Assembly (NCBI RefSeq): GCF_004307425.1 | Contig: NZ_SEWZ01000003.1 | Coordinates: 434,001-498,000, forward strand | Direction of reading: 5' to 3' | Source of the DNA: Aquirufa antheringensis | Lineage (GTDB): Bacteria > Bacteroidota > Bacteroidia > Cytophagales > Spirosomataceae | Length of the DNA: 64,000 bases | In this document: one piece after another, positions 1 to 64,000 of the stretch | Position numbering within the stretch: the stretch's first letter is position 1 | Layout of the letters: each line of letters starts with the position of its first letter | Made by a program: the position numbers and the translations under genes | The notes under the pieces: model-generated | Database searches by the model: none | What the model was told of the DNA's origin: nothing | What the model saw: only the letters and a program-made list of their open reading frames with translations

Positions 1-240
1 TTGTCCTTGTGAGGCAATTAACTTACCCGTAACGGCGATACAAGATCCCGTAGTCACTAATTTCAACGTTTCTTCTGAAACAGTTCCCTCGGATACCACC
101 GCTTGAATATTATGGATGGTCGACCCATCATTCATCGCAATAAACGCGACAGAAGAGGAAACTCTTTTCGTACGAACCCATCCTTTCACGACGATGCTTT
201 GCTGCGTGGGTGTTAAACCTAGTATTTCTTTGATTTGCAT
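1..240 (-). CDS. asnS: Asparaginyl-tRNA synthetase, N-terminal part (cut by window edge)
   Basis: The reverse complement from the ATG at 240 reads open to the window edge (80 codons). It starts MQIKEILGL and contains VKGWVRTKR and FIAMNDGSTIHNIQAVV, which fit the N-terminal OB-fold anticodon-binding domain of class II asparaginyl-tRNA synthetases. The enzyme charges tRNA-Asn in the cytoplasm. The GWVRTKR/NDGS combination separates it from AspRS and LysRS, which share the fold, but the catalytic domain lies outside the window. It is transcribed away from rpoN, with a 133-base gap between the two starts. A small hairpin (269-282, GCCTC/GAGGC) lies in that gap. Confidence 0.85.
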   Translation of the reverse strand, partial: MQIKEILGLTPTQQSIVVKGWVRTKRVSSSVAFIAMNDGSTIHNIQAVVSEGTVSEETLKLVTTGSCIAVTGKLIASQGQ

Positions 241-347
241 AAATGACTTGGGCATTATTAATAAAAAGGCCTCAATAGAGGCAATAACCCTCAAAAATAC
301 GGATAAAAAACCGATTTATTTTATTTATTTGTAATTAAAAATCGGCT

Positions 348-355
348 TATCTTTG
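348..355 (+). promoter_or_regulatory. Putative -7 element of the rpoN promoter (TATCTTTG)
   Basis: TATCTTTG matches the Bacteroidota primary-sigma -7 consensus TAnnTTTG and lies 18 bases before the rpoN ATG. A TTTG at 328-331 could be the -33 element, but its 16-base spacing is shorter than the usual 19-21, so only the -7 box is well supported. Confidence 0.5.
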
Positions 356-373
356 GTGTAGATTATTTAGACA

Positions 374-1801
374 ATGCAGGGATTATCTTTAAAACAGAAT
401 CAACAACAGAACCTCTCGCCGCAACAGATACAGTATATCAAGTTGTTGCAGATTCCTACCGCAGAATTAGCGGCTAGGATTGAGGAGGAATTAGAGGATA
501 ATCCGGCCTTAGAAGAGGGCTTAGATCATAATGAGGAGCAAGAACCACGTGAAACACTGGATGATCTGGAGCGCGAGGAGATGGAAGTGGGTGATTACCT
601 GCAAGATGACTATGCTGGTTATAAGATGGCCGGGGATTCCTATGATCCCAATGAGGAGACGCGCGAACGCCCTTTGGCCACTGAATCTAGCACCCAGGAA
701 TATTTATTAAACCAAATCCGTTACGTCGTTCGTTCCGAGCGAGAAGAAATTCTTGCCCAGCAAATCATCGGTTCTCTAGAAGAGGACGGTTATTTGCGCC
801 GAAACATTGAAAGCATTGTGAACGACCTTGCCTTCACCCAAGGCTTTGAAACGGATTACGACGAAGTGGAGCAGGTATTGTTCAAAGTGCAGTCCTTAGA
901 TCCGGCCGGAATCGCCGCTCGTTCCTTGCAAGAATGCCTTTCCTTGCAATTACACCGCAAAGAGTCAGACGCGCCGGCTCATCTAATCGCTATACGTTTA
1001 GTGGATGATTTTTTTGAAGAGTTTTCCAAAAAGCACTTCAGCATTTTATTGGCCAAACTAGCCATCACAGAAGAGGAGCTCAAAAAGGCGATGCAAGTCA
1101 TCACTCATTTGAATCCCAAACCAGGTGGTGGCGATGACGCGTCCATCGCCCCTTACTTACAGCCGGATTTCATCATCACGAATCAAAACGGCAAGATTGA
1201 GATCAAAATCAACGGCAAAAACGCCCCCGAACTTCGGGTTTCCCGCGCTTTCCAAGAGATGTTGCAGACCTACGACAAAGGCGACAAACATCAAAAGGAT
1301 ATCAAAGAGGCTGTTACGTTTATCAAGCATAAATTAGACTCCGCTTCTTGGTTTATTTCTGCCATTCAGCAACGCCAAGGCACCTTGATGAAAACCATGG
1401 AGAGTATCGTAGCGAAGCAATATGATTTCTTTTTAACGGGAGATGAATCCGTTTTAAAGCCAATGAAAATGAAGGAAATCGCCGCGATGATCGAAATGGA
1501 TATTTCCACGGTCTCTCGAGTGGTCTCGGCGAAGTCGGTGCAAGCAGATTTTGGCATCTATCCGCTAAAATACTTCTTCTCTGAAGGTATCACCCACGAA
1601 TCTGGCGAGGATTTCTCTACCCGGGAAGTGAAGAACATCTTACGCGAGATCATCGAACAAGAACCTAGCTCAGAACCGCATTCAGATGAGGATTTAGAGC
1701 AATTATTACTCGAACGCGGTTTCGTCGTGAAGCGCAGAACCGTGGCTAAATACCGCGATCAGCTGGGGATACCGGTGGCGAGGTTGCGGAAACACCTTTA
1801 A
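374..1801 (+). CDS. rpoN: RNA polymerase sigma-54 factor
   Basis: A 475-residue protein of normal RpoN length. The glutamine-rich region I (about residues 1-50, LSLKQNQQQNLSPQQIQYIK) is the part that contacts enhancer-binding proteins. An acidic linker follows at about 55-105, then the core-binding region (about 110-300), a helix-turn-helix (about 370-395, MKEIAAMIEMDISTVSRVVS) and the C-terminal RpoN box (RRTVAKYRDQLGIP) that reads the -24 element. It directs RNA polymerase to -24/-12 promoters and needs AAA+ activators, none of which lies in this window. It is divergent from asnS. Its stop codon touches a heptamer repeat array. Confidence 0.97.
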   Translation: MQGLSLKQNQQQNLSPQQIQYIKLLQIPTAELAARIEEELEDNPALEEGLDHNEEQEPRETLDDLEREEMEVGDYLQDDYAGYKMAGDSYDPNEETRERPLATESSTQEYLLNQIRYVVRSEREEILAQQIIGSLEEDGYLRRNIESIVNDLAFTQGFETDYDEVEQVLFKVQSLDPAGIAARSLQECLSLQLHRKESDAPAHLIAIRLVDDFFEEFSKKHFSILLAKLAITEEELKKAMQVITHLNPKPGGGDDASIAPYLQPDFIITNQNGKIEIKINGKNAPELRVSRAFQEMLQTYDKGDKHQKDIKEAVTFIKHKLDSASWFISAIQQRQGTLMKTMESIVAKQYDFFLTGDESVLKPMKMKEIAAMIEMDISTVSRVVSAKSVQADFGIYPLKYFFSEGITHESGEDFSTREVKNILREIIEQEPSSEPHSDEDLEQLLLERGFVVKRRTVAKYRDQLGIPVARLRKHL

Positions 1802-1924
1802 AATGGTTAATGGTAAATGGTGAATGGTAAATGAATGGTAAGTGGTAAATGGTAAATGGTGAACGAATGCTAAGTGGTAAATGGTGAATGGTGAACGAAT
1901 GCTAAGTGGTAAATGGTGAGTGAG
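1801..1924. repeat. Degenerate heptamer array (AAATGGT/GAATGGT type), left arm
   Basis: Starting at the last base of the rpoN stop codon, the sequence is almost entirely 7-base units of the form (A/G)A(A/G)TG(G/C)T. Four-base slips at 829-832, 861-864 and 893-896 create a higher-order repeat: the segments beginning at 833, 865 and 897 recur every 32 bases (four heptamers plus four bases). The complementary units occur on the far side of the next gene (2367-2441) in inverted orientation. Confidence 0.85.
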
Positions 1925-1992
1925 GGGCGGTTTTTTTATCATTTTGTTGATATGAATTGGACCTTAATTTCTCTATTTTTCGTCCAAAAAAA

Positions 1993-2355
1993 ATGGCCAC
2001 TAATCTTATTCAAACAAAATCGTTTGCCTACTCTCTACAAATTATAAACGTTTATAAAATCCTACAACTAGAAAGGGAATACGTCTTATCTAAACAACTA
2101 TTGAGGTGTTCAACCGCTGTGGGAGCCATGGTGATGGAGGCTAATCACGCAGAATCGAGAGCAGATTTTAAACACAAAATGAGTATCGCCCAAAAAGAAA
2201 TTAATGAATCAATCTATTGGCTAAAGCTATTAGGAGCAGCGAAATATCTTTCGGCAGAACAAATATTTCTACCATTGAAAGAGGCAAACGATATTTTGCA
2301 TATCATTACAAGAATTTTAATTACAGTAAAGCAAAACATGAAATTGAACACGTAA
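1993..2355 (+). CDS. Four helix bundle protein (23S rRNA intervening-sequence protein family)
   Basis: A 120-residue all-helical protein of the TIGR02436 four-helix-bundle family. Family hallmarks are LQLEREYVLSKQLLRCSTAV (about 25-45), VMEANHAESRADFKHKMSIA (about 47-67) and KEINESIYWLKLL (about 69-81). The family was named from ORFs inside 23S rRNA intervening sequences. It is structurally related to Avd, the accessory protein of diversity-generating retroelements, but most members stand alone with no known job. I chose the ATG at 1993 because family members begin just before the ..KSFAF.. segment and an A-rich stretch precedes it; an upstream ATG at 1957 would add 12 atypical residues. No 23S rRNA or reverse transcriptase gene is nearby. 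It is flanked by inverted heptamer arrays. Confidence 0.85.
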   Translation: MATNLIQTKSFAYSLQIINVYKILQLEREYVLSKQLLRCSTAVGAMVMEANHAESRADFKHKMSIAQKEINESIYWLKLLGAAKYLSAEQIFLPLKEANDILHIITRILITVKQNMKLNT

Positions 2356-2366
2356 TAGATTCTTTC

Positions 2367-2441
2367 ATTTACCATTCACCATTTTAATGCCATTCATTCA
2401 CCATTTACCATTCACCATTCACCATTTTAAGGCCATTCACC
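2367..2441. repeat. Degenerate heptamer array (ATTCACC/ATTTACC type), right arm
   Basis: Seven-base units ATT(C/T)ACC run from 2367 to 2441. They are interrupted twice by an 11-base unit ATTTTAAkGCC (2381-2391 and 2424-2434) and once by a four-base slip. The units are the reverse complement of those at 1801-1924, so the two arrays form inverted arms around the four-helix-bundle gene. The last unit ends directly before the ATG at 2442, so the ribosome-binding region of the hydratase gene lies inside the array. Confidence 0.85.
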
Positions 2442-3212
2442 ATGAAATTTTTAAAACTTCACCGCAACGGTCCCATCTGGACCTTGACTTTACACCGTCC
2501 TGAGGTTTATAATGCCTTAAATGCAGGTTTAATTCACGAAATTAGGGAAGTAGCCGAAGCCGCGCAAATTGATGACGAGGTGCGCGTTTTAGTGATCACG
2601 GGAGAGGGAAAAGCCTTTTGTTCTGGGGCAGACTTGAAGTCTGGTGTGAGTGATCCGAATCTGGGAAATGTGTTGCGATCCACCTACAACCCAATGATTA
2701 CTTCCTTGCGTGGTTTAAACAAACCCGTTATTGGTGCTATTAATGGGGTCGCAGCGGGTGCTGGCTGTAGTTTAGCCTTAGCCTGTGATTATATCATTGC
2801 GCACGAGGATGCGTATTTTTCTGAATTATTTGTCCAGATAGGTTTAGCCATGGATGCAGGCTCTACGGCCTTTTTAATGCAGTCTGTGGGTTATCACCGG
2901 GCTTTTGATTTAGCGACTACAGGAAGAAAGGTAGGAGCAAATGAAGCGAAAGAAATAGGTTTAGTCGCTGAAGTCGTTTCAGGGGCAAAGTGGGAAGGGA
3001 AGGTGCATGAGGTGGCTTTGGCCTTTTCGAAAAAAGCGACCTTAGCGATTTCGTTGATGAAACGTAGTTTACAACGCGCTTATAATCAGGATTTAGCAGC
3101 GACACTTGCCTCAGAAGCCGAAGAGCAAACGATTCTAGGACAAAGCGAAGATTTCGCGGAGGGGGTGATGGCTTTTATGCAGAAAAGGGCTCCTCACTTT
3201 AAAGGGAAATAA
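2442..3212 (+). CDS. Enoyl-CoA hydratase/isomerase family protein (PaaG-like)
   Basis: A 256-residue crotonase-fold protein. The oxyanion-hole segments are GKAFCSGADL (about 57-66) and GAAGAGCSLALACDY (about 101-118). After the second, FVQIGLAMDAGST carries an Asp where classical hydratases have a catalytic Glu. This fits the PaaG-type isomerases (1,2-epoxyphenylacetyl-CoA isomerase) and other ECH relatives better than the beta-oxidation hydratase. It would act on an acyl-CoA in the cytoplasm; the substrate cannot be read from the sequence. No other phenylacetate or beta-oxidation genes are adjacent. The start codon directly abuts the upstream heptamer array. Confidence 0.85.
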   Translation: MKFLKLHRNGPIWTLTLHRPEVYNALNAGLIHEIREVAEAAQIDDEVRVLVITGEGKAFCSGADLKSGVSDPNLGNVLRSTYNPMITSLRGLNKPVIGAINGVAAGAGCSLALACDYIIAHEDAYFSELFVQIGLAMDAGSTAFLMQSVGYHRAFDLATTGRKVGANEAKEIGLVAEVVSGAKWEGKVHEVALAFSKKATLAISLMKRSLQRAYNQDLAATLASEAEEQTILGQSEDFAEGVMAFMQKRAPHFKGK

Positions 3213-3236
3213 TTTTTAGAAAATTTTAGAGGATAG

Positions 3237-3268
3237 TTTTTCATTTTGCTAAAGAAATTCTACCTTTG
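3237..3268 (+). promoter_or_regulatory. Putative tRNA-Arg promoter (-33 TTTT, -7 TACCTTTG)
   Basis: TACCTTTG at 3261-3268 is a perfect TAnnTTTG -7 element 18 bases before the mature tRNA end. A T-rich stretch at 3237-3241, 19-20 bases upstream, is a plausible degenerate -33 element. Confidence 0.55.
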
Positions 3269-3286
3269 CAATCCCGAATGGGCAAT

Positions 3287-3360
3287 GGTTGCGTAGCTCA
3301 ATTGGATAGAGCATCTCACTACGGATGAGAAGGTTTGGGGTTCGAATCCCTACGCGACCA
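3287..3360 (+). tRNA. tRNA-Arg (anticodon ACG)
   Basis: A 74-base cloverleaf. The acceptor stem is GGTTGCG/CGCGACC with one G-U pair. The D arm is GCTC..GAGC. The anticodon stem TCTCA/TGAGA holds the loop CTACGGA, giving anticodon ACG, which is read as ICG for CGN arginine codons. The T arm contains GTTCGAATC. The discriminator is A3360 and no CCA is encoded, as is usual in Bacteroidota. Confidence 0.95.
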
Positions 3361-3369
3361 CGGAAATGA

Positions 3370-3400
3370 AAAGACCTACATAAATGTGTAGGTCTTTTTC
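3370..3400. terminator. Bidirectional intrinsic terminator after tRNA-Arg
   Basis: An 11-bp perfect stem AAAGACCTACA/TGTAGGTCTTT with a 6-base loop is followed by T's on the plus strand and flanked by A's that give T's on the minus strand. It lies between the convergent tRNA and AraC-type genes. Confidence 0.85.
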
Positions 3401-3416
3401 GTTTTAAAAAGTAGCG

Positions 3417-4535
3417 CTAAATTTTGTTCGTGTGTAATACCACGTATTCCGTTACTGACATTCCCATGAACTTTTTGAAATTCTTTGAAAAGGTAAATCT
3501 TGACTTAAATAAACAGTGGTCTCCTAAATGTGCAATCGTATAATTGTTCAAAAATTCTGAATTAATTAAGGAGATAGCATATTTAACTTTTATCAGATTT
3601 ATATAATCGTTTACGGAATAAAGGCAGTAATATTTGAACAAGATAGCGATATGACTTTTAGGGATTTTTAACTCTTTTGCTATCGTTTCGACTGTTAAAT
3701 TTTTTGTTTTTAAAACGTCCGGCGTATCCTGCAGTTGTTGAATTTTTAGCAATGTCGCGTCTATTGAAGGTAGCATTTGAGCATGAAGTACCTTGTCTTT
3801 TTCCTGAATTTTGACCGTGGGTTTAACACTCCAAATCAAAAAGTCTTGTGTTTGACTTACCGAAATTTGTTTAATCAAGTTGTTTTCTCCAAAAACGATC
3901 ACCGGATTTTGTAGCAGATACAAAAGGGCAACTAGCCAGAGAAAGGAAGAGTAGCCATAAAAATCCACTAAAGTTATTTTTACAGTAGTTGCACTAAACA
4001 AAAAATAATTCGACGATACAACTAACATGAAGGAGATAATCGTCATGATGGTAGCCCAATTTCTGACAGCTTTATTCGTTTTCATTTCCAGCATATTTCG
4101 GGTTCTTTTTCTGAATAATCCCCTCATAAGCCCTAGGATACCTAGAAAATAGGCACTTGAAAAAAATAAAAACACGATGTAGCTTACCGAATACTGTTTA
4201 AAAAACAAATCAAAAAATAAGAAGAGTGAAGGGGCAATAAAATGGATGACTTCTTTTTTTACTTCTACTTTATTTAAAATTAGCCTTCTGAAAAACAGGT
4301 AATAAACTGGAATAATAAATAGTCCAATGATGGGTCTGATTTTTAAAGGGCTGTAGGTTAAATAGGTTAGTTCTAATGCTTCGAAAGCATGAATAAAACG
4401 TTGTGCACCTACGATAAATAAGATAATGATTAGGTAAATGTTTTTCTGCTGATTAAATCGGACATTCGCTAGCATGAGGAGTACTAGCAAAAGACACAAG
4501 AACCCAACAAGTAAAGATGTTATGTGTAAAAACAT
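3417..4535 (-). CDS. Membrane-anchored AraC-family transcriptional regulator
   Basis: A 372-residue protein with two parts. Residues 1-220 hold about six or seven hydrophobic helices (the first is LLVGFLCLLLVLLMLANV). Residues about 260-372 form an AraC/HTH_18 DNA-binding domain: TVETIAKELKIPKSHIAILF is the first HTH and YTIAHLGDHCLFKSRFTFSK followed by FKKFMGMSVTEY is the second HTH and its signature end. Such 7TM-AraC regulators are common in Bacteroidota and are thought to sense envelope or extracellular cues; the ligand here is unknown. The gene is divergent from the secreted-protein cluster starting at 4646, which makes that cluster a candidate target. A TATATTTG -7 element ends only four bases before the ATG, so the mRNA may be leaderless. 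Confidence 0.85.
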   Translation of the reverse strand: MFLHITSLLVGFLCLLLVLLMLANVRFNQQKNIYLIIILFIVGAQRFIHAFEALELTYLTYSPLKIRPIIGLFIIPVYYLFFRRLILNKVEVKKEVIHFIAPSLFLFFDLFFKQYSVSYIVFLFFSSAYFLGILGLMRGLFRKRTRNMLEMKTNKAVRNWATIMTIISFMLVVSSNYFLFSATTVKITLVDFYGYSSFLWLVALLYLLQNPVIVFGENNLIKQISVSQTQDFLIWSVKPTVKIQEKDKVLHAQMLPSIDATLLKIQQLQDTPDVLKTKNLTVETIAKELKIPKSHIAILFKYYCLYSVNDYINLIKVKYAISLINSEFLNNYTIAHLGDHCLFKSRFTFSKNFKKFMGMSVTEYVVLHTNKI

Positions 4536-4560
4536 GTGTCAAATATACACAATGTGACAC
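4536..4560 (-). promoter_or_regulatory. Promoter and operator-like palindrome of the AraC-type gene
   Basis: GTGTCA (4536-4541) and TGACAC (4555-4560) form an inverted repeat enclosing the minus-strand -7 element TATATTTG (4547-4540). The palindrome touches the start codon at 4535. The overlap of symmetric site, -7 box and start codon suggests repression or autoregulation; this is inferred from position only. Confidence 0.4.
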
Positions 4561-4610
4561 GATAATTGATTCCCGGTTTGTAGGGTATTTCATCCTCTTT
4601 TAAAAGTTTT

Positions 4611-4645
4611 GAATTTGTAGTGGATCTCAATTTAAACTACAATTC
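4611..4645 (+). promoter_or_regulatory. Inverted repeat directly before the collar-domain gene
   Basis: GAATTTGTAGT (4611-4621) and ACTACAATTC (4636-4645) pair with one bulged base around a 14-base loop, ending directly before the ATG at 4646. It could be a 5'-UTR hairpin hiding the ribosome-binding region or a dimeric protein site. It lies in the divergent region shared with the AraC-type gene. Confidence 0.4.
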
Positions 4646-5539
4646 ATGAAAAAATCCCTTTCCCTCTTTTTGGTCTTATTGTGCTTTTTAAGCACCCATT
4701 TTCTGAATGCTCAAACGAGTGTCACATCCTCTGGAATGTCCATTCAAGGAATCGCTAGAGATGTCAATAATGAGGCTTTAGCGAATTTTGATCAGTTGAA
4801 TTTAAAGTTTGAAGTATACTATTTACTGGGATCTTCTACGACACCTACCGTTTTTATAACGGCGATAGCTACGGTCAAAACGGATAATTTTGGCGTTTTC
4901 TCCTACGTTTTAGATATCGATCAAAATCAATATAACCTAATTAGCAACAACGCATCGTATTTGAAAGTGAGTGCTAGTAATGTTGTTTTCTCCGATGAAA
5001 AATTAAGAAGCGTTCCCTATGCCGTATTCGCGCAAAACGGCGTTCCCACGGGCTCAATCATGCCATTTATTGGCACAAATGCCCCGTCTGGTTGGTTGTT
5101 GTGTGATGGATCTGCGATTCCGAGCGGATCTTATTATGATAATTTAAAGGCCTTAGCTGGTGCCAATACGCCTAATTTGAAAGGCTTGTTTTTACGTGGA
5201 GCAGGTGGTCAAACTGCCTATCCAGGTAAAGAGGGGCCTGCTTTGAAAGTAGTTCAACAAGATGATGTGAAAGCGCATTCTCATGCTATTGCCTTGACAT
5301 CGAGCAGTAATGGAGCTCACAATCATACAGTCGATTTTGGAAATGATGATTTTAATAGTAATGGTGGTAGTAATTCGAATGGATTGGTTAGAGATACGAC
5401 GGGGCCTAACAATAGATCTTTAATTACAAACACGGCTGCTAGTCATGCCCACAGTGTGAATGGGGTATCTGCAACTAATGGAGATGCATTGGAAACTCGC
5501 CCTATCAACTTTGGGGTAAACTATATTATCAAAATATAA
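4646..5539 (+). CDS. Secreted protein with phage tail-collar-like domain
   Basis: A 297-residue protein with a Sec signal peptide (MKKSLSLFLVLLCFLSTHFLNAQ). Residues about 30-130 form a beta-rich domain seen at the start of many secreted Bacteroidota proteins (SIQGIARDVNNEAL ... LRSVPYAVFAQ). Residues about 133-297 match tail-fibre/collar proteins: GSIMPFIGTNAPSGWLLCDG, LKGLFLRGAGG, a His-rich stretch with HSHAI and AHNHTVDFG, and the ending ETRPINFGVNYIIKI. In phages this domain trimerises and binds receptors or metals. No phage genes surround it, so a surface-adhesion role is more likely. It lies 47 bases before the giant T9SS protein and is probably co-transcribed with it. Confidence 0.8.
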   Translation: MKKSLSLFLVLLCFLSTHFLNAQTSVTSSGMSIQGIARDVNNEALANFDQLNLKFEVYYLLGSSTTPTVFITAIATVKTDNFGVFSYVLDIDQNQYNLISNNASYLKVSASNVVFSDEKLRSVPYAVFAQNGVPTGSIMPFIGTNAPSGWLLCDGSAIPSGSYYDNLKALAGANTPNLKGLFLRGAGGQTAYPGKEGPALKVVQQDDVKAHSHAIALTSSSNGAHNHTVDFGNDDFNSNGGSNSNGLVRDTTGPNNRSLITNTAASHAHSVNGVSATNGDALETRPINFGVNYIIKI

Positions 5540-5586
5540 TTTTTCTTTTTGATCCGCTTCCATTTATTCTACCTAATAATAACCTG

Positions 5587-8500
5587 ATGAAGTTTTATCT
5601 TTCGCTCCTTCTTTTACTAGTCAGTATTCCTCTTCTGGTTGCCCAAGAGAGATCGACTATAAAAACGTTTATAGGTGCGACTGCGTCTAGAAAGGATAAT
5701 ATAACGGTCCCTATTTCGAAAGTAGTGAATGGGCGAGATTCCACTTATTACATTAAGAGTGTCGCTTTACTGTCTGGTATGCCTTATGTAGGCTTAACAA
5801 AAGGAGCTAATTCCGCTTTGCCATCCACCCAAAATTATGTGAAGGATTTAGGTTTTCCCTGGGGCGTGCGGTATCGGTATACTACGTTTTCTGAAGATGC
5901 ATTTAGTGTGTCTAAGGGATATTTTAGTGATCGTATTGAAATCAATTGGGACATCAAGAAAAATCAAGAAAGAATTATCAATATTACGGTTTACCGGACA
6001 GAGGATGTAACGAATGAAAACCCAGATTGGGGTAGACCCTTAAAAACCTTAGCAGGTGATGTAGGGACATTTTCTGATATGAATGTGGAGGGGGGCAAGT
6101 TATACCGGTATAAGATTTTTGCCAAAGGGGTTGAGGTAGAAGGTTTGGAAATTATCTATTCTAATTTCATAACGGGTATTGGATACCGTAATCCTACGGG
6201 AGTTATTACCGGAAATATCGCTTATGCAGGTGGTAACCCTGTAAAAGATGTGCTAGTATCTGCTACGCCTACGGGTAGTAATACCTTGTATGGTAGTTCC
6301 TTAAAAGTGCCATCAAACAGTTATATTTCTATACCCAATTTATACCGTGGATTACAAGATTCTGTTACACTTCAAGCTTGGATAAAGCCCACCGCTTCCT
6401 TTGCTGGTGATGAGTTAAAGCTGTTTGAATTATACATGGATAATGGAGATGTCTATCCTACTAAATTGAGAATTGTTAACGATGTCCTCTATGTAGATGC
6501 CTTTCATACGAACCTAAGTATAAGTCATTATATTCCAAGTGGTGAAATTGACAATAAAGGGGATGATAGGTTAATCCCCATCAGTTCTCTACTTTCCTCT
6601 TTTACGCAGATCAGCTTTGTTATTCGGGATAATAAAATACCGGAAGTCTATATTAATGGACGTTTAATTAATGCGGCCTATGTGGCTAAAATGAATGCAA
6701 TTTTAGATTTGAACTCGGCCACGGCTTCAGTTAATGTCGCTTATTCGAATAATAATTATGCAGACAAATTCACGTATGTCTTGGGTAGACCTACTTGGAC
6801 CAGTGTTAAAATAGGGGGTGGTAAAGAGGCTTATTTTGATGAATTGCGAATCTGGGAAACGGCTTTAACACCCGCCCAAATTCAGCGCGATTTTCGTCGC
6901 TATTTGAAAGGAAATGAGGCTCATTTTAATACCTACATCCGAGCAAATGAAAGATCAGGGGATTATGCCTATGACTTAGCTCAAACCGGACTGATTTTTC
7001 ATGGGAATAATGCTAAATTAAGTCATTCCCCGGTTGCTCCTTCTTGGGCGAATAGTGAGGATCAAATCACGAATATTCCATCCAGTACGCAACTGGGAGT
7101 TTTAGGGGTGACAGACGAATTTGGTAATTATGTGATTTCTTCAGTACCCTACAGTGGTCTGGGCGACACTTATACCATTGTTCCTACTTTAGGGAGGCAT
7201 GAATTTAATCCTAAACAAGAGTTGTCATTTTTAGGTTCTGGGTCTACCGTAGTGAATAATGTCGATTTTATTGATCAATCTTCCTTTACCTTTAAAGGAC
7301 AAGTGGTGTACGATAGTCGCGGGGTTTTTCCGTCTACTTTAGATGCCGCAATTACCGGAGATATTAAAGACGATGAAGCCTATAATGCCTATGTAAAAGG
7401 CAATTTGACCTATCAAAAAGGAGAATATTGGGCAGTGAAAAATTCGGGGGGTACTATTCAAGAACTTCATAGGTATGCAAAAATTCCTGTGCCTGGAGCC
7501 TATGTTAATATCGACAATACACCGGCAATCGATGCGAATAATGTTCCTATTCAAACGGATATTAATGGACAATTTACAATTGAAGTTCCCATCGGAAAGC
7601 ATGCAATTAGTGTGGTAAAAAGTGGTCATACCTTTGACCTAGAAGGCCGGTATCCGGCCAGGACAAGATCAGTCGTGAATCAAGATACGACCTATATCAA
7701 TACCTATCAGGATTTTTTCGAGGATAGGGATGAGCCTATCACTTTTATCGATACGACTAAAGTGACCGTTGTGGGTCGAGTAGTAGGTGGATTAAAGCAA
7801 GCGGGAATGCCGCTTGGTTTTGGGGAGAATGGAAGAAAAATACATGATTACACGGATGAAAATCAAGTTTCTCAATCTGAAGTGTACACTTCCTTCAATA
7901 ATATTGGTAGAGCGAGTATTAAGTTAGGTCATCTCCCAGCTGGAGCCACAAGTGTTACGCGAGACTATCAAACTACTTTTTTTACCAATAGCGAAACGGG
8001 TGAATTTAGGGTTAAATTGTTACCCTTGAGTTACCAGCTCTCAAAAGATGATCTAACATTTTTAAGTGGTAGAAGTCCTAATAATGCCTTACTGCTTAGT
8101 CAAGATAGGACATTGAATTATACCACCATTAAACCACTACAATACCCTACCTATACCGCTAAAGACACCAGTATTACAGGCGAGCCCTACCATGAAGTGT
8201 TAAAATTTACTCATATAGCCACGCCTATACACAATGTCATTAGTCAGACTGCCGACTCTGAAATTAAAGTAGGTTCGACTACCTATACACTTCAGCCATT
8301 AGTCCCTTATTCGGCTTCAATAGTGCCCATTTACACACAATTCGCTGATTATTCCATTCGGATTCAAGGGCTTGAAAATTACTATAACTATGATCAGAGT
8401 GTAGCAAATCCTCAGGTAAGTTCTGTTCCTGTGGAGGGTGGAAGTATAGTCGCTACGAATAATTTGGCATTAGCTAATAGTGAACGATTTGAAGTTTTGG

Positions 8501-11500
8501 CTTCTGATCCGAGTATAACCATTTATCGTTTTAAAGGGGGGAATCCGAATACCAATTCCAGTACGTTGTATAAAAGAACGCTCCAGTTAAATTATTCGTT
8601 GAATGGGGTAGAGAAACCTATCGACAATGCGTATTACCAGCAAGGAATTGTGTTAGGCGGTGTGGCAGATGGCTCCCAAACATTTGTAACGGCTGGTCCA
8701 GAATTGCCAGATTTTGTGTTACGTGATCCACCAGGTTCGAATAGTTCGGCAACCATTGAAAAAGGATCCACTTTTAGTTTTACGAAAGAGAACTCGTCTA
8801 GCTCGAATAATGCCAATGAATTAAATGCCACCATCTCTTTAGGTTTTAAATTAAGCGTTGGAGGAGGTTTATTGGGTCCCGTTATGGAAACGCAAATAAC
8901 GAACGATATTTCCTCAGGAGTTTCCATGGCTCAAACCTCGACGGATGGAAATAGCGTTACGAACACGTATTCCTTTAACCAATCCATTTCTACCAGTGAT
9001 GATCCCGATTGGGTGGGTAGCGATGCCGATTTGTATATTGGCTCATCTGCCAATCAATTTTATGGCACTTATGATCAATTAACCTTAGCTACCACCTATA
9101 ATGCGGCGCTAGCAATTCCCGTGAAAAATGGTAGCGTTTCGGCCGTCTTGTACCCTAACGTAAATAAGGCGATGTATTTTAATGAGGCGCCTGAAAAAAC
9201 GATGTTTGTCTATTCTCAACGAACTATTTTAACGGATTTAATTCCTAAATACGAAAGTATTATCACCCAAATAGACAATGGGACGTTGACTGAAAATGCC
9301 GGCGGAGTATTGTCTAGAAATGCCTATAATTCCTCCATTAACCTGTGGCGAAAAATCATATTAAATAATGAGTTAGCTAAATACCAGGCATTTAAGTCCA
9401 AAGATTCGTTACGGTTGTCCTTAGATGCAATCATTGAAACTTTAAAAGATCCTGTTACCTCAAAATTGTCTGCCACAGGCAAAAAATTGAAAGATTTATT
9501 AAATAGTACTTTTTATGAAAATATCTCTTTGGATGCTGGCGTAGGAGGAATTACGAAGGGTACTCAAATTGAACAATTAACCTCCAATACGCTTTCGTAT
9601 CAAGTGCAATTGGATGAATCTGTTGCATTAGCCTTTGGTGCCGCTTTTAATGAAACTGGATTTGAAATGAATACGGTGAATTCATCTGGCTCCGGAAATA
9701 GTAGTTCGTCTGAAGACGTAAATAATGAATCAACGACGATTAACTATACACTCCGAGATATCGATAGAGGAAACTTGTTAAGTGTGGATGTGATCAATGC
9801 GTTTGATGGGAATGGACCTTTATTTATTACAAAAGGAGGCGAAACTTCTTGTCCATTTGAAGGGGCAGAATTGTCTCATTTTTATAAGCCAAATCACCCT
9901 AATGTAACCAACTTGGCGACTAATATAGTTCCTCTTAGCGCCTCAGAAAGTGTCGCGCTTTCTGTTGCGACTATGCCCTTGGAACGGCCGGATATTACGG
10001 TGCTAAATCGCTCCGTTTCTGGAATGTATGAAGGTCGTAATGCGGAATTTGTACTTCAACTTAGTAATGCAAGTACGGTCAAAAAAGACGCTGTTTTTAA
10101 ACTGATGGTGGATCAAAGTTCAAATCCTGATAACGCCCTCATCAATGTCGAACCGAATGGTACCTTAATTAACATTCCTGCGGGAAGAACCGTTACCTAC
10201 ACCTTGACCCTGAAAAAAGTAAAGCAAGATCAATTTAGGTACGATAACATTCGTGTTTTACTTGAATCCACCTGTGATGAGCAGGCAGTCGATACGGTAC
10301 TCTTGTCAGCCAATTTCGTTCCAGCTTGTACCCCTGTTCGAATTTTAAGTCCTGATATGAATTGGTTACTCAATAAAAATAATTCGGTTGAGAATTTAGT
10401 GAGTAATCAAACGAAGCCTGTTTACATTAAGATTGGGGACTATAATCGCGATTTTTCTAATTTCAAGCAAATTAATGTGGATTATCGATTGAAAGGTACT
10501 TCTAATTGGCAAGGATTAAGGACCTATTATAAAAATCAGTCCGAAGCGAATGCCGCTATGGCTGGAGGGGAAGATGATGTGGAATGGCTTAATGGCCCTG
10601 AGATGACTTTTGGTTGGGATATTGTAAGTAAAGGTTTAGCCAATGGAACTTATGAAATAAGGGCTCACTCTAGTTGCACGAATCAAACGACTTTTGAGTC
10701 TGAGGTAATAGAGGGTAAAGTAGATTTAACTTCTCCCGTTTTATTTAGTACGCCTACCCCTAAGAATGGCATATTGAACATAGGGGATGATATCACGCTT
10801 CGTTTTAATGAGCCAGTAAAGAAAAATGGGACGGTTACTAATTTTGAATTTTTAGTCCAAACAAATCAATTGCCTGTCGCTCATGAAGTTTCTCTAGCAT
10901 TTAACGGAGAGAGTAATGTGGCCACTATCCAGAAACCTGCCCTCACAACAGGTGATTTTAGTATCGAGTTTTGGTTAAATAATAGAAGTCCGATGGGTAC
11001 TTCTACTTTATTAAGTCAAGAAGGAGGGATTAAAATTGAATTGATTAATAGTGATCTACATTATACGATTGGTGGTCAATCTTTGAGAACGCCCATCGCA
11101 AAGGATAGCACCTTTAATTTCTACGCACTTTCTTATGAGGCAGCTACTAAAAAGCTAAGTATTATTGAAAATAGCACACTTAAAACATGGAATGTTTTTG
11201 TTAATCCGTTGAATTTTACGAACCCTAACCCCATTTCCCTAGGGGGAAGTTCATTCAAAGGGAATTTGCACGATTTGCGGTTTTGGAAAAAAGCCATCTC
11301 CAGAGAGCAAGCAGCGATAAACATGAATGCTACCTTCAGTGGCAATGAGCCAGGATTAATTGGTTATTGGCCTCTAAATGAAGGCAATGGAACGCTTGCA
11401 AATGATTTAGCTAGGTATAAGCATCTGACTTTAGAAAACGTGAATTGGGATATTTTCCCTAAAGGCACTGCTTACAATTTTGATGGTTTGTCCTATTTAA

Positions 11501-14202
11501 AGTTAGATTCTGTCTCTAGAGTTGTGATCACAAAAGAAATGGATGCAACCCTTTCTTTATGGATGAAAACAAATCAAACGACTTTGGGTACTTTGTTATC
11601 GAATGGTTTTGAGGATACTTCTGATGCCATCGAGAGTAATGGATATCGAAATAAATGGTCATTAGTCCTCAATTCAACGGGTGGACTAGACTTGAAAGCA
11701 GAATCTAAAACGTATTCCTTCGGTTCTATCCCGGTGAATAATGACACCTGGCACCATATTGCCCTGAGTTTAACAAGAAATGGGACACTCAGGATGTATA
11801 TAGATGGTAAAGAGACCGCCACCTATCCAAGTAACGAACTCGGTGGCTTTAATGGAAGTACAATACAGCTAGGTGCGCAAGCTATAAAAAGGATAGATGG
11901 ATCTACGGATTATACGCGTTTTTTTAGTGGACAGTTAGATGAACTTTCCTTTTGGAAATCAGCTCGTACTGCGGAACAAATTAAAGCCGATCGTTACCAT
12001 GAAGTAAATGTTTCTAGTACGGGTTTACTTCTATACGCTACCTTTAATAAACCTGCCACGTATCTAGATAAAGGCCCTAAATACTTTTATCCGTTCAATG
12101 CATTTAGCCAAACAAGTACCTATGCTAAATTGAACAGCGCACAGAGTTACACGGATGTGGCTCCTGGTATAAAGCAATATAGGCTAACCGAATCGGTGTT
12201 TGTGGACGCTGTGATTAATACGGATGAGATTATTCTTAAACCCAGTATCACTAATTGGGCCAGTGTGGAAGGCAAGGTCGCTACGATCACCGTTTCGAAT
12301 GTAAATGATTTAGCGGATAATAGTCAAGCTTCCCCTATCACTTGGACTGCTTATATTGCGAAGAATCCCATTAAATGGTTCATCGAAGGACAAAGTGAAG
12401 TCGTCAACCTAATGAAAAGAACGAATGAACCGTTGACTTTTGATATTACGGTCATTAATCAAGGGGGAGTAGACCAAACCTACAGCCTAGATGTTCCCAG
12501 CTGGTTGACTGTTTTACCAAGGTCTGGAACTTTAGCGCCTAATACATCACAGACTTTTAAAGCAACGGTGGATCCTAATTTAGCTGTGGGAGACTACAAT
12601 ACGGTGTTAGAATTGATTTCAAATTCAGGTTATTACAATAAGATCCAACTAGATCTAAGAGTGTTAGCGAAAGAGCCTGTACTTAAATTAGACCCGAGCA
12701 AATACACCCAATCGATGAATGTCATCGGTCGTATAAAGCTGGATAGTGTATTTACGGACGATATTTACGATAAAATAGTCGCTATTGTCAATGGGGAAGT
12801 GCGTGGGATGGCTAATGTACAATTTGATCCTAGTTTTAATGAATACGTAGTCTACTTGACAGTCTATAGTAATGTGGTAATTCCTGAATCTGTGGTGTTT
12901 TATATTTGGGATGCCTCGGATGGTAAGTTAAAAGAAGCCACGATCAATAACCAAAACGTACTGGCTTTCACCCAAGACGGAATAGTAGGGACCTATTCAT
13001 CCCCTGTTATTTTTAGAAATACAGCCGTTACGGGACAGCAAATAGCCTTTAATCAAGGTTGGACCTGGACATCATTTAATGTCAACGACCTACGATTTAG
13101 TAATTTAAACAGGCTAACCCAAACATTGAAATTAGCGACCTCCGATTTAATTCAGTCGAATTCGCCTGCCTTATTTGATGCGTATGAATTGAATACCCTC
13201 GATTCTACAGCCAGCGGCTGGACAGGTGGAATAAGCGCTAGTGGAGGCATTAAGCTGGACAAAATGTATAAAGTGAAATTAGCTAACTCTCAAAATTTAA
13301 ATATCAAAGGTATCCCTGTGGATTTAGCTACTTGGAATTTTAATTTAACTCCGAATTGGAATTGGTTACCGTATGTTGTTTCCAAAAATGTCCCTGTAGG
13401 GGAAGCTTTAGCAAATTTTACACCTGTAGAAGGGGATTTGATAAAGTCTCAATCTGAGTTTGCCATCTACACGAATCCCATAGGTTGGAAAGGAACGTTA
13501 ACCTATATGAAAGCGGGAGTGGGTTATATGTTTAAGTCTGCTGAGGCAAAATCAGTTAGCTATCCTAGTTATTTGAATGTAGATAATGCCAAAAATTCGA
13601 AGGGTGTCGCCTTTCAGGATAATCAGTCAATACGTAAAACGGTGGGCGGGCTTTCTCTACCGCAAGTCGATTTTACTCGCTTTGAAAACTCTATGAGCTT
13701 GATCGCAAAACTTCCCCCAGGATTCCAAACGGTATCCTTTCTGACTAAAAACGGTGAACTAAGGGGGAACGGCCTTGTCCAAAACATCAATGGAGAAGAT
13801 GTAGCGTTTATTTCCATTTATGGAGATACCACTGAATTATTGACGGCTTTTATTGGAACTGGAATAGAGCAACAAGCCACTTCAAAAGAAATTCAATTTG
13901 TCCCTAATGCTATATTGGGTAGTTTGTCTAGACCTATTCTTATTGAATTAGCTGCTTCCCGTTTTAGTTTAAGCCCTAATCCGTTTACGGCTCAACTGAA
14001 ATTGACTTACCTAGGAAACAAGAGCGAACGAGCTAAAATAACAATCTATGATTCCATGGGATTAACGGTATATGATAGGATTGTAGAGCTTAATGAAGGT
14101 TTTAATCAAATGGAAATACAACCTGTTGTTCCGAGTGGTGTCTATATTGTAGAATTTAAGGTAGGCACGGAAATTCAATACCAAAAGGTCATAAAACGTT
14201 AA
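5587..14202 (+). CDS. Giant secreted LamG-repeat protein with type IX sorting domain
   Basis: A 2871-residue protein with a signal peptide (MKFYLSLLLLLVSIPLLVAQ). A fibronectin-like segment (about 100-200) is followed by a carboxypeptidase-regulatory-like segment (about 204-225, GVITGNIAYAGGNPVKDV). Three LamG/concanavalin-like domains lie at about 237-441, 1767-1925 and 1959-2150, each with the AWIKP/EFWLN/SLWMKT and DELRIW/DLRFWK/DELSFWK strands. An Ig/BACON-like segment (about 2260-2345) precedes a module with NGEVRGMANV (about 2385-2475). The C-terminal T9SS type A sorting domain (about 2791-2871) contains SLSPNPFTAQ and ends SGVYIVEFKVGTEIQYQKVIKR in two parts, SGVYIVEFKVG then a basic tail. 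The protein should be exported through Sec and then T9SS to the surface, as an adhesin or matrix protein. LamG domains usually bind glycans or protein ligands. Function is inferred from architecture. Confidence 0.85.
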   Translation: MKFYLSLLLLLVSIPLLVAQERSTIKTFIGATASRKDNITVPISKVVNGRDSTYYIKSVALLSGMPYVGLTKGANSALPSTQNYVKDLGFPWGVRYRYTTFSEDAFSVSKGYFSDRIEINWDIKKNQERIINITVYRTEDVTNENPDWGRPLKTLAGDVGTFSDMNVEGGKLYRYKIFAKGVEVEGLEIIYSNFITGIGYRNPTGVITGNIAYAGGNPVKDVLVSATPTGSNTLYGSSLKVPSNSYISIPNLYRGLQDSVTLQAWIKPTASFAGDELKLFELYMDNGDVYPTKLRIVNDVLYVDAFHTNLSISHYIPSGEIDNKGDDRLIPISSLLSSFTQISFVIRDNKIPEVYINGRLINAAYVAKMNAILDLNSATASVNVAYSNNNYADKFTYVLGRPTWTSVKIGGGKEAYFDELRIWETALTPAQIQRDFRRYLKGNEAHFNTYIRANERSGDYAYDLAQTGLIFHGNNAKLSHSPVAPSWANSEDQITNIPSSTQLGVLGVTDEFGNYVISSVPYSGLGDTYTIVPTLGRHEFNPKQELSFLGSGSTVVNNVDFIDQSSFTFKGQVVYDSRGVFPSTLDAAITGDIKDDEAYNAYVKGNLTYQKGEYWAVKNSGGTIQELHRYAKIPVPGAYVNIDNTPAIDANNVPIQTDINGQFTIEVPIGKHAISVVKSGHTFDLEGRYPARTRSVVNQDTTYINTYQDFFEDRDEPITFIDTTKVTVVGRVVGGLKQAGMPLGFGENGRKIHDYTDENQVSQSEVYTSFNNIGRASIKLGHLPAGATSVTRDYQTTFFTNSETGEFRVKLLPLSYQLSKDDLTFLSGRSPNNALLLSQDRTLNYTTIKPLQYPTYTAKDTSITGEPYHEVLKFTHIATPIHNVISQTADSEIKVGSTTYTLQPLVPYSASIVPIYTQFADYSIRIQGLENYYNYDQSVANPQVSSVPVEGGSIVATNNLALANSERFEVLASDPSITIYRFKGGNPNTNSSTLYKRTLQLNYSLNGVEKPIDNAYYQQGIVLGGVADGSQTFVTAGPELPDFVLRDPPGSNSSATIEKGSTFSFTKENSSSSNNANELNATISLGFKLSVGGGLLGPVMETQITNDISSGVSMAQTSTDGNSVTNTYSFNQSISTSDDPDWVGSDADLYIGSSANQFYGTYDQLTLATTYNAALAIPVKNGSVSAVLYPNVNKAMYFNEAPEKTMFVYSQRTILTDLIPKYESIITQIDNGTLTENAGGVLSRNAYNSSINLWRKIILNNELAKYQAFKSKDSLRLSLDAIIETLKDPVTSKLSATGKKLKDLLNSTFYENISLDAGVGGITKGTQIEQLTSNTLSYQVQLDESVALAFGAAFNETGFEMNTVNSSGSGNSSSSEDVNNESTTINYTLRDIDRGNLLSVDVINAFDGNGPLFITKGGETSCPFEGAELSHFYKPNHPNVTNLATNIVPLSASESVALSVATMPLERPDITVLNRSVSGMYEGRNAEFVLQLSNASTVKKDAVFKLMVDQSSNPDNALINVEPNGTLINIPAGRTVTYTLTLKKVKQDQFRYDNIRVLLESTCDEQAVDTVLLSANFVPACTPVRILSPDMNWLLNKNNSVENLVSNQTKPVYIKIGDYNRDFSNFKQINVDYRLKGTSNWQGLRTYYKNQSEANAAMAGGEDDVEWLNGPEMTFGWDIVSKGLANGTYEIRAHSSCTNQTTFESEVIEGKVDLTSPVLFSTPTPKNGILNIGDDITLRFNEPVKKNGTVTNFEFLVQTNQLPVAHEVSLAFNGESNVATIQKPALTTGDFSIEFWLNNRSPMGTSTLLSQEGGIKIELINSDLHYTIGGQSLRTPIAKDSTFNFYALSYEAATKKLSIIENSTLKTWNVFVNPLNFTNPNPISLGGSSFKGNLHDLRFWKKAISREQAAINMNATFSGNEPGLIGYWPLNEGNGTLANDLARYKHLTLENVNWDIFPKGTAYNFDGLSYLKLDSVSRVVITKEMDATLSLWMKTNQTTLGTLLSNGFEDTSDAIESNGYRNKWSLVLNSTGGLDLKAESKTYSFGSIPVNNDTWHHIALSLTRNGTLRMYIDGKETATYPSNELGGFNGSTIQLGAQAIKRIDGSTDYTRFFSGQLDELSFWKSARTAEQIKADRYHEVNVSSTGLLLYATFNKPATYLDKGPKYFYPFNAFSQTSTYAKLNSAQSYTDVAPGIKQYRLTESVFVDAVINTDEIILKPSITNWASVEGKVATITVSNVNDLADNSQASPITWTAYIAKNPIKWFIEGQSEVVNLMKRTNEPLTFDITVINQGGVDQTYSLDVPSWLTVLPRSGTLAPNTSQTFKATVDPNLAVGDYNTVLELISNSGYYNKIQLDLRVLAKEPVLKLDPSKYTQSMNVIGRIKLDSVFTDDIYDKIVAIVNGEVRGMANVQFDPSFNEYVVYLTVYSNVVIPESVVFYIWDASDGKLKEATINNQNVLAFTQDGIVGTYSSPVIFRNTAVTGQQIAFNQGWTWTSFNVNDLRFSNLNRLTQTLKLATSDLIQSNSPALFDAYELNTLDSTASGWTGGISASGGIKLDKMYKVKLANSQNLNIKGIPVDLATWNFNLTPNWNWLPYVVSKNVPVGEALANFTPVEGDLIKSQSEFAIYTNPIGWKGTLTYMKAGVGYMFKSAEAKSVSYPSYLNVDNAKNSKGVAFQDNQSIRKTVGGLSLPQVDFTRFENSMSLIAKLPPGFQTVSFLTKNGELRGNGLVQNINGEDVAFISIYGDTTELLTAFIGTGIEQQATSKEIQFVPNAILGSLSRPILIELAASRFSLSPNPFTAQLKLTYLGNKSERAKITIYDSMGLTVYDRIVELNEGFNQMEIQPVVPSGVYIVEFKVGTEIQYQKVIKR

Positions 14203-15122
14203 TGATGTATAAAAAGAAATTGCCTTTTCTGATTTTCTTTCTGAGCATCAACTCGCTATTTGTTAGTTCACCTGATTGGGTTGTGAACGAAAATGAGTTT
14301 CAGCATACGATGACTTTAGTAGCGAAATTGAATTTAGATGGAACTCAATTAATAGGCCCAGAAGATAAAGTAGGGGCTTTTGTGGGGGAGGAGTGCCGTG
14401 GAGTTAGCGGATTAACCTATGTTCAGAGTAAAAACAGCTACTATGCCTATTTAACGATTTTTTCAAATACACAAGGCGAAAAAATTACGTTCAAACTGTA
14501 TGATAAAGCCAAAAACAAAATTACCGTTGTCTCTAAATCAATCCCATTTACGATTAATGAACACAAAGGTAATCTCACGCAATCGTACAGTATTGCTGAA
14601 CCTGCCTTAAGTAAGGTAGCCGAACTAGTTTCATTCCATTTCTCACAAGTGCCTTCCATTTCAACGGTGACTTCAGGCGAAAAAATTCAAATCGCTATAT
14701 CTGAAAATTTCACTAAATCTGCTTTAAAGCCCGTTTTTACGTTAAGTAAAGGAGCTAAAATTTTCGAAAAAGGAATCGAGCAAAAATCGGGCGAAATGAC
14801 TAAGGATTTCTCTACTGTCGTTTCCTATGTTGTCCTTTCGGAAGATGAGTCTGAAATGAAAAACTATCAAATTCAAGTTAATTTGATTTCAAATGCCGCA
14901 TTGTTTTATAAGAAAGATGCAGTTTGCTCTGCACCAGGAGCTATAAAAGTGGTTTCAAAACAAGAAGGAATGGCAGTCCAATTATGGGAGAACGGGAAAG
15001 AAGTCTCGAATAAAATTGTTTCTAACGGCATAGCGCTCTTTCCTGAGGTAGGAGTAGGTACTTATATCGCTTCTATTGGAAACGAACGCAAAGTCATCGA
15101 GATTAAACTGAAAGAAAAATAA
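14202..15122 (+). CDS. Secreted companion protein of the giant T9SS protein
   Basis: A 306-residue protein that starts inside the stop codon of the giant gene (TAATG overlap, one base), implying coupled translation; a second ATG follows at 14205. The N-terminus is a signal peptide (KKLPFLIFFLSINSLFVSS). Residues about 30-125 hold a module with DKVGAFVGEECRGVSGL and YYAYLTIFSNTQGEKITF, resembling the module at about residues 2385-2475 of the giant protein (NGEVRGMANV, YVVYLTVYSN). The middle part is a repeat-like beta domain (about 135-230) and the end is a short Ig-like domain. I do not recognise a named family for the whole protein. No T9SS sorting tail is visible. It may bind to, or help display, the giant protein. 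Confidence 0.75.
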   Translation: MMYKKKLPFLIFFLSINSLFVSSPDWVVNENEFQHTMTLVAKLNLDGTQLIGPEDKVGAFVGEECRGVSGLTYVQSKNSYYAYLTIFSNTQGEKITFKLYDKAKNKITVVSKSIPFTINEHKGNLTQSYSIAEPALSKVAELVSFHFSQVPSISTVTSGEKIQIAISENFTKSALKPVFTLSKGAKIFEKGIEQKSGEMTKDFSTVVSYVVLSEDESEMKNYQIQVNLISNAALFYKKDAVCSAPGAIKVVSKQEGMAVQLWENGKEVSNKIVSNGIALFPEVGVGTYIASIGNERKVIEIKLKEK

Positions 15123-15130
15123 GTTAGTGT

Positions 15131-15256
15131 ATGGAAAAAATTAAAAGATATCTGAAGATTGCTATTTTCATTTCTCCTCTACTGTTGTTTCTGGGATGTG
15201 AGAAGGAAATCCCCTGTACCAGCGTAGAACAGGGTGATTTCGAATTAGTGCCTTGA
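15131..15256 (+). CDS. Small lipoprotein (41 residues)
   Basis: An ATG at 15131, eight bases after the previous stop, opens a 41-codon frame. It has a basic N-terminus, a hydrophobic stretch and a lipobox (LLLFLGC, Cys at about residue 23), followed by EKEIPCTSVEQGDFELVP. A lipidated mature peptide of about 19 residues would be anchored in a membrane. The close spacing suggests it is the last gene of the 4646-15256 cluster. It could be a real small lipoprotein or the remnant of a longer one; no homologue is recognised. Confidence 0.55.
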   Translation: MEKIKRYLKIAIFISPLLLFLGCEKEIPCTSVEQGDFELVP

Positions 15257-15296
15257 AATGAAAACGATTTTTTGAAATAAATAAGTATATTTCGAG

Positions 15297-16163
15297 ATGG
15301 TACGCTACAATACAAAAGACTGGATCACCTTTATTTTTAGATTTCATCAGTCCGATACATTTCGAAAACTATTGCCTCTCATGTTTTTTATTGGAGGATA
15401 TTCTGGCCTGATCTGTTACTTAGAGATGGAATATTTTCACCTAGGGGAGGAGAGTAAGTTAAAGAATATATCCATAATGCATGGTATGCTTGGATTTGTT
15501 ATCTCCTTACTATTAGCGTATCGAACGAATACCGCATACGATCGTTGGTGGGAAGGACGAAAATTGTGGGGAACCTTAGTGAATAATAGTCGGAATTTCT
15601 CGTTAAAACTGGCTGCTATTTTAGAGAACGAGATTGATCGCCATTTTTTCCAAAAAGTAATTCCGCTCTATGCCCACATACTTCAAAAGCATTTGACCTC
15701 CGAAGAATCCGGTTTAGTGCTGTATGATGATTTGGATTTAGCGATAGATCATGCGAAGCACAAGCCGAATCAAGTGGCTAAAATGATGACAAATAAGATC
15801 CATGAACTATATAAGGAGGGGAAAATTAGCGGACATCAATTATTGTTTTTAAATACAGAACTCCAGTCATTTACTGACGTCTGTGGAGCCTGTGAACGAA
15901 TCAAAAACACCCCAATTCCTTATTCCTACAGTGCGTTCATTAAGAAATTTATCTTTATTTATGTGATGACATTACCTTTTAGTTATGTATTTACACTAGG
16001 GTTTTATGTCATTCCTGTTGTTGTATTTATCTTTTATGTCCTTGCGAGTTTAGAACTAATTGCGGAGGAGATAGAAGATCCTTTTGGGAATGATGCCAAT
16101 GATTTGCCTACAGAGAAAATTGCTTCCAACATTAAGAAGCATGTGGAGGAGATTTTTGGGTAA
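15297..16163 (+). CDS. Bestrophin family ion channel
   Basis: A 288-residue membrane protein of the bestrophin/RFP-TM (UPF0187) family. Hallmarks are a hydrophobic helix at about 27-43, LLAYRTNTAYDRWWEGRKLW (about 77-96), the ACERIKNTPIPYSY segment (about 197-210), two hydrophobic helices at about 215-255, and EEIEDPFGNDANDLP (about 258-272). Bacterial bestrophins form pentameric channels in the inner membrane; characterised members conduct cations or anions. It follows the secreted cluster on the same strand after a 40-base gap but looks functionally separate. It is convergent with the phosphodiesterase gene, with only six bases between the stops. Confidence 0.9.
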   Translation: MVRYNTKDWITFIFRFHQSDTFRKLLPLMFFIGGYSGLICYLEMEYFHLGEESKLKNISIMHGMLGFVISLLLAYRTNTAYDRWWEGRKLWGTLVNNSRNFSLKLAAILENEIDRHFFQKVIPLYAHILQKHLTSEESGLVLYDDLDLAIDHAKHKPNQVAKMMTNKIHELYKEGKISGHQLLFLNTELQSFTDVCGACERIKNTPIPYSYSAFIKKFIFIYVMTLPFSYVFTLGFYVIPVVVFIFYVLASLELIAEEIEDPFGNDANDLPTEKIASNIKKHVEEIFG

Positions 16164-16169
16164 TAGAGC

Positions 16170-17414
16170 TTATTTCAAGGCTTTTTGAAGTACGGTGATC
16201 TTCCCATCAATCGCCTGGGGGTCATAGGTTAATCCTAAGATTTTGGCTATCAAAGGATAAACGTTTACATTCTCGAATCCATCTAATTGAAGACCAGATT
16301 TAAAAGAAGGGCCCCAGGCTTGGAAACTAGCGCGCATTTCGGGTAAAGCAGTGTCAAAACCGTGTTTCCCTTTCGAGGTTTTGCGGGTAGAGAGGTTGAA
16401 TACTTGCGGCAGTTTGGGCACTAATAAAAGATCCCCTAAACGGTTATAGCGATCATCCGATTTACGGTAATGCCAATGTGCTGGTGTTTCATCAAGCCGA
16501 AATGTCGTAAAACGCGTATCCTTTTTCAATTCCTGGTAGGTAGAATCGATTTTCGATGGGTCTTTAGCATACACATGTAACAAAGCATCGCCCCAAGGCA
16601 CCTGAAATGCCGCGGTTTTCAATGGCGCAGGTTTGCCTATCGTATTTACATTGTCCACCTCCTTCATGCCGTGATCGGAGACAAAAACGAAGTTGATGGG
16701 CAGGCCTAAGGGAGCAAGCGCAGCCTCTAAATCAGCGATGGCCTGATCGACAAATTGCACAGAATTCTTAACGCGTGGGTCTTCTGGGCCAAATTCGTGA
16801 GCGTCGTGATCCACTTCCGGAAAGTAGAAAGTGATTAAATGCGGACGCTTATCGGCTGGTAAGGAAAGCCAATTTTTGACCTGTGCAATACGTGTTTTGA
16901 TGTCGATGACTTCATTGTATACGTAATAATAGGAGGGGTAGGTGTCTTGAATGTTTGCATCTGAGGCCACCCAGTAAAAGCTAGCAGCCATCATTTGCTG
17001 TTTTTCAGCCAATACCCAAAGCGGCGTTCCCCCATACCATTTTCCCTCGCCCACCATTTTCTTATTGGACATGCGGTACTCTTGGCCCGAATGAACGTCT
17101 AGATAGGTGTTATCCACTAAGCCGTGGTGCGCCGGGTATAAACCCGTGGCGATGCTGTAGTGATTTGGGAAGGTTAACGACGGATAAGAGGGCTGCATAT
17201 AGCTCGCCTTTACGCCGGACGTTTCTTTCGATTGCAGAAATTTCGCCTCGTATTTATGCGAAAAATCGGATCGAAATCCATCCGCAGAAATGAGTATAAC
17301 GTAGGGCTTTTCTTGTTGGATCTTCGCATTGGATCTACCCGCAATGATGTGTTGGGTGGTATCTTGCGCCCAGCCTGAAAGGCTAAAAAACAATAATAAA
17401 GCCAGTATTCTCAT
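16170..17414 (-). CDS. Ectonucleotide pyrophosphatase/phosphodiesterase (alkaline phosphatase superfamily)
   Basis: A 414-residue protein with a signal peptide (MRILALLLFFSLSGWAQ). Bimetal-site motifs of the NPP family are visible: ISADGFRSD (first Asp), PSLTFPNHYSIATG with the nucleophilic Thr, FPEVDHDAHEFGP (Asp/His ligands), VSDHGM (Asp-His) and KGKHGFD (His). It should hydrolyse nucleotide or phosphodiester substrates in the periplasm or outside the cell, releasing phosphate-containing products. The length is typical for bacterial NPPs. It lies directly after the RhlE helicase gene on the same strand with no gap, though the roles look unrelated. Confidence 0.92.
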   Translation of the reverse strand: MRILALLLFFSLSGWAQDTTQHIIAGRSNAKIQQEKPYVILISADGFRSDFSHKYEAKFLQSKETSGVKASYMQPSYPSLTFPNHYSIATGLYPAHHGLVDNTYLDVHSGQEYRMSNKKMVGEGKWYGGTPLWVLAEKQQMMAASFYWVASDANIQDTYPSYYYVYNEVIDIKTRIAQVKNWLSLPADKRPHLITFYFPEVDHDAHEFGPEDPRVKNSVQFVDQAIADLEAALAPLGLPINFVFVSDHGMKEVDNVNTIGKPAPLKTAAFQVPWGDALLHVYAKDPSKIDSTYQELKKDTRFTTFRLDETPAHWHYRKSDDRYNRLGDLLLVPKLPQVFNLSTRKTSKGKHGFDTALPEMRASFQAWGPSFKSGLQLDGFENVNVYPLIAKILGLTYDPQAIDGKITVLQKALK

Positions 17415-18671
17415 TTACTTCTTTTTCCAGAATTTACCACCAGATTTTCCTCCACCGGACTTTCCTCCGCCAGATTTGCCCCCGCCCTTATAGCCTCCGA
17501 AAGAACTTTTTTGCGCAGCTGGATTGTATTCAGGTGTCTCCCCAAACTCCTCCGGTACCGCCGCTTTCGTTACTTCTTTTTCTAACAGATCTTCGATCGT
17601 CTTAAACTTGCGTTGTTCAGATTCTGTAATGAACGTATACGCCGTTCCTTTCGTCTGTGCACGTGCGGTACGACCGATGCGGTGAATGTAATCCTCGCCG
17701 TCGTTTGGCACGTCGTAATTAATGACTAATTCGATTTCGTCGATGTCGATACCGCGGCTTAAGATGTCAGTAGCCACTAAAATCTTCGTCTTCTTGTTTC
17801 TGAAATCTTGCAATACTTGCTCGCGAACGTCTTGCTCTAAATCCGAGTGAATTTCCTCTACAGAGAAACGCGCGCGTTTTAGATCAGCCGTCAGGGATTT
17901 AACGTTTTGCTTTTTGGAACAGAAAACGATCACGCGGGTATAATCCTGTAACTTCAACAGGTGCTTCACGAGCGGACTCTTTTGCTTCTCGTAGACCACG
18001 AAAGCCTCCTGAACGATTTGCTCTGGGGGTTTCGAAACGGCGATGTTGATTTCGACCGGATTTTGCAATAGTTTTTGGGCCAAGGTCCGCATCTTCGGCG
18101 CAAAGGTCGCGGAGAATAAGAGGTTCTGGCGCTTTTCAGGCAAGAACGAAATGATCTTCATTAAATCATCAGAGAATCCCATGTCTAGCATGCGATCCGC
18201 CTCGTCGAGCACTAAATAACTACAGTGCTTTAGGTTTACATAGCCCATATTTAAGTGGGCAATCATGCGACCCGGGGTACATACCACGATATCAACGCCG
18301 CTTGTTAAAGCGGTTTTCTCCGTCGTAAAGGAATTTCCATCTCCCCCACCATAAATGGCGATCGAGCTCACATTCGTGAAATAACCTAAACCTTCCATGT
18401 TTCCGGCGATTTGAATGGCTAGTTCACGGGTAGGAACAATGATTAGGGCATTAATGTGGTCCTCGGGATGAGGTTCGGTAATTAATTTGTGGATGATGGG
18501 CAAAAGGAAAGCGGCGGTTTTGCCGGTTCCGGTTTGGGCTGAGGCTAAAATGTCGCGGCCCGCTAAAATGGGTTGTATAACTTGGGATTGAACCGGCGTT
18601 GCGGTCTTGTATCCCATGGAACTAATACCGTCTAAAATTTGTGGGCTGAGCCCTAGTTCTTCAAATGTCAA
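17415..18671 (-). CDS. DEAD-box RNA helicase (RhlE type)
   Basis: All core DEAD-box motifs are present: Q motif (GYKTATPVQSQ), AQTGTGKTAAF, PTRELAIQ, TPGR, DEADRMLDMGF, SATF, ILVATDILSRGIDI and HRIGRTAR. The tail has three GGGKSGG-type units ending KFWKKK, a basic RNA-binding extension. It would unwind RNA in ribosome assembly or mRNA decay. Neither candidate start is ATG. A TTG at 18713 gives 432 residues but overlaps the upstream outer-membrane gene by 26 bases. The TTG at 18671 gives a 418-residue protein starting (M)TFEELGLSP, as RhlE proteins usually begin, 17 bases after the upstream stop. I chose the latter with moderate certainty. Confidence 0.93.
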   Translation of the reverse strand: MTFEELGLSPQILDGISSMGYKTATPVQSQVIQPILAGRDILASAQTGTGKTAAFLLPIIHKLITEPHPEDHINALIIVPTRELAIQIAGNMEGLGYFTNVSSIAIYGGGDGNSFTTEKTALTSGVDIVVCTPGRMIAHLNMGYVNLKHCSYLVLDEADRMLDMGFSDDLMKIISFLPEKRQNLLFSATFAPKMRTLAQKLLQNPVEINIAVSKPPEQIVQEAFVVYEKQKSPLVKHLLKLQDYTRVIVFCSKKQNVKSLTADLKRARFSVEEIHSDLEQDVREQVLQDFRNKKTKILVATDILSRGIDIDEIELVINYDVPNDGEDYIHRIGRTARAQTKGTAYTFITESEQRKFKTIEDLLEKEVTKAAVPEEFGETPEYNPAAQKSSFGGYKGGGKSGGGKSGGGKSGGKFWKKK

Positions 18672-18687
18672 AGTATGTGTGTTTATT

Positions 18688-19575
18688 TTACCTTCTGATA
18701 GGTGGACAATCAATGCTTCGATCTAGATGGAAGATTAACTGAAATTGGGTAACAAAATAGTGATCGACTAAGTTCGTCGCGTATTCGGAGGGAATTAAAA
18801 GTTTCGTCGTCAACTCTGTCTGAGCCGGTTGGTTTTTAGGTGCTGAAAAAAGATTACCTAATTGCGTACGTAAGCTAGCTTCAAAGCCAAAATCCATAAA
18901 GTCATTCAACCGATAACGGAAACCTACCCCTACAGGAATAGAAAAACCGATGGATGGAATGGTCTCATCAAAATTGCGAATCGGATTCGTGGGGTAATCA
19001 CTTGCGATCACGTCAGCATAATTCCGCCAAGACGCGTTTGGTAAACCAGCTCCCCCCAATGAATCTAATTGATAGAGTTCTGTGTTCGTAGAAACCAAGG
19101 CAATTCCTGCAGATAAATACGGAGAGAAACGGTTGCGCTTCAGATAATTTTGTTGATTCCCATTTAATTCCAAAAGCCCAGAAAGACCAAATTCCACGAC
19201 GTCATTTCTGAAACGGAAACGCAAATCGGGTGTAGTCGGAAGCAGTGCGGAATTGTCAAAGGTATAATCATTACCCGCTAAGCGGATATAATTCAAATTT
19301 CCTTTAATCGAAAAATGTTTGCTGACATGGCGGGTCAAATGTGCACCTACATTGAAACGGCTTTGGTCATTTACCAGGCGATTAAACATGCCTAATTCAT
19401 CCGTTAAGCTATAGTAATGGGAGCTACCCGCCCCAAAACCAAGAGAAGTATGCGGATTAAAAGTAGATCTTTTGAAGCCGGTTCCTCCTTTTTTACCAAT
19501 TTTCCAAAATTGAGCTTGCGTAGTTGAACTGAAAGCCAACAGAAATAGCAGGAGTAAGGAATTTATTCGAAGCAT
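18688..19575 (-). CDS. Outer-membrane beta-barrel protein (DUF6089-like)
   Basis: A protein of about 295 residues with a signal peptide (LLLLFLLAFSSTTQAQ) followed by alternating beta strands with aromatic girdles (FGAGSSHYYSLTDELG, NVGAHLTRHVSKHFSIKGNL, GVGFRYRLNDFMDFGFEASL). This matches small porin-like barrels of the DUF6089/PorT-like group common in Bacteroidota, often linked to envelope function. A -7 element (TATATTTG, minus strand 19603-19596) rules out the longest ATG at 19608, which lies upstream of the promoter. The ATG at 19575 leaves a short leader; 19587 is possible. The role of the barrel is unknown. Confidence 0.75.
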   Translation of the reverse strand: MLRINSLLLLFLLAFSSTTQAQFWKIGKKGGTGFKRSTFNPHTSLGFGAGSSHYYSLTDELGMFNRLVNDQSRFNVGAHLTRHVSKHFSIKGNLNYIRLAGNDYTFDNSALLPTTPDLRFRFRNDVVEFGLSGLLELNGNQQNYLKRNRFSPYLSAGIALVSTNTELYQLDSLGGAGLPNASWRNYADVIASDYPTNPIRNFDETIPSIGFSIPVGVGFRYRLNDFMDFGFEASLRTQLGNLFSAPKNQPAQTELTTKLLIPSEYATNLVDHYFVTQFQLIFHLDRSIDCPPIRR

Positions 19576-19595
19576 AGGATGCAGCATTTTAAAAA

Positions 19596-19603
19596 CAAAT
19601 ATA
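19596..19603 (-). promoter_or_regulatory. Putative -7 element (TATATTTG) of the beta-barrel gene
   Basis: On the minus strand 19603-19596 reads TATATTTG, matching TAnnTTTG, about 20 bases before the ATG at 19575. It decides against the upstream start at 19608. No clear TTTG is seen at the -33 position. Confidence 0.5.
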
Positions 19604-19698
19604 GGCATTATTCGATAAACGTTAGGGACCTAATTTGGAATATTTCTAACTTGCTTCTGTCGGGAAGCTTCGCTAATTTTAACTATAATTCTGTAACC

Positions 19699-20358
19699 AT
19701 GAAAAAAATTGTACTCCTTTTGTCATTGGCCGTTCTGGCTTCTTGTGGATCTAACGCTGAAGTCAGCGTTCCCACAGAGAACTTAAATGAAGTGTTGGCT
19801 TGCCTAGATGCGAAAGGCCTAATCGTCAAGTACGGTGCCAAATCAGTTATTTTGGATACCGCCATTATTACAGGAGATGATACATTAAGAGGCGCCATTA
19901 TTTTTCCTGGTACGGCTAAGCAAGCCAATGTATTCTTTCATGAGGGTAAAATTTCCGATGTAAGTATTCAGGGCGAAAGTTCTGCTTGGAAAACGGCTTC
20001 TGGCTTGTATTTAGGTTTACCTCTTCAAGAGGTGGAGAAGTTGAATTCGAAAAACTTTACGATCTCAGGCTTTGGCTGGGCACACGGTGGTTCAGTCGTT
20101 TCTTGGGAGGGAGGGAAATTAGCAGGAGACAGCACCCTGACTCATCTGGTTTCATTTCGAAACAAACGCCAAATTATCTCCGTAGAAGAATTCAATAAAG
20201 TGTCTGGCGAGGCTGAATTTGATGTGCGTCATCCAGCTATTCAGCAAATGAATCCAGTCCTAGAGCAAATCACGATTTTGAAGCCTTACATTCCGTCAAA
20301 AGAAGAGGGGAAAGGTATCGCAAAGAAGATCGAATCCAGTCAAATGCCGGTTCACTAA
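19699..20358 (+). CDS. Lipoprotein of unknown function
   Basis: A 219-residue protein starting MKKIVLLLSLAVLASC, a lipoprotein signal with lipobox VLASC and the lipidated Cys at about residue 16. In-frame upstream codons from 19579 lack initiation context. The mature part mixes beta strands (VKYGAKSVILDTAIITGDDT, GAIIFPG, VSIQGESSAWKTASGLYLGL) and ends in a helical tail. It contains GLPLQEVEKLNSKNFTISGF, a pattern seen in periplasmic proteins that handle small ligands. I do not recognise a named family. Its stop codon overlaps that of the convergent MazG-like gene by four bases. Confidence 0.75.
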   Translation: MKKIVLLLSLAVLASCGSNAEVSVPTENLNEVLACLDAKGLIVKYGAKSVILDTAIITGDDTLRGAIIFPGTAKQANVFFHEGKISDVSIQGESSAWKTASGLYLGLPLQEVEKLNSKNFTISGFGWAHGGSVVSWEGGKLAGDSTLTHLVSFRNKRQIISVEEFNKVSGEAEFDVRHPAIQQMNPVLEQITILKPYIPSKEEGKGIAKKIESSQMPVH

Positions 20359-20681
20359 GCTAATTTAGGGTTATTCTTGTGGCGGTCCGCATCACGTTCC
20401 GTCTTCTTTAAGAGGTTCTGTTTCAGAGCCTCTTCTAGGTTAATACCGGTTTGGTTTGCCAGACAAATTAATACGAAAAGCACATCAGCCATCTCATCAC
20501 CTAAGTCCTTATTTTTATCTGATTCTTTCTCCGATTGTTCCCCGTAGCGACGCGCGATAATCCGAGCGACTTCGCCCACTTCCTCCGTTAACATCGCCAT
20601 ATTGGTTAGCTCGCTGAAATAGCGAACTCCAATGGTCTTAATCCACTCGTCTACTTGTTGTTGCGCGTTTGAAATCGTCAT
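20355..20681 (-). CDS. MazG-like nucleotide pyrophosphohydrolase
   Basis: A 108-residue all-alpha protein of the MazG superfamily. The EVGEVAR segment (about 34-40) and the DLGDEMADVLFVLICLAN segment (about 60-77) supply the Glu/Asp residues of the ExxE...ExxD Mg-binding site. Such enzymes hydrolyse NTPs or dNTPs to monophosphate and pyrophosphate, often for house-cleaning. The short single-domain form fits the MazG/iMazG-like dimers rather than full-length E. coli MazG. It lies two bases after dtd on the same strand, so probably one operon (rsmA-mgtE-dtd-mazG-like). Confidence 0.85.
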   Translation of the reverse strand: MTISNAQQQVDEWIKTIGVRYFSELTNMAMLTEEVGEVARIIARRYGEQSEKESDKNKDLGDEMADVLFVLICLANQTGINLEEALKQNLLKKTERDADRHKNNPKLA

Positions 20682-20683
20682 AA

Positions 20684-21133
20684 TTAGGGGTTTTTAGAGT
20701 CGATGATGATAGTTACAGGTCCGTCGTTTGTCAAGTTGATTTGCATATCGGCACCGAAGACGCCGGTTTGTATGTTTTGGCCTAGTTTGTCTGACAAGGT
20801 TTTAATCATCAGCTCATATAGCGGAATGGCTTGTTCAGGTTTGGCGGATTCCAAAAAGCTAGGGCGATTCCCCTTGCGAGTCGCCGCATAAAGCGTAAAT
20901 TGACTCACTAATAAGAGCTCGCCTTGAATGGCCTGTAAATCCAAATTCATTTTTCCCTCTTCATCGGAGAATATACGTAATCCTGCGATTTTGCCCGCTA
21001 AATAAGCCACATCTTCCGGCGTGTCATCCACGTGGATGCCTAGTAAAACGACAAAACCCTGTTGAATAGAGGCCTGCAATGCATTATCGATTTGCAAAGT
21101 AGCTTGACTTACGCGTTGAATAACGGCAATCAT
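20684..21133 (-). CDS. dtd: D-aminoacyl-tRNA deacylase
   Basis: A 149-residue protein, the normal DTD length. It begins MIAVIQRVSQATL, has GIHVDDTPEDVAYLAGKI, contains the catalytic LLVSQFTLYA motif (Ser-Gln-Phe-Thr), and ends with NDGPVTIII, matching the NxGPVT Gly-Pro motif that rejects L-amino acids. It removes D-amino acids from mischarged tRNAs in the cytoplasm. It sits two bases after mgtE and two bases before the MazG-like gene, which implies co-transcription. Confidence 0.96.
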   Translation of the reverse strand: MIAVIQRVSQATLQIDNALQASIQQGFVVLLGIHVDDTPEDVAYLAGKIAGLRIFSDEEGKMNLDLQAIQGELLLVSQFTLYAATRKGNRPSFLESAKPEQAIPLYELMIKTLSDKLGQNIQTGVFGADMQINLTNDGPVTIIIDSKNP

Positions 21134-21135
21134 AA

Positions 21136-22512
21136 TTACAAGAGTAGGTAGACGATCATGAAATAGACCCCATAGCCTAGAATGTCGTTCGTCGTCGTGA
21201 TAAAGGGACCACTCGCCACTGCTGGATTAATCTTTAATTGATTTAATACCAAGGGGGTTATGGTACCCATTAGACTAGCCAGCATTACCACCGCGAAAAG
21301 TGAGATGGAAACGGTCATGGATAACATGATTTGGCCTGAATCCACCAATAAAGAACAACCGAAAGCAAATATCGCCGCGATTAATGCATTAATGAGGGCG
21401 ACTAATAACACTTTCTGAAGACGTTTCCATAACGTAGTATCTAAACCGCTTTTGTCTGCTAATGACTGAACGATTAAGGAAGAAGATTGAATTCCTACAT
21501 TACCACCGGTCGAACCAATCAAGGGAATGAAGGCAGAAATGGCAGGTAAAACGGAGATGGTATCGTCGAAACGATCAATGATTTTGGCAGCCAAAAAACT
21601 ACCCACCATACCACCAATCAACCAAGGCAGACGAGAACGCACTAATAACCACACGGAGTCATCTTCTTCCACGTCTTCCGAGATACCGGCCATGACCTGA
21701 ATATCTTCTTGTGCGGATTCTGTGATGAAATCGACCACGTCATCGATGGTGATGCGACCTAATAATCGGCCTTGAATATTAACCACCGGAATGGCCTCTA
21801 AGTCGTATTTCTGCATTAAATCGGCTACTTCCTCGCCGGAGGCATAGGTCTGAACCGAAACAATTTCATCATCCTCATACACGTCCGCGATCTTAGAACC
21901 ACGCTTCGCTAAAATGATTTTCTTTAAGGAAACGGTGCCTAATAACTTCCCATCGTCGTCGATCACGTATACCGAATAGACTTTCTCCACGTCTTCCGCC
22001 TGTTTGCGGATCTCTTCGACACATTCGGTCACGGTTTGAGAGATGTTGATCTTGATTAACTCTTTCTGCATTAGACCACCTGCGCAGTCTTCGTCGTAAT
22101 GCATTAAATCGATGATGAAACGTGCCTGTTCGCGGTCTTTCAGGAGTGCGATCACTTCCTCACGTACTTTGACAGGTTGTTCATTCAGGATATCTACTGC
22201 GTCATCGGAATCGATTACGTTGATATAGGCGGCAATTTCCTTAGAGGTAAAGTGCTTTAAGAATTTTTTGCGGTCATCTGCGTCTAGGGTTGAGATGATT
22301 TCGGCGGCGATTTTCGTGTCAATTAATAGCACCAAATATTTTGCCTCTTCCGTCGTTAACTCGATTAAAATGCTGGTGATGTCCGCTGGGAAAAGCTCAT
22401 CTAGTTTCAATAAAATCTCCTCATTCGCCTGATTTTCGATTAACAAGCGAATGTCCTCTATGAACTCTTTGGTTAGTTCAAACGGAAGGTGATTTGGGTT
22501 AACTTCTTCCAT
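21136..22512 (-). CDS. mgtE: Magnesium transporter MgtE
   Basis: A 458-residue protein with full MgtE architecture. The N domain of helical repeats (about 1-130, LFPADITSILIELTTEEA) is followed by two CBS domains (about 135-255; AGGLMQKELIKI, LLGTVSLKKI, LLGRITIDDVVDFI), a plug helix and five membrane helices (about 280-458). These include RLPWLIGGMVGSFLAAKIID, the IPLIGSTGGNVGIQSSSLIV stretch and the conserved Mg-pore region near PLVLNQLKINPAVASGPF. It carries Mg2+ across the inner membrane, gated by Mg2+ bound to the N and CBS domains. It lies 50 bases after rsmA. Confidence 0.96.
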   Translation of the reverse strand: MEEVNPNHLPFELTKEFIEDIRLLIENQANEEILLKLDELFPADITSILIELTTEEAKYLVLLIDTKIAAEIISTLDADDRKKFLKHFTSKEIAAYINVIDSDDAVDILNEQPVKVREEVIALLKDREQARFIIDLMHYDEDCAGGLMQKELIKINISQTVTECVEEIRKQAEDVEKVYSVYVIDDDGKLLGTVSLKKIILAKRGSKIADVYEDDEIVSVQTYASGEEVADLMQKYDLEAIPVVNIQGRLLGRITIDDVVDFITESAQEDIQVMAGISEDVEEDDSVWLLVRSRLPWLIGGMVGSFLAAKIIDRFDDTISVLPAISAFIPLIGSTGGNVGIQSSSLIVQSLADKSGLDTTLWKRLQKVLLVALINALIAAIFAFGCSLLVDSGQIMLSMTVSISLFAVVMLASLMGTITPLVLNQLKINPAVASGPFITTTNDILGYGVYFMIVYLLL

Positions 22513-22562
22513 GATGTGAGGGATTTTAGATGAAACAGCGCAAATTAGTAAAAATAGATCGA

Positions 22563-23345
22563 TTAAGCGCCTAGGTAGCCATTATCTTTCCATAAAATCG
22601 TTAACTCGGTGAACTCCGCTACGCCTAGTTGTTCTGCGCGTTTGCTGAGTAAGGGATGTTCAGGTAATTGCAAGGCTCTGAGGGCATTACGCAAAGTCTT
22701 GCGACGTTGGTTAAAGGCCATCTTTACTAAAGACTTGAATTTAGCTGGATCGCATTCTAGTTTTTTGTCCCAGTTCCGTACGAGTCGAATGACGCCGGAG
22801 TTAACTTTAGGGGGTGGAGTAAAAACCTCGGGTCCTAAACTGAACAAGTACTCAATATCGTAGAAGGCCTGTAATAAGACACTCAAAATCCCGTAATCCT
22901 TGTTGCCTGGTTTTGCCGCGAGGCGCACCGCCACTTCTTTTTGGAGCATGCCTACCACCTCGATGCATTGGTCTTTGTATTCCAAAATGCGGAAGAAGAT
23001 CTGCGTCGAAATGAAATAGGGGAAGTTGCCTACGATGGCGAATTTTTCATCGCCGAAAATGTTCTCTAACGGATAACGCAAGAAATCGCCGTCGATTAAG
23101 CGCGGCCCGGTAAATTCTAAATAGTTCTTACGTAAGTAGTCCACAGACTCTTTGTCGATTTCGATGAGGGAGGTTTCGTATTCGGTTTTTTTGACCAAAA
23201 ACTGTGTCAACACACCCATCCCCGGCCCAATCTCCAATACTTTCGTATAGGCTCCAGCAGGCTGCAAGCCATCTACGATGCGCTTTGCCGCGTCTAAATC
23301 ATTTAAAAAATGTTGTCCTAAACTCTTTTTTGCTCTTACTTGCAC
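22563..23345 (-). CDS. rsmA: 16S rRNA dimethyladenosine transferase
   Basis: A 260-residue protein of the KsgA/Dim1 family. Motifs are KKSLGQHFLND at the start, VLEIGPGMGVLTQFL (SAM binding, about 35-50), IDGDFLRYP, the catalytic GNFPYFIST (NxPY form, about 107-115), and FTPPPKVNSGVIRL followed by FNQRRKTLRNAL in the C-terminal domain. It dimethylates two adjacent adenines in helix 45 of 16S rRNA late in small-subunit assembly. It appears to be the first gene of a four-gene minus-strand operon and is divergent from the histidine kinase gene, with 72 bases between starts. Confidence 0.97.
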   Translation of the reverse strand: MQVRAKKSLGQHFLNDLDAAKRIVDGLQPAGAYTKVLEIGPGMGVLTQFLVKKTEYETSLIEIDKESVDYLRKNYLEFTGPRLIDGDFLRYPLENIFGDEKFAIVGNFPYFISTQIFFRILEYKDQCIEVVGMLQKEVAVRLAAKPGNKDYGILSVLLQAFYDIEYLFSLGPEVFTPPPKVNSGVIRLVRNWDKKLECDPAKFKSLVKMAFNQRRKTLRNALRALQLPEHPLLSKRAEQLGVAEFTELTILWKDNGYLGA

Positions 23346-23417
23346 CGGGTCTCTGGGGTTTAAGGAGTAAAATTAAGCCCTTTTTTGTACATTTAAACAA
23401 AATTTTCGATTTAAGGC

Positions 23418-26400
23418 ATGGAGGACAAGCAGGCCCTGATTAAAACATTGGATTCCCTGAAGCTTTTTGGCATCGTTATGGCGCTCGATGGCACCATCTC
23501 GCATGCGAATGCCTACACGCATCAATTGCTAGGCTACAAGCCGGGGGAATTAAATGGAATGGACTTCTTTTCTACCCTTGTTCCAGATGGCGAAAGTGAA
23601 ATACGAAGAACCTCTTTTGACAAAGCGATCCAGACCGGTGGTCTATTCGAAGAACGCGAACGGAATTACAAAACGAAATCAGGGGCCATCAAATGGGTAG
23701 AAGTGGCTTCTACCGTCGTGAGCGATAATTTCCTGAGTATCATAGGGGAGGACGTTAGCGAGAAGAAGAAAGTGTCCGAGGCCCTTTCTCGCTCGAATGC
23801 CCAATTACAAGACTTAATTAACAATACGACTGACCTGATCCAAATCACCGGGGTGACCGGTCGATTCCTGTTCGTAAACCGTGCCTGGTTAGAAACCATG
23901 GGGTATACCGAGGAGGAAGCTAAAGATTTAAAGATTCAGGATGTACTGCATCCCGAGTTTGCACACCAGACACAAGCGCAATTCGATGCGTTATCGAAAG
24001 GGGAGGACATTCCAGAATTTACGGCCGTTTTTAGACGAAAAGACGGGCGTCGTCTGTACGTTTCTGGTTCAGTGACTTGCCGTTTCGAAAGAGGCGTGCC
24101 TACTGCTTATCGCTGTATTTTGCACAATTCTACGGCAAAAGTACGTGCCGAGCGCGCGAATAAATTATTCTCTTCTATTTCTCAGGTAGCCATTAACTCC
24201 TCGAATCTGGATGATCTCTTTGTGAACATACACAAACAATTAGGCGAGGTGATCGACGTGAAGAACTTCTTCATCGCGCAATACGATCCGGGGAAGAGCT
24301 ATATTTATTTCCCTTACTACATCGATGAGTACTTTAATTCCCGTGTGCACTTTACGAAGCGCCGACTTGGGAATGGCTTGACGGAATATGCCTTGATGGC
24401 GAATAAGCCTTTGATCTTGCACGATGATGAGATCCATCAGTTAGCGGCAGAGAAGAAGATTTACTTGTATGGGGTGGTTCCCAAAGTTATGCTCTGTGTT
24501 CCCCTCCGCATCGGTGATCGGGTGACGGGTATCATTGGAGTAAAGTCCTATGAGCGGGCGAACAAGTACGAGAACCGAGATTTAGAGTTATTGGACTTTA
24601 TTTCGGGGCAAGTGGCGATTGCGATTTCGAGGAAGCAGGCGGAAGAGGCTTTGGCCAGAGAAACCGCACGTTTGAATTCCATCTTCGAAAGTTCGTCTCA
24701 CCTCATGTGGTCTGTGAATAAACGCTTACTATTGATGAGCTTTAACCACGACTATGCGGACTTATTGCAACAAGAACTGGGGATTACGCCACAATTGAAT
24801 TTCAGCTCGGAGACGATGGGATTCAAGATGATGGCGCCGGAGGAGCGCAAAGCGATGGAGGAGCATTATAAACAAGCGTTTAGAGGCACGAAACAGCACT
24901 TTGAGCTTTGTCTGAAGAAGAAAGACGGGACGGATCGCTGGTTAGAGATTTATTTGAATCCCATTTTAGATCAGGGCATTATTTCCGAAGTTTCGGGTAT
25001 CGCTCGGGATATCACGGATATCAAGAAGTACCAAACCGAACTGGTGGAAGCCCGCGAACAAGCGGAGCACTCGCTTAAAGTGAAGGAACAGTTTTTAGCG
25101 AATATGTCGCACGAAATCCGGACACCTATGAATGGGGTGATTGGGATGGTGGATTTGTTGTGTGATACACCATTAGAGGAAGAACAACGGGATTATTTAC
25201 AAACGATTCGTAAGTCATCGGAGACGCTGTTACATATTTTGAATGATATTTTGGATTTGGCCAAAATCGAAGCTGGTAAAATGGTCTTACATCCAACGGA
25301 TATTCTGTTAGAGGATGTTTTTGATCGCTTGATGGCTTTATTTACGCCATTAGCACATCAGAAAGGGAATAAAGTCTCGTATAAACTAGATGATAAAGTG
25401 CCCGCTTATGTGAAGGCTGATGAGACGCGCCTATTACAGATTCTTTCGAATCTTACATCGAATGCCCTGAAGTTTACAGAGAATGGTTCCGTTTTCATTA
25501 CGGTAAAGCCGCTTTCCGTGACTCCTGAATGGGCAGAATTAGAAGTCCGAGTTTCGGATACGGGGATTGGTATCAGTCCTACGAATTTAGAAAAACTCTT
25601 TAACGCTTTCCAGCAAGTCGATAATTCCACTTCCAAGAACTACGGCGGCACCGGATTAGGTTTAGCGATTTCGCGTGAATTCTGTAAGATGATGGACGGT
25701 GATATCGGGGTGGAGTCAGTGGAGGGAAAGGGAAGTACGTTCTGGTTTACGATTAAACTCGCGATAGGGGATTCTTCTCTAGCGGCCAAAACGAAGAAAG
25801 ACGAGAATCTTTCCATTTCAGGGACTTTGCATTCTGTACATGCGCGGGTCTTGTTAGTGGACGATAATGCCACGAATCGCAAGGTGGCAAGTCAGATTTT
25901 GATGAAGGCGGGTTGTGAGGTTTTAATGGCCTCCAGCGGCCAGGAAGCCATTGATATTTTGCAAAAAGACGCGAATTTTGATTTGGTCTTGATGGATATC
26001 CAAATGCCAGAGATGGATGGGATGGAAACAACGCGTCGCCTGAAAGCATTGAATCTAGCCGCTTTACCACCTATCGTGGCGATGACGGCCTATGCGATGA
26101 AAGAAGATCGAGAGCGCTTCTTGGCAGCAGGCATGGATGATTATTTGGCCAAACCGATACGCGCGCAGCAAATCATTGCCATGGTGTCGCGCTGGGTGTC
26201 CGAGGGACATGGCGTCATTCAGGAGGCTTTATTGAACACCGATTTTGTGGTCGACGAAGAAGTTTTAGCCTCGCTTTCGGATGCAGTAGGTGGAGATCCG
26301 GCTTTCGTGCAAAGTATGTTAGAAGAGTTTATTGTGGAGGCCAAAGAGCAGATTACGGCTGCTATTTCTGCCCACGCTTCCGGTAGTTGCAAAGGAGTCC

Positions 26401-26585
26401 AATCCGAACTGCATACCTTGAAAGGAAATTCAGGAACTTTAGGTGCCGCACAAGTGCATTCGATCTGTGAAAAGATCGAGTTGAAGGCCAAAGTCTGTGA
26501 TTTCACCCAATTCGCCACCGAGATCGTCGATCTGCAAATTGCTTTAAAGAATTTTGAAGACGCGATAAAAACCAAATTTGCCTAA
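23418..26585 (+). CDS. Hybrid sensor histidine kinase (PAS-PAS-GAF-PAS-HisKA-HATPase-REC-Hpt)
   Basis: A 1055-residue cytoplasmic multidomain kinase with no membrane helix visible. PAS at about 8-125 and 130-245 ([16 protein letters not shown]) precedes a GAF domain (about 255-395) and a third PAS (about 405-530). HisKA (about 555-620) has the phosphoacceptor His in [16 protein letters not shown]. HATPase (about 665-785) shows [15 protein letters not shown] and [12 protein letters not shown] (about 808-925) contains [11 protein letters not shown] and the phospho-Asp in [14 protein letters not shown]-terminal Hpt (about 945-1050) has [13 protein letters not shown] with the transfer His. This is a complete intramolecular phosphorelay; the final response regulator is not adjacent. 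The signal is unknown. Possibly GAF/PAS bind small ligands. Confidence 0.93.
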
Positions 26586-26586
26586 T

Positions 26587-26615
26587 ATGCGCCATTTTGG
26601 CGTATTTTTCTTTTT
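26587..26615 (+). terminator. Intrinsic terminator after the hybrid kinase
   Basis: ATGCGCC (26587-26593) pairs with GGCGTAT (26599-26605), including one G-T wobble, around a short A/T loop. It is followed by a T-rich run interrupted by one C. It starts one base after the kinase stop codon. Confidence 0.7.
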
Positions 26616-26696
26616 CGTTTCGCGAAATGTTTGCCATTTTTTCCGATTTTATCGATTGGGTTTTGATTTGCTAGATAGGGGCAAAACCTAGCCGAT

Positions 26697-29297
26697 ATGA
26701 ACCCCAATAATTACACCTCACAAGCTGGACTTATTATTCAAAACGCGATGGAAATCGCGAGCCAGAATGGTCAGCAAGCTATTGAAACGGGGCATCTTTT
26801 GCAAGCCATCTTGCAAGACGACACCCAAACATCCGCCTTTCTTTTAAAGAAGAATGGCGTGTCTGTTCCACAGATTCAAGATAAATTACAAAGCATCCTT
26901 TCTTCTTACCCGAAAGTATCAGGCGCTCAACCCTACGCGAGCAATGCCTTGCAGCAGGTTTTGACGAAAGCGGAGGCTTTGAAAACTGAATTTGGCGATT
27001 CGTATGTCAGCGTAGAGATTTTATTTCTCGCTCTAATTGAATCCAAAGATGCCGTTTCGGACCTATTAAAGTCCTTGGGCATCAACAAAGTAAATTTTAA
27101 GAAATCCATCACAGAATTAAGAGGAAATAGAAAAGTGAACGATCCACATGCAGAAGGTACTTACCAGTCTTTGGAAAAATACGGTAAGAATTTAAATGAA
27201 TTAGCTAAGGCCGGAAAAATCGATCCGGTCATCGGACGTGACGAAGAAATTCGCCGAGTCTTGCAGATATTATCCCGCAGAACGAAAAACAATCCCATAC
27301 TTTTAGGGGAACCGGGCGTAGGTAAAACCGCTATTGTAGAAGGTCTAGCCCAACGTATCGTCTCTGGAGACGTGCCTGAAAACTTGAAATCCAAGATCGT
27401 GATGTCGCTCGATATGGGACTTTTAGTCGCGGGGGCCAAGTACAAAGGGGAATTTGAGGAGCGTTTAAAGGCGGTCATCAAAGAAGTAACGGACTCCGAC
27501 GGAGAAATCGTTTTATTCATCGATGAGATCCACACCTTGATCGGTGCAGGCGGCGGAGGCGAAGGAGCGATGGATGCGGCGAACTTATTAAAACCAGCCT
27601 TAGCGCGTGGGGAACTGCATGCGATCGGTGCTACGACATTGAAAGAGTACCAAAAGTACATCGAGAAAGACAAAGCCCTCGAGCGTCGTTTCCAATCCGT
27701 TTTAGTGGAAGAACCGGATGTGGCAGATGCGATCTCCATTCTTCGCGGGATCAAGGATAAATATGAATTGCACCACGGGGTTCGAATCCAAGATGACGCG
27801 GTGATCGCGGCAGTAGAATTATCTAACCGCTACATCTCAGATCGTTTCTTGCCGGATAAGGCGATCGATTTGATGGATGAAGCGGCTGCCAAAATGCGCC
27901 TCGAAATCGACTCCGTACCGGAGGAAATCGATGACATCCAGCGCAAGATTATGCAGCTGGAGATCGAGCGCGAAGCGATTCGCCGCGAGAATAACAAAGA
28001 GAAGGAAACGATTTTATCACGCGATTTAGCGGATTTATCAGAGAAAAGAGATGCCTTGAAGGCCAAATGGCAGTCAGAGAAATCGGTGCTCGATGCGGTT
28101 CGTGCCGAAAAAGAGACGATTGATCGTTTAAAACTAGAGGCAGAACAAGCAGAACGCCAAGGCGATTACGGCAAGGTTGCCGAGATTCGCTACGGTCGTT
28201 TAGTCGAGTCAGAGCAGAAGTTAAAAGATATGCAGGCGCAGCCAGCGGGGGAGAACTCGATGTTGCAAGAGGAGGTGACGGCCGAAAACGTTGCCGAGGT
28301 GGTGGCGAAATGGACTGGAATTCCAGTGAGCCGCATGTTGCAAACGGAAGTGGAGAAATTATTGCATTTGGAAGATGAGCTGCACAAACGTGTGGCAGGT
28401 CAAGACCAAGCCATCGAAATGGTTTCTGATGCGGTGCGTCGTTCTCGTGCGGGATTACAAGATCCTAAGCGTCCAATCGGTTCGTTCATCTTCTTAGGTA
28501 CGACGGGGGTGGGGAAGACGGAATTAGCCAAGACTTTGGCCTCCTACCTATTCAATGACGAGAACGCGATGATCCGCATCGACATGTCAGAATACCAAGA
28601 ACGCCACGCGGTAAGCCGCTTAGTGGGAGCGCCTCCGGGATACGTGGGCTACGATGAGGGCGGACAGTTAACGGAAGCCGTACGTCGCAAACCTTACTCG
28701 GTTGTGTTGTTGGATGAGATCGAAAAGGCGCATCCAGACGTTTGGAACATCTTATTACAAGTATTAGACGAGGGTCGATTAACAGATAACAAGGGTCGCA
28801 CCGCGAACTTTAAGAACACGATCATCATTATGACGTCTAACATCGGTAGCCACTTAATTCAAGAGAAAATGGCTCAGATGGAAGGCTGGAATAATGCCTT
28901 GATTTTAGAGGAGACCAAAGAAGAAGTAATGACATTACTGAAACAAGTAGTCCGTCCTGAATTCTTAAACCGTGTGGATGAGGTGGTGTTGTTCGAACCA
29001 TTAACCTTAGAACATGCACGTAAAATTTTAGCGATCCAGTTTAAAGAGGTTCAAAAGCGTTTAGCAGAACAAAACATAACCTTGGAAGCATCAGAAGAAG
29101 CCTTGAATAAACTCGCAACTGATGGATATGATCCAAATTACGGTGGTCGTCCGATGAAACGTGTGCTTCAAAAAGCGGTGCTGAATGAATTGTCGAAGGC
29201 TATATTATCTGGCAAGATTCAGAAAGATTCAGCGGTGATGATGGAGTTGGATGCGAAGGGGGAGCTGAGTTTTGAAAACGTGGAGGTGGAAATTTAA
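26697..29297 (+). CDS. clpB: ATP-dependent chaperone ClpB
   Basis: An 866-residue Hsp100 disaggregase. The N-domain (about 1-145) contains two Clp repeats ([25 protein letters not shown]). AAA1 (about 155-400) has Walker [10 protein letters not shown] and Walker [15 protein letters not shown]. The M-domain coiled coil (about 405-525, rich in E, K and R) identifies ClpB rather than ClpA/C. AAA2 (about 545-770) has GTTGVGKTE and [14 protein letters not shown], and the C-terminal D2-small domain follows. It threads aggregated proteins with DnaK help and should be heat-inducible. No heat-shock promoter could be assigned in the 111-base upstream gap. The stop codon touches a heptamer array. Confidence 0.98.
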
Positions 29298-29331
29298 GAG
29301 TAGAGAGAGGAGAGTAGAGAGTATAGATTTG
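29297..29331. repeat. Heptamer array (AGAGTAG type)
   Basis: Five in-phase 7-base units run from the last base of the clpB stop codon: AGAGTAG, AGAGAGG, AGAGTAG, AGAGTAT, AGATTTG, followed by GAATC. The period matches arrays elsewhere in the window although the unit differs. A terminator follows at once. Confidence 0.75.
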
Positions 29332-29334
29332 GAA

Positions 29335-29364
29335 TCAAAAAAGCGGCAATTGCCGCTTTTTTGA
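29335..29364. terminator. Bidirectional intrinsic terminator between clpB and the dehydrogenase gene
   Basis: TCAAAAAAGCGGCA/TGCCGCTTTTTTGA is a perfect palindrome: a GC core with A-tract and T-tract arms that serves both strands. It lies between convergent genes and is flanked by heptamer arrays on both sides. Confidence 0.9.
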
Positions 29365-29378
29365 TGTTTAGGATGTTG

Positions 29379-29470
29379 GCTGCTTCGCAGCTGAAACTGA
29401 TAAATATTTCTGAATTTATCCCCGCAGGGGATTCCAACTTTATTCTTTGTGCTCTATGCTTTATAATCTG
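29379..29470. repeat. Triloop hairpins, TTCCAACTTT motif and heptamer array
   Basis: A 5-bp stem triloop hairpin GCTGC-TTC-GCAGC lies at 29379-29391 and a second, CCCC-GCA-GGGG, at 29420-29430. The motif ATTCCAACTTT follows directly at 29431. Heptamers then run in phase from 29436 to 29470: AACTTTA, TTCTTTG, TGCTCTA, TGCTTTA, TAATCTG. The array crosses the stop codon of the dehydrogenase gene (29461-29463). The same hairpin-motif-heptamer order recurs near 35.76 and 59.89 kb. Confidence 0.75.
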
Positions 29471-30819
29471 TTTTGCAAGCAAACCGTCCTCATAAACCGA
29501 TAAATCGCCTGCGTTCCCACGCTCGTACTCCTCGAGTCTGTAGTAGCAGGATAAGGTCCTCCATGGACCATTGCGCCAGAAACTTCCACGCCTGTAGGGA
29601 AACCGTTGAATAATAGGCGGCCTACTTTTTGTAGTAAGGCATCGACTAATTCTTCTGAAATTTCAGCTTTGGTTCCGTGAATGGTGCCTGTTAACTGTCC
29701 GTCTATTGATTCAATAAACGTCAACATTTCTGCTTCATCTTCTACTAAAATTGCGACCGTGCATGGTCCAAAAACTTCTTCCAAAATAGCGTGATTGGCA
29801 GTAGCAGCCTCAGCCACAAATAAGGCAGGAGAAGGTAGCTCGCGCGAGGTTAATTGCTTAGCATGTTTTGCAAGGTTAGCAACGCCGGAAGCGTAGGCAG
29901 ATGCAATTCCAGGCGTTAAGAAAGTGCCCAATGGTAATTTATCTAATTCAGTTGCTAGCAAATCAAGGAAAGATGCATCCTGCTTTTGAAGGATGATGAG
30001 GCCCGGATTTGTGCAGAATTGTCCCACGCCTAAGCAAACTGAACCAGCCAGTCCTGCTGCTAGGGCTGCTGGATTTTCGGCGATTTTGTTCGATAATAAA
30101 ATCACAGGATTCACGCTACCCATTTCCGCATAAACAGGAATGGGATGAGGTCTGCGAACGGCTAAATCATATAATGCTTTCCCCCCTCGATAAGACCCTG
30201 TGAAACCTATTGCTTGTATTTCTGGGTGCTGCACTAAATGAGATCCTACCTCGTTCGAAGAGCCGTGAATCAAGGCGAAAACGCCAGCAGGTAAACCACA
30301 AGATGCGACTGCTTTAGAAATCGCTGAGCCTACTAATTCCCCTGTTTTGGGATGAGCTGGGTGTGCTTTGAAAACGACTGGGCATCCCGCAGCTAGGGCG
30401 GAAATCGTATCTCCACCTGCTACTGAAAAGGCTAATGGGAAGTTGCTTGCCCCGAAAACGGCCACAGGACCTAGCGGGATTTGGGTTTGAAATAGGTCCG
30501 GTTTAGGTAGCGGTGCACGATCTGGCTGAGCGGGATCATGGATTTCTTTTTTCCAAGCAGGATTAGAGATGAAGTCAGCGAAGGCTTGAATTTGGCCTGT
30601 GGTGCGACCTCTTTCTCCCGTAATGCGCGCTTCTGGGAGGTTAGATTCTGCGCAGGCGCTTTGGATTAATTCATCACCTAAGGCCATGATTTCGCGGGAT
30701 ATGGTTTCTAAGAAGGCAGCACGATTAACATCTGAAATCCGGCGATAAATAGGAAATGCGGCTTTTGCAGCGGCAATGGCTGAGTCGATTTCTGCAATCG
30801 AAGCGTCTGTATAATTCAT
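29461..30819 (-). CDS. Aldehyde dehydrogenase, 2-oxoglutarate semialdehyde (2,5-dioxovalerate) type
   Basis: A 452-residue NAD(P)-dependent aldehyde dehydrogenase. It shows PVAVFGASNFPLAFSVAGGD, a nucleotide-site GFTGSYRGG, the general-base Glu in VYAEMGSVNP and the nucleophilic Cys in LGVGQFCTNPG (about residue 270). The FGASNFPLAFS and EMGSVNP signatures fit the KGSADH class, which oxidises 2-oxoglutarate semialdehyde to 2-oxoglutarate in oxidative pentose and sugar-acid pathways. Its start overlaps the stop of the upstream FAH-family gene by one base (TAATG), so the two are coupled, and the pair fits consecutive pathway steps. The final codons lie in a heptamer array. Confidence 0.85.
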   Translation of the reverse strand: MNYTDASIAEIDSAIAAAKAAFPIYRRISDVNRAAFLETISREIMALGDELIQSACAESNLPEARITGERGRTTGQIQAFADFISNPAWKKEIHDPAQPDRAPLPKPDLFQTQIPLGPVAVFGASNFPLAFSVAGGDTISALAAGCPVVFKAHPAHPKTGELVGSAISKAVASCGLPAGVFALIHGSSNEVGSHLVQHPEIQAIGFTGSYRGGKALYDLAVRRPHPIPVYAEMGSVNPVILLSNKIAENPAALAAGLAGSVCLGVGQFCTNPGLIILQKQDASFLDLLATELDKLPLGTFLTPGIASAYASGVANLAKHAKQLTSRELPSPALFVAEAATANHAILEEVFGPCTVAILVEDEAEMLTFIESIDGQLTGTIHGTKAEISEELVDALLQKVGRLLFNGFPTGVEVSGAMVHGGPYPATTDSRSTSVGTQAIYRFMRTVCLQNRL

Positions 30820-31640
30820 TAGGCAACAGTTTGTATAAGGGTTCCAATAGGTTCAATGGTGATGTGGATGCTATCTCCGGATTGCAAGGTAAACGGCGGA
30901 TCTGGGACGATGCAAGTACCTGTCATCAAATAGACGCCTGATGGAAAGGACATTTCGCGGGTTAAATAATCGACTAATTCAGCGTGTGAACGCTTCATTT
31001 GGGAGATTTCGGTGTCGCCCTGGAAAACGCTTTCGCCGTTTCGGATGATTTCCATCGCGATGATGGTTGTGGGTTCCAAAGGCTTTTCAGTCACTAACAA
31101 GCAAGGTCCTAGACCGGCGGCGGCGTCATAGACTTTGGCCTGTGGCAAATACAAAGGATTTTCCCCCTCGATATCCCTAGAACTCATGTCATTTCCGATA
31201 CTGTAGCCGGCTAATTCTCCATGTTTATTGACAAAAAGTGTCAATTCCGGTTCTGGCACATTCCAAAAAGAATCCTTTCGAATCCGCACCTTTCCACCCG
31301 GCCCTACGGAACGCAAGCGATTACCTTTGTAGAATATTTCAGGCCTTTCGGCGTCATACACCTTGTCGTAAAAGGTATCTCCACCGGATTCTTTAGACTC
31401 TTCCATTCGTGCGACTTTGCTGCGCAAATAAGTCACGCCAGCCGCCCAAATTTCTTGCGAATCGATAGGGCAAAGTGGCGTTTCGGTTTTGGCCTCCTGA
31501 AAATCCAGAGAAGCGCAAAGTTGAAATAGCTGGGACTGGTTAATAAAGTCATCCCAATTTCCCGGAACCGAGCAAACCAGCCCTTGCTGATCCTGCACCT
31601 GAATTCCAGCCGAGGTTAAATAAATTTTATACGATTTCAT
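30819..31640 (-). CDS. Fumarylacetoacetate hydrolase-family protein (candidate 2-keto-3-deoxy-sugar-acid dehydratase)
   Basis: A 273-residue protein with an FAH fold (about 65-270). It contains IWAAGVTYLRSK, FYKGNRLRSVGPG, the metal-ligand stretch WNVPEPELTLFVNKHGE, IGNDMSSRDIEGENPLYLPQ and KVYDAAAGLGPCLL. The EPELTL and NDMSSRDIE segments supply the acidic Mg2+ ligands. FAH-family members include 2-keto-3-deoxy-xylonate/arabinonate dehydratases (XylX-like), which make 2-oxoglutarate semialdehyde, the substrate of the coupled downstream dehydrogenase. The specific substrate is inferred from this pairing. The other Weimberg-pathway genes are not in the window. The start lies in a 10-bp tandem duplication with the YigZ stop. 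Confidence 0.8.
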   Translation of the reverse strand: MKSYKIYLTSAGIQVQDQQGLVCSVPGNWDDFINQSQLFQLCASLDFQEAKTETPLCPIDSQEIWAAGVTYLRSKVARMEESKESGGDTFYDKVYDAERPEIFYKGNRLRSVGPGGKVRIRKDSFWNVPEPELTLFVNKHGELAGYSIGNDMSSRDIEGENPLYLPQAKVYDAAAGLGPCLLVTEKPLEPTTIIAMEIIRNGESVFQGDTEISQMKRSHAELVDYLTREMSFPSGVYLMTGTCIVPDPPFTLQSGDSIHITIEPIGTLIQTVA

Positions 31641-31657
31641 AGGTTATCATAGGTTAT
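31638..31657 (-). repeat. 10-bp tandem duplication at the FAH-family start codon
   Basis: On the minus strand ATAACCTATG occurs twice in tandem (31657-31648 and 31647-31638). The second copy ends with the FAH-family ATG. The first ends with an ATG that overlaps the YigZ TGA stop (31649-31647). Removing one copy would restore an ATGA overlap. Confidence 0.8.
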
Positions 31658-32231
31658 CAAGCGAGGCATCAATCTCTGCCGCGTGGCGAGATGCATACGT
31701 CAATTCATAGGTACAAAGATTATCAATTTCCTGATTTACTATCGTAATCGGGTGTTTTTTACAAATTTTCATCACTTCATTCATCTGCGCATAGGTGAAC
31801 TGAATGCTACGTATTTTCATCGGCTCTTTCTCATAAATCTCCGCCTGATCTAGCGCATCGACTGCCCCTTCTTTATAGGCTTGAATGAGTCCAGGTACGC
31901 CTAGAAGAGTACCACCAAAATAACGAACCACAGCCACCAGTACATAATGCAGATTTTGAGAAAGAATAGTATTCAAAATGGGCTTCCCCGCACTTCCGGA
32001 GGGTTCTCCGTCGTCATAAGATCGCGCTTCCTCTGGGGTAAATCCGAGGCGATAGGCATAACAAATGTGGCGAGCTTTCGGATGTGCTTCTCTCAAGGAA
32101 GCTAGATGGCTTTTGATTTCTTCCAAATCTTTCACCGGATATGCCCAACTGATGAATTTACTTCCTTTATCTTTGTAAAGTCCTTCAGCTGGTTTTGCGA
32201 TCGTGAGATAGGAGTCGGGTATCAATGACAT
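31647..32231 (-). CDS. YigZ/IMPACT family protein
   Basis: A 194-residue protein. The N-terminal IMPACT domain (about 15-125) has SKFISWAYPV, ARHICYAYRLG, SYDDGEPSGSAGKPIL and VVVRYFGGTLLGVPGL, all strong family signatures. A small C-terminal ferredoxin-like domain (about 135-190, DUF1949 type) follows. YigZ proteins are widespread and thought to bind nucleic acid or ribosomes; eukaryotic IMPACT regulates GCN2. The precise bacterial role is unclear. It lies directly upstream of the FAH-family gene, and the divergent rqcH-like gene starts 22 bases away. Confidence 0.93.
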   Translation of the reverse strand: MSLIPDSYLTIAKPAEGLYKDKGSKFISWAYPVKDLEEIKSHLASLREAHPKARHICYAYRLGFTPEEARSYDDGEPSGSAGKPILNTILSQNLHYVLVAVVRYFGGTLLGVPGLIQAYKEGAVDALDQAEIYEKEPMKIRSIQFTYAQMNEVMKICKKHPITIVNQEIDNLCTYELTYASRHAAEIDASLDNL

Positions 32232-32253
32232 AAGTATAAATTTAGGCTAAGCG

Positions 32254-33804
32254 ATGCACAATAACTATTATTTTCTGCGGATTTTATCAGGGCAATTACG
32301 TCAGATATTGATGTATGCGCGCTTAAAACAGTGTTTTTCGCAGGAGAAGGATGAATTAGTTTTGGGTTTTGAACGCCAAAACGGCGATGATTTCTACATC
32401 AAATGCTCCCTCGGTCCCCAGTTTTCTAGTCTTCAATTCCCCGATTCTTTCCACCGAGCCGGCCGAAATTCCATCGACCTGTTCTCTGATTTACTATTAG
32501 CCGAAGTCCAAGAAGTGGAGATGTATGAAAATGAACGCGCCTTCGGGATTCATTTTCTAGGTAACTATGTACTTGTATTTAAGCTTTTTGGGAATCGAGC
32601 AAACCTGATTTTATATCGGGACGGTGAATACGATTCGCAGTTCCAAAAACGACTAAAGAAAGACGATGAGCTGGCTTTACATTCCATCTCGCGTTCCATC
32701 GATCAAAGTTTTGAGGACTTGCAGACGGCTGATGGGGAATATTTCCCTCTCTTTCCCACGCTAGGCAAAGAAGGGCAAGCTTGGCTTGCAGCGCAAGGAT
32801 ATGAAAACCTATACCTGAAAGACCGTTGGGCTCTATTGCAAAAGATGCTTCAAATCCTAGATGAAGGGACTTTTTACGTGGTTTCAACACCTAAAGGCAT
32901 TGGTTTTACCTTATTTTCGCCCACTTCTGAGCCGCTTTTTCAAACAACGGATCCCATTGCTGCCTTGAATCAATTCTATGTGCTGCATTATTCGGTAGGG
33001 GAATTCACTCGGGAGAAAAGACAAATACAGGAGGGCTTGGAACGTAATTTGGCGAAATCTCAACTCTATCTGCAAGAGTTAGAAAAACAAAAGGTGATAC
33101 GCGAAACCAATGTTCCCTTTGAAGAAATAGGTAATATTTTGATGGCTTTTTTACATCTGATTCCGGAGGGTGAAAGCAAAGTAGTCTTAGACGATTTTTA
33201 CCGAAATCAACCCATCACGATTAAGTTAAACTCTACTTTAAGTCCAGCAGCTAACGCAGAGAATTATTACCGAAAGGGAAAGAATTTCTCCAAAGAACTA
33301 GCTCATTGGGAAGAAAATATTGCGCGAAAGCAGCAGGAAATCGCTGAAATACAGCAAAGAATTGCCTCATTGGAATCCGTAGAAACTAGAAAGGGATTGA
33401 AACCATTTTTAGCCTTAGCTACCGATAAAAAATCTACCGAAGAATTACCTTTTAAGCAGTTTGAGATCGAAGGATGGGTGATTTGGGTAGGGAAGAATGC
33501 GAAGAATAATGATCTCTTAACGCTGAAATATGCGAAGAAACAGGATATTTGGTTGCACGCAAGAGACGTTTCGGGGTCTCATGTGATTGTACGCAATCCT
33601 CAAAATAAAACCGTTCCCGCCTTTGTCATCGAAAAGGCAGCAAGTCTAGCGGCTTATTTCTCCAAAAGACAAACCGAATCCCTTTGTCCTGTCATCGTCA
33701 CCTCTAAAAAATACGTTCGCAAAACCAAGGATTTACTACCCGGAATGGTCATTGTGGACCGAGAGGAAGAAGTGGTTTTAGTGAAACCGGAGCTTTGGAA
33801 TTAG
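32254..33804 (+). CDS. NFACT-family ribosome quality control protein (RqcH-like)
   Basis: A 516-residue protein with the NFACT layout. A beta-rich NFACT-N domain (about 1-180, FLRILSGQLRQILMYARLKQ and YVLVFKLFGNRANLILY) is followed by a helical/coiled-coil region (about 255-400, rich in K, E and Q). The C-terminal NFACT-R domain (about 400-510) carries IWVGKNAKNNDLLTLKYAKK, DIWLHARDVSGSHVIVR and VTSKKYVRKTKDLLPGMV. RqcH binds obstructed 50S subunits with peptidyl-tRNA and adds alanine tails that mark nascent chains for degradation. The length is slightly below the usual 560-580. Whether the N-terminal Asp-Arg residues needed for tailing are present needs an alignment. Confidence 0.88.
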   Translation: MHNNYYFLRILSGQLRQILMYARLKQCFSQEKDELVLGFERQNGDDFYIKCSLGPQFSSLQFPDSFHRAGRNSIDLFSDLLLAEVQEVEMYENERAFGIHFLGNYVLVFKLFGNRANLILYRDGEYDSQFQKRLKKDDELALHSISRSIDQSFEDLQTADGEYFPLFPTLGKEGQAWLAAQGYENLYLKDRWALLQKMLQILDEGTFYVVSTPKGIGFTLFSPTSEPLFQTTDPIAALNQFYVLHYSVGEFTREKRQIQEGLERNLAKSQLYLQELEKQKVIRETNVPFEEIGNILMAFLHLIPEGESKVVLDDFYRNQPITIKLNSTLSPAANAENYYRKGKNFSKELAHWEENIARKQQEIAEIQQRIASLESVETRKGLKPFLALATDKKSTEELPFKQFEIEGWVIWVGKNAKNNDLLTLKYAKKQDIWLHARDVSGSHVIVRNPQNKTVPAFVIEKAASLAAYFSKRQTESLCPVIVTSKKYVRKTKDLLPGMVIVDREEEVVLVKPELWN

Positions 33805-33865
33805 TACAATTCCGATAAAAAGGTTAATTTAGGCAATTCAAGACCTTAATTAACATTAAAACTCT

Positions 33866-35536
33866 ATGCAATCAAACGGTTTACAAACACTCGACTACCT
33901 CGTATTTCTCTTTTATTTCGTGGTAGTAGCTGGTTACGGCTATTGGATTTACAACAAGAAAAAATCCGAATTATCTGATTCAAATGACTTCTTCTTAGCG
34001 GAAGGTTCATTAACTTGGTGGGCGATTGGTGCGTCATTAATCGCTTCTAACATCTCAGCAGAGCAATTTATCGGAATGTCCGGCAATGGTTTTAGACTCG
34101 GTCTAGCCATCGCTACCTACGAATGGATGGCGGCAGCTACACTCTTAATTGTGGCGATCTTCTTTATGCCTATCTATTTGAAGAATAAAATCTTCACGAT
34201 GCCTCAATTCTTATCGCAACGTTACTCTCCTACGGTGAGTTTAATCATGGCCGTTTTCTGGTTAATGTTATACGTAGCGGTGAATTTGACATCTATTTTG
34301 TATTTAGGAGCCCTAGCGGTAACAACTATTTCTGGTATTGATTTCACCGTTTGTATGATCGGTATGTCCGTATTTGCGGTTATTATCACCTTAGGTGGTA
34401 TGAAAGTAATTGGATTTACAGACGTTATTCAGGTATTCTTCTTGATTTTAGGGGGATTAGCAACGACGTATTTGGCCCTACAAATGGTGTCAGATCACTT
34501 CGGTGGAGAAGGTGTAATGAGCGGTTTAAATCATTTGATGACCAAAGCACCAGAGCATTTCCACATGATTTTAAACAAGGATAATGCGAATTATCCCTCT
34601 CTTCCAGGCCTTACCGTGTTAATCGGGGGTATGTGGATTATCAATTTGAACTACTGGGGATGTAACCAATACATCACGCAACGTGCCTTGGGAGCAGATC
34701 TTCCTACAGCGCGTAACGGGATTTTGTTCGCGGCATTCTTAAAGATGTTAATGCCTATCATCGTGGTTTTACCAGGTATCGCTGCGTATTTATTGCACAA
34801 GGATGGCATGTTCCAACAAGAGATGATGAAGGACGGTGTCTTGAATCAAGATAGTGCTTACCCTGTTTTATTGAACCTATTGCCAGCAGGCTTGAAAGGC
34901 CTATCTTTTGCCGCTCTAACGGCAGCAGTTGTAGCTTCTATGGCGGGTAAAGCGAATTCTATTTCTACCATTTTCACCTTAGATATCTACAAGAAATACA
35001 TCAACACGAACGCGACAGAGAAACAATTAGTTTCGATCGGTCGTATTGCGGTGGTAGCTGCCATGGTGTTAGCGATTGCGATTGCTCCATTTATGGGTAT
35101 CGACAAAAAAGGTGGTTTTGAATTCATTCAAGAGTACACAGGATATGTTTCTCCAGGTATTTTCGCCTTGTTTATCCTAGGTTTCTTCTGGAAAAGAACA
35201 ACTTCAAATGCCGCTTTATTTGCGCTAATTGGAGGGGTAACGTTCTCGATTTTATCCAAATATATTCCTACTTGGACAGGCGTTAATGACTGTATGTTCT
35301 ACACAGCCTTCTTAGATGGCGACGTGTACATGATTCCATTTATGGACCGGATGGGATGGGTATTCATCTTCTGTGTGGTTTCAATGGTGCTTATCTCATT
35401 AGCCGATCCAGAAAGTAAGAACAATCCTAAGGGATTAGAGATTGATGCCAAAATGTTCAAACTCGAGCCTTCCTTCATTTTAGGAACGGTCGTGGTTGTG
35501 ATGGGGATTATAGCTCTTTACACGTATTTTTGGTAA
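33866..35536 (+). CDS. Sodium/sugar symporter (SSS family, vSGLT-like)
   Basis: A 556-residue protein with about 14 membrane helices, closely resembling the Vibrio galactose transporter vSGLT. Matching features include WWAIGASLIASNISAEQFIG (with the sugar-binding Gln), GLAIATYEWMAA (with the binding Glu), INLNYWGCNQYITQRALGA (Asn and the inner-gate Tyr), FAAFLKMLMPIIVVLPGIAA (Lys), and the Na-site helix region AALTAAVVASMAGKANSIST. It should bring a hexose into the cell with Na+. It stands alone between the NFACT gene and a structured gap. A large inverted repeat begins at its stop codon. Confidence 0.92.
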   Translation: MQSNGLQTLDYLVFLFYFVVVAGYGYWIYNKKKSELSDSNDFFLAEGSLTWWAIGASLIASNISAEQFIGMSGNGFRLGLAIATYEWMAAATLLIVAIFFMPIYLKNKIFTMPQFLSQRYSPTVSLIMAVFWLMLYVAVNLTSILYLGALAVTTISGIDFTVCMIGMSVFAVIITLGGMKVIGFTDVIQVFFLILGGLATTYLALQMVSDHFGGEGVMSGLNHLMTKAPEHFHMILNKDNANYPSLPGLTVLIGGMWIINLNYWGCNQYITQRALGADLPTARNGILFAAFLKMLMPIIVVLPGIAAYLLHKDGMFQQEMMKDGVLNQDSAYPVLLNLLPAGLKGLSFAALTAAVVASMAGKANSISTIFTLDIYKKYINTNATEKQLVSIGRIAVVAAMVLAIAIAPFMGIDKKGGFEFIQEYTGYVSPGIFALFILGFFWKRTTSNAALFALIGGVTFSILSKYIPTWTGVNDCMFYTAFLDGDVYMIPFMDRMGWVFIFCVVSMVLISLADPESKNNPKGLEIDAKMFKLEPSFILGTVVVVMGIIALYTYFW

Positions 35537-35603
35537 AATTTTCAGGTAAGGATTTTAAAATTGTGCTGCGCAATAATTTTGTAAATCCTTACCTGAAAAT
35601 TTT
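35536..35603. repeat. Long inverted repeat with tip ATTGTGCTGCGCAAT
   Basis: Left arm (35536-35562, AAATTTTCAGGTAAGGATTT then TAAAATT) and right arm (35575-35602) are reverse complements with about one mismatch and a one-base bulge. The tip ATTGTGCTGCGCAAT (about 35560-35574) is itself nearly palindromic. The arm starts in the symporter stop codon, so the element probably also ends its transcript. The same tip occurs with unrelated arms at 48881-48942. Confidence 0.85.
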
Positions 35604-35617
35604 TCTGAAGACTTTTT

Positions 35618-35676
35618 GACTTGATCGCGAAGCGATGACTAAGCCGTAGGCGACTAAGTTGCATAGCAACGACTAC
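35618..35676. repeat. Three triloop hairpins separated by GACTNN spacers
   Basis: Reading along the plus strand: GACTTG, ATCGC-GAA-GCGAT (35624-35636), GACTAA, GCC-GTA-GGC (35643-35651), GACTAA, GTTGC-ATA-GCAAC (35658-35670), GACTAC. The spacers are exactly six bases and share GACT; the stems are perfect and unrelated in sequence; each loop is three bases. A terminator follows directly. Confidence 0.8.
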
Positions 35677-35717
35677 AAAAAAAGGGATCGAATTTCGATC
35701 CCTTTTTTTATAGTCGT
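35671..35717. terminator. Strong bidirectional terminator between the symporter gene and acs
   Basis: AAAAAAAGGGATCG/CGATCCCTTTTTTT forms an uninterrupted stem around a short AATT loop and has A and T tracts for both strands. The pairing extends outward through GACTA/TAGTC. It lies between convergent genes. Confidence 0.9.
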
Positions 35718-35813
35718 CAGTGGACAGTAGCCAGTCAAAACACTGCAGAATTCATCGCCGAAGGCGATTCCAACTTTGAACTTTGCTCTTTAAACTTTGA
35801 GATTTGATTTCTG
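35712..35813. repeat. Heptamer arrays, triloop hairpin and TTCCAACTTT motif upstream of the acs stop
   Basis: Four weak heptamers (AGTCGTC, AGTGGAC, AGTAGCC, AGTCAAA; 35712-35739) are followed by the hairpin TCGCC-GAA-GGCGA (35755-35767) and directly by TTCCAACTTT. Six in-phase heptamers then run 35772-35813: AACTTTG, AACTTTG, CTCTTTA, AACTTTG, AGATTTG, ATTTCTG. The array stops seven bases short of the acs stop codon. Confidence 0.75.
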
Positions 35814-35819
35814 AAGCCT

Positions 35820-37712
35820 TTACAAGGCTCCAGAAATAATCGAATCCACCACACCCGGATCTAACAACGTAGACGTATCTCCCAAGTTAGAAGTATCGCC
35901 TTCCGCCACTTTGCGAAGAATACGGCGCATGATTTTGCCGGAACGCGTTTTAGGTAGGCCTGTTACGAATTGAATCTTGTCAGGTTTGGCAATAGGCCCA
36001 ATCACACGGGTGACGGTCGCTAAGATATCTTTGCGGGTCAAATCATCATTGATGGTCGGGTGTTCGCAGATAACATAGGCATAGATTCCTTGCCCTTTGA
36101 TATCGTGCGGATAGCCTACGACAGCGGATTCAATGACACCCGTGTGCATATTGATGGCATTTTCAACTTCGGCTGTTCCGATTCGGTGGCCAGAGATGTT
36201 CATGACATCATCTACACGTCCTGTAATGCGGTAGTATCCATCTTCGTCGCGCATACATCCATCTCCAGTGAAGTATAAACCTGGGTAGGTGGAGAAGTAA
36301 GTCGATTTGCAACGCTCGTGATCGCCATACGTGGTGCGAATAATCGATGGCCAGGGGTATTTGATACATAAATTACCATTTACGCCATTTCCGGTAATTT
36401 CTTTGCCATTCTCATCCACTAGGATAGGTTGAACACCTGGTAAAGGTAACGTCGCAAAAGCTGGTTTTAAAGGAGTAATACCGGCGATAGGGGAGATCAT
36501 CAGTCCACCCGTTTCGGTTTGCCACCAGGTATCGACGATAGGACAGTTGCCGTGACCTACTTTGTCATTATACCAATGCCATGCTTCTTCGTTTAACGGT
36601 TCTCCCACGGATCCTAAAACACGTAAAGAGCTTAAGTCTTTGCCTTCGATGTGTTCATCGCCAAAACCCATTAACGAACGAATCGCTGTAGGGGCTGTGT
36701 AGAAGATGTTAACGGAATGTCTTTTGATGATATCCCAAAAGCGTCCAGCATCTGGGTAGGTAGGAATTCCTTCGAAAAGAACGGATTTCGCTCCATTTAA
36801 TAAGGGTCCATAAACTAAATAGGAGTGACCCGTAATCCAGCCAATGTCTGCGGTACAGAAGAAGACTTCTCCTGGCTTATATTGGAATACATTCGCGAAG
36901 GTATAGGCGGTGTAGACCATATAGCCACCACAGGTATGGACAACGCCTTTAGGTTTACCAGTGGATCCAGAGGTGTATAAAATAAACAAAGGATCTTCTG
37001 CATTCATCGCTTCAGCAGGACAATCTGCAGAAGCTTCGTTTTCTTCTTGCTCCCACCAAAGGTCACGTCCGCCTATCATCGAAACAGGCGTTTTGGTGCG
37101 TGTTTTCACGATTACCTTTTCTACCGATGGACACGTTACTAAGGCATCGTCCACCGTTTCTTTCATCGGAATGGTCTTGTTACCCCGAACGGCTCCGTCC
37201 GTAGTGACCACGACTTTACATTCTGAATCATTGATGCGATCCGCAATGGATTGAGCTGAAAATCCGCCAAAAACAACCGAGTGGATAGCTCCGATTCGAG
37301 CACAAGCTAAAACGGCGATAGCTAGTTCTGGAATCATGGGCATGTAAATGCAAACACGATCCCCTTTCACCACGCCTTGGTTTTTCAGCACATTACTGAA
37401 CTTACACACTCTCGCGTGTAATTCGCGGTAGGTTAAGGTGATGGCCTCATCGCCGGGTTCGTTAGGTTCGTAGATGATGGCTGCTTGATCTGGGATCGTT
37501 TTTAAATGACGATCTAGTGCATTGGCGGTGATGTTCATTTGGCCATCCTCAAACCATTTGACCGAATAATCATCAAAATTCCAGTCTAACACTTTCGTGA
37601 ATGGTTTGATCCAATCAAATTGATTTGCGATGCCTGCCCAGAACTTCTCTGGTTGCTGTACGCTTTCCTCGTAGGCTTCGTGGTATTGTTGAAGGGAAGT
37701 AATTCTCATCAT
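35820..37712 (-). CDS. acs: Acetyl-CoA synthetase
   Basis: A 630-residue AMP-forming acetate-CoA ligase. Motifs include ILYTSGSTGKPKGVVHT (P-loop), DTWWQTETGG, YFTGDGCMRDEDGYYRITGR, DVMNISGHRIGTAEVE, and LPKTRSGKIMRRILRK with the catalytic Lys that is typically acetylated. The Trp in WWQTETG fits preference for acetate. It converts acetate, CoA and ATP to acetyl-CoA in the cytoplasm. It is the last gene of a minus-strand run encoding a symporter-fused kinase and a response regulator just four bases upstream, pointing to sensing and use of acetate or a related short-chain acid. Confidence 0.97.
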   Translation of the reverse strand: MMRITSLQQYHEAYEESVQQPEKFWAGIANQFDWIKPFTKVLDWNFDDYSVKWFEDGQMNITANALDRHLKTIPDQAAIIYEPNEPGDEAITLTYRELHARVCKFSNVLKNQGVVKGDRVCIYMPMIPELAIAVLACARIGAIHSVVFGGFSAQSIADRINDSECKVVVTTDGAVRGNKTIPMKETVDDALVTCPSVEKVIVKTRTKTPVSMIGGRDLWWEQEENEASADCPAEAMNAEDPLFILYTSGSTGKPKGVVHTCGGYMVYTAYTFANVFQYKPGEVFFCTADIGWITGHSYLVYGPLLNGAKSVLFEGIPTYPDAGRFWDIIKRHSVNIFYTAPTAIRSLMGFGDEHIEGKDLSSLRVLGSVGEPLNEEAWHWYNDKVGHGNCPIVDTWWQTETGGLMISPIAGITPLKPAFATLPLPGVQPILVDENGKEITGNGVNGNLCIKYPWPSIIRTTYGDHERCKSTYFSTYPGLYFTGDGCMRDEDGYYRITGRVDDVMNISGHRIGTAEVENAINMHTGVIESAVVGYPHDIKGQGIYAYVICEHPTINDDLTRKDILATVTRVIGPIAKPDKIQFVTGLPKTRSGKIMRRILRKVAEGDTSNLGDTSTLLDPGVVDSIISGAL

Positions 37713-37716
37713 ATGA

Positions 37717-38088
37717 TTAGTTTTTGCTTTGTAGGTTTAATTCGTTTACTTTTTTCAAAAGATCCCGGTTAGAAAATGGTTTCGGGACATATAAATCAGC
37801 TCCTGCTTGGTAACCGCGCTCGATGTCGGAATCGGCGATTTTGGCAGAAATAAAGACAATTTTAGGCTGGTAAGTAGGGGACAAGGCTTTTGCTTGCTGG
37901 CAGACACCATATCCATCAATTTTAGGCATCATAATGTCCAAAATAATGACTTCTGGAAGCTCCTTCTCAATTAATTGAATCGCTTCCTCCCCGTCTCGTG
38001 CGACATACACTTGGTGTCCTTCTTTTCTCATTAAAAAATCGAGGGACATTAAGATCGCGGGTTCATCATCAGCAATTAGTATTCTCAT
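37717..38088 (-). CDS. Single-domain response regulator
   Basis: A 123-residue CheY-like receiver with no output domain. The acidic pocket ADDEP lies at about 6-10, the phospho-Asp in VIILDIMMPKIDG at about residue 51, Ser at the switch position in IVFISAK, and the conserved Lys in YVPKPF at about 105. It lies between the symporter-kinase gene (10-base gap) and acs (4-base gap), so it is very likely the partner of that kinase. Without a DNA-binding domain it must act through protein contact or pass phosphate onward. Confidence 0.92.
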   Translation of the reverse strand: MRILIADDEPAILMSLDFLMRKEGHQVYVARDGEEAIQLIEKELPEVIILDIMMPKIDGYGVCQQAKALSPTYQPKIVFISAKIADSDIERGYQAGADLYVPKPFSNRDLLKKVNELNLQSKN

Positions 38089-38098
38089 AGTAGGCGGT

Positions 38099-40660
38099 TT
38101 ATTCTATCGGTAATTTAATCAAAAATAGGGCTCCTTGTCCTAAAGCACTCTGAACTTGTATAATCCCGTGTAGATGTTCGATGATTTTCTTCGATATGGA
38201 CAAGCCTAGACCTGAACTTTCTATTTTTCGATTCGGATTATCTACTTGTTTAAATTTTTCAAATATCTGATCATGGAATTTAGGATCGATTCCGATACCG
38301 TTGTCCTCGATTTCTAAACAGATGTGTGTCGCATTTTCTTTTAATCGAATATCAATTTTACCGCTTCCAGGTTCCACATTTTTAATCGCATTAGAGACGA
38401 TATTAATGACTACCTGAACTAATTTTTCAAAGTCACCTAACACTTTGCGTTGGGTTCTTTTTTGGCTCAAATCTACGGTCAGGCTCACTTGGTTTTGTTG
38501 CGCAATGGCGACAAAGTTTTGGGTGGCTTTTTCGATGATGGCTTCAAGTAAAACGGGTTCGATGCGGAATTTCTCCTTACCGGCATCTAATTTTTCTAAG
38601 TCCAACACCTGGTTCACTAATCGACTCAATCGATCCGCTTCTTGAATGATTGTATCTAAAAACTTCTTCCGTTCCTCCGGGCTAATATCTTCATGGTCTA
38701 CCATAATCTCCGATAATGAGCGAATAGAGGTAATAGGGGAGCGTATTTCGTGCGTCACCGTCGTCAAAAACTCATTTTTCTGAGCGTCCAGTTTACGTAA
38801 ATCGTAATTACTTTGTTGTAGGTCTCGCGATTTTTGGAGTAAATCTACCACTTCAGACACCCCAATGTTTTCCTCTTTTGAAATTGCCGAAATGATTAAT
38901 CTAGCCGAAGTGGATCCCACAAAACCGGCGAGCATCTTTTCGGTATTATTGACAATGCGTGGATCTGCATACGTTTCTTGCAATGAAATTTGATGTAAGG
39001 AAGCAAACTGTTTCAAGTTCGCCTCTGCTTTCATTTTGCCCATAAAGCCGGCTAAGGCGTTTTTTAAATCCTTTAATTTGGCTTTTCCTCTCCACAGAGT
39101 GGTGTTCTCCACACTTTGGGTGTACGCAAACACATCGACGAAGAGGTAGGCTTGATTAGCTTCTTTGGCAGACTGCTTTGTTAAAATGGACACACTTAAA
39201 AAGGCAAAAATATTAAAGCTGAGAGACCAGTAGCCCGCGTTTGTAATGGGATTAAATCCTGCGATTCGAAAGGCATCTACCGAGATACCTACACCTGGCA
39301 ATAGGAGTAAAGCGCAACAAATCGAGAATCCGATTAAGATGCCCGCTAAGGCGCCCGCCCGAGTCGCATTTTTCCAATACAAGCCGATGATCGTGGCTGG
39401 AGCAAATTGAGCAACGATTAAAAAGGAGGTCATTCCGATCGAAACCAGATTAACGAAATCTTCATTGATCCGGTAATGGGCATAGGCCATGACCATAATG
39501 GCCACGATAAAGAGGCGTCTTAAATTGTGAATGATGGATCCTAGATTTTCTTGATTCTGCTCTACAAAGGCTTTCCTGTGTAATAATAGCGGCATAAATA
39601 AGTTATTGCTGATCATAGAACTGATGGCAATCGTTTCCATAATCACCATTCCCGTGGCGGCAGAGAAGCCCCCGATGTACACGATGGCGGCTAGGGCTTT
39701 GGAAGAGAAATACAAGGGTAAGCCTAGGACATACAAATCTGGATTCAGGCCTGAGGGTTGTAAATACGCATAACCAGCAAAACCCAATGGAATCACAAAT
39801 AGGTTAATCAAAAGCATATATAGAGGGAAAATCCAAGAAGCCTGTTTTAGGTTTTCCTCCTCGTTAATTTCCACAACAGCCACGTGGAAAACCCGCGGCA
39901 AAAACAGGAATGATACTCCGCAAATAACTAATTGGATAAACCAGTTTCCATAGCCTCCTTGGACTTGAATGGATGGGATAGCTAGGTGTGCCTTTTGGAT
40001 AATTTCATCCCATCCTGAATGGATCGTATAGGTAATATAGATTCCGACGGCTAGGAAGGCCAAAATCTTAATAATGGATTCAATGCCAATCGCAAAAATC
40101 ATTCCCTCATGTTTCTCGGAGGAATTGAATTTCCGTGGTCCAAGAGTTAAAATAAAAAGCGTTATCGCGATGAAAAGGAGGAAGGAGGGATCTTGGTAGA
40201 ATTGATCACCTGGGTTGTTTTGTGTAATTAAGTCAAAGCTTTGGCTGATCGCTTTCAGCTGCAATCCAATGTAGGGAATCCCGGCAATCACCGAGATAAG
40301 GGTGATGATTTGTCCTAAGCGGTTGTCTTTTCCAAAGCGGGTGGAGATAAAATCGGCAATGTTTGTGATGTGGTGAATTTTTGAAATGCGAATCATTTTG
40401 CGCACAAATCCCCAAGCTAAAATCATCACTAAGGTTGGCCCTAAATAGACGGTCAAAAAGCTGATGCCATTTGTGCTTACTTGGCCTACCGAACCATAAA
40501 AAGTCCAGGCGGAACAATAAATAGCTAAAGACAGAGCATAAATAAATGGATTATTAATCAAGCTTTTTTTATGATTTTTTTTCTTCTCCGCCCATGAGGC
40601 TAAGAAGAAAAGAATCCCTAAATAGGCTATTGATAACAGGGCAATAATCCAAGTGCTCAT
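38099..40660 (-). CDS. Symporter-fused sensor histidine kinase (CbrA/CrbS-like)
   Basis: An 853-residue protein. Residues about 1-500 are an SSS-family transporter domain of about 13 helices (YALSLAIYCSAWTFYGSVGQ, GGFSAATGMVIMETIAISSM, AQFAPATIIGLYW). A cytosolic linker (about 510-600) and short coiled coil precede HisKA (about 625-690), with the His in FLTTVTHEIRSPITSIRSL. HATPase (about 735-850) has NIVSNAIKNV, DNGIGID and SSGLGLSI. The layout matches CbrA/CrbS-type kinases, in which a transporter-like domain senses or carries a substrate; CrbS-CrbR controls acs in proteobacteria. Here acs lies downstream. Start overlaps the preceding small gene by four bases (ATGA). Confidence 0.93.
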   Translation of the reverse strand: MSTWIIALLSIAYLGILFFLASWAEKKKNHKKSLINNPFIYALSLAIYCSAWTFYGSVGQVSTNGISFLTVYLGPTLVMILAWGFVRKMIRISKIHHITNIADFISTRFGKDNRLGQIITLISVIAGIPYIGLQLKAISQSFDLITQNNPGDQFYQDPSFLLFIAITLFILTLGPRKFNSSEKHEGMIFAIGIESIIKILAFLAVGIYITYTIHSGWDEIIQKAHLAIPSIQVQGGYGNWFIQLVICGVSFLFLPRVFHVAVVEINEEENLKQASWIFPLYMLLINLFVIPLGFAGYAYLQPSGLNPDLYVLGLPLYFSSKALAAIVYIGGFSAATGMVIMETIAISSMISNNLFMPLLLHRKAFVEQNQENLGSIIHNLRRLFIVAIMVMAYAHYRINEDFVNLVSIGMTSFLIVAQFAPATIIGLYWKNATRAGALAGILIGFSICCALLLLPGVGISVDAFRIAGFNPITNAGYWSLSFNIFAFLSVSILTKQSAKEANQAYLFVDVFAYTQSVENTTLWRGKAKLKDLKNALAGFMGKMKAEANLKQFASLHQISLQETYADPRIVNNTEKMLAGFVGSTSARLIISAISKEENIGVSEVVDLLQKSRDLQQSNYDLRKLDAQKNEFLTTVTHEIRSPITSIRSLSEIMVDHEDISPEERKKFLDTIIQEADRLSRLVNQVLDLEKLDAGKEKFRIEPVLLEAIIEKATQNFVAIAQQNQVSLTVDLSQKRTQRKVLGDFEKLVQVVINIVSNAIKNVEPGSGKIDIRLKENATHICLEIEDNGIGIDPKFHDQIFEKFKQVDNPNRKIESSGLGLSISKKIIEHLHGIIQVQSALGQGALFLIKLPIE

Positions 40661-40845
40661 TTCTTGTTCTTATCATTTAAGATGAGGCCCGTTAAGGCAA
40701 TCACCACGAACCAAACCCCTAAACAATACGCATAGATGACAGGCACTCCTCCCACAGTCTTCGACGTATCGAATAGGCTGATCAGGGGGAAATTAATTAA
40801 TCCCAGGAATAATAAGGCCACTAAGATTAAGCGATTGTTGCGCAT
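40657..40845 (-). CDS. Small two-helix membrane protein coupled to the symporter-kinase
   Basis: A 62-residue protein with two hydrophobic helices (LILVALLFLGLINFPLISLF at about 5-24 and VIYAYCLGVWFVVIALTGLI at about 35-55) and a basic end NDKNKK. It overlaps the kinase gene by four bases (ATGA), so the two are translationally coupled. Several SSS transporters have a small partner encoded just upstream (DUF485 YjcH with ActP, DUF997 YhdT with PanF, DUF3311 proteins). By analogy this may be the small subunit of the sensor's transporter domain. The exact family is not certain. Confidence 0.7.
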   Translation of the reverse strand: MRNNRLILVALLFLGLINFPLISLFDTSKTVGGVPVIYAYCLGVWFVVIALTGLILNDKNKK

Positions 40846-40852
40846 AAGGGAT

Positions 40853-40892
40853 AAAAACGGCTGCCCTCTATTGCTAGAAGGCAGGCCGTTTG
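40853..40892 (-). terminator. Intrinsic terminator or attenuator inside the organic-acid gene run
   Basis: On the minus strand AAACGGCCTGCCTTCT pairs with AGAGGGCAGCCGTTT (with small mismatches) and is followed by T's. It lies between the 72-residue gene and the start of the 62-residue gene, so it may partly separate the transport genes from the signalling and acs genes. Confidence 0.65.
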
Positions 40893-40905
40893 TATGGTTT
40901 GTTGA

Positions 40906-41124
40906 TTAAACGTTATCGAATTCTCCTGTCACAGAATAATATCCGAAGACAGACATTCCGATGGAGATCAGCGGCGCTAACACAAAGGTGTAGATGATCG
41001 CTGGGACTAAATCATTTCCTCCTTTTTCAAAAAGCGGTACCGCCTGGAAATAGATAAGGTAAATTCCTGCGGATACGCCTAGCGCAATCCATATCAGGCC
41101 TAATATTTTTTTGAGAGCATTCAT
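40906..41124 (-). CDS. Small membrane protein (DUF6814-like) downstream of the MFS transporter
   Basis: A 72-residue protein with two hydrophobic helices (ILGLIWIALGVSAGIYLIYF at about 7-26 and PAIIYTFVLAPLISIGMSVF at about 41-60). It starts 21 bases after the MFS transporter stop and is probably co-transcribed. Small proteins of this kind lie next to MHS-family transporters in several Bacteroidota; I believe DUF6814 is the closest family, but this is from memory and unverified. It could stabilise the transporter. Function unknown. Confidence 0.65.
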   Translation of the reverse strand: MNALKKILGLIWIALGVSAGIYLIYFQAVPLFEKGGNDLVPAIIYTFVLAPLISIGMSVFGYYSVTGEFDNV

Positions 41125-41145
41125 AATTGTTCTTTTAATAGGTTA

Positions 41146-42702
41146 TTAAGCGTGTTTTTTGTCACCCTTGATGTAAATGAAACCGATGATCACACAGACC
41201 GTTACTAAGGCAATGGGGTAATTTAAACCCTCTAAGTATGGCTTAGCATAGGTGGCAGCTTGACCTGCTTCTTCTGCTGTTTTGTTCGCATCTTTTGCGG
41301 TTGTTACTAAGAACGTGGCAATCGCTGGCATTAATCCACCGAAGATACCATTTCCAATGTGGTAAGGCAATGACATCGACGTGTAGCGGATTTTCGTAGG
41401 GAATAATTCTACTAAGAAGGCTGCAATAGGGCCGTAAGCCATCGTTACAAAAGAGATTAATAAGAACACCATACCGATTAATGTCCATTTATCTGTATCA
41501 TTAATAGTGATCGTTTCTTTTACATCTGCTTTAGGAGCTTCAGCCGTTTTATCTGCTAAGATCACTAATTTGCTCACTTTTTTATACGTCGCACCGTCCG
41601 TATAAGAACGCGTTGTGGTCGTTGTGACTAAGGAATCGACCGTTGATTTCGCATTTAATGCACGCGTCTCTTCGATTTTTTCCGATCCAGCAACTAGCTC
41701 TTTGTTGTTAACACTTACCGTTTGGTACATCTTATCAAAGATAGGACGGTACGCAAAAACTGCGATGGCCATACCGGCTAACATAATTCCTTTGCGACCA
41801 ATTTTGTCAGAAAGAGCGCCAAAGAAGATGAATAACGGCGTTCCTAACAATAATCCAATCACTAGGATAGTATTTGTTTGAATATCATCCAAATTACAGA
41901 TTTTCAATAAGAAAGTCTGCGCGTAGAATTGACCCGTATACCAAACCAAACCTTGACCCATCGTCGCTCCGAATAAAGCCAATAAAACGAATTTCAAGTT
42001 TAATTTATTTCCAAAAGATTCTTTCAACGGGTTAGTTGAGGTTGTTCCCTCCTTTTTCGCTTTTTCGAACATTGGAGATTCTTCCATGTTACGGCGAATT
42101 AAGAAAGATAAGGCCACCATAACGATCGAAAGCAAGAATGGAATTCTCCAACCATAGTCATCGAATGCCTCTTTGCTCATAGAGGAGCGAGTTAGCATAA
42201 TCACCCCTAAGGAGATCACTAAACCTACCGTGGCTGTCGTTTGAATCCAAGAAGTAAAGAATCCACGACGTTCAGCTGGGCTATGTTCAGCTACATAGGT
42301 GGCTGCACCCCCATACTCACCACCTAAGGCTAAACCTTGTAATAAACGAAGTGTCAGAACTAAGAAAGGAGCCCATCCGCCAATGGTGGCATAAGAGGGC
42401 ACTAAACCAATGGCGAACGTAGCGCCACCCATTAACATTAAGGTAACCATGAACGTGTATTTACGTCCAATTAAGTCGCCCAAACGGCCGAAAACCAAGG
42501 CGCCAAAAGGGCGAACCACGAAGCCTGCAGCAAAAGTGGCCAGTGTATTTAAAAAGGCAGCTGTCGGATTATCGGTTGGGAAAAACTTCGTAGATAAAAC
42601 CGTAGCTAAGCTACCAAAGATGTAAAAATCGTACCACTCAATGAGTGTCCCGACGGACGAGGCACTAATGATGTAGGCCAGGCTTTGTTTTTTTTGTGAC
42701 AT
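41146..42702 (-). CDS. MFS transporter, MHS (metabolite:H+ symporter) type
   Basis: A 518-residue protein with 12 predicted helices. MHS signatures are SSVGTLIEWYDFYIFGSLA (about 14-32), FGRLGDLIGRKYTFMVTLML (about 72-91, MFS motif A), LALGGEYGGAATYVAEHSP (about 124-142) and GALSDKIGRKGIMLAG (about 293-308). The family takes up organic acids, proline/betaine or dicarboxylates with H+. Unusually, about 75 hydrophilic residues rich in T, S and K (about 320-395) are inserted in the second half between helices. Neighbours (porin upstream; acs and acetate-type kinase downstream) favour a short-chain organic acid as substrate. Confidence 0.9.
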   Translation of the reverse strand: MSQKKQSLAYIISASSVGTLIEWYDFYIFGSLATVLSTKFFPTDNPTAAFLNTLATFAAGFVVRPFGALVFGRLGDLIGRKYTFMVTLMLMGGATFAIGLVPSYATIGGWAPFLVLTLRLLQGLALGGEYGGAATYVAEHSPAERRGFFTSWIQTTATVGLVISLGVIMLTRSSMSKEAFDDYGWRIPFLLSIVMVALSFLIRRNMEESPMFEKAKKEGTTSTNPLKESFGNKLNLKFVLLALFGATMGQGLVWYTGQFYAQTFLLKICNLDDIQTNTILVIGLLLGTPLFIFFGALSDKIGRKGIMLAGMAIAVFAYRPIFDKMYQTVSVNNKELVAGSEKIEETRALNAKSTVDSLVTTTTTRSYTDGATYKKVSKLVILADKTAEAPKADVKETITINDTDKWTLIGMVFLLISFVTMAYGPIAAFLVELFPTKIRYTSMSLPYHIGNGIFGGLMPAIATFLVTTAKDANKTAEEAGQAATYAKPYLEGLNYPIALVTVCVIIGFIYIKGDKKHA

Positions 42703-42730
42703 AGTTTTTTAAGTTAAGAATGAATAGAGT

Positions 42731-44107
42731 TTATAGGTAGTTGGCAAATTGAATAACGAATTCCCCTTTGTAATCGCTAATGTTATCCTTTGTGGAATAA
42801 ACCGGTCTAGATGAATACTGTAGGGTGATTTTAGAGTTGTGTCCATCAATGTAAAAATTAGAACCGATATCGAAATAGCTACCCGCAGCAGGTAAGGCAT
42901 CCAATTTTTTCATCGTATAAGCAACAAATGGTTGAACACGGAGTTTAGGTGCATCGGAGTTTTTTGGTAATAATAAACCCGCTTGCGTATACCAGATAGA
43001 ACCAGTTCCCATCAAAGGACGCGCATTTCCAGCCCCAGCAAGCGCTTTAGTTCCCGTGAATGCAGGATCTGCTACTCCTGGATTCATGATACCTGTGTTA
43101 CGTAGGTAATTAGGGCCAAAGTCATTCGAGTACAGAACCGTGTAAGCCGTAATCGCCATGTTTTTCTTTTTGTCTCCTATAGGCATATCGACAAAAGCAT
43201 CGATGGCCATAGAAGTGATATCGTGTTTCGATTTCACACCATTCAATGAACTCATCGTGCCATCTGGCTGATTGTAAAATCCAGCCCCGATATTAAATAC
43301 ACGCTTCGTACCCACATAAGTACCTACGGTGTAAGGTAATAAATTCGATTCTTGATCAAGGAATTGGTACATCGCATAGCCCCCTTTCGATAAGCGGCTA
43401 TCTCCATTATTGTCTACAGCTACCGCATCTGTCGTGCTATTCACAGGAGCTAAAGACGTAGCAAAGGGCTTATTGATGTTAAATCGGTAATCTAATTTAC
43501 CCCATTTGCCTTTTACATACATACCAAACAAACGAGCAAATTGATCTGAATTCTCAATTAATGGCCAGTTAAACACGGGAGCATCCACTGCTAAGAAGTT
43601 CAAAGTACTAGCAGAGGTCATGCGAGAAATACCATTGAAGTAATGCAAACCTGCTCCGAACGACATACTGAACTTCTTATCTTTTGCAGGTTGAATCAAT
43701 GCGTATTCACTGTATGCGTCATGGAAGAACATTTGAGGCTTCTTTCCTGCGCCATATCCACCAGTTCCTGATGTTCCAGATCCACCGCCTTGTACGAAAG
43801 ATTGATTGTTTACGCCAAAGTGTAATACGACCATATAACGTGGTGAAATTTGAGAATAAGCAAGCACCCGAATTCGACGTGCACCGATATCAAAGGTGTT
43901 ATCGGAAGGTGTTCCATTGACCATAGTCCCTGGATTGTTGTCGATCGATCTCGCCCAGATTTGATTCCAAAGGACGAAACGCATATACTTCGAGCCTTTC
44001 TCATTAAAATTAATTTTCATACCTGAACCATAATCGGGTGAGCCTTGTCCTCGCAAGCCAAAAGCCCCTAGCAATAGTGCAAAAAGGATAACAGAAGGAT
44101 TTTTCAT
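42731..44107 (-). CDS. Outer-membrane porin (OprP/OprO-like)
   Basis: A 458-residue protein with a signal peptide (MKNPSVILFALLLGAFGLRGQ) followed by amphipathic beta strands (KYMRFVLWNQIWARSIDNN, RRIRVLAYSQISPRYMVVLH, SKITLQYSSRPVY) and a C-terminal strand (GEFVIQFANYL) suited to barrel insertion. It looks like the Bacteroidota porin family related to phosphate-selective porins O/P, though the substrate is unknown. It lies 28 bases upstream of the MHS transporter gene and probably opens the operon, giving an outer-membrane entry for the same substrate. Confidence 0.82.
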   Translation of the reverse strand: MKNPSVILFALLLGAFGLRGQGSPDYGSGMKINFNEKGSKYMRFVLWNQIWARSIDNNPGTMVNGTPSDNTFDIGARRIRVLAYSQISPRYMVVLHFGVNNQSFVQGGGSGTSGTGGYGAGKKPQMFFHDAYSEYALIQPAKDKKFSMSFGAGLHYFNGISRMTSASTLNFLAVDAPVFNWPLIENSDQFARLFGMYVKGKWGKLDYRFNINKPFATSLAPVNSTTDAVAVDNNGDSRLSKGGYAMYQFLDQESNLLPYTVGTYVGTKRVFNIGAGFYNQPDGTMSSLNGVKSKHDITSMAIDAFVDMPIGDKKKNMAITAYTVLYSNDFGPNYLRNTGIMNPGVADPAFTGTKALAGAGNARPLMGTGSIWYTQAGLLLPKNSDAPKLRVQPFVAYTMKKLDALPAAGSYFDIGSNFYIDGHNSKITLQYSSRPVYSTKDNISDYKGEFVIQFANYL

Positions 44108-44204
44108 CTAATATAAGTTTTTAAGGTTTTATTTGCATTTTTTGGTTGAGCAAATATTCGCTTAAATTCCTCTGTTGTCTAATTTAGCTATAGGCTTGCT
44201 AATT

Positions 44205-44630
44205 TTATATAGATTTAATTCTTGTCCATTGAATAACCATGAATTTATCCCCTAATTCAGTGATAATCATCCCTTTGTTCGAGAGGTTTCCAGGTACGAT
44301 AACGAACTCGGATAGCTCTTTGTGATTGAGTATGCGGTAGGTAGGGGTATAGAACTCTTGTTTGGGGATTTTGATCCGGTATTTCTTTACCCAATTCATG
44401 ACCGAAACGTGGCTAATGCCCAATAATCGCTCGATTTCCCGGTAACTAACTCCCTCTATATAAAGCTGTAATGCCTTAATAACATAATAACTGTCGATAC
44501 TTTTTCCCATTTTCGCTACCGTAAAGTTGTAGCCGCAGGATTTACATTTAAAACGTTGTTTTTCGTTGATGATGCCGTTTTTTGCGACATCATAAGACGA
44601 ACATTGGGGACAAGGAGTGGTGTTTGCCAT
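44205..44630 (-). CDS. IS1 InsA-like zinc-ribbon/HTH DNA-binding protein
   Basis: A 141-residue protein. The zinc ribbon (about 5-37) has CPQCSSYDVAKNG and FKCKSCGYNFTV, two CxxC pairs. A helix-turn-helix (about 60-90) has YIEGVSYREIERLLGISHVS and VMNWVKKY, closely resembling the N-terminal InsA part of IS1-family transposases. No DDE catalytic domain follows: the end is about 45 residues of a different small beta-like domain (LSNKGMIITELGDKFMVIQW), and no frameshift continuation, terminal inverted repeat or target duplication is visible. It looks like a domesticated transposase-derived DNA-binding protein. It lies 97 bases upstream of the porin operon on the same strand and might regulate it. 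Confidence 0.75.
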   Translation of the reverse strand: MANTTPCPQCSSYDVAKNGIINEKQRFKCKSCGYNFTVAKMGKSIDSYYVIKALQLYIEGVSYREIERLLGISHVSVMNWVKKYRIKIPKQEFYTPTYRILNHKELSEFVIVPGNLSNKGMIITELGDKFMVIQWTRIKSI

Positions 44631-44650
44631 GGGTAGCTATATTATTTTAG

Positions 44651-44681
44651 CAAAGCTATAGAAATTTACCAAAAATGGTAA
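44651..44681 (-). promoter_or_regulatory. Putative promoter (-7 TAGCTTTG) and palindrome of the zinc-ribbon/HTH gene
   Basis: The minus strand reads TAGCTTTG (44658-44651), a TAnnTTTG match about 20 bases before the ATG at 44630. Just upstream lies a perfect inverted repeat TTACCA-AAAA-TGGTAA (44666-44681), a possible operator for autoregulation in this divergent gap. Confidence 0.45.
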
Positions 44682-44726
44682 TTTTGATGGAATATTTTTA
44701 ATTTTGTTTATCTAAAACTCGACCTT

Positions 44727-45212
44727 ATGCCAGAATTCAACGAAACACAACGCTTCACTCAATGGTGGTTATGGTTAATTCTGGTGGGCGTTTGGTCTTC
44801 GATGGTTTATTCCATTATGACGGCACCACCACAAACGGATAGCGCGGTTTATGTTTCATTTGGGATAGGAATTTTGTTGCCTTTGCTTTTTTGGCAAATG
44901 AAATTAACGACTCGGATTACTGCTGAGGGCATCTATGTGCGCTTTTTTCCCTTCCACTTTAAGGAGAAATTTTTCGCTTGGGATACGCTTTCTGCTTCCT
45001 ATGTAAGAACGTACAGCCCTTTGATGGAATATGGTGGCTGGGGAATCAAATACAGCTTCAAGGGAAATGGTTTAGTCTACAATACGGCGGGAAACGTGGG
45101 TTTGCAACTCTATTTTAAAGAGGGGGATCCTATCTTAATTGGTACCCAAAAAGGGGAGGAGATCAAGCAGGTTTTAGCGGCATTAGGTCATTTAAACGAA
45201 TCTGTGAAATAA
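44727..45212 (+). CDS. Two-helix membrane protein with PH-like cytosolic part (DUF6141-like)
   Basis: A 161-residue protein. Two hydrophobic helices (WLWLILVGVWSSMVYSIM at about 14-31 and YVSFGIGILLPLLFWQM at about 42-58) are followed by a beta-rich domain (about 60-155) with ITAEGIYVRFFPFHFKEKFF, YGGWGIKYSFKGNGLVYNTA and VGLQLYFKEGDPILIGT. Similar small proteins are annotated as DUF6141 in Bacteroidota; the fold looks like a bacterial PH domain. Function unknown. It is divergent from the zinc-ribbon/HTH gene and 76 bases before a helicase gene. Confidence 0.75.
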   Translation: MPEFNETQRFTQWWLWLILVGVWSSMVYSIMTAPPQTDSAVYVSFGIGILLPLLFWQMKLTTRITAEGIYVRFFPFHFKEKFFAWDTLSASYVRTYSPLMEYGGWGIKYSFKGNGLVYNTAGNVGLQLYFKEGDPILIGTQKGEEIKQVLAALGHLNESVK

Positions 45213-45218
45213 AAGGCG

Positions 45219-45226
45219 TACCTTTG
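45219..45226 (+). promoter_or_regulatory. Putative -7 element (TACCTTTG) of the second helicase gene
   Basis: TACCTTTG at 45219-45226 matches TAnnTTTG exactly and is identical to the tRNA-Arg -7 box. It implies a 5' leader of about 55 bases before the ATG at 45289. No clear -33 element is seen at the usual spacing. Confidence 0.5.
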
Positions 45227-45288
45227 CGCCACATTATGAGGATGTTTGTTATTATTTCATTGCTCATAACACATCTTTATACAGTTAT

Positions 45289-46590
45289 ATGTCATTCGAA
45301 TCATTGCACCTCATTGAGCCTATTTTAAAGGCGCTCAAAGAAGAGGGTTATACCAATCCTACCCCTATTCAAGCCCAATCAATCCCTATTGTCCTTCGTG
45401 GCACGGATTTATTAGGTTGCGCCCAAACGGGTACGGGTAAAACAGCAGCGTTTACGTTGCCCATTATACAACTTTTGGAAGAGAACAAATCGTTCCAAAA
45501 AAATAAGAAAATCCGCGCCTTAATCGTAACGCCCACACGGGAGTTAGCGATTCAAATCGGTGAAAGTTTCAGAGCTTATGCGCGTCATACGGACTTGAAA
45601 TATGCGGTTATTTTTGGAGGAGTGGGCCAAAGTCCCCAAGTCTCAGCCATCCGCAGCGGTGCTGATGTGGTGATTGCGACGCCTGGACGTCTTTTGGACC
45701 TCATGAACCAACGCCTTTTATCGATCGCAGATGTGGAATATTTCGTCTTAGATGAGGCGGATCGCATGCTCGACATGGGTTTCATTCACGATGTGAAGAA
45801 ATTATTAGCGGCCTTGCCACACAAACGCCAGTCGTTATTCTTCTCAGCAACGATGCCACCAGAAATCGTGAAACTAGCGGGAAGTATTTTGAAAAACCCG
45901 GCTTCTGTTTCGGTAACACCGGTTTCCTCTACCGTAGAAATTATTAATCAATCGGTCTATTTCGTAGACAAAGGCAATAAGAACGATCTTTTGCTTGATA
46001 TCTTACAAGATACGTCGATCAAAACAGCCCTAGTCTTCACCCGTACTAAACACGGCGCGGACAAAGTGGTTAAAATGCTTTTGAAGGCTAGCATCAAGGC
46101 AGAAGCGATTCACGGGAATAAGTCCCAAAACGCCCGTCAAACAGCGCTGAAAAACTTCAAAGCTCAAACCACGCGTGTTCTTGTCGCTACCGACATTGCG
46201 GCACGTGGTATTGATATCGACGAATTAGAATTTGTCATTAATTACGAATTATCTAACATCGCTGAAACCTACGTTCACCGTATCGGTCGTACCGGTCGTG
46301 CAGGTGCAAAAGGGGCTGCGATTTCGTTTTGCGATATCGAGGAGAAAGCCTATTTGAAAGACATTGAGAAATTAATTGGGAAGAAGATTCCAGTAGTGGA
46401 AGCGCATAAATACCCAATGAAAGTCTTGCACGTGGAGAAAGCTGCCAAAAAACCGCAAGGTCAATCACGTAATGGCGGTGGTTCTCGTCCGGGTGCTCCA
46501 GCGGCGGCGGCTAAAGATGCCAAGCCAGCACGTTCTTTCGATAAAGCAAGTTCTGGCCGTAAATGGTACGGAAAGAAAAACACCTATTAA
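45289..46590 (+). CDS. DEAD-box RNA helicase (RhlE type)
   Basis: A 433-residue helicase with the full motif set: GYTNPTPIQAQ (Q motif), CAQTGTGKTAAF, PTRELAIQ, TPGR, DEADRMLDMGF, SATM, VLVATDIAARGIDI and HRIGRTGRAG. The tail (about 375-433) is basic and low in complexity (GQSRNGGGSRPGAPAAAAKD, ending GRKWYGKKNTY) and differs from the Gly-Lys tail of the helicase at 17.4-18.7 kb, so the two likely act on different RNAs. It lies 76 bases after the DUF6141-like gene with its own -7 element, and three bases before miaA, a likely operon partner. Confidence 0.95.
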   Translation: MSFESLHLIEPILKALKEEGYTNPTPIQAQSIPIVLRGTDLLGCAQTGTGKTAAFTLPIIQLLEENKSFQKNKKIRALIVTPTRELAIQIGESFRAYARHTDLKYAVIFGGVGQSPQVSAIRSGADVVIATPGRLLDLMNQRLLSIADVEYFVLDEADRMLDMGFIHDVKKLLAALPHKRQSLFFSATMPPEIVKLAGSILKNPASVSVTPVSSTVEIINQSVYFVDKGNKNDLLLDILQDTSIKTALVFTRTKHGADKVVKMLLKASIKAEAIHGNKSQNARQTALKNFKAQTTRVLVATDIAARGIDIDELEFVINYELSNIAETYVHRIGRTGRAGAKGAAISFCDIEEKAYLKDIEKLIGKKIPVVEAHKYPMKVLHVEKAAKKPQGQSRNGGGSRPGAPAAAAKDAKPARSFDKASSGRKWYGKKNTY

Positions 46591-46593
46591 TCA

Positions 46594-47499
46594 TTGAAAA
46601 AATCACCTAAAATACTGCTCGTCATCGTAGGTCCCACGGCAGTGGGTAAAACCGCCCTTTGTGTGGATTTAGCGAAGCACCTACAGACGGACATTATTTC
46701 GGCGGATTCCCGTCAATTTTACCGCGAACTTTCGATTGGAACTGCGAAGCCATCTGCAGGGGAGCAGGGTGGGGTAACCCACCATTTTGTTGATTCCCAT
46801 TCGGTGGAGGATTATTTCTCTCCAGGTGATTTTGAGCGGGAATCGATGAAGTTATTGACAAAACTCTTCAAAAAGCACAATGTTGTAGTCGCTACTGGCG
46901 GCTCCGGATTATACTTGAAAGCTTTGATGGAGGGTTTGGATGTGATGCCAGAAGCTGATTTAGCCTTGCGCGAGACGTTGAATGGCCGTTTGGAAAAAGA
47001 AGGTCTTTGGGCCTTGTTTACCGAATTGAAGCAATTAGATCCCGTTTATGCCGCTCAGGTGGATGCCAAAAACCCGCAGCGCGTCGTTCGGGCCCTTGAA
47101 GTCTGTCTTTCTACGGGAAAACCTTATTCGGAGTTTCGTTTAGCTCAAAAACCAGCCAGACCTTTCCAAGTCATCAAGATTTGTCTAGAACGTCCTAGGG
47201 AAGAATTATATACACGAATTGATCAACGGATGGACCAAATGCTAGCTGCTGGTTTAGTAGCAGAAGCACGTGCATTCGAGGATAAGCAACATTTGTATGC
47301 TTTGAAGACCTTAGGCTATAAAGAAGTCTATGCGTTTTTACGGGGTGAATACGATGAAGAGGAAATGGTTCGCTTGTTAAAACGCAATAATCGTCATTAT
47401 GCAAAGAAACAGATGACTTGGTTCAGAAACCAAGACGAGTTTACCTATTTGCATCCTTCGAAAGCCTTAGTCGAAATTTTGAAGCAATTAGAGGCTTAA
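46594..47499 (+). CDS. miaA: tRNA dimethylallyltransferase
   Basis: A 301-residue enzyme with P-loop IVGPTAVGKTAL (about 9-20), DIISADSRQFYRELSIGTAKP (substrate site), VATGGSGLYLKALMEG, and RVVRALEVCLSTGKP with a later ALKTLGYKEVYAFLRGEYD. It transfers a dimethylallyl group to A37 of tRNAs that read UNN codons. The start is TTG at 46594, three bases after the helicase stop; no in-frame ATG occurs before the P-loop, so the TTG is well supported. The last 12 bases overlap the end of the convergent rhodanese gene. Confidence 0.96.
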   Translation: MKKSPKILLVIVGPTAVGKTALCVDLAKHLQTDIISADSRQFYRELSIGTAKPSAGEQGGVTHHFVDSHSVEDYFSPGDFERESMKLLTKLFKKHNVVVATGGSGLYLKALMEGLDVMPEADLALRETLNGRLEKEGLWALFTELKQLDPVYAAQVDAKNPQRVVRALEVCLSTGKPYSEFRLAQKPARPFQVIKICLERPREELYTRIDQRMDQMLAAGLVAEARAFEDKQHLYALKTLGYKEVYAFLRGEYDEEEMVRLLKRNNRHYAKKQMTWFRNQDEFTYLHPSKALVEILKQLEA

Positions 47500-47760
47500 A
47501 TAGGCTTCGAGACCGCCTTCGAGGTGGTCGATGTGCGTGAAGCCTTTGGCCTTCAGTAGACGCATCGCAATCAAACTCTGCGTCCCATTATAGCAGATAA
47601 TCACCCAGTTTTTCTCTTTAGAAATTTCATCGATGCGCTCCAAAAGCGTATCCAATGAAACGTGAAAACCTCCTAAATTAAAGTCATCCCATTCTCTGGG
47701 AGTCCGTATATCTAGGAGGTTTACATGGGTTAATGCTTGCTTGAATTGCGTCGCATTCAT
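47488..47760 (-). CDS. Rhodanese-like domain protein (short)
   Basis: A 90-residue single rhodanese domain. It has LLDIRTPREWDDFNLGGFHV near the start and the active-site Cys loop WVIICYNGTQSLIAMRLLKA (about 53-72), then GFTHIDHLEGGLEAY. The loop CYNGTQS is a variant of the usual CxxGxRS and lacks the Arg. It may transfer sulfur or serve as a phosphatase-like or binding domain. It lies one base after the other rhodanese gene, so they are surely co-transcribed, and overlaps the end of miaA. Confidence 0.85.
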   Translation of the reverse strand: MNATQFKQALTHVNLLDIRTPREWDDFNLGGFHVSLDTLLERIDEISKEKNWVIICYNGTQSLIAMRLLKAKGFTHIDHLEGGLEAYLSL

Positions 47761-47761
47761 A

Positions 47762-48061
47762 TTAGTAGCCAGCTGCTTGCCAGGCCATCATTCCGCCTAA
47801 TACGTTGCGCACATTCGAATAGCCTTCTGCTGTCAAATAGTCTTTTGCACGTCCAGAACGAGCTCCAGAGCGGCAATGGATTAAAATTTCTTCGTTTTTC
47901 AGATGAGCAATTTCCTCTAAGCGATCAGGCAATTCACCTAATGGGATCAAAGTCGCCCCAATGTTGAACTCATCAAATTCATACTCTTCGCGCACATCGA
48001 ACAAGTTCAGTTTTTCACCTTTGTCCATTCGCTCTTTTAATTCTTCAATTGTAATATCCAT
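47762..48061 (-). CDS. Rhodanese-like sulfurtransferase
   Basis: A single-domain rhodanese of about 99 residues. It has LNLFDVREEYEFDEFNIGA and an intact active-site loop ILIHCRSGARSGRAKDYL (CRSGARS), then VRNVLGGMMAW, the standard GlpE/PspE-like signature. It would move sulfane sulfur from a donor to thiols in the cytoplasm. The ATG at 48061 is two bases after the PASTA gene stop; the longer frame from 48082 overlaps that gene and is less likely. Paired with a second, variant rhodanese, it may act in thiol or tRNA-sulfur chemistry. Confidence 0.9.
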   Translation of the reverse strand: MDITIEELKERMDKGEKLNLFDVREEYEFDEFNIGATLIPLGELPDRLEEIAHLKNEEILIHCRSGARSGRAKDYLTAEGYSNVRNVLGGMMAWQAAGY

Positions 48062-48062
48062 C

Positions 48063-48836
48063 TTATTCGTTATTTCCGTCACCTACTACCCAAACATCAA
48101 TCGTATCTCCTGGATGAATACTCGTTCCATCACAAGTCGCACAAGTTTGTTTAAATATGGTTCCTGCTGTTAAATCACTATTTGCCTCGTAGGTCACGTG
48201 ACCTAATTTTAAATTCATCCCTGCTAAAATAATCGACACCTCATCTAAAGGCTTCCCAATCAAATCGGGTAATTCAATCTCCGCATCTGCCGTCCCATTT
48301 CCAATATACAAATCCACTTCAGTGCCTTTAGGAATACTACTCCCTGCTGTCATTTTGCGTCCCAAAGCTTGCATGTCAATCACCTCTTTCAACCGGGGAT
48401 CGTTTACCTGGTGCACAATCCCTTTTTTCAATCCAGCGATAATTAATTGTTGTTCCGCACTTCGAACCGATAAGCCAATTAAATTAGGCATTCTGATGGT
48501 AGGAGGTGTTTCAGAATTGATCGTAATGTAGATTTTACGTCCTGATTTTACCAAGGCATTCGGTAAGGGATATTGTGATAAGATGGTCAAAGGGGGCTTG
48601 TCTGCCACAAAAGTGCAATCCGATATTTCAAATTCTAGATTATTCGCATCGACTGATTCCTCCATCTTATCCATCGACAGACCCTTCAAATTAGGGACTT
48701 TAATGGTCTCTCCATGGTGCGTGCTCCAAGGTAAATACACAAAAAAGAAACCAAAAAACAGCACTAAGAATAACGTCACTAAGATCGCGACGTGCAGATA
48801 GAAGTCCTTTTTTGATTTAGTTGAAATGATTGCCAT
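48063..48836 (-). CDS. Membrane-anchored PASTA-domain protein
   Basis: A 257-residue protein with a short cytosolic start and one membrane helix (VAILVTLFLVLFFGFFFVYL, about 16-35). Three PASTA repeats follow at about 42-110, 112-180 and 187-250: VPNLKGLSMDKMEESV, MPNLIGLSVRSAEQQLIIAG and LPDLIGKPLDEVSIILAGMN. Extracytoplasmic PASTA domains recognise peptidoglycan fragments and beta-lactams in Ser/Thr kinases and PBPs, but here no kinase or transglycosylase domain is attached. Stand-alone PASTA proteins are common in Bacteroidota and probably bind cell-wall material in the periplasm. It lies two bases upstream of the rhodanese pair. Confidence 0.9.
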   Translation of the reverse strand: MAIISTKSKKDFYLHVAILVTLFLVLFFGFFFVYLPWSTHHGETIKVPNLKGLSMDKMEESVDANNLEFEISDCTFVADKPPLTILSQYPLPNALVKSGRKIYITINSETPPTIRMPNLIGLSVRSAEQQLIIAGLKKGIVHQVNDPRLKEVIDMQALGRKMTAGSSIPKGTEVDLYIGNGTADAEIELPDLIGKPLDEVSIILAGMNLKLGHVTYEANSDLTAGTIFKQTCATCDGTSIHPGDTIDVWVVGDGNNE

Positions 48837-48880
48837 AGAGCGATTAATCTAATATGGTGCAAGATAATAAAATCATTATA

Positions 48881-48942
48881 GAATTGGATTCAAAATGCAG
48901 AAATTGTGCTGCGCAATAATTTCTTGCATTTTAATCCAATTC
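48881..48942. repeat. Long inverted repeat with tip ATTGTGCTGCGCAAT (second copy)
   Basis: Arms 48881-48905 (GAATTGGATT then CAAAATGCAGAAATT) and 48918-48942 pair with two single-base bulges. The tip ATTGTGCTGCGCAAT (48903-48917) is identical to that at 35.56 kb, whereas the arms are unrelated to those of the first copy. It lies in the 306-base gap between the PASTA and oxidoreductase genes. Confidence 0.85.
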
Positions 48943-48998
48943 CATTCTTCTTTTTCTTCCTTCTCTCTACTCTATTATCTATTCTCTTTAATCTACAT
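48943..48998. repeat. Heptamer array (TCTCTAC/TCTATTA type)
   Basis: Eight in-phase 7-base units follow directly after the inverted repeat: CATTCTT, CTTTTTC, TTCCTTC, TCTCTAC, TCTATTA, TCTATTC, TCTTTAA, TCTACAT. The first three are weak; the last five are clear. Similar units resume after the terminator at 49042. Confidence 0.75.
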
Positions 48999-49008
48999 TT
49001 TGCGTAAC

Positions 49009-49035
49009 AAAAAAGGGGCTTATGCCCCCATTTTG
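49009..49035. terminator. Intrinsic terminator between two heptamer arrays
   Basis: AAAAAAGGGGC pairs with GCCCCCATTTT around TTAT, with A and T tracts on either side, so it can end transcription from the oxidoreductase gene on the minus strand. It separates the arrays 48943-48998 and 49042-49147. Confidence 0.75.
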
Positions 49036-49041
49036 AAAATC

Positions 49042-49147
49042 TCTCTACTCTTTACTCTATAATCTCTACTCTTATAAGTCTATCGACTAGTGACTATCGA
49101 CTAGTGACTAGTGACTATCGACTATCGACTAGTGACTATCGACTAAT
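49042..49147. repeat. Heptamer arrays (TCTCTAC type, then GACTATC/GACTAGT type)
   Basis: Five units of the first type run 49042-49076 (TCTCTAC, TCTTTAC, TCTATAA, TCTCTAC, TCTTATA). After one base come ten in-phase units of a second type at 49078-49147 (GTCTATC, then GACTAGT, GACTATC and variants, ending GACTAAT). The last unit crosses the stop codon of the oxidoreductase gene (49143-49145). This is the cleanest array in the window: the nine GACTAnn units vary only in their last two bases. Confidence 0.9.
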
Positions 49148-50468
49148 ACTTAAACACCTTATCACCCGCCATTACCTCTTGCGTTTTCTCATCGAAAGTA
49201 ACGCGTTGTCCCGTGCGGTAAGCCGCATTAGACATGATGGTTGCGATTGAATGTTGGTAACCCGCTTCGATAGGAGCGTTAGGTGTTTTGCGAGAACGAA
49301 CACATTCCATCCAGTTTTTCACGTGGTTGAATGTTAAAACGTCTCCACCAGTGTCTGCATCCGTCGCTACTTTTGCCCCTTCGATTTTCATCGTTGGTAG
49401 TAAGTTAGCTTGTAAGCCCATCGCTTTAGCTTCACGTTCGCGAAGACCGCCGTTAGGAGAAATGGTGTTCGTGTCTAGGTTTAATTCACCACCGTTAGAG
49501 TAGTAAATTTCCTTTGTGCCGCCTGCTGAATTAGAGAAGCGAGAGGTGAATTGAACTTGGAAACCTTTATCAGCTTTTCCGTAGTCGAAAACAACCGTCA
49601 TCGTGTCCGCGTTTACGCGGCCATCATTCCATTGGTAGATTCCACCGTTAGCCACCACTGAATTAGGGTGTGATAAGCCGGAGAACCAGTGTACGGTGTC
49701 GATTTGGTGCGACATCCATTGGCCAGGAATTCCTGATGAATAAGGCCAGAAAAGGCGGTATTCTAAGTATTTACGGGGGTCAAATTTGTCTGCTGGGCGG
49801 TTCATTAAGAAACGTTTCCAGTCGATATCTGACTCTTTTAAGATGCTCGTTAATTCTGGGCGTCTCCAGCGACCTGGTTGATTGACGTTCCACATCAATT
49901 CTACCATTTTGATATCGCCAAACTTTCCTGACTTGATGAATTCATCCGCTGCCCAGTAGTTCTCGCCTGAACGACGTTGTGAACCGATTTGGACGATTTT
50001 ATTAGAATTTTTTACCGCCTTTAAAACCGCACGGTTATCCTCCATCGTTTCAGCTAAGGGCTTTTCTGTGTAGGCATCGCAACCTGCTTTTACAGCCTCG
50101 ATGGTATGTAAAGCGTGTTGGAAGTCCGCTGTGGAGATGAAAACGGCATCGATTCCTTTGGCAGAATACAATTCCTCATTGTTTCTGTAGGTTTGGATAG
50201 TTCCACCTAATTCTTTCTCTAAAAAAGCCTTTCCCTCATCTCTACGGCGATTCCAAAGATCAGATAAAGCGACCATTTCGAAGTTCATTCCTTTGGCCAA
50301 AGCCTTAAAAGGAGGCACATGAGACGCCCGGTGACGGTCAGAGAAACCCACGCAAGCCACGCGAACGCGGTCATTTGCTCCTAGGATCTTGCTGTACGAT
50401 TTTGGGCTAAAAGCTAAAGTGCCTAGAGAAGCTAGGGCACCTTTGTGTAAAAATTCTCTTCTTTCCAT
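49143..50468 (-). CDS. Gfo/Idh/MocA family oxidoreductase, Tat-type signal
   Basis: A 441-residue protein. The N-terminus MERREFLHKGALASLGTLAF is a twin-arginine-type export signal. A Rossmann NAD(P) domain (about 33-165, VRVACVGFSDRHRASHVPPF, then YTEKPLAETMEDNRAVLKAV with the conserved EKP motif) and a C-terminal alpha/beta domain (about 170-420) follow. Secreted members of this family act as oxidoreductases or glycosidase-like enzymes using tightly bound NAD. It lies eight bases after the DUF1080 gene, a frequent pairing in Bacteroidota linked to 3-keto-glycoside turnover. The substrate is not evident. A heptamer array overlaps its stop. Confidence 0.9.
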   Translation of the reverse strand: MERREFLHKGALASLGTLAFSPKSYSKILGANDRVRVACVGFSDRHRASHVPPFKALAKGMNFEMVALSDLWNRRRDEGKAFLEKELGGTIQTYRNNEELYSAKGIDAVFISTADFQHALHTIEAVKAGCDAYTEKPLAETMEDNRAVLKAVKNSNKIVQIGSQRRSGENYWAADEFIKSGKFGDIKMVELMWNVNQPGRWRRPELTSILKESDIDWKRFLMNRPADKFDPRKYLEYRLFWPYSSGIPGQWMSHQIDTVHWFSGLSHPNSVVANGGIYQWNDGRVNADTMTVVFDYGKADKGFQVQFTSRFSNSAGGTKEIYYSNGGELNLDTNTISPNGGLREREAKAMGLQANLLPTMKIEGAKVATDADTGGDVLTFNHVKNWMECVRSRKTPNAPIEAGYQHSIATIMSNAAYRTGQRVTFDEKTQEVMAGDKVFKY

Positions 50469-50476
50469 TAGATAGG

Positions 50477-51844
50477 TTATTTAATTTCTCTGATTTTGAT
50501 GTTTTTATAGAATACGGAATCTCCGTGTTCTTGGAAAAGGATTGGACCTGAATCTTGTGCTCCAAAACCATCCCACACTTTATGCTTGCTATGTGCCACT
50601 AACACTTTAAAGATATTACTCTTGCGCTCGTATTCAATCACTTTAAAGCCATTCAACCAGTGTTGAACGATGTTATTCGGATATACAATGATGCGTCCTT
50701 GATTCCATTCGCCTATTTTCTTTTGGAAACGACCATCAATTTTGTTCGCTGGAATGATGTCGTATAAACTCGCTAACGTGCGATTTCCTACGGTTCCTAG
50801 TTTCGCATCTGGGTGTTTTGCGTCGTCTAACACTTGGTATTCTAAGCCGATCGCTGACATACCAGAATTATACGATTCATTCACGAAATACTTCACACCT
50901 GAATTAGCGCCCTCTGTTAATTTGAAATCAAATGTTAATTCGAAAGCGGAGAACTTGTCATTCGTTAAGATATCACCGCCATTGCCTGATTCCTTGCCAC
51001 CAGAGCTATTCACGTGAAGCGTACCGTCTTCCACTGTCCAAACCGATGGAGGAGCCGTCGTCTTAAACGCTGAGCGGAAGCCTGTTAAGTCTTTTCCGTT
51101 GAATAATAGGCGGAAACCTTGTGCTTGCTCTTGTGGAGACAGATTGTTTAACATATAATTGTCTACGACTACGTTTTTGTCCAAAGGACGTGGTTGCATC
51201 TCTTTTCCCGTTTGAATACGGATGTTTTTCCACATCACTTGCATGCCCGGTTTCATCTCTCCGTAAATAGCGTGGACTTGAAAGGCAATAAATCCTTTAG
51301 CGGTCATATCATCCACTAAATAAGTCACAGGATAATCGTTAATCCACGTGCGGATCGTGCTTCCGATTGCCTCGATGCGGTAATGGTTCCAAACATTCCC
51401 TAATTTAAAGGCCTTCTTCGCCTCTGGTTTTAGTTCGTTTTGGGCTAACCAGCCACGGCGTGATTCGTCATAAATACCACCTGACCAACCTCTTGTCGAA
51501 GGGTCGATTTCAGCTTGGTATCCGTGAACGCGGCCATTTTGGTATTCTGGGATGGATAAACTTCTGAATTGAACCCCTGAATTCATTTTGTTGTCTACTT
51601 TGACATCGAACTCCAAGATAAAATCACCGTATTCCTGCTCCGTGGCCATGAAGGAATTAGGCGTGTTCGCCACGGTGGTTCCCACCATTACGCCATCTTT
51701 CACTTCATATTTTGCTTGACCATTGAGTTGCTTGAAACCTTTAAAGGTTTTACCGTCGAATAGGTTGGTCCATTTTTGAGCTTGCACTTGAAACGATCCG
51801 ATCGCTAAAAACAAGCTTAAAAAGGGTATAATCAATTTTTTCAT
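50477..51844 (-). CDS. Secreted protein with two DUF1080 (3-keto-disaccharide hydrolase) domains
   Basis: A 455-residue protein with a signal peptide (MKKLIIPFLSLFLAIGSFQVQAQ). Two DUF1080 domains lie in tandem, at about 25-210 (WTNLFDGKTFKGFKQLNG, FILEFDVKVDNKMNSGVQFR) and 245-455 (FRLLFNGKDLTGFRSAFK, FELTFDFKLTEGANSGVKYF). Each has the LF(D/N)GK opening and the (M/A)NSGV strand of this lectin-like fold. Family members hydrolyse 3-keto-glycosides or bind sugar chains in the periplasm. The tandem form suggests one catalytic and one binding domain, but this is inference. It precedes the Gfo/Idh/MocA gene with eight bases between them. Confidence 0.9.
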   Translation of the reverse strand: MKKLIIPFLSLFLAIGSFQVQAQKWTNLFDGKTFKGFKQLNGQAKYEVKDGVMVGTTVANTPNSFMATEQEYGDFILEFDVKVDNKMNSGVQFRSLSIPEYQNGRVHGYQAEIDPSTRGWSGGIYDESRRGWLAQNELKPEAKKAFKLGNVWNHYRIEAIGSTIRTWINDYPVTYLVDDMTAKGFIAFQVHAIYGEMKPGMQVMWKNIRIQTGKEMQPRPLDKNVVVDNYMLNNLSPQEQAQGFRLLFNGKDLTGFRSAFKTTAPPSVWTVEDGTLHVNSSGGKESGNGGDILTNDKFSAFELTFDFKLTEGANSGVKYFVNESYNSGMSAIGLEYQVLDDAKHPDAKLGTVGNRTLASLYDIIPANKIDGRFQKKIGEWNQGRIIVYPNNIVQHWLNGFKVIEYERKSNIFKVLVAHSKHKVWDGFGAQDSGPILFQEHGDSVFYKNIKIREIK

Positions 51845-51983
51845 AGTTGTTTTTTGTTTTCTTTACAAGGCTTAGTTCTACGAAATTTACTCAATTATCT
51901 TAAAATAATTTAGTTTCTGTAGGGGGTGAAATCAGGTCAGGAAAATAGTCAGGAAGGGAAAGCATTTTTACTAAGTATTCTAT

Positions 51984-51991
51984 TATTTTTG
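51984..51991 (+). promoter_or_regulatory. Putative -7 element (TATTTTTG) of the metZ-nuoH unit
   Basis: TATTTTTG fits TAnnTTTG and lies 14 bases before the ATG at 52006, giving a short leader. No clear -33 TTTG is seen at 19-21 bases, so support is moderate. Confidence 0.45.
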
Positions 51992-52005
51992 TAGATTAAT
52001 AATTG

Positions 52006-53178
52006 ATGACTATGCAAAAACAGACCAAAGCCATTCGTATTCAAGCGGAAAGATCTCAAAACAGAGAACATTCAGTGCCTTTATACTTGACCTCTAGTTT
52101 CACTTTCGATGATGCGGAGCAGGGTAGATCGATATTCGCGGACGAAATGGCGGGTAATATCTACTCTCGCTACATGAATCCGAATGTGGATGAGTTCGTA
52201 GAAAAGATGAATATGCTAGAGAATGCGGAGGATGGTATTGCCTTTTCAACTGGGATGGCGGCGATTTTTGCTTCGATGGCTGGTCTATTGAAAGCGGGAG
52301 ATCACGTGGTCGCTTCTAATGCTTTGTTTGGTTCTTGTATTCAGATTTTGACGAAGATTACGGCCAAATGGGGTATCGAATGTACGTTCGTTCCAGGTGC
52401 AGATATCAATGCGTGGAAAGCAGCCATTAAGCCTAATACGAAATTTTTATTCTGTGAATCTCCTTCTAACCCGGGTTTAGAGCTGATAGATTTGAAAGAA
52501 TTAGCGGCTTTGAAAGAGGGTAGAGACTTGATTTTAGCAGTAGATAACTGTTTTGCAACACCTATTCTACAAACGCCGTTGGACTTGGGCGCTGATTTAG
52601 TCATTCACTCAGCGACTAAATACATTGATGGTCAAGGACGCGTTTTAGGTGGTGTCATCTGTGGAAAGAAAGTGTATATTGACGAGATTCGATTCTTTGC
52701 ACGTCACACAGGCCCCTCTTTGTCTCCCTTTAATGCTTGGATTTTATCGAAGAGTTTGGAATTGTTGGATTTAAGAATGCAAAAGCATTCAGAGAATGCA
52801 ATGGCATTGGCGGAAGCTTTGGAAGGACATCAAGCGTTGAACAACGTAAAATACCCTTATTTAAAATCGCATCCTCAATATGAATTAGCGAAACGCCAAA
52901 TGAAGTACGGTGGGGGGATTTTAACCCTAGATATTAAAGGGGGATTTGAAAAAGTAGTAGCCTTCAGTAAGTTGTTAAAAATTGCCTCTATTTCGCCTAA
53001 TTTAGGGGATTCGCGCACGATTATAACGCATCCAGCGTCCACTACCCATTCAAAATTGCCCGCAGAAGAAAAAGCGGCCCTGGGAATTACGGATGGTTTA
53101 GTTCGCGTAGCCGTGGGTTTAGAGTCGATTGAGGATTTAAAAGCGGATTTCTTACAAGCCTTAAATCAGATAAACTAA
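52006..53178 (+). CDS. metZ: Trans-sulfuration family PLP enzyme (O-succinylhomoserine sulfhydrylase-like)
   Basis: A 390-residue Cys/Met-metabolism PLP enzyme. Motifs are VPLYLTSSFTFDDAEQG, YSRYMNPNVDEFVEKM, AFSTGMAAIFASMAGL (phosphate-binding), FCESPSNPGLELIDL, AVDNCFATPILQTPL, and the Schiff-base Lys in VIHSATKYIDGQGR. The SRYMNPN and DGQGRVLGG segments fit MetZ, which makes homocysteine from O-succinyl- or O-acetylhomoserine and sulfide; cystathionine gamma-synthase or lyase are alternatives. The ATG at 52006 is preferred over a TTG at 52003. Its stop overlaps the nuoH start by one base (TAATG), an odd pairing of methionine and respiration genes. Confidence 0.87.
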   Translation: MTMQKQTKAIRIQAERSQNREHSVPLYLTSSFTFDDAEQGRSIFADEMAGNIYSRYMNPNVDEFVEKMNMLENAEDGIAFSTGMAAIFASMAGLLKAGDHVVASNALFGSCIQILTKITAKWGIECTFVPGADINAWKAAIKPNTKFLFCESPSNPGLELIDLKELAALKEGRDLILAVDNCFATPILQTPLDLGADLVIHSATKYIDGQGRVLGGVICGKKVYIDEIRFFARHTGPSLSPFNAWILSKSLELLDLRMQKHSENAMALAEALEGHQALNNVKYPYLKSHPQYELAKRQMKYGGGILTLDIKGGFEKVVAFSKLLKIASISPNLGDSRTIITHPASTTHSKLPAEEKAALGITDGLVRVAVGLESIEDLKADFLQALNQIN

Positions 53179-54266
53179 TGTGGATTGCTCTGATCGTTTG
53201 TTTGCTTTTGTTAACCGTAAATGTCGTGATAGGCGTTTATGTGGAGCGGAAGCTATCTGCATTTATGCAGGATCGATTAGGGCCCATGGAGGTGGGTAAA
53301 TGGGGTTTGTTGCAGGTTTTTGCGGACTTGTTGAAGTTATTCCAAAAGGAAGATATCGTCCCCGAAAACGCCCAAAAACGTTTGTTTCTTTTCGCCCCTT
53401 GGATCATTTTTTTGTCAGTTTTTGGTGCCTTTGCGGTCATTCCGTTGAGTTCGGGTACTTTCTTACAAGGAAGCCAAACAGAGATGGGCTTAATGCTCTT
53501 GATGGGTATTGTTTCCTTAGATAGTTTGGGAATTTTATTAGCGGGATGGACTTCGAATAATAAATATTCCTTATTAGGCGCAATTCGCTCTGCGGCTCAA
53601 TTAGTCTCCTATGAGATCCCTTTGGGATTATCACTTTTATGTATCGTATTAATTTCAGGCTCCTTGAATTTGCAGGAGATTTCTCTACAACAGGGGATAT
53701 TCTCTGCTGAACCACAATACTTATTCGGTTTAAAAGGTTTAGGGATTGATGTAACACAGGCAGGTGGTTTCTTGAGCTGGAATGTGGTGCGGATGCCATT
53801 GTTTTTCTTCTTGTTCATTATTTATTTCATCGCCTCTTTGGCAGAAGCGAATCGGGCACCATTTGATATTCCAGAGGCTGAATCAGAATTAGTAGGTGGT
53901 TTTCATACCGAATATGCTGGAATGCGCTGGGCACTTTTATTCTTGTCAGAGTATGGAATGATGCTTTTGGTTAGCGTATTGGGCGTTATTTTATTCTGGG
54001 GATCATGGTATTCTCCTTTGCCTAATATCGGATCTGTTCGCTTAGCAGATTGGACGAATGGTGAGCCTGGAACAATTTATGCAACCCTGATTGGCTTTGT
54101 TTGGCTGATGTTGAAGTCCTATGTCTTAATTGCCCTCCAAATGTGGATTCGCTGGACCTTACCTCGACTTCGAGTAGATCAGTTGATGTATTTATGCTGG
54201 AAAGTGTTAACCCCCTTTGCCCTGATTTTCGTCGCAATATCTTCCCTTTGGTCGCTACTCATGTAA
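53178..54266 (+). CDS. nuoH: NADH-quinone oxidoreductase subunit H
   Basis: A 362-residue protein with about eight or nine membrane helices. Complex I subunit H signatures are GVYVERKLSAFMQDRLGPME (about 19-38), RSAAQLVSYEIPLGL, the quinone-site loop AEANRAPFDIPEAESELVGG (about 222-241) with FHTEYAGMRWA, and RWTLPRLRVDQLM near the end. NuoH forms much of the quinone chamber and links the peripheral arm to the proton pumps. It is complete, but no other nuo gene is in the window. Its start overlaps the metZ-like stop (TAATG), so it is translated from that transcript. Confidence 0.95.
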   Translation: MWIALIVCLLLLTVNVVIGVYVERKLSAFMQDRLGPMEVGKWGLLQVFADLLKLFQKEDIVPENAQKRLFLFAPWIIFLSVFGAFAVIPLSSGTFLQGSQTEMGLMLLMGIVSLDSLGILLAGWTSNNKYSLLGAIRSAAQLVSYEIPLGLSLLCIVLISGSLNLQEISLQQGIFSAEPQYLFGLKGLGIDVTQAGGFLSWNVVRMPLFFFLFIIYFIASLAEANRAPFDIPEAESELVGGFHTEYAGMRWALLFLSEYGMMLLVSVLGVILFWGSWYSPLPNIGSVRLADWTNGEPGTIYATLIGFVWLMLKSYVLIALQMWIRWTLPRLRVDQLMYLCWKVLTPFALIFVAISSLWSLLM

Positions 54267-54322
54267 GGAATCTCCTTTATATTTTGTTTATTTACAAAAT
54301 TGCTTCTGTTAACCTATCTTAT

Positions 54323-56728
54323 ATGATCAAACTCTTACCCAGAGTCTTTTGCTTAGGACTTCTATTTGTCCTTTCGTATCAAAGCATTGCACAAACCACC
54401 TCGCTTCCGGCCATTTTTGGTAAAGTAATCGACGCCTCTACAGGCGAGCCACTAAAAGGGGCTGATATTTCCGTTGATTTTAAAAAATCAGGCGTTACAA
54501 CGGATACGTCTGGAAACTACAAAGTCCACGTACCCTACGGTGAGTGGGTAATAAAAGTGAGTTATGTAGGTTATAATCCGTATCGCACGAAAATCTATAT
54601 TAAGGCGAATACGGAATTAAATGTGCAGCTAAATAACGTAACCAAACAATTAGAAGAGGTTATTGTCTCTAGCGCAGCCACTAAGCGAGATATTCAAACA
54701 CCCTCCTTAGGTGTAACAGTACTTAGTTTAAAAGGGATTAAGAAATTGCCTACGATGATGGGCGAGGTCGACGTGATTCGTAGTTTACAATCCCTTCCTG
54801 GCGTTTCTTCCGTAGGTGAGGGTGCTAATGGTTTGAATATTCGGGGTTCTAATGTGGACCAAAACTTAATCTACATCGATGATACCCCCATCTTTAACCC
54901 AACGCACATGTTTGGTTTGTTCTCGGTTTTTGCTTCTGATGCCATTCGTGATTTAGAATTATACAAAGGAGGGGTTCCCTCTCGTTTTGGTGGACGTGCC
55001 GCTTCTGTTTTAGATATCAAGATGATCGAACCTAATACGGACAAATTTAAGATGCAAGGTGGAATTGGATTGATTTCGAACCGGGTTATGGCAGAAATTC
55101 CAATTATAAAAGAGAAATTATCTGTGTTAGTTGCTGGTCGATTATCTGTCAATGATTTTATGTTCAAATGGTTTGCACCGGATTATTTAAAGAATTTACG
55201 TGCGAATTTCTCTGATGTAGCGACGAAGATTTATTACCGTCCTAATACAAAGAATACGATTTCGTTATCCTCTTATTTGAGCCATGATTACTACCGGGTC
55301 GATTCCTTATTCAGTATCGAAAATGTGGTGGCTAAACAGACCTCCTTTAATTATGGACACACGAATTTTGCAGCGCATTGGAATCATTATTTCTCCCCTA
55401 AGTTGAATATGATGGTGAGCGGCTCGTTAACCGATTATTCCACTAAAACCTTTGCACCTGATTCCGTTAATACGATCGATTTAAAAAGTTCGATCTTATA
55501 CCGAAACCTAACGACTAGCTTTGATTACCAGCCGAAGGAAAATCATAAAATGAACTTTGGCATTACGGCGACTCGATATGATATTAATCCGGGTACTTTA
55601 AATGAAGGCGTCATTTCACGCGTTTCCACTGTCAAGATACCTGACGAGCAATCTTATGAATTAGCTTTATTTGCGGATGATGAATGGACGCTAAGTCCTA
55701 AATTCACCTTGCAGGCTGGTTTACGTTATTCTCACTACTACCGAATGGGGGCAGGATCTGAAAATGTCTATGCTCCTGGGCAGATGCCCTCTTTAAATAC
55801 TGTGTTACGGAAAAATACATACGCGGACGGAGAAGTAATGGCCTCCTATGGTGGTTTTGAGCCTCGTGTCACGATGAAATATTCTTTGGCAGAAAATACT
55901 ACGATGAAATTTGGGTATAATCGTCAGCAACAGTTTTTCCAATTATTATCGAATAACACGACGCCTTTGCCTACCTCCCGCTGGAAAACGGCGGATAATT
56001 TTATCAAGCCTCAACAGAGTGATTTCTTTTCTTTAGGTTTGTTTAAAACCTTTAATGAAAACGTATTTGAAGCTTCATTAGAAACCTATTACCGAGATGT
56101 GGCGAATACCTTAGACTTCGTGTCAGGGGCTAATTTGCAATTAAACCCGAACATAGAAACGCAGTTGATTTCTGGTAAAAGTAAAGCCTACGGAATGGAA
56201 TTAATGGTGCAAAAGAAGAAAGGAGAGGTTTCAGGTTGGGTTTCTTATACGTATGCAAGAGCATTCAATCAAATGATAGGTGAATTTCCGGAGGTACAGG
56301 CAATCAATGGGGGAGAGTGGTTTGCGACGAATTACGATAAGCCTCACACCCTTAATATGATGTTAAATATTCAACCTACGACGCACCATAGTTTCTCTTT
56401 CACTTTTGCCTATAATACAGGACGTCCTTTTTCGTCTCCTTCAGGATCATATGAGATTGGAGGGAAAAAGTTTCCCGTGTTTGCCGAGCGTAATAATGAC
56501 CGAGTGCGTGATTACCACCGTTTAGATTTCTCCTGGACCATCAATAATCCATCGATGAAAAAGCAACGTTGGGAAGGAAGCTGGGTATTTACTATTTACA
56601 ACTTGTATGGACGTCAAAACCCTTACTCTGTCTTTTTTAAATCAACAAAAGCGGGTTTGAGAGCGTATGAACTCAGTGTATTTGCCTCTCCGTTTATCTC
56701 GTTAACTTATAATTTTAAATTCTTATAA
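54323..56728 (+). CDS. TonB-dependent receptor with carboxypeptidase-like N-domain
   Basis: An 801-residue outer-membrane receptor. Signal peptide MIKLLPRVFCLGLLFVLSYQ is followed by a CarboxypepD-regulatory-like domain (about 30-115, IFGKVIDASTGEPLKGADIS and GNYKVHVPYGEWVIKVSYVG). The plug (about 125-235) has LQSLPGVSSVGEGANGLNIR and SNVDQNLIYIDDTPIFNPTH, and the beta barrel fills the rest. In-frame codons upstream of 54323 overlap nuoH and lack a signal, so I start at 54323. The adjacent DUF4249 lipoprotein, two bases downstream, is its usual partner in Bacteroidota. Substrate unknown; proximity to hemH alone does not prove iron or heme. Confidence 0.92.
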   Translation: MIKLLPRVFCLGLLFVLSYQSIAQTTSLPAIFGKVIDASTGEPLKGADISVDFKKSGVTTDTSGNYKVHVPYGEWVIKVSYVGYNPYRTKIYIKANTELNVQLNNVTKQLEEVIVSSAATKRDIQTPSLGVTVLSLKGIKKLPTMMGEVDVIRSLQSLPGVSSVGEGANGLNIRGSNVDQNLIYIDDTPIFNPTHMFGLFSVFASDAIRDLELYKGGVPSRFGGRAASVLDIKMIEPNTDKFKMQGGIGLISNRVMAEIPIIKEKLSVLVAGRLSVNDFMFKWFAPDYLKNLRANFSDVATKIYYRPNTKNTISLSSYLSHDYYRVDSLFSIENVVAKQTSFNYGHTNFAAHWNHYFSPKLNMMVSGSLTDYSTKTFAPDSVNTIDLKSSILYRNLTTSFDYQPKENHKMNFGITATRYDINPGTLNEGVISRVSTVKIPDEQSYELALFADDEWTLSPKFTLQAGLRYSHYYRMGAGSENVYAPGQMPSLNTVLRKNTYADGEVMASYGGFEPRVTMKYSLAENTTMKFGYNRQQQFFQLLSNNTTPLPTSRWKTADNFIKPQQSDFFSLGLFKTFNENVFEASLETYYRDVANTLDFVSGANLQLNPNIETQLISGKSKAYGMELMVQKKKGEVSGWVSYTYARAFNQMIGEFPEVQAINGGEWFATNYDKPHTLNMMLNIQPTTHHSFSFTFAYNTGRPFSSPSGSYEIGGKKFPVFAERNNDRVRDYHRLDFSWTINNPSMKKQRWEGSWVFTIYNLYGRQNPYSVFFKSTKAGLRAYELSVFASPFISLTYNFKFL

Positions 56729-56730
56729 TC

Positions 56731-57879
56731 ATGCCTCAATTATATAAAAGCAGTCTTTTTTATACCATTTTAGTGGGCTTAATCGCATGGGCATGTGTGA
56801 ATCCGATTACGGATTTCGTTCAAGTAGATTCGACCTCTTTCACCACAATAGAAGCAGATATTTCAGATGACGCAGCCTTAAGTAAAGTGCGTTTAACGAG
56901 CTCATCTAATCGACTTACTTCCCAATTTTCTCTTCCTATTTCGAAGGCGACCGTTTCTGTGACAGACCAAAACGGAGTCAAAACGACCTTTACAGAGGGT
57001 ATTCCTACAGGCACTTACTATCCTAGTGCAGGTTTTAAAGGTGCAGTAGGATCATCCTATAAATTGGCTGTTAAATTACTCACGGGTCAAACGTATGAAA
57101 GTGCAGTAGAAACGATGAAGGCCGTGCCAGAAATTGAAAATCTAATCACTCGTTTTGAGACCTTAGAACAATATCCTAAAGTCGATGTCAGACGTGCGGG
57201 ATTCTCCGTTTACTTGGATTTTAAAGATTTCCAAAGTGAGGGAGACTTTTACCTTTGGAACTGGAAACACTTTGAAAAAATTAGACTATGCGCTACCTGC
57301 ACCGATGGTGGCCGTTATGATTTCAAGAAGTTAGATTGCGTGCAACCTCGTTTTCCTACGGATGCCATTTTGAATTATATGTGTGATGGTAATTGCTGGG
57401 ACATCTCTACAAACAATGATTTGAATGTTTTCTCAGATGTTCTAACGAATGGCCAAAGAGTCGTAGGTCGTCAAGTAGCCAGAATTCCATTCGATAACTG
57501 GACCCCTTATTATTTCCGTTTGGAACAACGCTCTATTACCCGAAGTGCCTTTGATTTTTATCAATCACTTATTTCTCAAATTCAGTCTTCCGGTTCTTTA
57601 TTTGATGTACCTGCTGAAACGCGTTTTAGTTTAAATATCAAATCCCTAACGAATCCAGCAGAGAAAGTGATAGGTATATTCAATGTATTCTCCGTGCGTA
57701 AAAAAATATTTATTGTCGATCGCTCTAAGAATATTCCGATAGGGGAGTTGCCTATCATTCCTATAATTCCAGGAGAAACCTATGCTTGTCCTCCAGGATC
57801 GGTGGGTTGTCAAGATAAGGTTCCTTGCATCGAATCGAATACACGGACAAAAATTACCCCAGAAGGTTGGGTATTCTAG
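56731..57879 (+). CDS. DUF4249 lipoprotein, partner of the TonB-dependent receptor
   Basis: A 382-residue lipoprotein (lipobox IAWAC, Cys at about residue 22) with the DUF4249 fold: an N-terminal beta domain (about 25-130, TTIEADISDDAALSKVRLTS) and a larger domain (about 135-382) with VDVRRAGFSVYLDFKDFQSE and PYYFRLEQRSITRSAFDFYQ. Two Cys-rich segments stand out: RLCATCTDGGRYD with LDCVQPR, and MCDGNCWDIS, plus CPPGSVGCQDKVPC near the end. They suggest disulfides or a metal site. It starts two bases after the TonB receptor stop. Proteins of this family are thought to sit on the receptor surface; function remains undefined. Confidence 0.88.
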   Translation: MPQLYKSSLFYTILVGLIAWACVNPITDFVQVDSTSFTTIEADISDDAALSKVRLTSSSNRLTSQFSLPISKATVSVTDQNGVKTTFTEGIPTGTYYPSAGFKGAVGSSYKLAVKLLTGQTYESAVETMKAVPEIENLITRFETLEQYPKVDVRRAGFSVYLDFKDFQSEGDFYLWNWKHFEKIRLCATCTDGGRYDFKKLDCVQPRFPTDAILNYMCDGNCWDISTNNDLNVFSDVLTNGQRVVGRQVARIPFDNWTPYYFRLEQRSITRSAFDFYQSLISQIQSSGSLFDVPAETRFSLNIKSLTNPAEKVIGIFNVFSVRKKIFIVDRSKNIPIGELPIIPIIPGETYACPPGSVGCQDKVPCIESNTRTKITPEGWVF

Positions 57880-57887
57880 TTTTTTAG

Positions 57888-57901
57888 GCACAAATTTGTG
57901 C
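57888..57901. promoter_or_regulatory. Perfect 14-bp palindrome before hemH
   Basis: GCACAAATTTGTGC is fully self-complementary and lies in the 35-base gap between the DUF4249 gene and hemH. A T-run precedes it and ATGATA follows 13 bases later. It could be a dimeric repressor site or a weak terminator. Confidence 0.4.
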
Positions 57902-57914
57902 TTTAATTCAAACT

Positions 57915-58925
57915 ATGATAGGTGTTTTATTAGTTAATCTGGGAACTCCAGATGATCCGGGTACCCCAAGTGTACGCAAGTATTTACGGGAGTTTTTAAT
58001 GGATGGTCGTGTCATTGACATTCCTTATCCATTCCGATACTTATTAGTGAATGGGATAATTGCCCCTTTCAGAGCACCCCAATCTGCGAAAATCTACAAA
58101 GAGCTGTGGGAAGAGCGCGGTTCTCCCTTGAAGTTTTACGGGGAAGACGTTTGCGCGTCTTTGACCGAAAAACTAGGTGATGGATACATGGTTCGCTTAG
58201 CTATGCGTTACCAAAGTCCAGATTTAAAGTCAGTTATGTCAGAAATGCAAACCGCAAATCTGAAGAAATTAATTGTCATCCCTTTCTTTCCGCAATACGC
58301 CTCAGCTACCACCGGTTCCGTTTATGAGCGCGTGATGGAAATTATGTCTGATTGGCAAATTATGCCATCTCTTTCGATGGTGAGCTATTTTTACCAGCAT
58401 CCTATTTTTGCCAAATACTTCGCTGATAAAGCTGCGAACTACCAAAAAGACGTAAACTTCGATTATTATTTATTCTCTTATCACGGAGTTCCAGAACGCC
58501 ATATTCGCAAGGGAGATATCACGAAGAATACGTGTGTGTTTGGTACTTGTTGTGAAACGATTACAGAAAAAAACCACAGTTGCTACCGGGCCCAATGCCA
58601 CGAGACTACTCGTCTAATCGCTGCAGAAATGGGATTAAAACCAGGAACCTTTGGTACTGCTTTTCAAAGCCGCTTAGGTCGTGACCCTTGGTTACAACCT
58701 TATACGGATGAGACGATTAAAAAGTTAGTTAAAGAAGGTAAGAAGAAGATTTTAGCCTTCTCTCCAGCTTTCGTGGCGGATTGTCTAGAAACCACGATTG
58801 AAGTGGGTGAGGAGTACAAAGAATTATTTGAAGAAGCAGGTGGCGAGCACTGGCAATTGGTAGAGAGCTTGAATAATTCGCCGGAATATGTGGCACTTTT
58901 AGAGGACCTTGTAAAGAACTCATAA
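57915..58925 (+). CDS. hemH: Ferrochelatase
   Basis: A 336-residue protein, standard bacterial length. It has VLLVNLGTPDDPGTPSVRKY at the start, PFFPQYASATTGSVYERVME, the catalytic His in YLFSYHGVPERHIRKGD, RAQCHETTRLIAAEM, FGTAFQSRLGRDPWLQPYTD, and SPAFVADCLETTIEVGEE with the conserved Glu. It inserts Fe2+ into protoporphyrin (or coproporphyrin) in heme synthesis. A Cys-rich insert (NTCVFGTCCETITEKNHSCY, about 205-225) precedes RAQC; similar inserts occur in other bacterial ferrochelatases, some of which carry [2Fe-2S] clusters. It stands two bases after nothing related: the next gene follows one base later. Confidence 0.96.
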   Translation: MIGVLLVNLGTPDDPGTPSVRKYLREFLMDGRVIDIPYPFRYLLVNGIIAPFRAPQSAKIYKELWEERGSPLKFYGEDVCASLTEKLGDGYMVRLAMRYQSPDLKSVMSEMQTANLKKLIVIPFFPQYASATTGSVYERVMEIMSDWQIMPSLSMVSYFYQHPIFAKYFADKAANYQKDVNFDYYLFSYHGVPERHIRKGDITKNTCVFGTCCETITEKNHSCYRAQCHETTRLIAAEMGLKPGTFGTAFQSRLGRDPWLQPYTDETIKKLVKEGKKKILAFSPAFVADCLETTIEVGEEYKELFEEAGGEHWQLVESLNNSPEYVALLEDLVKNS

Positions 58926-58926
58926 A

Positions 58927-59790
58927 ATGGTAGCTCTTATTTTAACGATCGTATTCTCTGTATTGTTGTTGGTCAATTTTCGTGCCCACGCAAAATTCAA
59001 TATCGATACGCGTATTGCCATTCTATTAAACTACCCCGTTTGTTTTTTAACGGGGTATTTCCATCAAATGGATGCAATTCCCTTCCATTGGCCTTCCACG
59101 GGTTATTCCTTGGGGATTTTGGGTATTGGAGTTGGTTTCGTGATAACATTTTTATTGTCGGGTTATTCGACCGTAAAAAACGGAATGGCGCCCACGTCTT
59201 TAGCCAATAACATCTCTTTAGTGATTCCCGTCCTGGTGAATCTTTTTATTTGGAAGACGGGAGGGGATCTCACTTTACCCGTCATTGCGGGGCTTATCTT
59301 ATCATTTGCTGCTATCTATTTCTGTAGTCCATCCGGGACAGGATCAGTCCAAAAACCTGTTATTGGGGCTTTAGTCGCTGTTTTTGTGGCGTATGGGATT
59401 ACGAATACGGCTTTTAATTATTTAAACGCTGCGATTGTGCAGCAAGTGGGAGGAAGTATTTCGTTTACGTTGATGCTCCTGCTAGGTTCGATGGTAACTT
59501 CCGCTGTTGTTTTAGCTTATTGGACGATTACAGGTGGTGTGACTTGGTCGCTTCGCTCCGTTTTAGCGGCAATCCCATTAGGATTACCTAATTTCTTCTC
59601 TTTCTACTTCTTGTTAAAAGCCTTGGATGCCTACCAACAAAATGGCGCGGTGGTTTTAACTATCTATAACCTAGGAGTGATACTGCTGAGTGCGGTAACG
59701 GCTTTGTTATTCTTCCGGGAAAAGTTGACGAAGAAGCAGTGGTTGGGGATTGGGTTAGGGTGCCTTGGAATCGCTTTAATCATTCTGTAA
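58927..59790 (+). CDS. EamA/DMT-superfamily membrane transporter
   Basis: A 287-residue protein with about ten hydrophobic helices in two similar halves, typical of the drug/metabolite transporter superfamily. Representative segments are LILTIVFSVLLLVNF at the start, LANNISLVIPVLVNLFIW (about 97-114), LPNFFSFYFLLKALDAYQQN (about 220-239) and KKQWLGIGLGCLGIALIIL at the end. The AYQQNGAVVLTIYNLGVILL stretch matches the EamA-like signature. Substrate unknown. The start lies one base after the hemH stop (TAAAATG), so the two are co-transcribed; link to heme export is speculation. A heptamer array begins just after its stop. Confidence 0.85.
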   Translation: MVALILTIVFSVLLLVNFRAHAKFNIDTRIAILLNYPVCFLTGYFHQMDAIPFHWPSTGYSLGILGIGVGFVITFLLSGYSTVKNGMAPTSLANNISLVIPVLVNLFIWKTGGDLTLPVIAGLILSFAAIYFCSPSGTGSVQKPVIGALVAVFVAYGITNTAFNYLNAAIVQQVGGSISFTLMLLLGSMVTSAVVLAYWTITGGVTWSLRSVLAAIPLGLPNFFSFYFLLKALDAYQQNGAVVLTIYNLGVILLSAVTALLFFREKLTKKQWLGIGLGCLGIALIIL

Positions 59791-59792
59791 AT

Positions 59793-59827
59793 TTCAAAGT
59801 TCAAAGAGTAAAGTTCAAAGTTGGAAT
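59793..59827. repeat. Heptamer array (TTCAAAG type), left arm with inverted TTCCAACTTT motif
   Basis: Five in-phase units: TTCAAAG, TTCAAAG, AGTAAAG, TTCAAAG, TTGGAAT. CAAAGTTGGAAT at 59816-59827 is the reverse complement of the ATTCCAACTTTG motif found at the other loci. It begins two bases after the EamA stop codon. Confidence 0.8.
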
Positions 59828-59859
59828 AAAAAAAGGGAGCATCGCTCCCTTTTTTTATA
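59828..59859. terminator. Strong bidirectional terminator between the EamA gene and yicC
   Basis: AAAAAAAGGGAGC pairs perfectly with GCTCCCTTTTTTT around ATC, with tracts suited to both strands. It lies between convergent genes and inverted heptamer arms. Confidence 0.9.
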
Positions 59860-59883
59860 GTATTTAAAATGTTTCATGTGCTG

Positions 59884-59957
59884 TTGCGAAGCAATATCCA
59901 ACTTTGTTCTTTTTGCTTTGTTCTTTGTGCTTTGAATGTTTTATAATTGCTCCGCAA
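59884..59957. repeat. Triloop hairpin, TCCAACTTT motif, heptamer array and second triloop hairpin
   Basis: TTGC-GAA-GCAA (59884-59894) is followed by TATCCAACTTTG and then six heptamers 59900-59941: AACTTTG, TTCTTTT, TGCTTTG, TTCTTTG, TGCTTTG, AATGTTT. A second small hairpin TTGC-TCC-GCAA (59947-59957) ends directly before the yicC stop codon. The array is inverted relative to the one at 59793-59827. Confidence 0.8.
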
Positions 59958-60848
59958 CTACAAAACATTTGCAGTCTGCTCCTTAATCTTCTCTAACTCA
60001 TCCTTCATATTCACGACTAGTCGCTGAATAGTGGAATCATTCGCTTTAGAGCCTATTGTGTTGATTTCTCGACCAATTTCTTGCGCCATAAAATTAAGTT
60101 TCTTGCCGTTTCCTTCAGCTAAGATTTCGATGAAATAGTCCAAGTGTGTAGCTAAGCGTACTTTCTCTTCGGAGATATCAAATTTCTCGATGTAGTAAAC
60201 GACCTCTTGTTCGAAGCGGTTTTTATCGAAATCTTCTTTCAAACCAAGTTCTAACAGAGCATTGCGCATCCGTTCACGGATACCAGGCATTCTAATTTTG
60301 TCTTGCTCTAATACTTGGGCTAATCCAGATTTGATGGCAGCGATATATTCACGGAATTTATCTTCTACCACTTTTCCCTCTCGGGCACGGAACTCCTTAC
60401 ATTCTTTTACCGCTTCTTGGACGGCTTCAAAAACTACTTTCCAAAGTGCCTCAATTTCTTCTTCGTTGTCTTGTGAATGATCCGAAGCGTTCAAACTAGG
60501 CATGGACATGGCCTGTAGATACAAGGCGTTTTCGTCGATATTCGTGATCCCTAGTTCGGTCGCTACACGTTTTAATTCGGTAAAATAGGTAGCAATTTGA
60601 CCTTGTGGAAGGATGCTTTGCTCTACGTTCTCATTGTTTTTTTGGAGGTGCAGATTCAGCTCCATTTTACCTCGCTCTAATTGTTGGGTGAGGTAATTTC
60701 GGATATCTATTTCTTTAGCTGAAAGCGATTTCGGAACACGGCAAAATATATCCGTAAACTTCGAGTTTAGACTTTTGACTTCGACACGGATTTGCAGGTC
60801 TTGGAGTTCTTTTTGGGATTTTCCAAAGCCCGTCATGGAGTAGATCAT
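59958..60848 (-). CDS. YicC/YloC family endoribonuclease
   Basis: A 296-residue protein. It starts [12 protein letters not shown], the invariant YicC opening, and has [45 protein letters not shown] in the middle helical region, and the C-terminal metal-binding signature region [13 protein letters not shown] with [20 protein letters not shown] and [20 protein letters not shown]. YicC is an RNase reported to affect small-RNA turnover in E. coli, and YloC (Bacillus) is related. The start overlaps the stop of the YfhO gene by four bases (ATGA), implying coupled expression. Confidence 0.95.
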
Positions 60849-63283
60849 ATGGTTTCTTTTTTGGCCTTAGCCGCTTGATAAAAGGCAAATACAAGGAATA
60901 AAAGCATCGCGATGGAAGCTGCCAAATCAATTTTATTCCCCGTAATCACGGAAACGGGGGCAAACTTAAATTCAATGGTATGTTTCCCCGCAGGAATCGC
61001 TAAGCCACGTAAGACATAATCCGCCTGAACGTGATTCGTTTCTTTTCCATCGATATAAGCCTTCCAGTCTTTGTTTCCGCGGTAGTAAATCTCGGAAAAT
61101 ACGGCGAAGGCAGCTGCTTTCGTGTCAGAGGTATAAGTCAAATGATTCGGTTTGTATTCCGTCAATTGAATGTTGCCATCCGTCTTGAATGTGGCGGTAG
61201 GTACGAAAGCGGCATCTTTTTGTTCTACTAAAGCCACAGAGCGTGGATCGAATTTACCGATTCCATTTAAGGCGTCATCCGCAGTAGGAACGACATTTAC
61301 GCTAGATACAAACCAAGCATTACCTAAAGCACCTGGATTCGTTTGTGGTGCTAATTGACCAGTAGAATCAGGGCTCAAAATGTATTTCGTATTCAACATA
61401 TTCAGGATGTTCATTTGTCCTGGATTGCCTGTAAATTGTTTCTCGATTAATTCTTGGTAACGACGCAATTTAGCTGCGTGGTAACCACCTAAAGATTGGT
61501 GGTAGAAAGACGTAGTGGCATCGCTCATAAAGTTCGTCGCCACATTCACCACACGGTAATGCGTAGAATCTTGTAGGATCTTTTGATCAGCTGGAGTAGG
61601 TAGGATTTGTTCATCTAGCGTAGCCTTGGAAACAAAGAAATCTTTGCCAAAATAGCGTTTTGCCACCGGCGTTAAATCAAAAATACCTAAAAGCACTAAT
61701 GCGATTAACCAGATGGATTTTTTCACTTTCCCTGTACTTGCCACCCATAAAATACCTGCGCCGATCAATACAATAAAGAAACTGCGGAAGGCATCGGATT
61801 GAAATAATTCAATGCGATCTAGTTGGATGGAGCGCCAGATTTGGTTATTCAGGGCGGTGTCTTGGATCAAGGATCCTCCAAAATTGGGTCCTTTAAAATC
61901 AAAGAATAAATCCGGTGCCATACCGAAAAACAAGGCAAGACCACCACTTAATCCGGCTGCATAAAACAGCGGTTTTTTGATTTCTGACCAGCTCGATTTT
62001 TGTTGAATGAATCGAATCAACCCTAAAATACCTAAGCTAACAAATCCTAATTGCACAAAGGAAAGTACCATCGTGATGGCCCTAAACTTGTTGAATAGGG
62101 GGAAGTATTGGAATAAAATCCCATTGAAGAAGAAATATTTACCCCAAGCGAAGGTGATGAATAAAGCTGTGAATCCGATGATCCACCATTTTTCGGCAGA
62201 TTTGATGTAGAAGGCTCCAAACAAAAACAGGAAGATCACCAAGGCTCCAGCATAAGCAGGGCCGGCTGTATAGCTTTGATCCCCCCAATAGGCGGGTCCT
62301 TTTTCGACGAATCCTAAAGCTTGTTCGTCGGGAATACCTGCGTTAGACATCGTTTGGTAAGTATTCGAAGCCGTTCCACCTAAATCTCCCGCAGAAGCTC
62401 CCCCCATGAAATTAGGGATTAATAAAGTTCCTGTTTCAGCAATACCGTAGGACCAATCGAAGGCATAGGTTTGGTCTAAACCATCTCCACGCGATTTATT
62501 CGCACTTAGTTCGGAGGCACCACGCGTTGTTTCTTTCGAATATTCATAGTTATTCCAAAGACGCATCGAGTGCGTTCCTAAGGCTAAAACTAAACCCAAA
62601 CCCAGCAATAATCCACGTTTGAACCAGTCGGCAACGGTCTTTTGGCTGATGGCTTGTGAAAGGGTATAAATAAGGTAAAAACCAATAATGAAGAAAAGGT
62701 AATACGTAATTTGGACGTGGTTAGCGTATAATTCTAAAGCCATTCCCAATGTGAATAGGGCAGCGCCTAGCCATTTTCGATTACCCCAGCCTAATTTTAC
62801 ACCTGCTAAAACGATAGGAGCGTAGGCTAAAGCAATTACTTTAGAGGTATGACCTGCTGGAATAATCACCATATTGTAAGTAGCAAATGCGTAGAAAACA
62901 GATCCAGCAAAGCCTAAAATAGGGGAGGCTCCCATCGCCCAAAGTAAAATATACATCCCTAACATTTGTAGGACAAGCAAATTCACGGGGCTGGGAAGTA
63001 GATTGGTAATGAAAGAACCTATTTTGGCAGAAATCGAATACGGATACGATCCTGAAATCTGGTAGGTGGGCATCCCGCCAAACATCGAGTTCGACCACCA
63101 GGCATCCTCACCGGTTTTTTCTTTGTATTGAATGCTCTCCTGTGCCGCCGCTTGGGCTTGCTGAATATCATGTTGAATCAAAACTTTCCCTTGCAGAACC
63201 GGTCCACAATAGATAAAAGCGATCAATAGGAAACCCAAAAGGACAATCCCATGGGGGGCAAAGAAGCGCAAATTCATTTTCAT
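60845..63283 (-). CDS. YfhO family multispanning membrane protein
   Basis: An 812-residue protein. Its first about 530 residues hold a dozen or more membrane helices ([60 protein letters not shown]). Periplasmic segments contain [19 protein letters not shown] and [22 protein letters not shown]-terminal periplasmic domain (about 560-780, [20 protein letters not shown] and [18 protein letters not shown]) precedes a final helix. This is the YfhO family, GT-C-like membrane proteins; Gram-positive YfhO glycosylates lipoteichoic acid, whereas the Bacteroidota role is unknown. It is coupled to yicC and lies three bases after the FKBP gene. Confidence 0.9.
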
Positions 63284-63286
63284 AGC

Positions 63287-63715
63287 TTATGAAATCGATA
63301 CTAATTCTAGTTCAAATGTTAAATCACGGCCAGCAAGCGGGTGATTGGCATCTAAAGTGACGTGAGAATCTGTTAAATCAGTGATCACTACTTCTACCAC
63401 GTGACCACCATCTTGGTGCATGGAAAGAGAGGCACCTAATTCTAATTCGATGTGTGTGGGGATTTGAGCGCGCTCAAGCGTTACCGTATTTTCTGGAGAA
63501 TGCTCGCCATAAGCCTCAGCTGCCGGAATAACAACGGTTTTTTTCTCGCCAATGGTCATGCCAGTTACGCCATCATCAAAACCTTTGATGACCATGCCTG
63601 AACCTAATTGAAATTCAAGGGGTGTTCTTCCTACAGAAGAGTCAAAAATAGCACCGTCGGTGTGTTTACCAGTGTAGTGTACGGCAACCTTGTCGCCGGT
63701 TTTTGCAATAGACAT
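63287..63715 (-). CDS. SlyD-like FKBP-type peptidyl-prolyl isomerase
   Basis: A 142-residue protein with an FKBP fold split by an insert-in-flap chaperone domain, as in SlyD. The FKBP parts are KVAVHYTGKHTDGAIFDSSV, LEFQLGSGMVIKGFDDGVTG and EKKTVVIPAAEAYGEHSPEN. The insert (about 70-120) has LSMHQDGGHVVEVVITDLTD and HVTLDANHPLAGRDLTFELE follows. It catalyses cis-trans proline isomerisation and assists folding in the cytoplasm. The His/Cys-rich metal-binding tail of E. coli SlyD is absent. It is transcribed towards the YfhO gene with three bases between them. Confidence 0.93.
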   Translation of the reverse strand: MSIAKTGDKVAVHYTGKHTDGAIFDSSVGRTPLEFQLGSGMVIKGFDDGVTGMTIGEKKTVVIPAAEAYGEHSPENTVTLERAQIPTHIELELGASLSMHQDGGHVVEVVITDLTDSHVTLDANHPLAGRDLTFELELVSIS

Positions 63716-63786
63716 AATGAATCGTTATAAATTGGAAAATAAGCTACAAATAACACGAAAATTTGTAGCCTTTCCAAGCCTTTGGC

Positions 63787-64000
63787 CTACGATTCAATGG
63801 TCTGAAGCGTGTATTTTTGTTGAATAAAATGCAATTCGTTTTCCATGCTTTCTAAGGTATTCAGGAATGACTTTTTCGCTAAGGCTGGTACGGTTTTATA
63901 GTATTCGATTCCTGATTGCAGATTTGCGGTGAAAGTTTGGAAATATTTCGTCCGTTTAGCCCAAGTCTCCGTATTGATTTCTTCTTCGATTGATTCTACC
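63787..64000 (-). CDS. C-terminal end of an unknown helical protein (cut by window edge)
   Basis: The reverse complement from the window edge reads open for 70 codons to a TAG at 63789-63787. It contains EEEINTETWAKRTKYFQTF, ANLQSGIEYYKTVPALAKKS and LESMENELHFIQQKYTLQ, all amphipathic and charged, suggesting a helical or coiled-coil C-terminus. The codon usage resembles neighbouring genes and there is no competing frame, so a real gene is likely. I do not recognise the family. The 71-base gap to the FKBP gene start may hold the FKBP promoter. Confidence 0.6.
   Translation of the reverse strand, partial: VESIEEEINTETWAKRTKYFQTFTANLQSGIEYYKTVPALAKKSFLNTLESMENELHFIQQKYTLQTIES

Follow-up and report, generated by a model that had tools for sequence, protein, structure and literature searches.

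Intervening sequences of 23S rRNA genes, described in Coxiella, Leptospira and others, carry an S23p open reading frame between complementary borders that fold into a stem, and their distribution is sporadic (PMC4990558). They are cut by RNase III, and for the Coxiella element it has been reported that its protein is probably not produced in vivo. Two structures of the S23/IVP family have been solved, the passages concerned describing it as being without known function, and a member from X. campestris was reported to form a homopentameric ring (Lin 2006, as cited in a later paper). A separate literature deals with heptameric repeats and reports their excess in many bacterial genomes, for which the passages concerned offer no cause. 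Their units include GGGAATC in Xanthomonas and GGGGAYT in Nostoc (PMC4692102) and TAACTGA in Beggiatoaceae, cyanobacteria and Bacteroidetes (PMC4679880); for two Xanthomonas genomes, 70 and 75 convergent repeat pairs were reported.

The window analysed here is a stretch of 64,000 nucleotides from Aquirufa antheringensis (contig NZ_SEWZ01000003.1, positions 434,001 to 498,000). An initial annotation had proposed that degenerate 7-bp tandem arrays lie in five of its intergenic gaps. Such arrays are present at the gaps it named: Tandem Repeats Finder (TRF) returned period 7 at 1801-1917, 2395-2426, 29297-29327, 35772-35800, 49041-49072, 49080-49145, 59789-59822 and 59902-59934, and reading of the sequence added two more, one a degenerate partner at roughly 29436-29472 and the other at 48953-48994. 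It had overlooked the IVP gene between two of the arrays and the inverted layout, as well as the facts that the units fall into few classes and that periods of 8, 15/22 and 19 also exist.

The full element lies between rpoN and a gene of the enoyl-CoA hydratase (ECH) family (2442-3212). Its upstream arm (1801..1919, plus strand; 18 TRF copies with interruptions, 8 exact GGTRAAT motifs) begins at the rpoN stop codon, and its downstream arm (2372..2443, minus strand, units ATTTACC/ATTCACC; TRF and sequence) reaches the start codon of the ECH gene, which bears out the earlier placement of the arrays at gene ends. The arms are reverse complements of each other, with a score of 66, where shuffled sequence reached at most 30. 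Between them, at 1993..2355 on the plus strand, is a 120-residue IVP/S23 ('four helix bundle') gene that matches PF05635 with an E-value of 3.6e-21 and 75.8 bits (curated Pfam cut-off 33.8); the product has a pI of 9.4, and Pfam gave no nuclease or transposase domain in it. The genome holds four copies of the IVP gene. The element RNA folds with a z-score of -10, and an Rfam scan of the window gave no rRNA and a single tRNA. Across relatives the orthologous rpoN-ECH site is filled, empty, inverted (in G003 the IVP gene is reversed) or array-only, a presence/absence pattern that fits loss equally with insertion. Counts of GGTRAAT in the upstream and downstream arms are 8/7 in G000, 5/4 in G011, 4/4 in G013 and 17/4 in G027.

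The remaining arrays of the window have no gene. Directly 3' of a clpB-like gene, a miniature inverted pair consists of a left arm of AGAGTAG/AGTATAG units (29297..29335, plus strand; TRF and sequence), a strong terminator-like hairpin (29335..29364, by sequence and folding) and a right arm, TTATTCTTTGTGCTCTATGCTTTAT (29436..29472, minus strand, by sequence and folding). Its inversion is weaker, the arm-to-arm score of 20 being equal to the maximum of 500 shuffles, and the whole pair folds with a z-score of -6.95. A second miniature pair has a left arm of the TTCAAAG class (59789..59824, plus strand, TRF), a strong terminator-like hairpin (59826..59857, by sequence and folding) and a right arm beginning CAACTTTGTTCTTT (59899..59937, minus strand, by TRF and inverted score); here the inverted score is 27, compared with no more than 22 after shuffling, and the fold z-score is -8.53. 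A lone array of the AACTTTG (= CAAAGTT) class (35772..35807, minus strand, TRF) and an array of the GACTAKY (= TAGTCGM) class (49077..49145, minus strand, TRF) carry the units of the IVP elements L003 and L001, respectively, of the same genome. Two arrays of the TCTCTAC (= AGAGTAK) class, at 48953..48994 (minus strand, by sequence) and 49038..49075 (minus strand, TRF), form a direct pair (direct score 33 versus 10 inverted), and their unit corresponds to that of an IVP clade found in relatives (L245, L246 and kin) and to none of the four IVPs of this genome.

We measured the excess of period 7 in the window together with 20 stretches of 20 kb from contigs C1 and C2, that is, in 464 kb of 2.50 Mb containing 37.8 kb of intergenic DNA, and counted an array wherever at least 22 of 28 positions matched at a given lag. 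The intergenic DNA of this sample gave 15 arrays at lag 7, four at lag 14, one each at lags 9 and 10 and none at lags 3-6, 8, 11-13, 15 and 16, while five dinucleotide shuffles of it gave none at any lag; the comparison with shuffled DNA that the initial annotation had called for thus yielded a clear excess. Lag 7 and its double account for 19 of the 21 arrays, although lag-14 arrays may overlap lag-7 ones. With the window removed, 12 arrays remained at lag 7, three at lag 14, one each at 9 and 10 and none at other lags. Coding DNA of the same sample gave two to three arrays per lag, alike over all lags; two of these arrays probably reflect long runs of N, which occur in two of the 20 stretches. 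By this excess of intergenic 7-bp tandem arrays, the genome's repeats belong to the intergenic heptameric repeats of the STRR/SSR type. At a looser cut-off, 29 of 31 arrays could be sorted by eye into four classes: CAAAGNN, GGTRAAT, TAGTCGM and AGAGTAK/GCATAAA. The class is set by its period and not by one sequence, as had been proposed, and its units are locus-specific, but they are not all unrelated. The earlier doubt that slippage alone explains the pattern also held, whereas the notion of seven every time did not, since relatives also have periods of 8, 15/22 and 19. We rejected unrelated simple repeats as an account of the arrays, since lag 7 and its double dominate and the unit classes are shared with IVP elements, as well as degraded copies of one longer element, given four unit classes and differing internal hairpins. 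A G-quadruplex as the general cause was likewise discarded, the consensus of the window units having at most two adjacent G on either strand. GGG does occur in the units of some relatives.

The same anatomy recurs at IVP genes of the genus, the family, the phylum, cyanobacterial plasmids and 80 named loci from many phyla. Across the genus (29 loci, L005-L033), family, phylum and plasmid (13 of 37 records with a match) samples, from which 3 of 106 loci were dropped for an ORF under 250 nt, a flank under 150 bases or at least 5 N, period 7 was found in 112 of 203 IVP flanks and in none of the 203 after shuffling. Flanks of ParE-family genes, taken as a control (28 of 30 loci, two with a stop left out), had it in 1 of 56, the same as after shuffling (1/56). 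The named genomes had it in 85 of 156 flanks and at 62 of 80 loci, in a set that was unfiltered for N, so that one flank (L159) is a run of N, and in which the ORF of L179 was misread. Of the 60 phylum flanks, only 19 reached the period-7 cut-off, and when family, phylum and plasmid samples were taken together, 33 of 142 flanks had a best lag other than 7, 14, 21 or 8. Arms were complementary within the locus above the 95th percentile of cross-locus pairs at 46 of 76 loci, compared with 4 of 28 for ParE, and in the named genomes at 48 of 71; the genus alone gave 1 of 26, since its orthologues have the same unit and act as each other's cross pairs. The order of unit variants was mirrored between arms (p<0.05) at 8 of 76 and 6 of 40 loci, only slightly above chance, and exact palindromy of the arms is thus not maintained. 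Units of the upstream arm share an AG consensus (information 2.95 bits, permuted maximum 2.36). Outside the genus, IVP genes lie between co-directional genes with short gaps at 94 of 118 loci (21/27, 23/27, 41/52 and 9/12), compared with 13 of 27 in the ParE control; within the genus, the neighbouring genes converge or diverge at 35 of 48 elements. No rRNA was matched by Rfam at the 40 IVP loci scanned, a part of those analysed. Two Calothrix plasmid loci, L105 and L324, have the same neighbours by annotation and for that reason do not show movement.

The sequence of the unit follows the clade of the protein. On a tree of 59 IVPs, 12 unit classes need 11 changes, the minimum possible, against a mean of 44.5 when shuffled. 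One of the 60 genus loci (L005, with N in both arms) was left out of the class and tree sets, and all classes were assigned before the tree was built, at about eight loci by eye and at the others from motif counts. Beyond the genus, the more alike two IVPs are, the more alike are their units, a relation that none of 2000 permutations equalled. Arrays also tend to accompany the cognate IVP clade: TAGTCG arrays away from the gene occur in 5 of 6 genomes with it versus 0 of 32 without, CAAAG arrays in 4 of 4 versus 4 of 34, and TAGGTA arrays in 4 of 4 versus 6 of 34, at cut-offs picked after the counts were seen. TAGGTA arrays are present in G006 and G026, both 98% complete, in which no IVP was found. 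Unit and protein may also be co-inherited without recognition, as tree and co-occurrence share ancestry and many genus members share the same site.

Most gene-less arrays, which often form miniature inverted pairs, have units that belong to IVP clades of their own genome or genus. Among the matches listed (52 of 262 in Dokdonella, 100 of 124 in G000), neighbouring gene-less arrays face each other as plus then minus in 24 cases, as minus then plus in none and in the same direction in three; the prevailing arrangement is that of the arms of the IVP gene itself. Dokdonella has one IVP gene and 262 cognate pattern matches, and Solimonas one gene and 71 matches.

The AlphaFold model of the window IVP (pLDDT 93.6) has 2rld and 2gsc as its best Foldseek matches, both with five chains, and superposes on 2rld with a TM-score of 0.84-0.88, identifying it as a four-helix bundle. 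Median pI values of IVPs are 8.5-9.2. The median of five units per array is the floor of the method and has no bearing on a pentamer. The fold is shared by Avd (4dwl) and a DGR ribonucleoprotein (8ub7) at TM-scores of 0.66-0.76 and 12-17% identity.

A full element thus consists of an array, an IVP gene and a reverse-complement array, an association found across many phyla. Its units are short, mostly purine-rich and usually 7 bp, with AG plus five bases on the sense strand and about 5-18 copies here; its gene has about 120 codons and encodes a usually basic four-helix-bundle protein of the PF05635/S23 family. Judging from sequence, we think it probable that the arrays are parts of IVP-heptamer elements, in which a ring-forming nucleic-acid-binding protein would recognise the heptamers and which would be selfish and spreading. 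The IVP may form a ring by analogy with its X. campestris relative and could bind the units in either DNA or RNA form; perhaps each subunit takes one unit, an arrangement that would fix a 7-base step. Pairing of the arms in the transcript might make insertion between operon genes tolerable, as in 23S rRNA intervening sequences, while the element and its gene-less derivatives would spread as selfish DNA. The protein-driven 7-base step suggested earlier gains indirect support from the match between unit and IVP clade and from the reported pentameric ring; the step itself is a candidate mechanism.

One alternative is in fact a more specific form of this reading, and the odds of the two overlap. 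By analogy with REP pairs associated with transposases, the inverted arrays would be sites bound by IVP, which would act jointly with an enzyme that is either the host's own or borrowed, and the miniature pairs would be non-autonomous copies. The single IVP genes with many cognate matches in Dokdonella and Solimonas, the fixed facing of the pairs and the reversed gene in G003 speak for such a transposon-like element, but the window IVP has no catalytic domain in Pfam and no within-genome copy was caught in the act, so we hold this version to be plausible but short of an even chance. The element could instead act purely as RNA, with arms that merely form a transcript stem cut by RNase III, making the insert harmless in operons, and with a protein that does not read the units, so that the period is a by-product. 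The shared protein family of the 23S rRNA intervening sequences, the co-directional setting with short gaps outside the genus and the strong RNA fold agree with this; a stem, however, requires neither a period nor a unit class, variant order is weakly mirrored, many gene-less arrays stand alone and the genus elements lie largely between convergent or divergent genes, and we regard it as rather unlikely.

Ordinary replication slippage, by which heptamers would grow and shrink with no partner protein while IVP genes merely insert in or near them, would account for the variable copy number of orthologous arms and for a known heptamer excess to which the cited passages assign no partner. It is weakened by the match between unit and protein clade, and the inverted, locus-matched arms, the ParE controls without arrays and the predominance of lags 7 and 14 (with their possible overlap) also speak against it, which leaves it improbable. 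Equally small is the likelihood we give to a reverse-transcription route, in which IVP would help a reverse transcriptase copy the element RNA, leading to templated addition of units: it draws on the fold shared with Avd and the DGR ribonucleoprotein, but the Foldseek E-values of the Avd matches are at least 0.04 and a pectin methylesterase inhibitor ranks ahead of Avd.

Heptameric repeats and 23S intervening sequences were known already; their link appears new within the literature searched. It joins two loose ends, a heptamer excess reported with no cause and a protein family described as lacking a known function, and IVP-heptamer elements may account for the long-noted excess in bacterial genomes. 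For each IVP clade, the flanking arrays now predict what the protein would bind, and the repeats in turn acquire a predicted partner; should the proteins indeed recognise their units, the many IVP genes would constitute a natural protein-to-word table for a tiny, usually basic protein. It is tempting to speculate, as a joint and more tentative proposition, that these elements are a previously unrecognised selfish superfamily of bacteria and some archaea behind much of the prokaryotic heptamer excess, including the cyanobacterial and Xanthomonas-type repeats, in which a ring reads one unit per subunit, its geometry dictates a step of 7 or 8 bases and every protein clade uses a word of its own.

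Diversity-generating retroelements resemble these elements in the four-helix-bundle fold of Avd, at low identity. TRAP, the trp RNA-binding attenuation protein, is a protein ring that reads evenly spaced short motifs; ring and spacing offer an analogy only, and its fold is unrelated. REP sequences with RAYT transposases have one protein gene between inverted repeats, many dispersed cognate repeats and paired miniature forms, all of which have counterparts here. Unlike in that system, the protein here belongs to PF05635 and the unit is a tandem 7-mer array, whereas a REP is a single hairpin; L002 and its kin, with 19-bp units holding mini-hairpins, are an exception. With 23S rRNA intervening sequences, the elements share the protein family, a small ORF between complementary, stem-forming sequences and a sporadic distribution, but they lie between protein-coding genes and not in an rRNA gene, their arms are short-unit arrays and they are accompanied by dispersed gene-less arrays. 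The described heptameric repeats have 7-bp units that are largely intergenic and of lineage-specific type, and the convergent Xanthomonas pairs correspond in facing to the pairs here. The earlier impression that no named class fits was only partly correct: these repeats had been described, but the relevant passages of PMC4692102 and PMC4679880 do not name an S23/IVP partner. Units of such described kinds adjoin IVP genes in Dyella, Dokdonella and Solimonas, and on cyanobacterial plasmids IVP genes are adjoined by heptamers of other types.

The initial annotation had proposed that five intergenic gaps of the window (1.8-2.4, 29.3-29.5, 35.8, 48.9-49.1 and 59.8-59.9 kb) carry tandem arrays with a fixed 7-bp period and locus-specific units. 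Tandem Repeats Finder matched period 7 in all five regions, and the units agree by direct reading. We then surveyed the window and 20 further 20-kb stretches of its genome, on contigs C1 and C2 (464 kb of 2,495,574 bases), in which masking of ORFs of at least 90 codons left 202 intergenic segments (37.8 kb). This sample contained 15 arrays at lag 7, four at lag 14 and one each at lags 9 and 10, with none at lags 3-6, 8, 11-13, 15 and 16; five dinucleotide shuffles gave no array at any lag, which bears out the suggested excess of period 7 over shuffled intergenic DNA. With the window excluded, the counts were 12, three, and one each at lags 9 and 10. A looser cut-off gave 31 arrays, seven of them in the window, and here the claim of locus-specific units held only in part: the class is real as defined by its period, yet 29 of the 31 arrays sort by eye into four unit classes, CAAAGNN, GGTRAAT, TAGTCGM and AGAGTAK/GCATAAA.

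Between the arrays at 1.8 and 2.4 kb lies an ORF (1993..2355, forward strand) for a PF05635 protein, known as 23S_rRNA_IVP, S23 or 'four helix bundle protein' and called IVP below. The window's genome has four such genes. Three are bordered on both sides by period-7 arrays (arms) with mutually reverse-complementary units, and the remaining one by 19-bp units with mini-hairpins. Arm-to-arm local alignment gave 176, 62, 60 and 79 at the four loci, compared with 16-22 for cross-locus pairs, establishing the anatomy of the element. The units of three of these loci (L001, L003 and L004) are three of the four array classes; the fourth class, AGAGTAK/GCATAAA, is the unit of an IVP clade in relatives (L245, L246, L250, L253 and L256). 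In the clade with 19-bp units (L002, L033, L237, L240 and L242), these consist of GACTA-like linkers and mini-hairpins of the TCGCGAAGCGA type; they resemble REP sequences, yet adjoin an IVP gene. A chain of mini-hairpins in the same style, with three-base loops and GACTA links, lies at 35624-35676, about 100 bases ahead of the AACTTTG array: ATCGCGAAGCGAT GACTAA GCCGTAGGC GACTAA GTTGCATAGCAAC GACTA. A hairpin core, AAATTGTGCTGCGCAATAATTT, occurs in two dispersed intergenic copies (35545-35605 and 48885-48945), each enclosed by a longer inverted repeat.

The association is general. IVP loci were drawn from searches of 38 genus, 150 family and 148 phylum genomes (30 loci per search, the genus set later being widened to all 60 matches) and, for plasmids, from 13 of 37 matching records, 12 cyanobacterial and one from Riemerella. 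A flank of 300 bp passed if its identity at lag 7 was 0.6 or more across 35 bases. This cut-off was passed by 112/203 IVP flanks (own genome 6/8, genus 39/53 from 29 loci, family 30/56, phylum 19/60, plasmids 18/26) and by 0/203 after shuffling; for 28 ParE-family control genes from the same bacterial family it was passed by 1/56 flanks, and likewise by 1/56 shuffled ones. Among the family, phylum and plasmid samples, 33/142 flanks scored best at lags other than 7, 14, 21 or 8. The two arms of a locus matched above the 95th percentile of cross-locus pairs at 46/76 loci and above the 99th at 28/76, other genus members being left aside, compared with 4/28 and 1/28 for the ParE control. A wider scan covered the genomes of 84,980 species. 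The best 80 of 584 confirmed loci came, judging from titles, from Proteobacteria, Bacteroidetes, Nitrospirae, Firmicutes, Planctomycetes, Verrucomicrobia, Acidobacteria, Cloacimonadota, patescibacteria and an ANME-1 archaeon, among others. In these 80, 85/156 flanks passed at lag 7, one of which (at L159) consists of N; 62 loci had at least one passing flank; and arms exceeded the 95th percentile at 48/71 testable loci and the 99th at 28/71. Lag 7 scored best in 76/156 flanks, lag 8 in 19 and lag 14 in 16; seven is therefore the rule, and other periods exist.

Unit sequence follows the protein clade. All 60 genus loci were read and 59 given a class; on the tree of these 59 proteins, 12 unit classes require 11 changes, the minimum possible, compared with a mean of 44.5 for shuffled labels (0/200 shuffles reached 11). 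Part of this fit is due to common descent, as many of the loci sit at orthologous positions. Outside the genus (108 loci, 5778 pairs), mean unit similarity climbs at every step of protein similarity, from 0.37 to 0.66, and 0/2000 permutations matched the unit similarity of the 475 pairs with protein similarity of at least 0.5. The one feature common to 99 aligned upstream arrays is an AG dinucleotide (A 0.81, G 0.84), with 2.95 bits of information compared with at most 2.36 in 20 position-permuted sets. The sense strand is purine-rich in 203/249 arrays, and C-poor.

The window's site between rpoN and the enoyl-CoA hydratase (ECH) family gene was compared across 23 genus loci that have the close homologue; nine of these have an IVP by the search used. 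One of the nine (G003, L285) carries it reversed at the orthologous site, diverged and broken by one stop, and is a decayed copy. In G017, with an rpoN 97% identical, the stop-to-start gap is 9 bases and holds no array; no arrays were seen by eye at this site in G031, G024, G022 and G033. In G036 and G006 the site holds a TAGGTA array without IVP, in G026, G010 and G018 other repeats, and at four of the 23 loci other, apparently coding DNA. Upstream of the ECH gene at L275, L278 and L279, GTAGAGACGCGATACCTCGCGTCT palindromes, tandem in two, stand in place of the IVP element. GGTRAAT counts up- and downstream in four close relatives are 8/7, 5/4, 4/4 and 17/4. The states at this one site, which appears to be a hot spot, show turnover and fit insertion and loss alike.

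Arrays also occur away from IVP genes. Among the 38 genus genomes, at least two such TAGTCG arrays, counted by hand from a list, are present in 5/6 genomes with the cognate clade and 0/32 others, six of which have one match. At least 10 CAAAG matches, IVP-adjoining ones counted, occur in 4/4 versus 4/34 genomes, and at least two TAGGTA matches in 4/4 versus 6/34; in two of these six, both 98% complete, IVP was not found. The Fisher values (1e-5, 9e-4 and 3e-3, respectively) ignore kinship and use cut-offs chosen after the counts. Across 15 genomes, GGGAWTN has 262 (overlapping) matches in Dokdonella, 71 in Solimonas, 25 in Deefgea, 17 in Dyella and two in a single Flavobacterium; the remaining ten have none. 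Dokdonella, Solimonas and Dyella (one, one and two IVP genes found) have GGGATTC or GGGAATC units at the IVP flanks, and the single Deefgea IVP has GGGGAGT/GGGGATT-like units downstream. We also took the matches listed for the window's genome, Dokdonella and Solimonas and asked how gene-less arrays no more than 400 bp apart face each other: they were '+ then -' in 24 cases, one-directional in three and '- then +' in none; '+ then -' is how the arms face at an IVP gene. In the window, the pairs at 29.3/29.45 and 59.8/59.9 kb resemble such miniature forms, each enclosing a strong hairpin. At L245, L246, L250, L253 and L256, array-hairpin-inverted-array units adjoin the IVP gene, so the miniature form may be nested with the full element or serve as its base.

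Outside the genus, IVP lies between co-directional genes in 21/27, 23/27, 41/52 and 9/12 cases by sample (ParE control 13/27), and the gaps to these genes, which contain the arms, have medians of 62-83 bases on the upstream side and 41-54 on the downstream side; within the genus, only 7/48 IVPs lie between co-directional genes. By our own reading of flanking DNA, accB and accC flank IVP in Dokdonella and Dyella. Three cyanobacterial plasmid loci (L094, L098 and L099) lie within annotated CRISPR operons, with the order cas6-IVP-cas4 in two and cas10-IVP-cmr3 in one. The window protein has a pI of 9.4 (sample medians 8.5-9.2; ParE 5.7), and its AlphaFold model (pLDDT 93.6) matches best 2rld and 2gsc; pectin methylesterase inhibitor (E 0.03, TM 0.56-0.60) and then Avd of diversity-generating retroelements (E 0.04, TM 0.66-0.76) follow later. 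The X. campestris relative is described in PMC4990558, citing Lin 2006, as a toroidal homopentamer.

The arrays most likely belong to a selfish two-part element. Its IVP protein would bind its own units, the arrays being its candidate sites, and a putative IVP ring may be what reads them. The RNA of the window element is predicted to fold at -178 kcal/mol (z -10, 20 shuffles), and the arm stem may play a role in transcripts. Unit variants follow a mirrored order only weakly, which speaks for unit recognition and not for the upkeep of an exact duplex. The element may also be mobile, along with its gene-less forms. The intergenic class is real, and best described as traces of IVP-heptamer elements.

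Convergent inverted pairs of heptameric repeats are described in Xanthomonas in PMC4692102, which states that detailed literature on such repeats was not available, and PMC4679880 describes repeats of the unit TAACTGA in five Bacteroidetes as well as in cyanobacteria and Beggiatoaceae; 'S23' and 'four helix' are absent from both main texts. Among the papers listed from a collection that covers only a minority of subscription journals and not bioRxiv, none joined heptameric repeats with IVP. REP/RAYT is a two-part system. With the intervening-sequence kind the IVP-heptamer element has its protein family and its complementary ends in common; judged by its anatomy, it would work like a REP-type two-part system.
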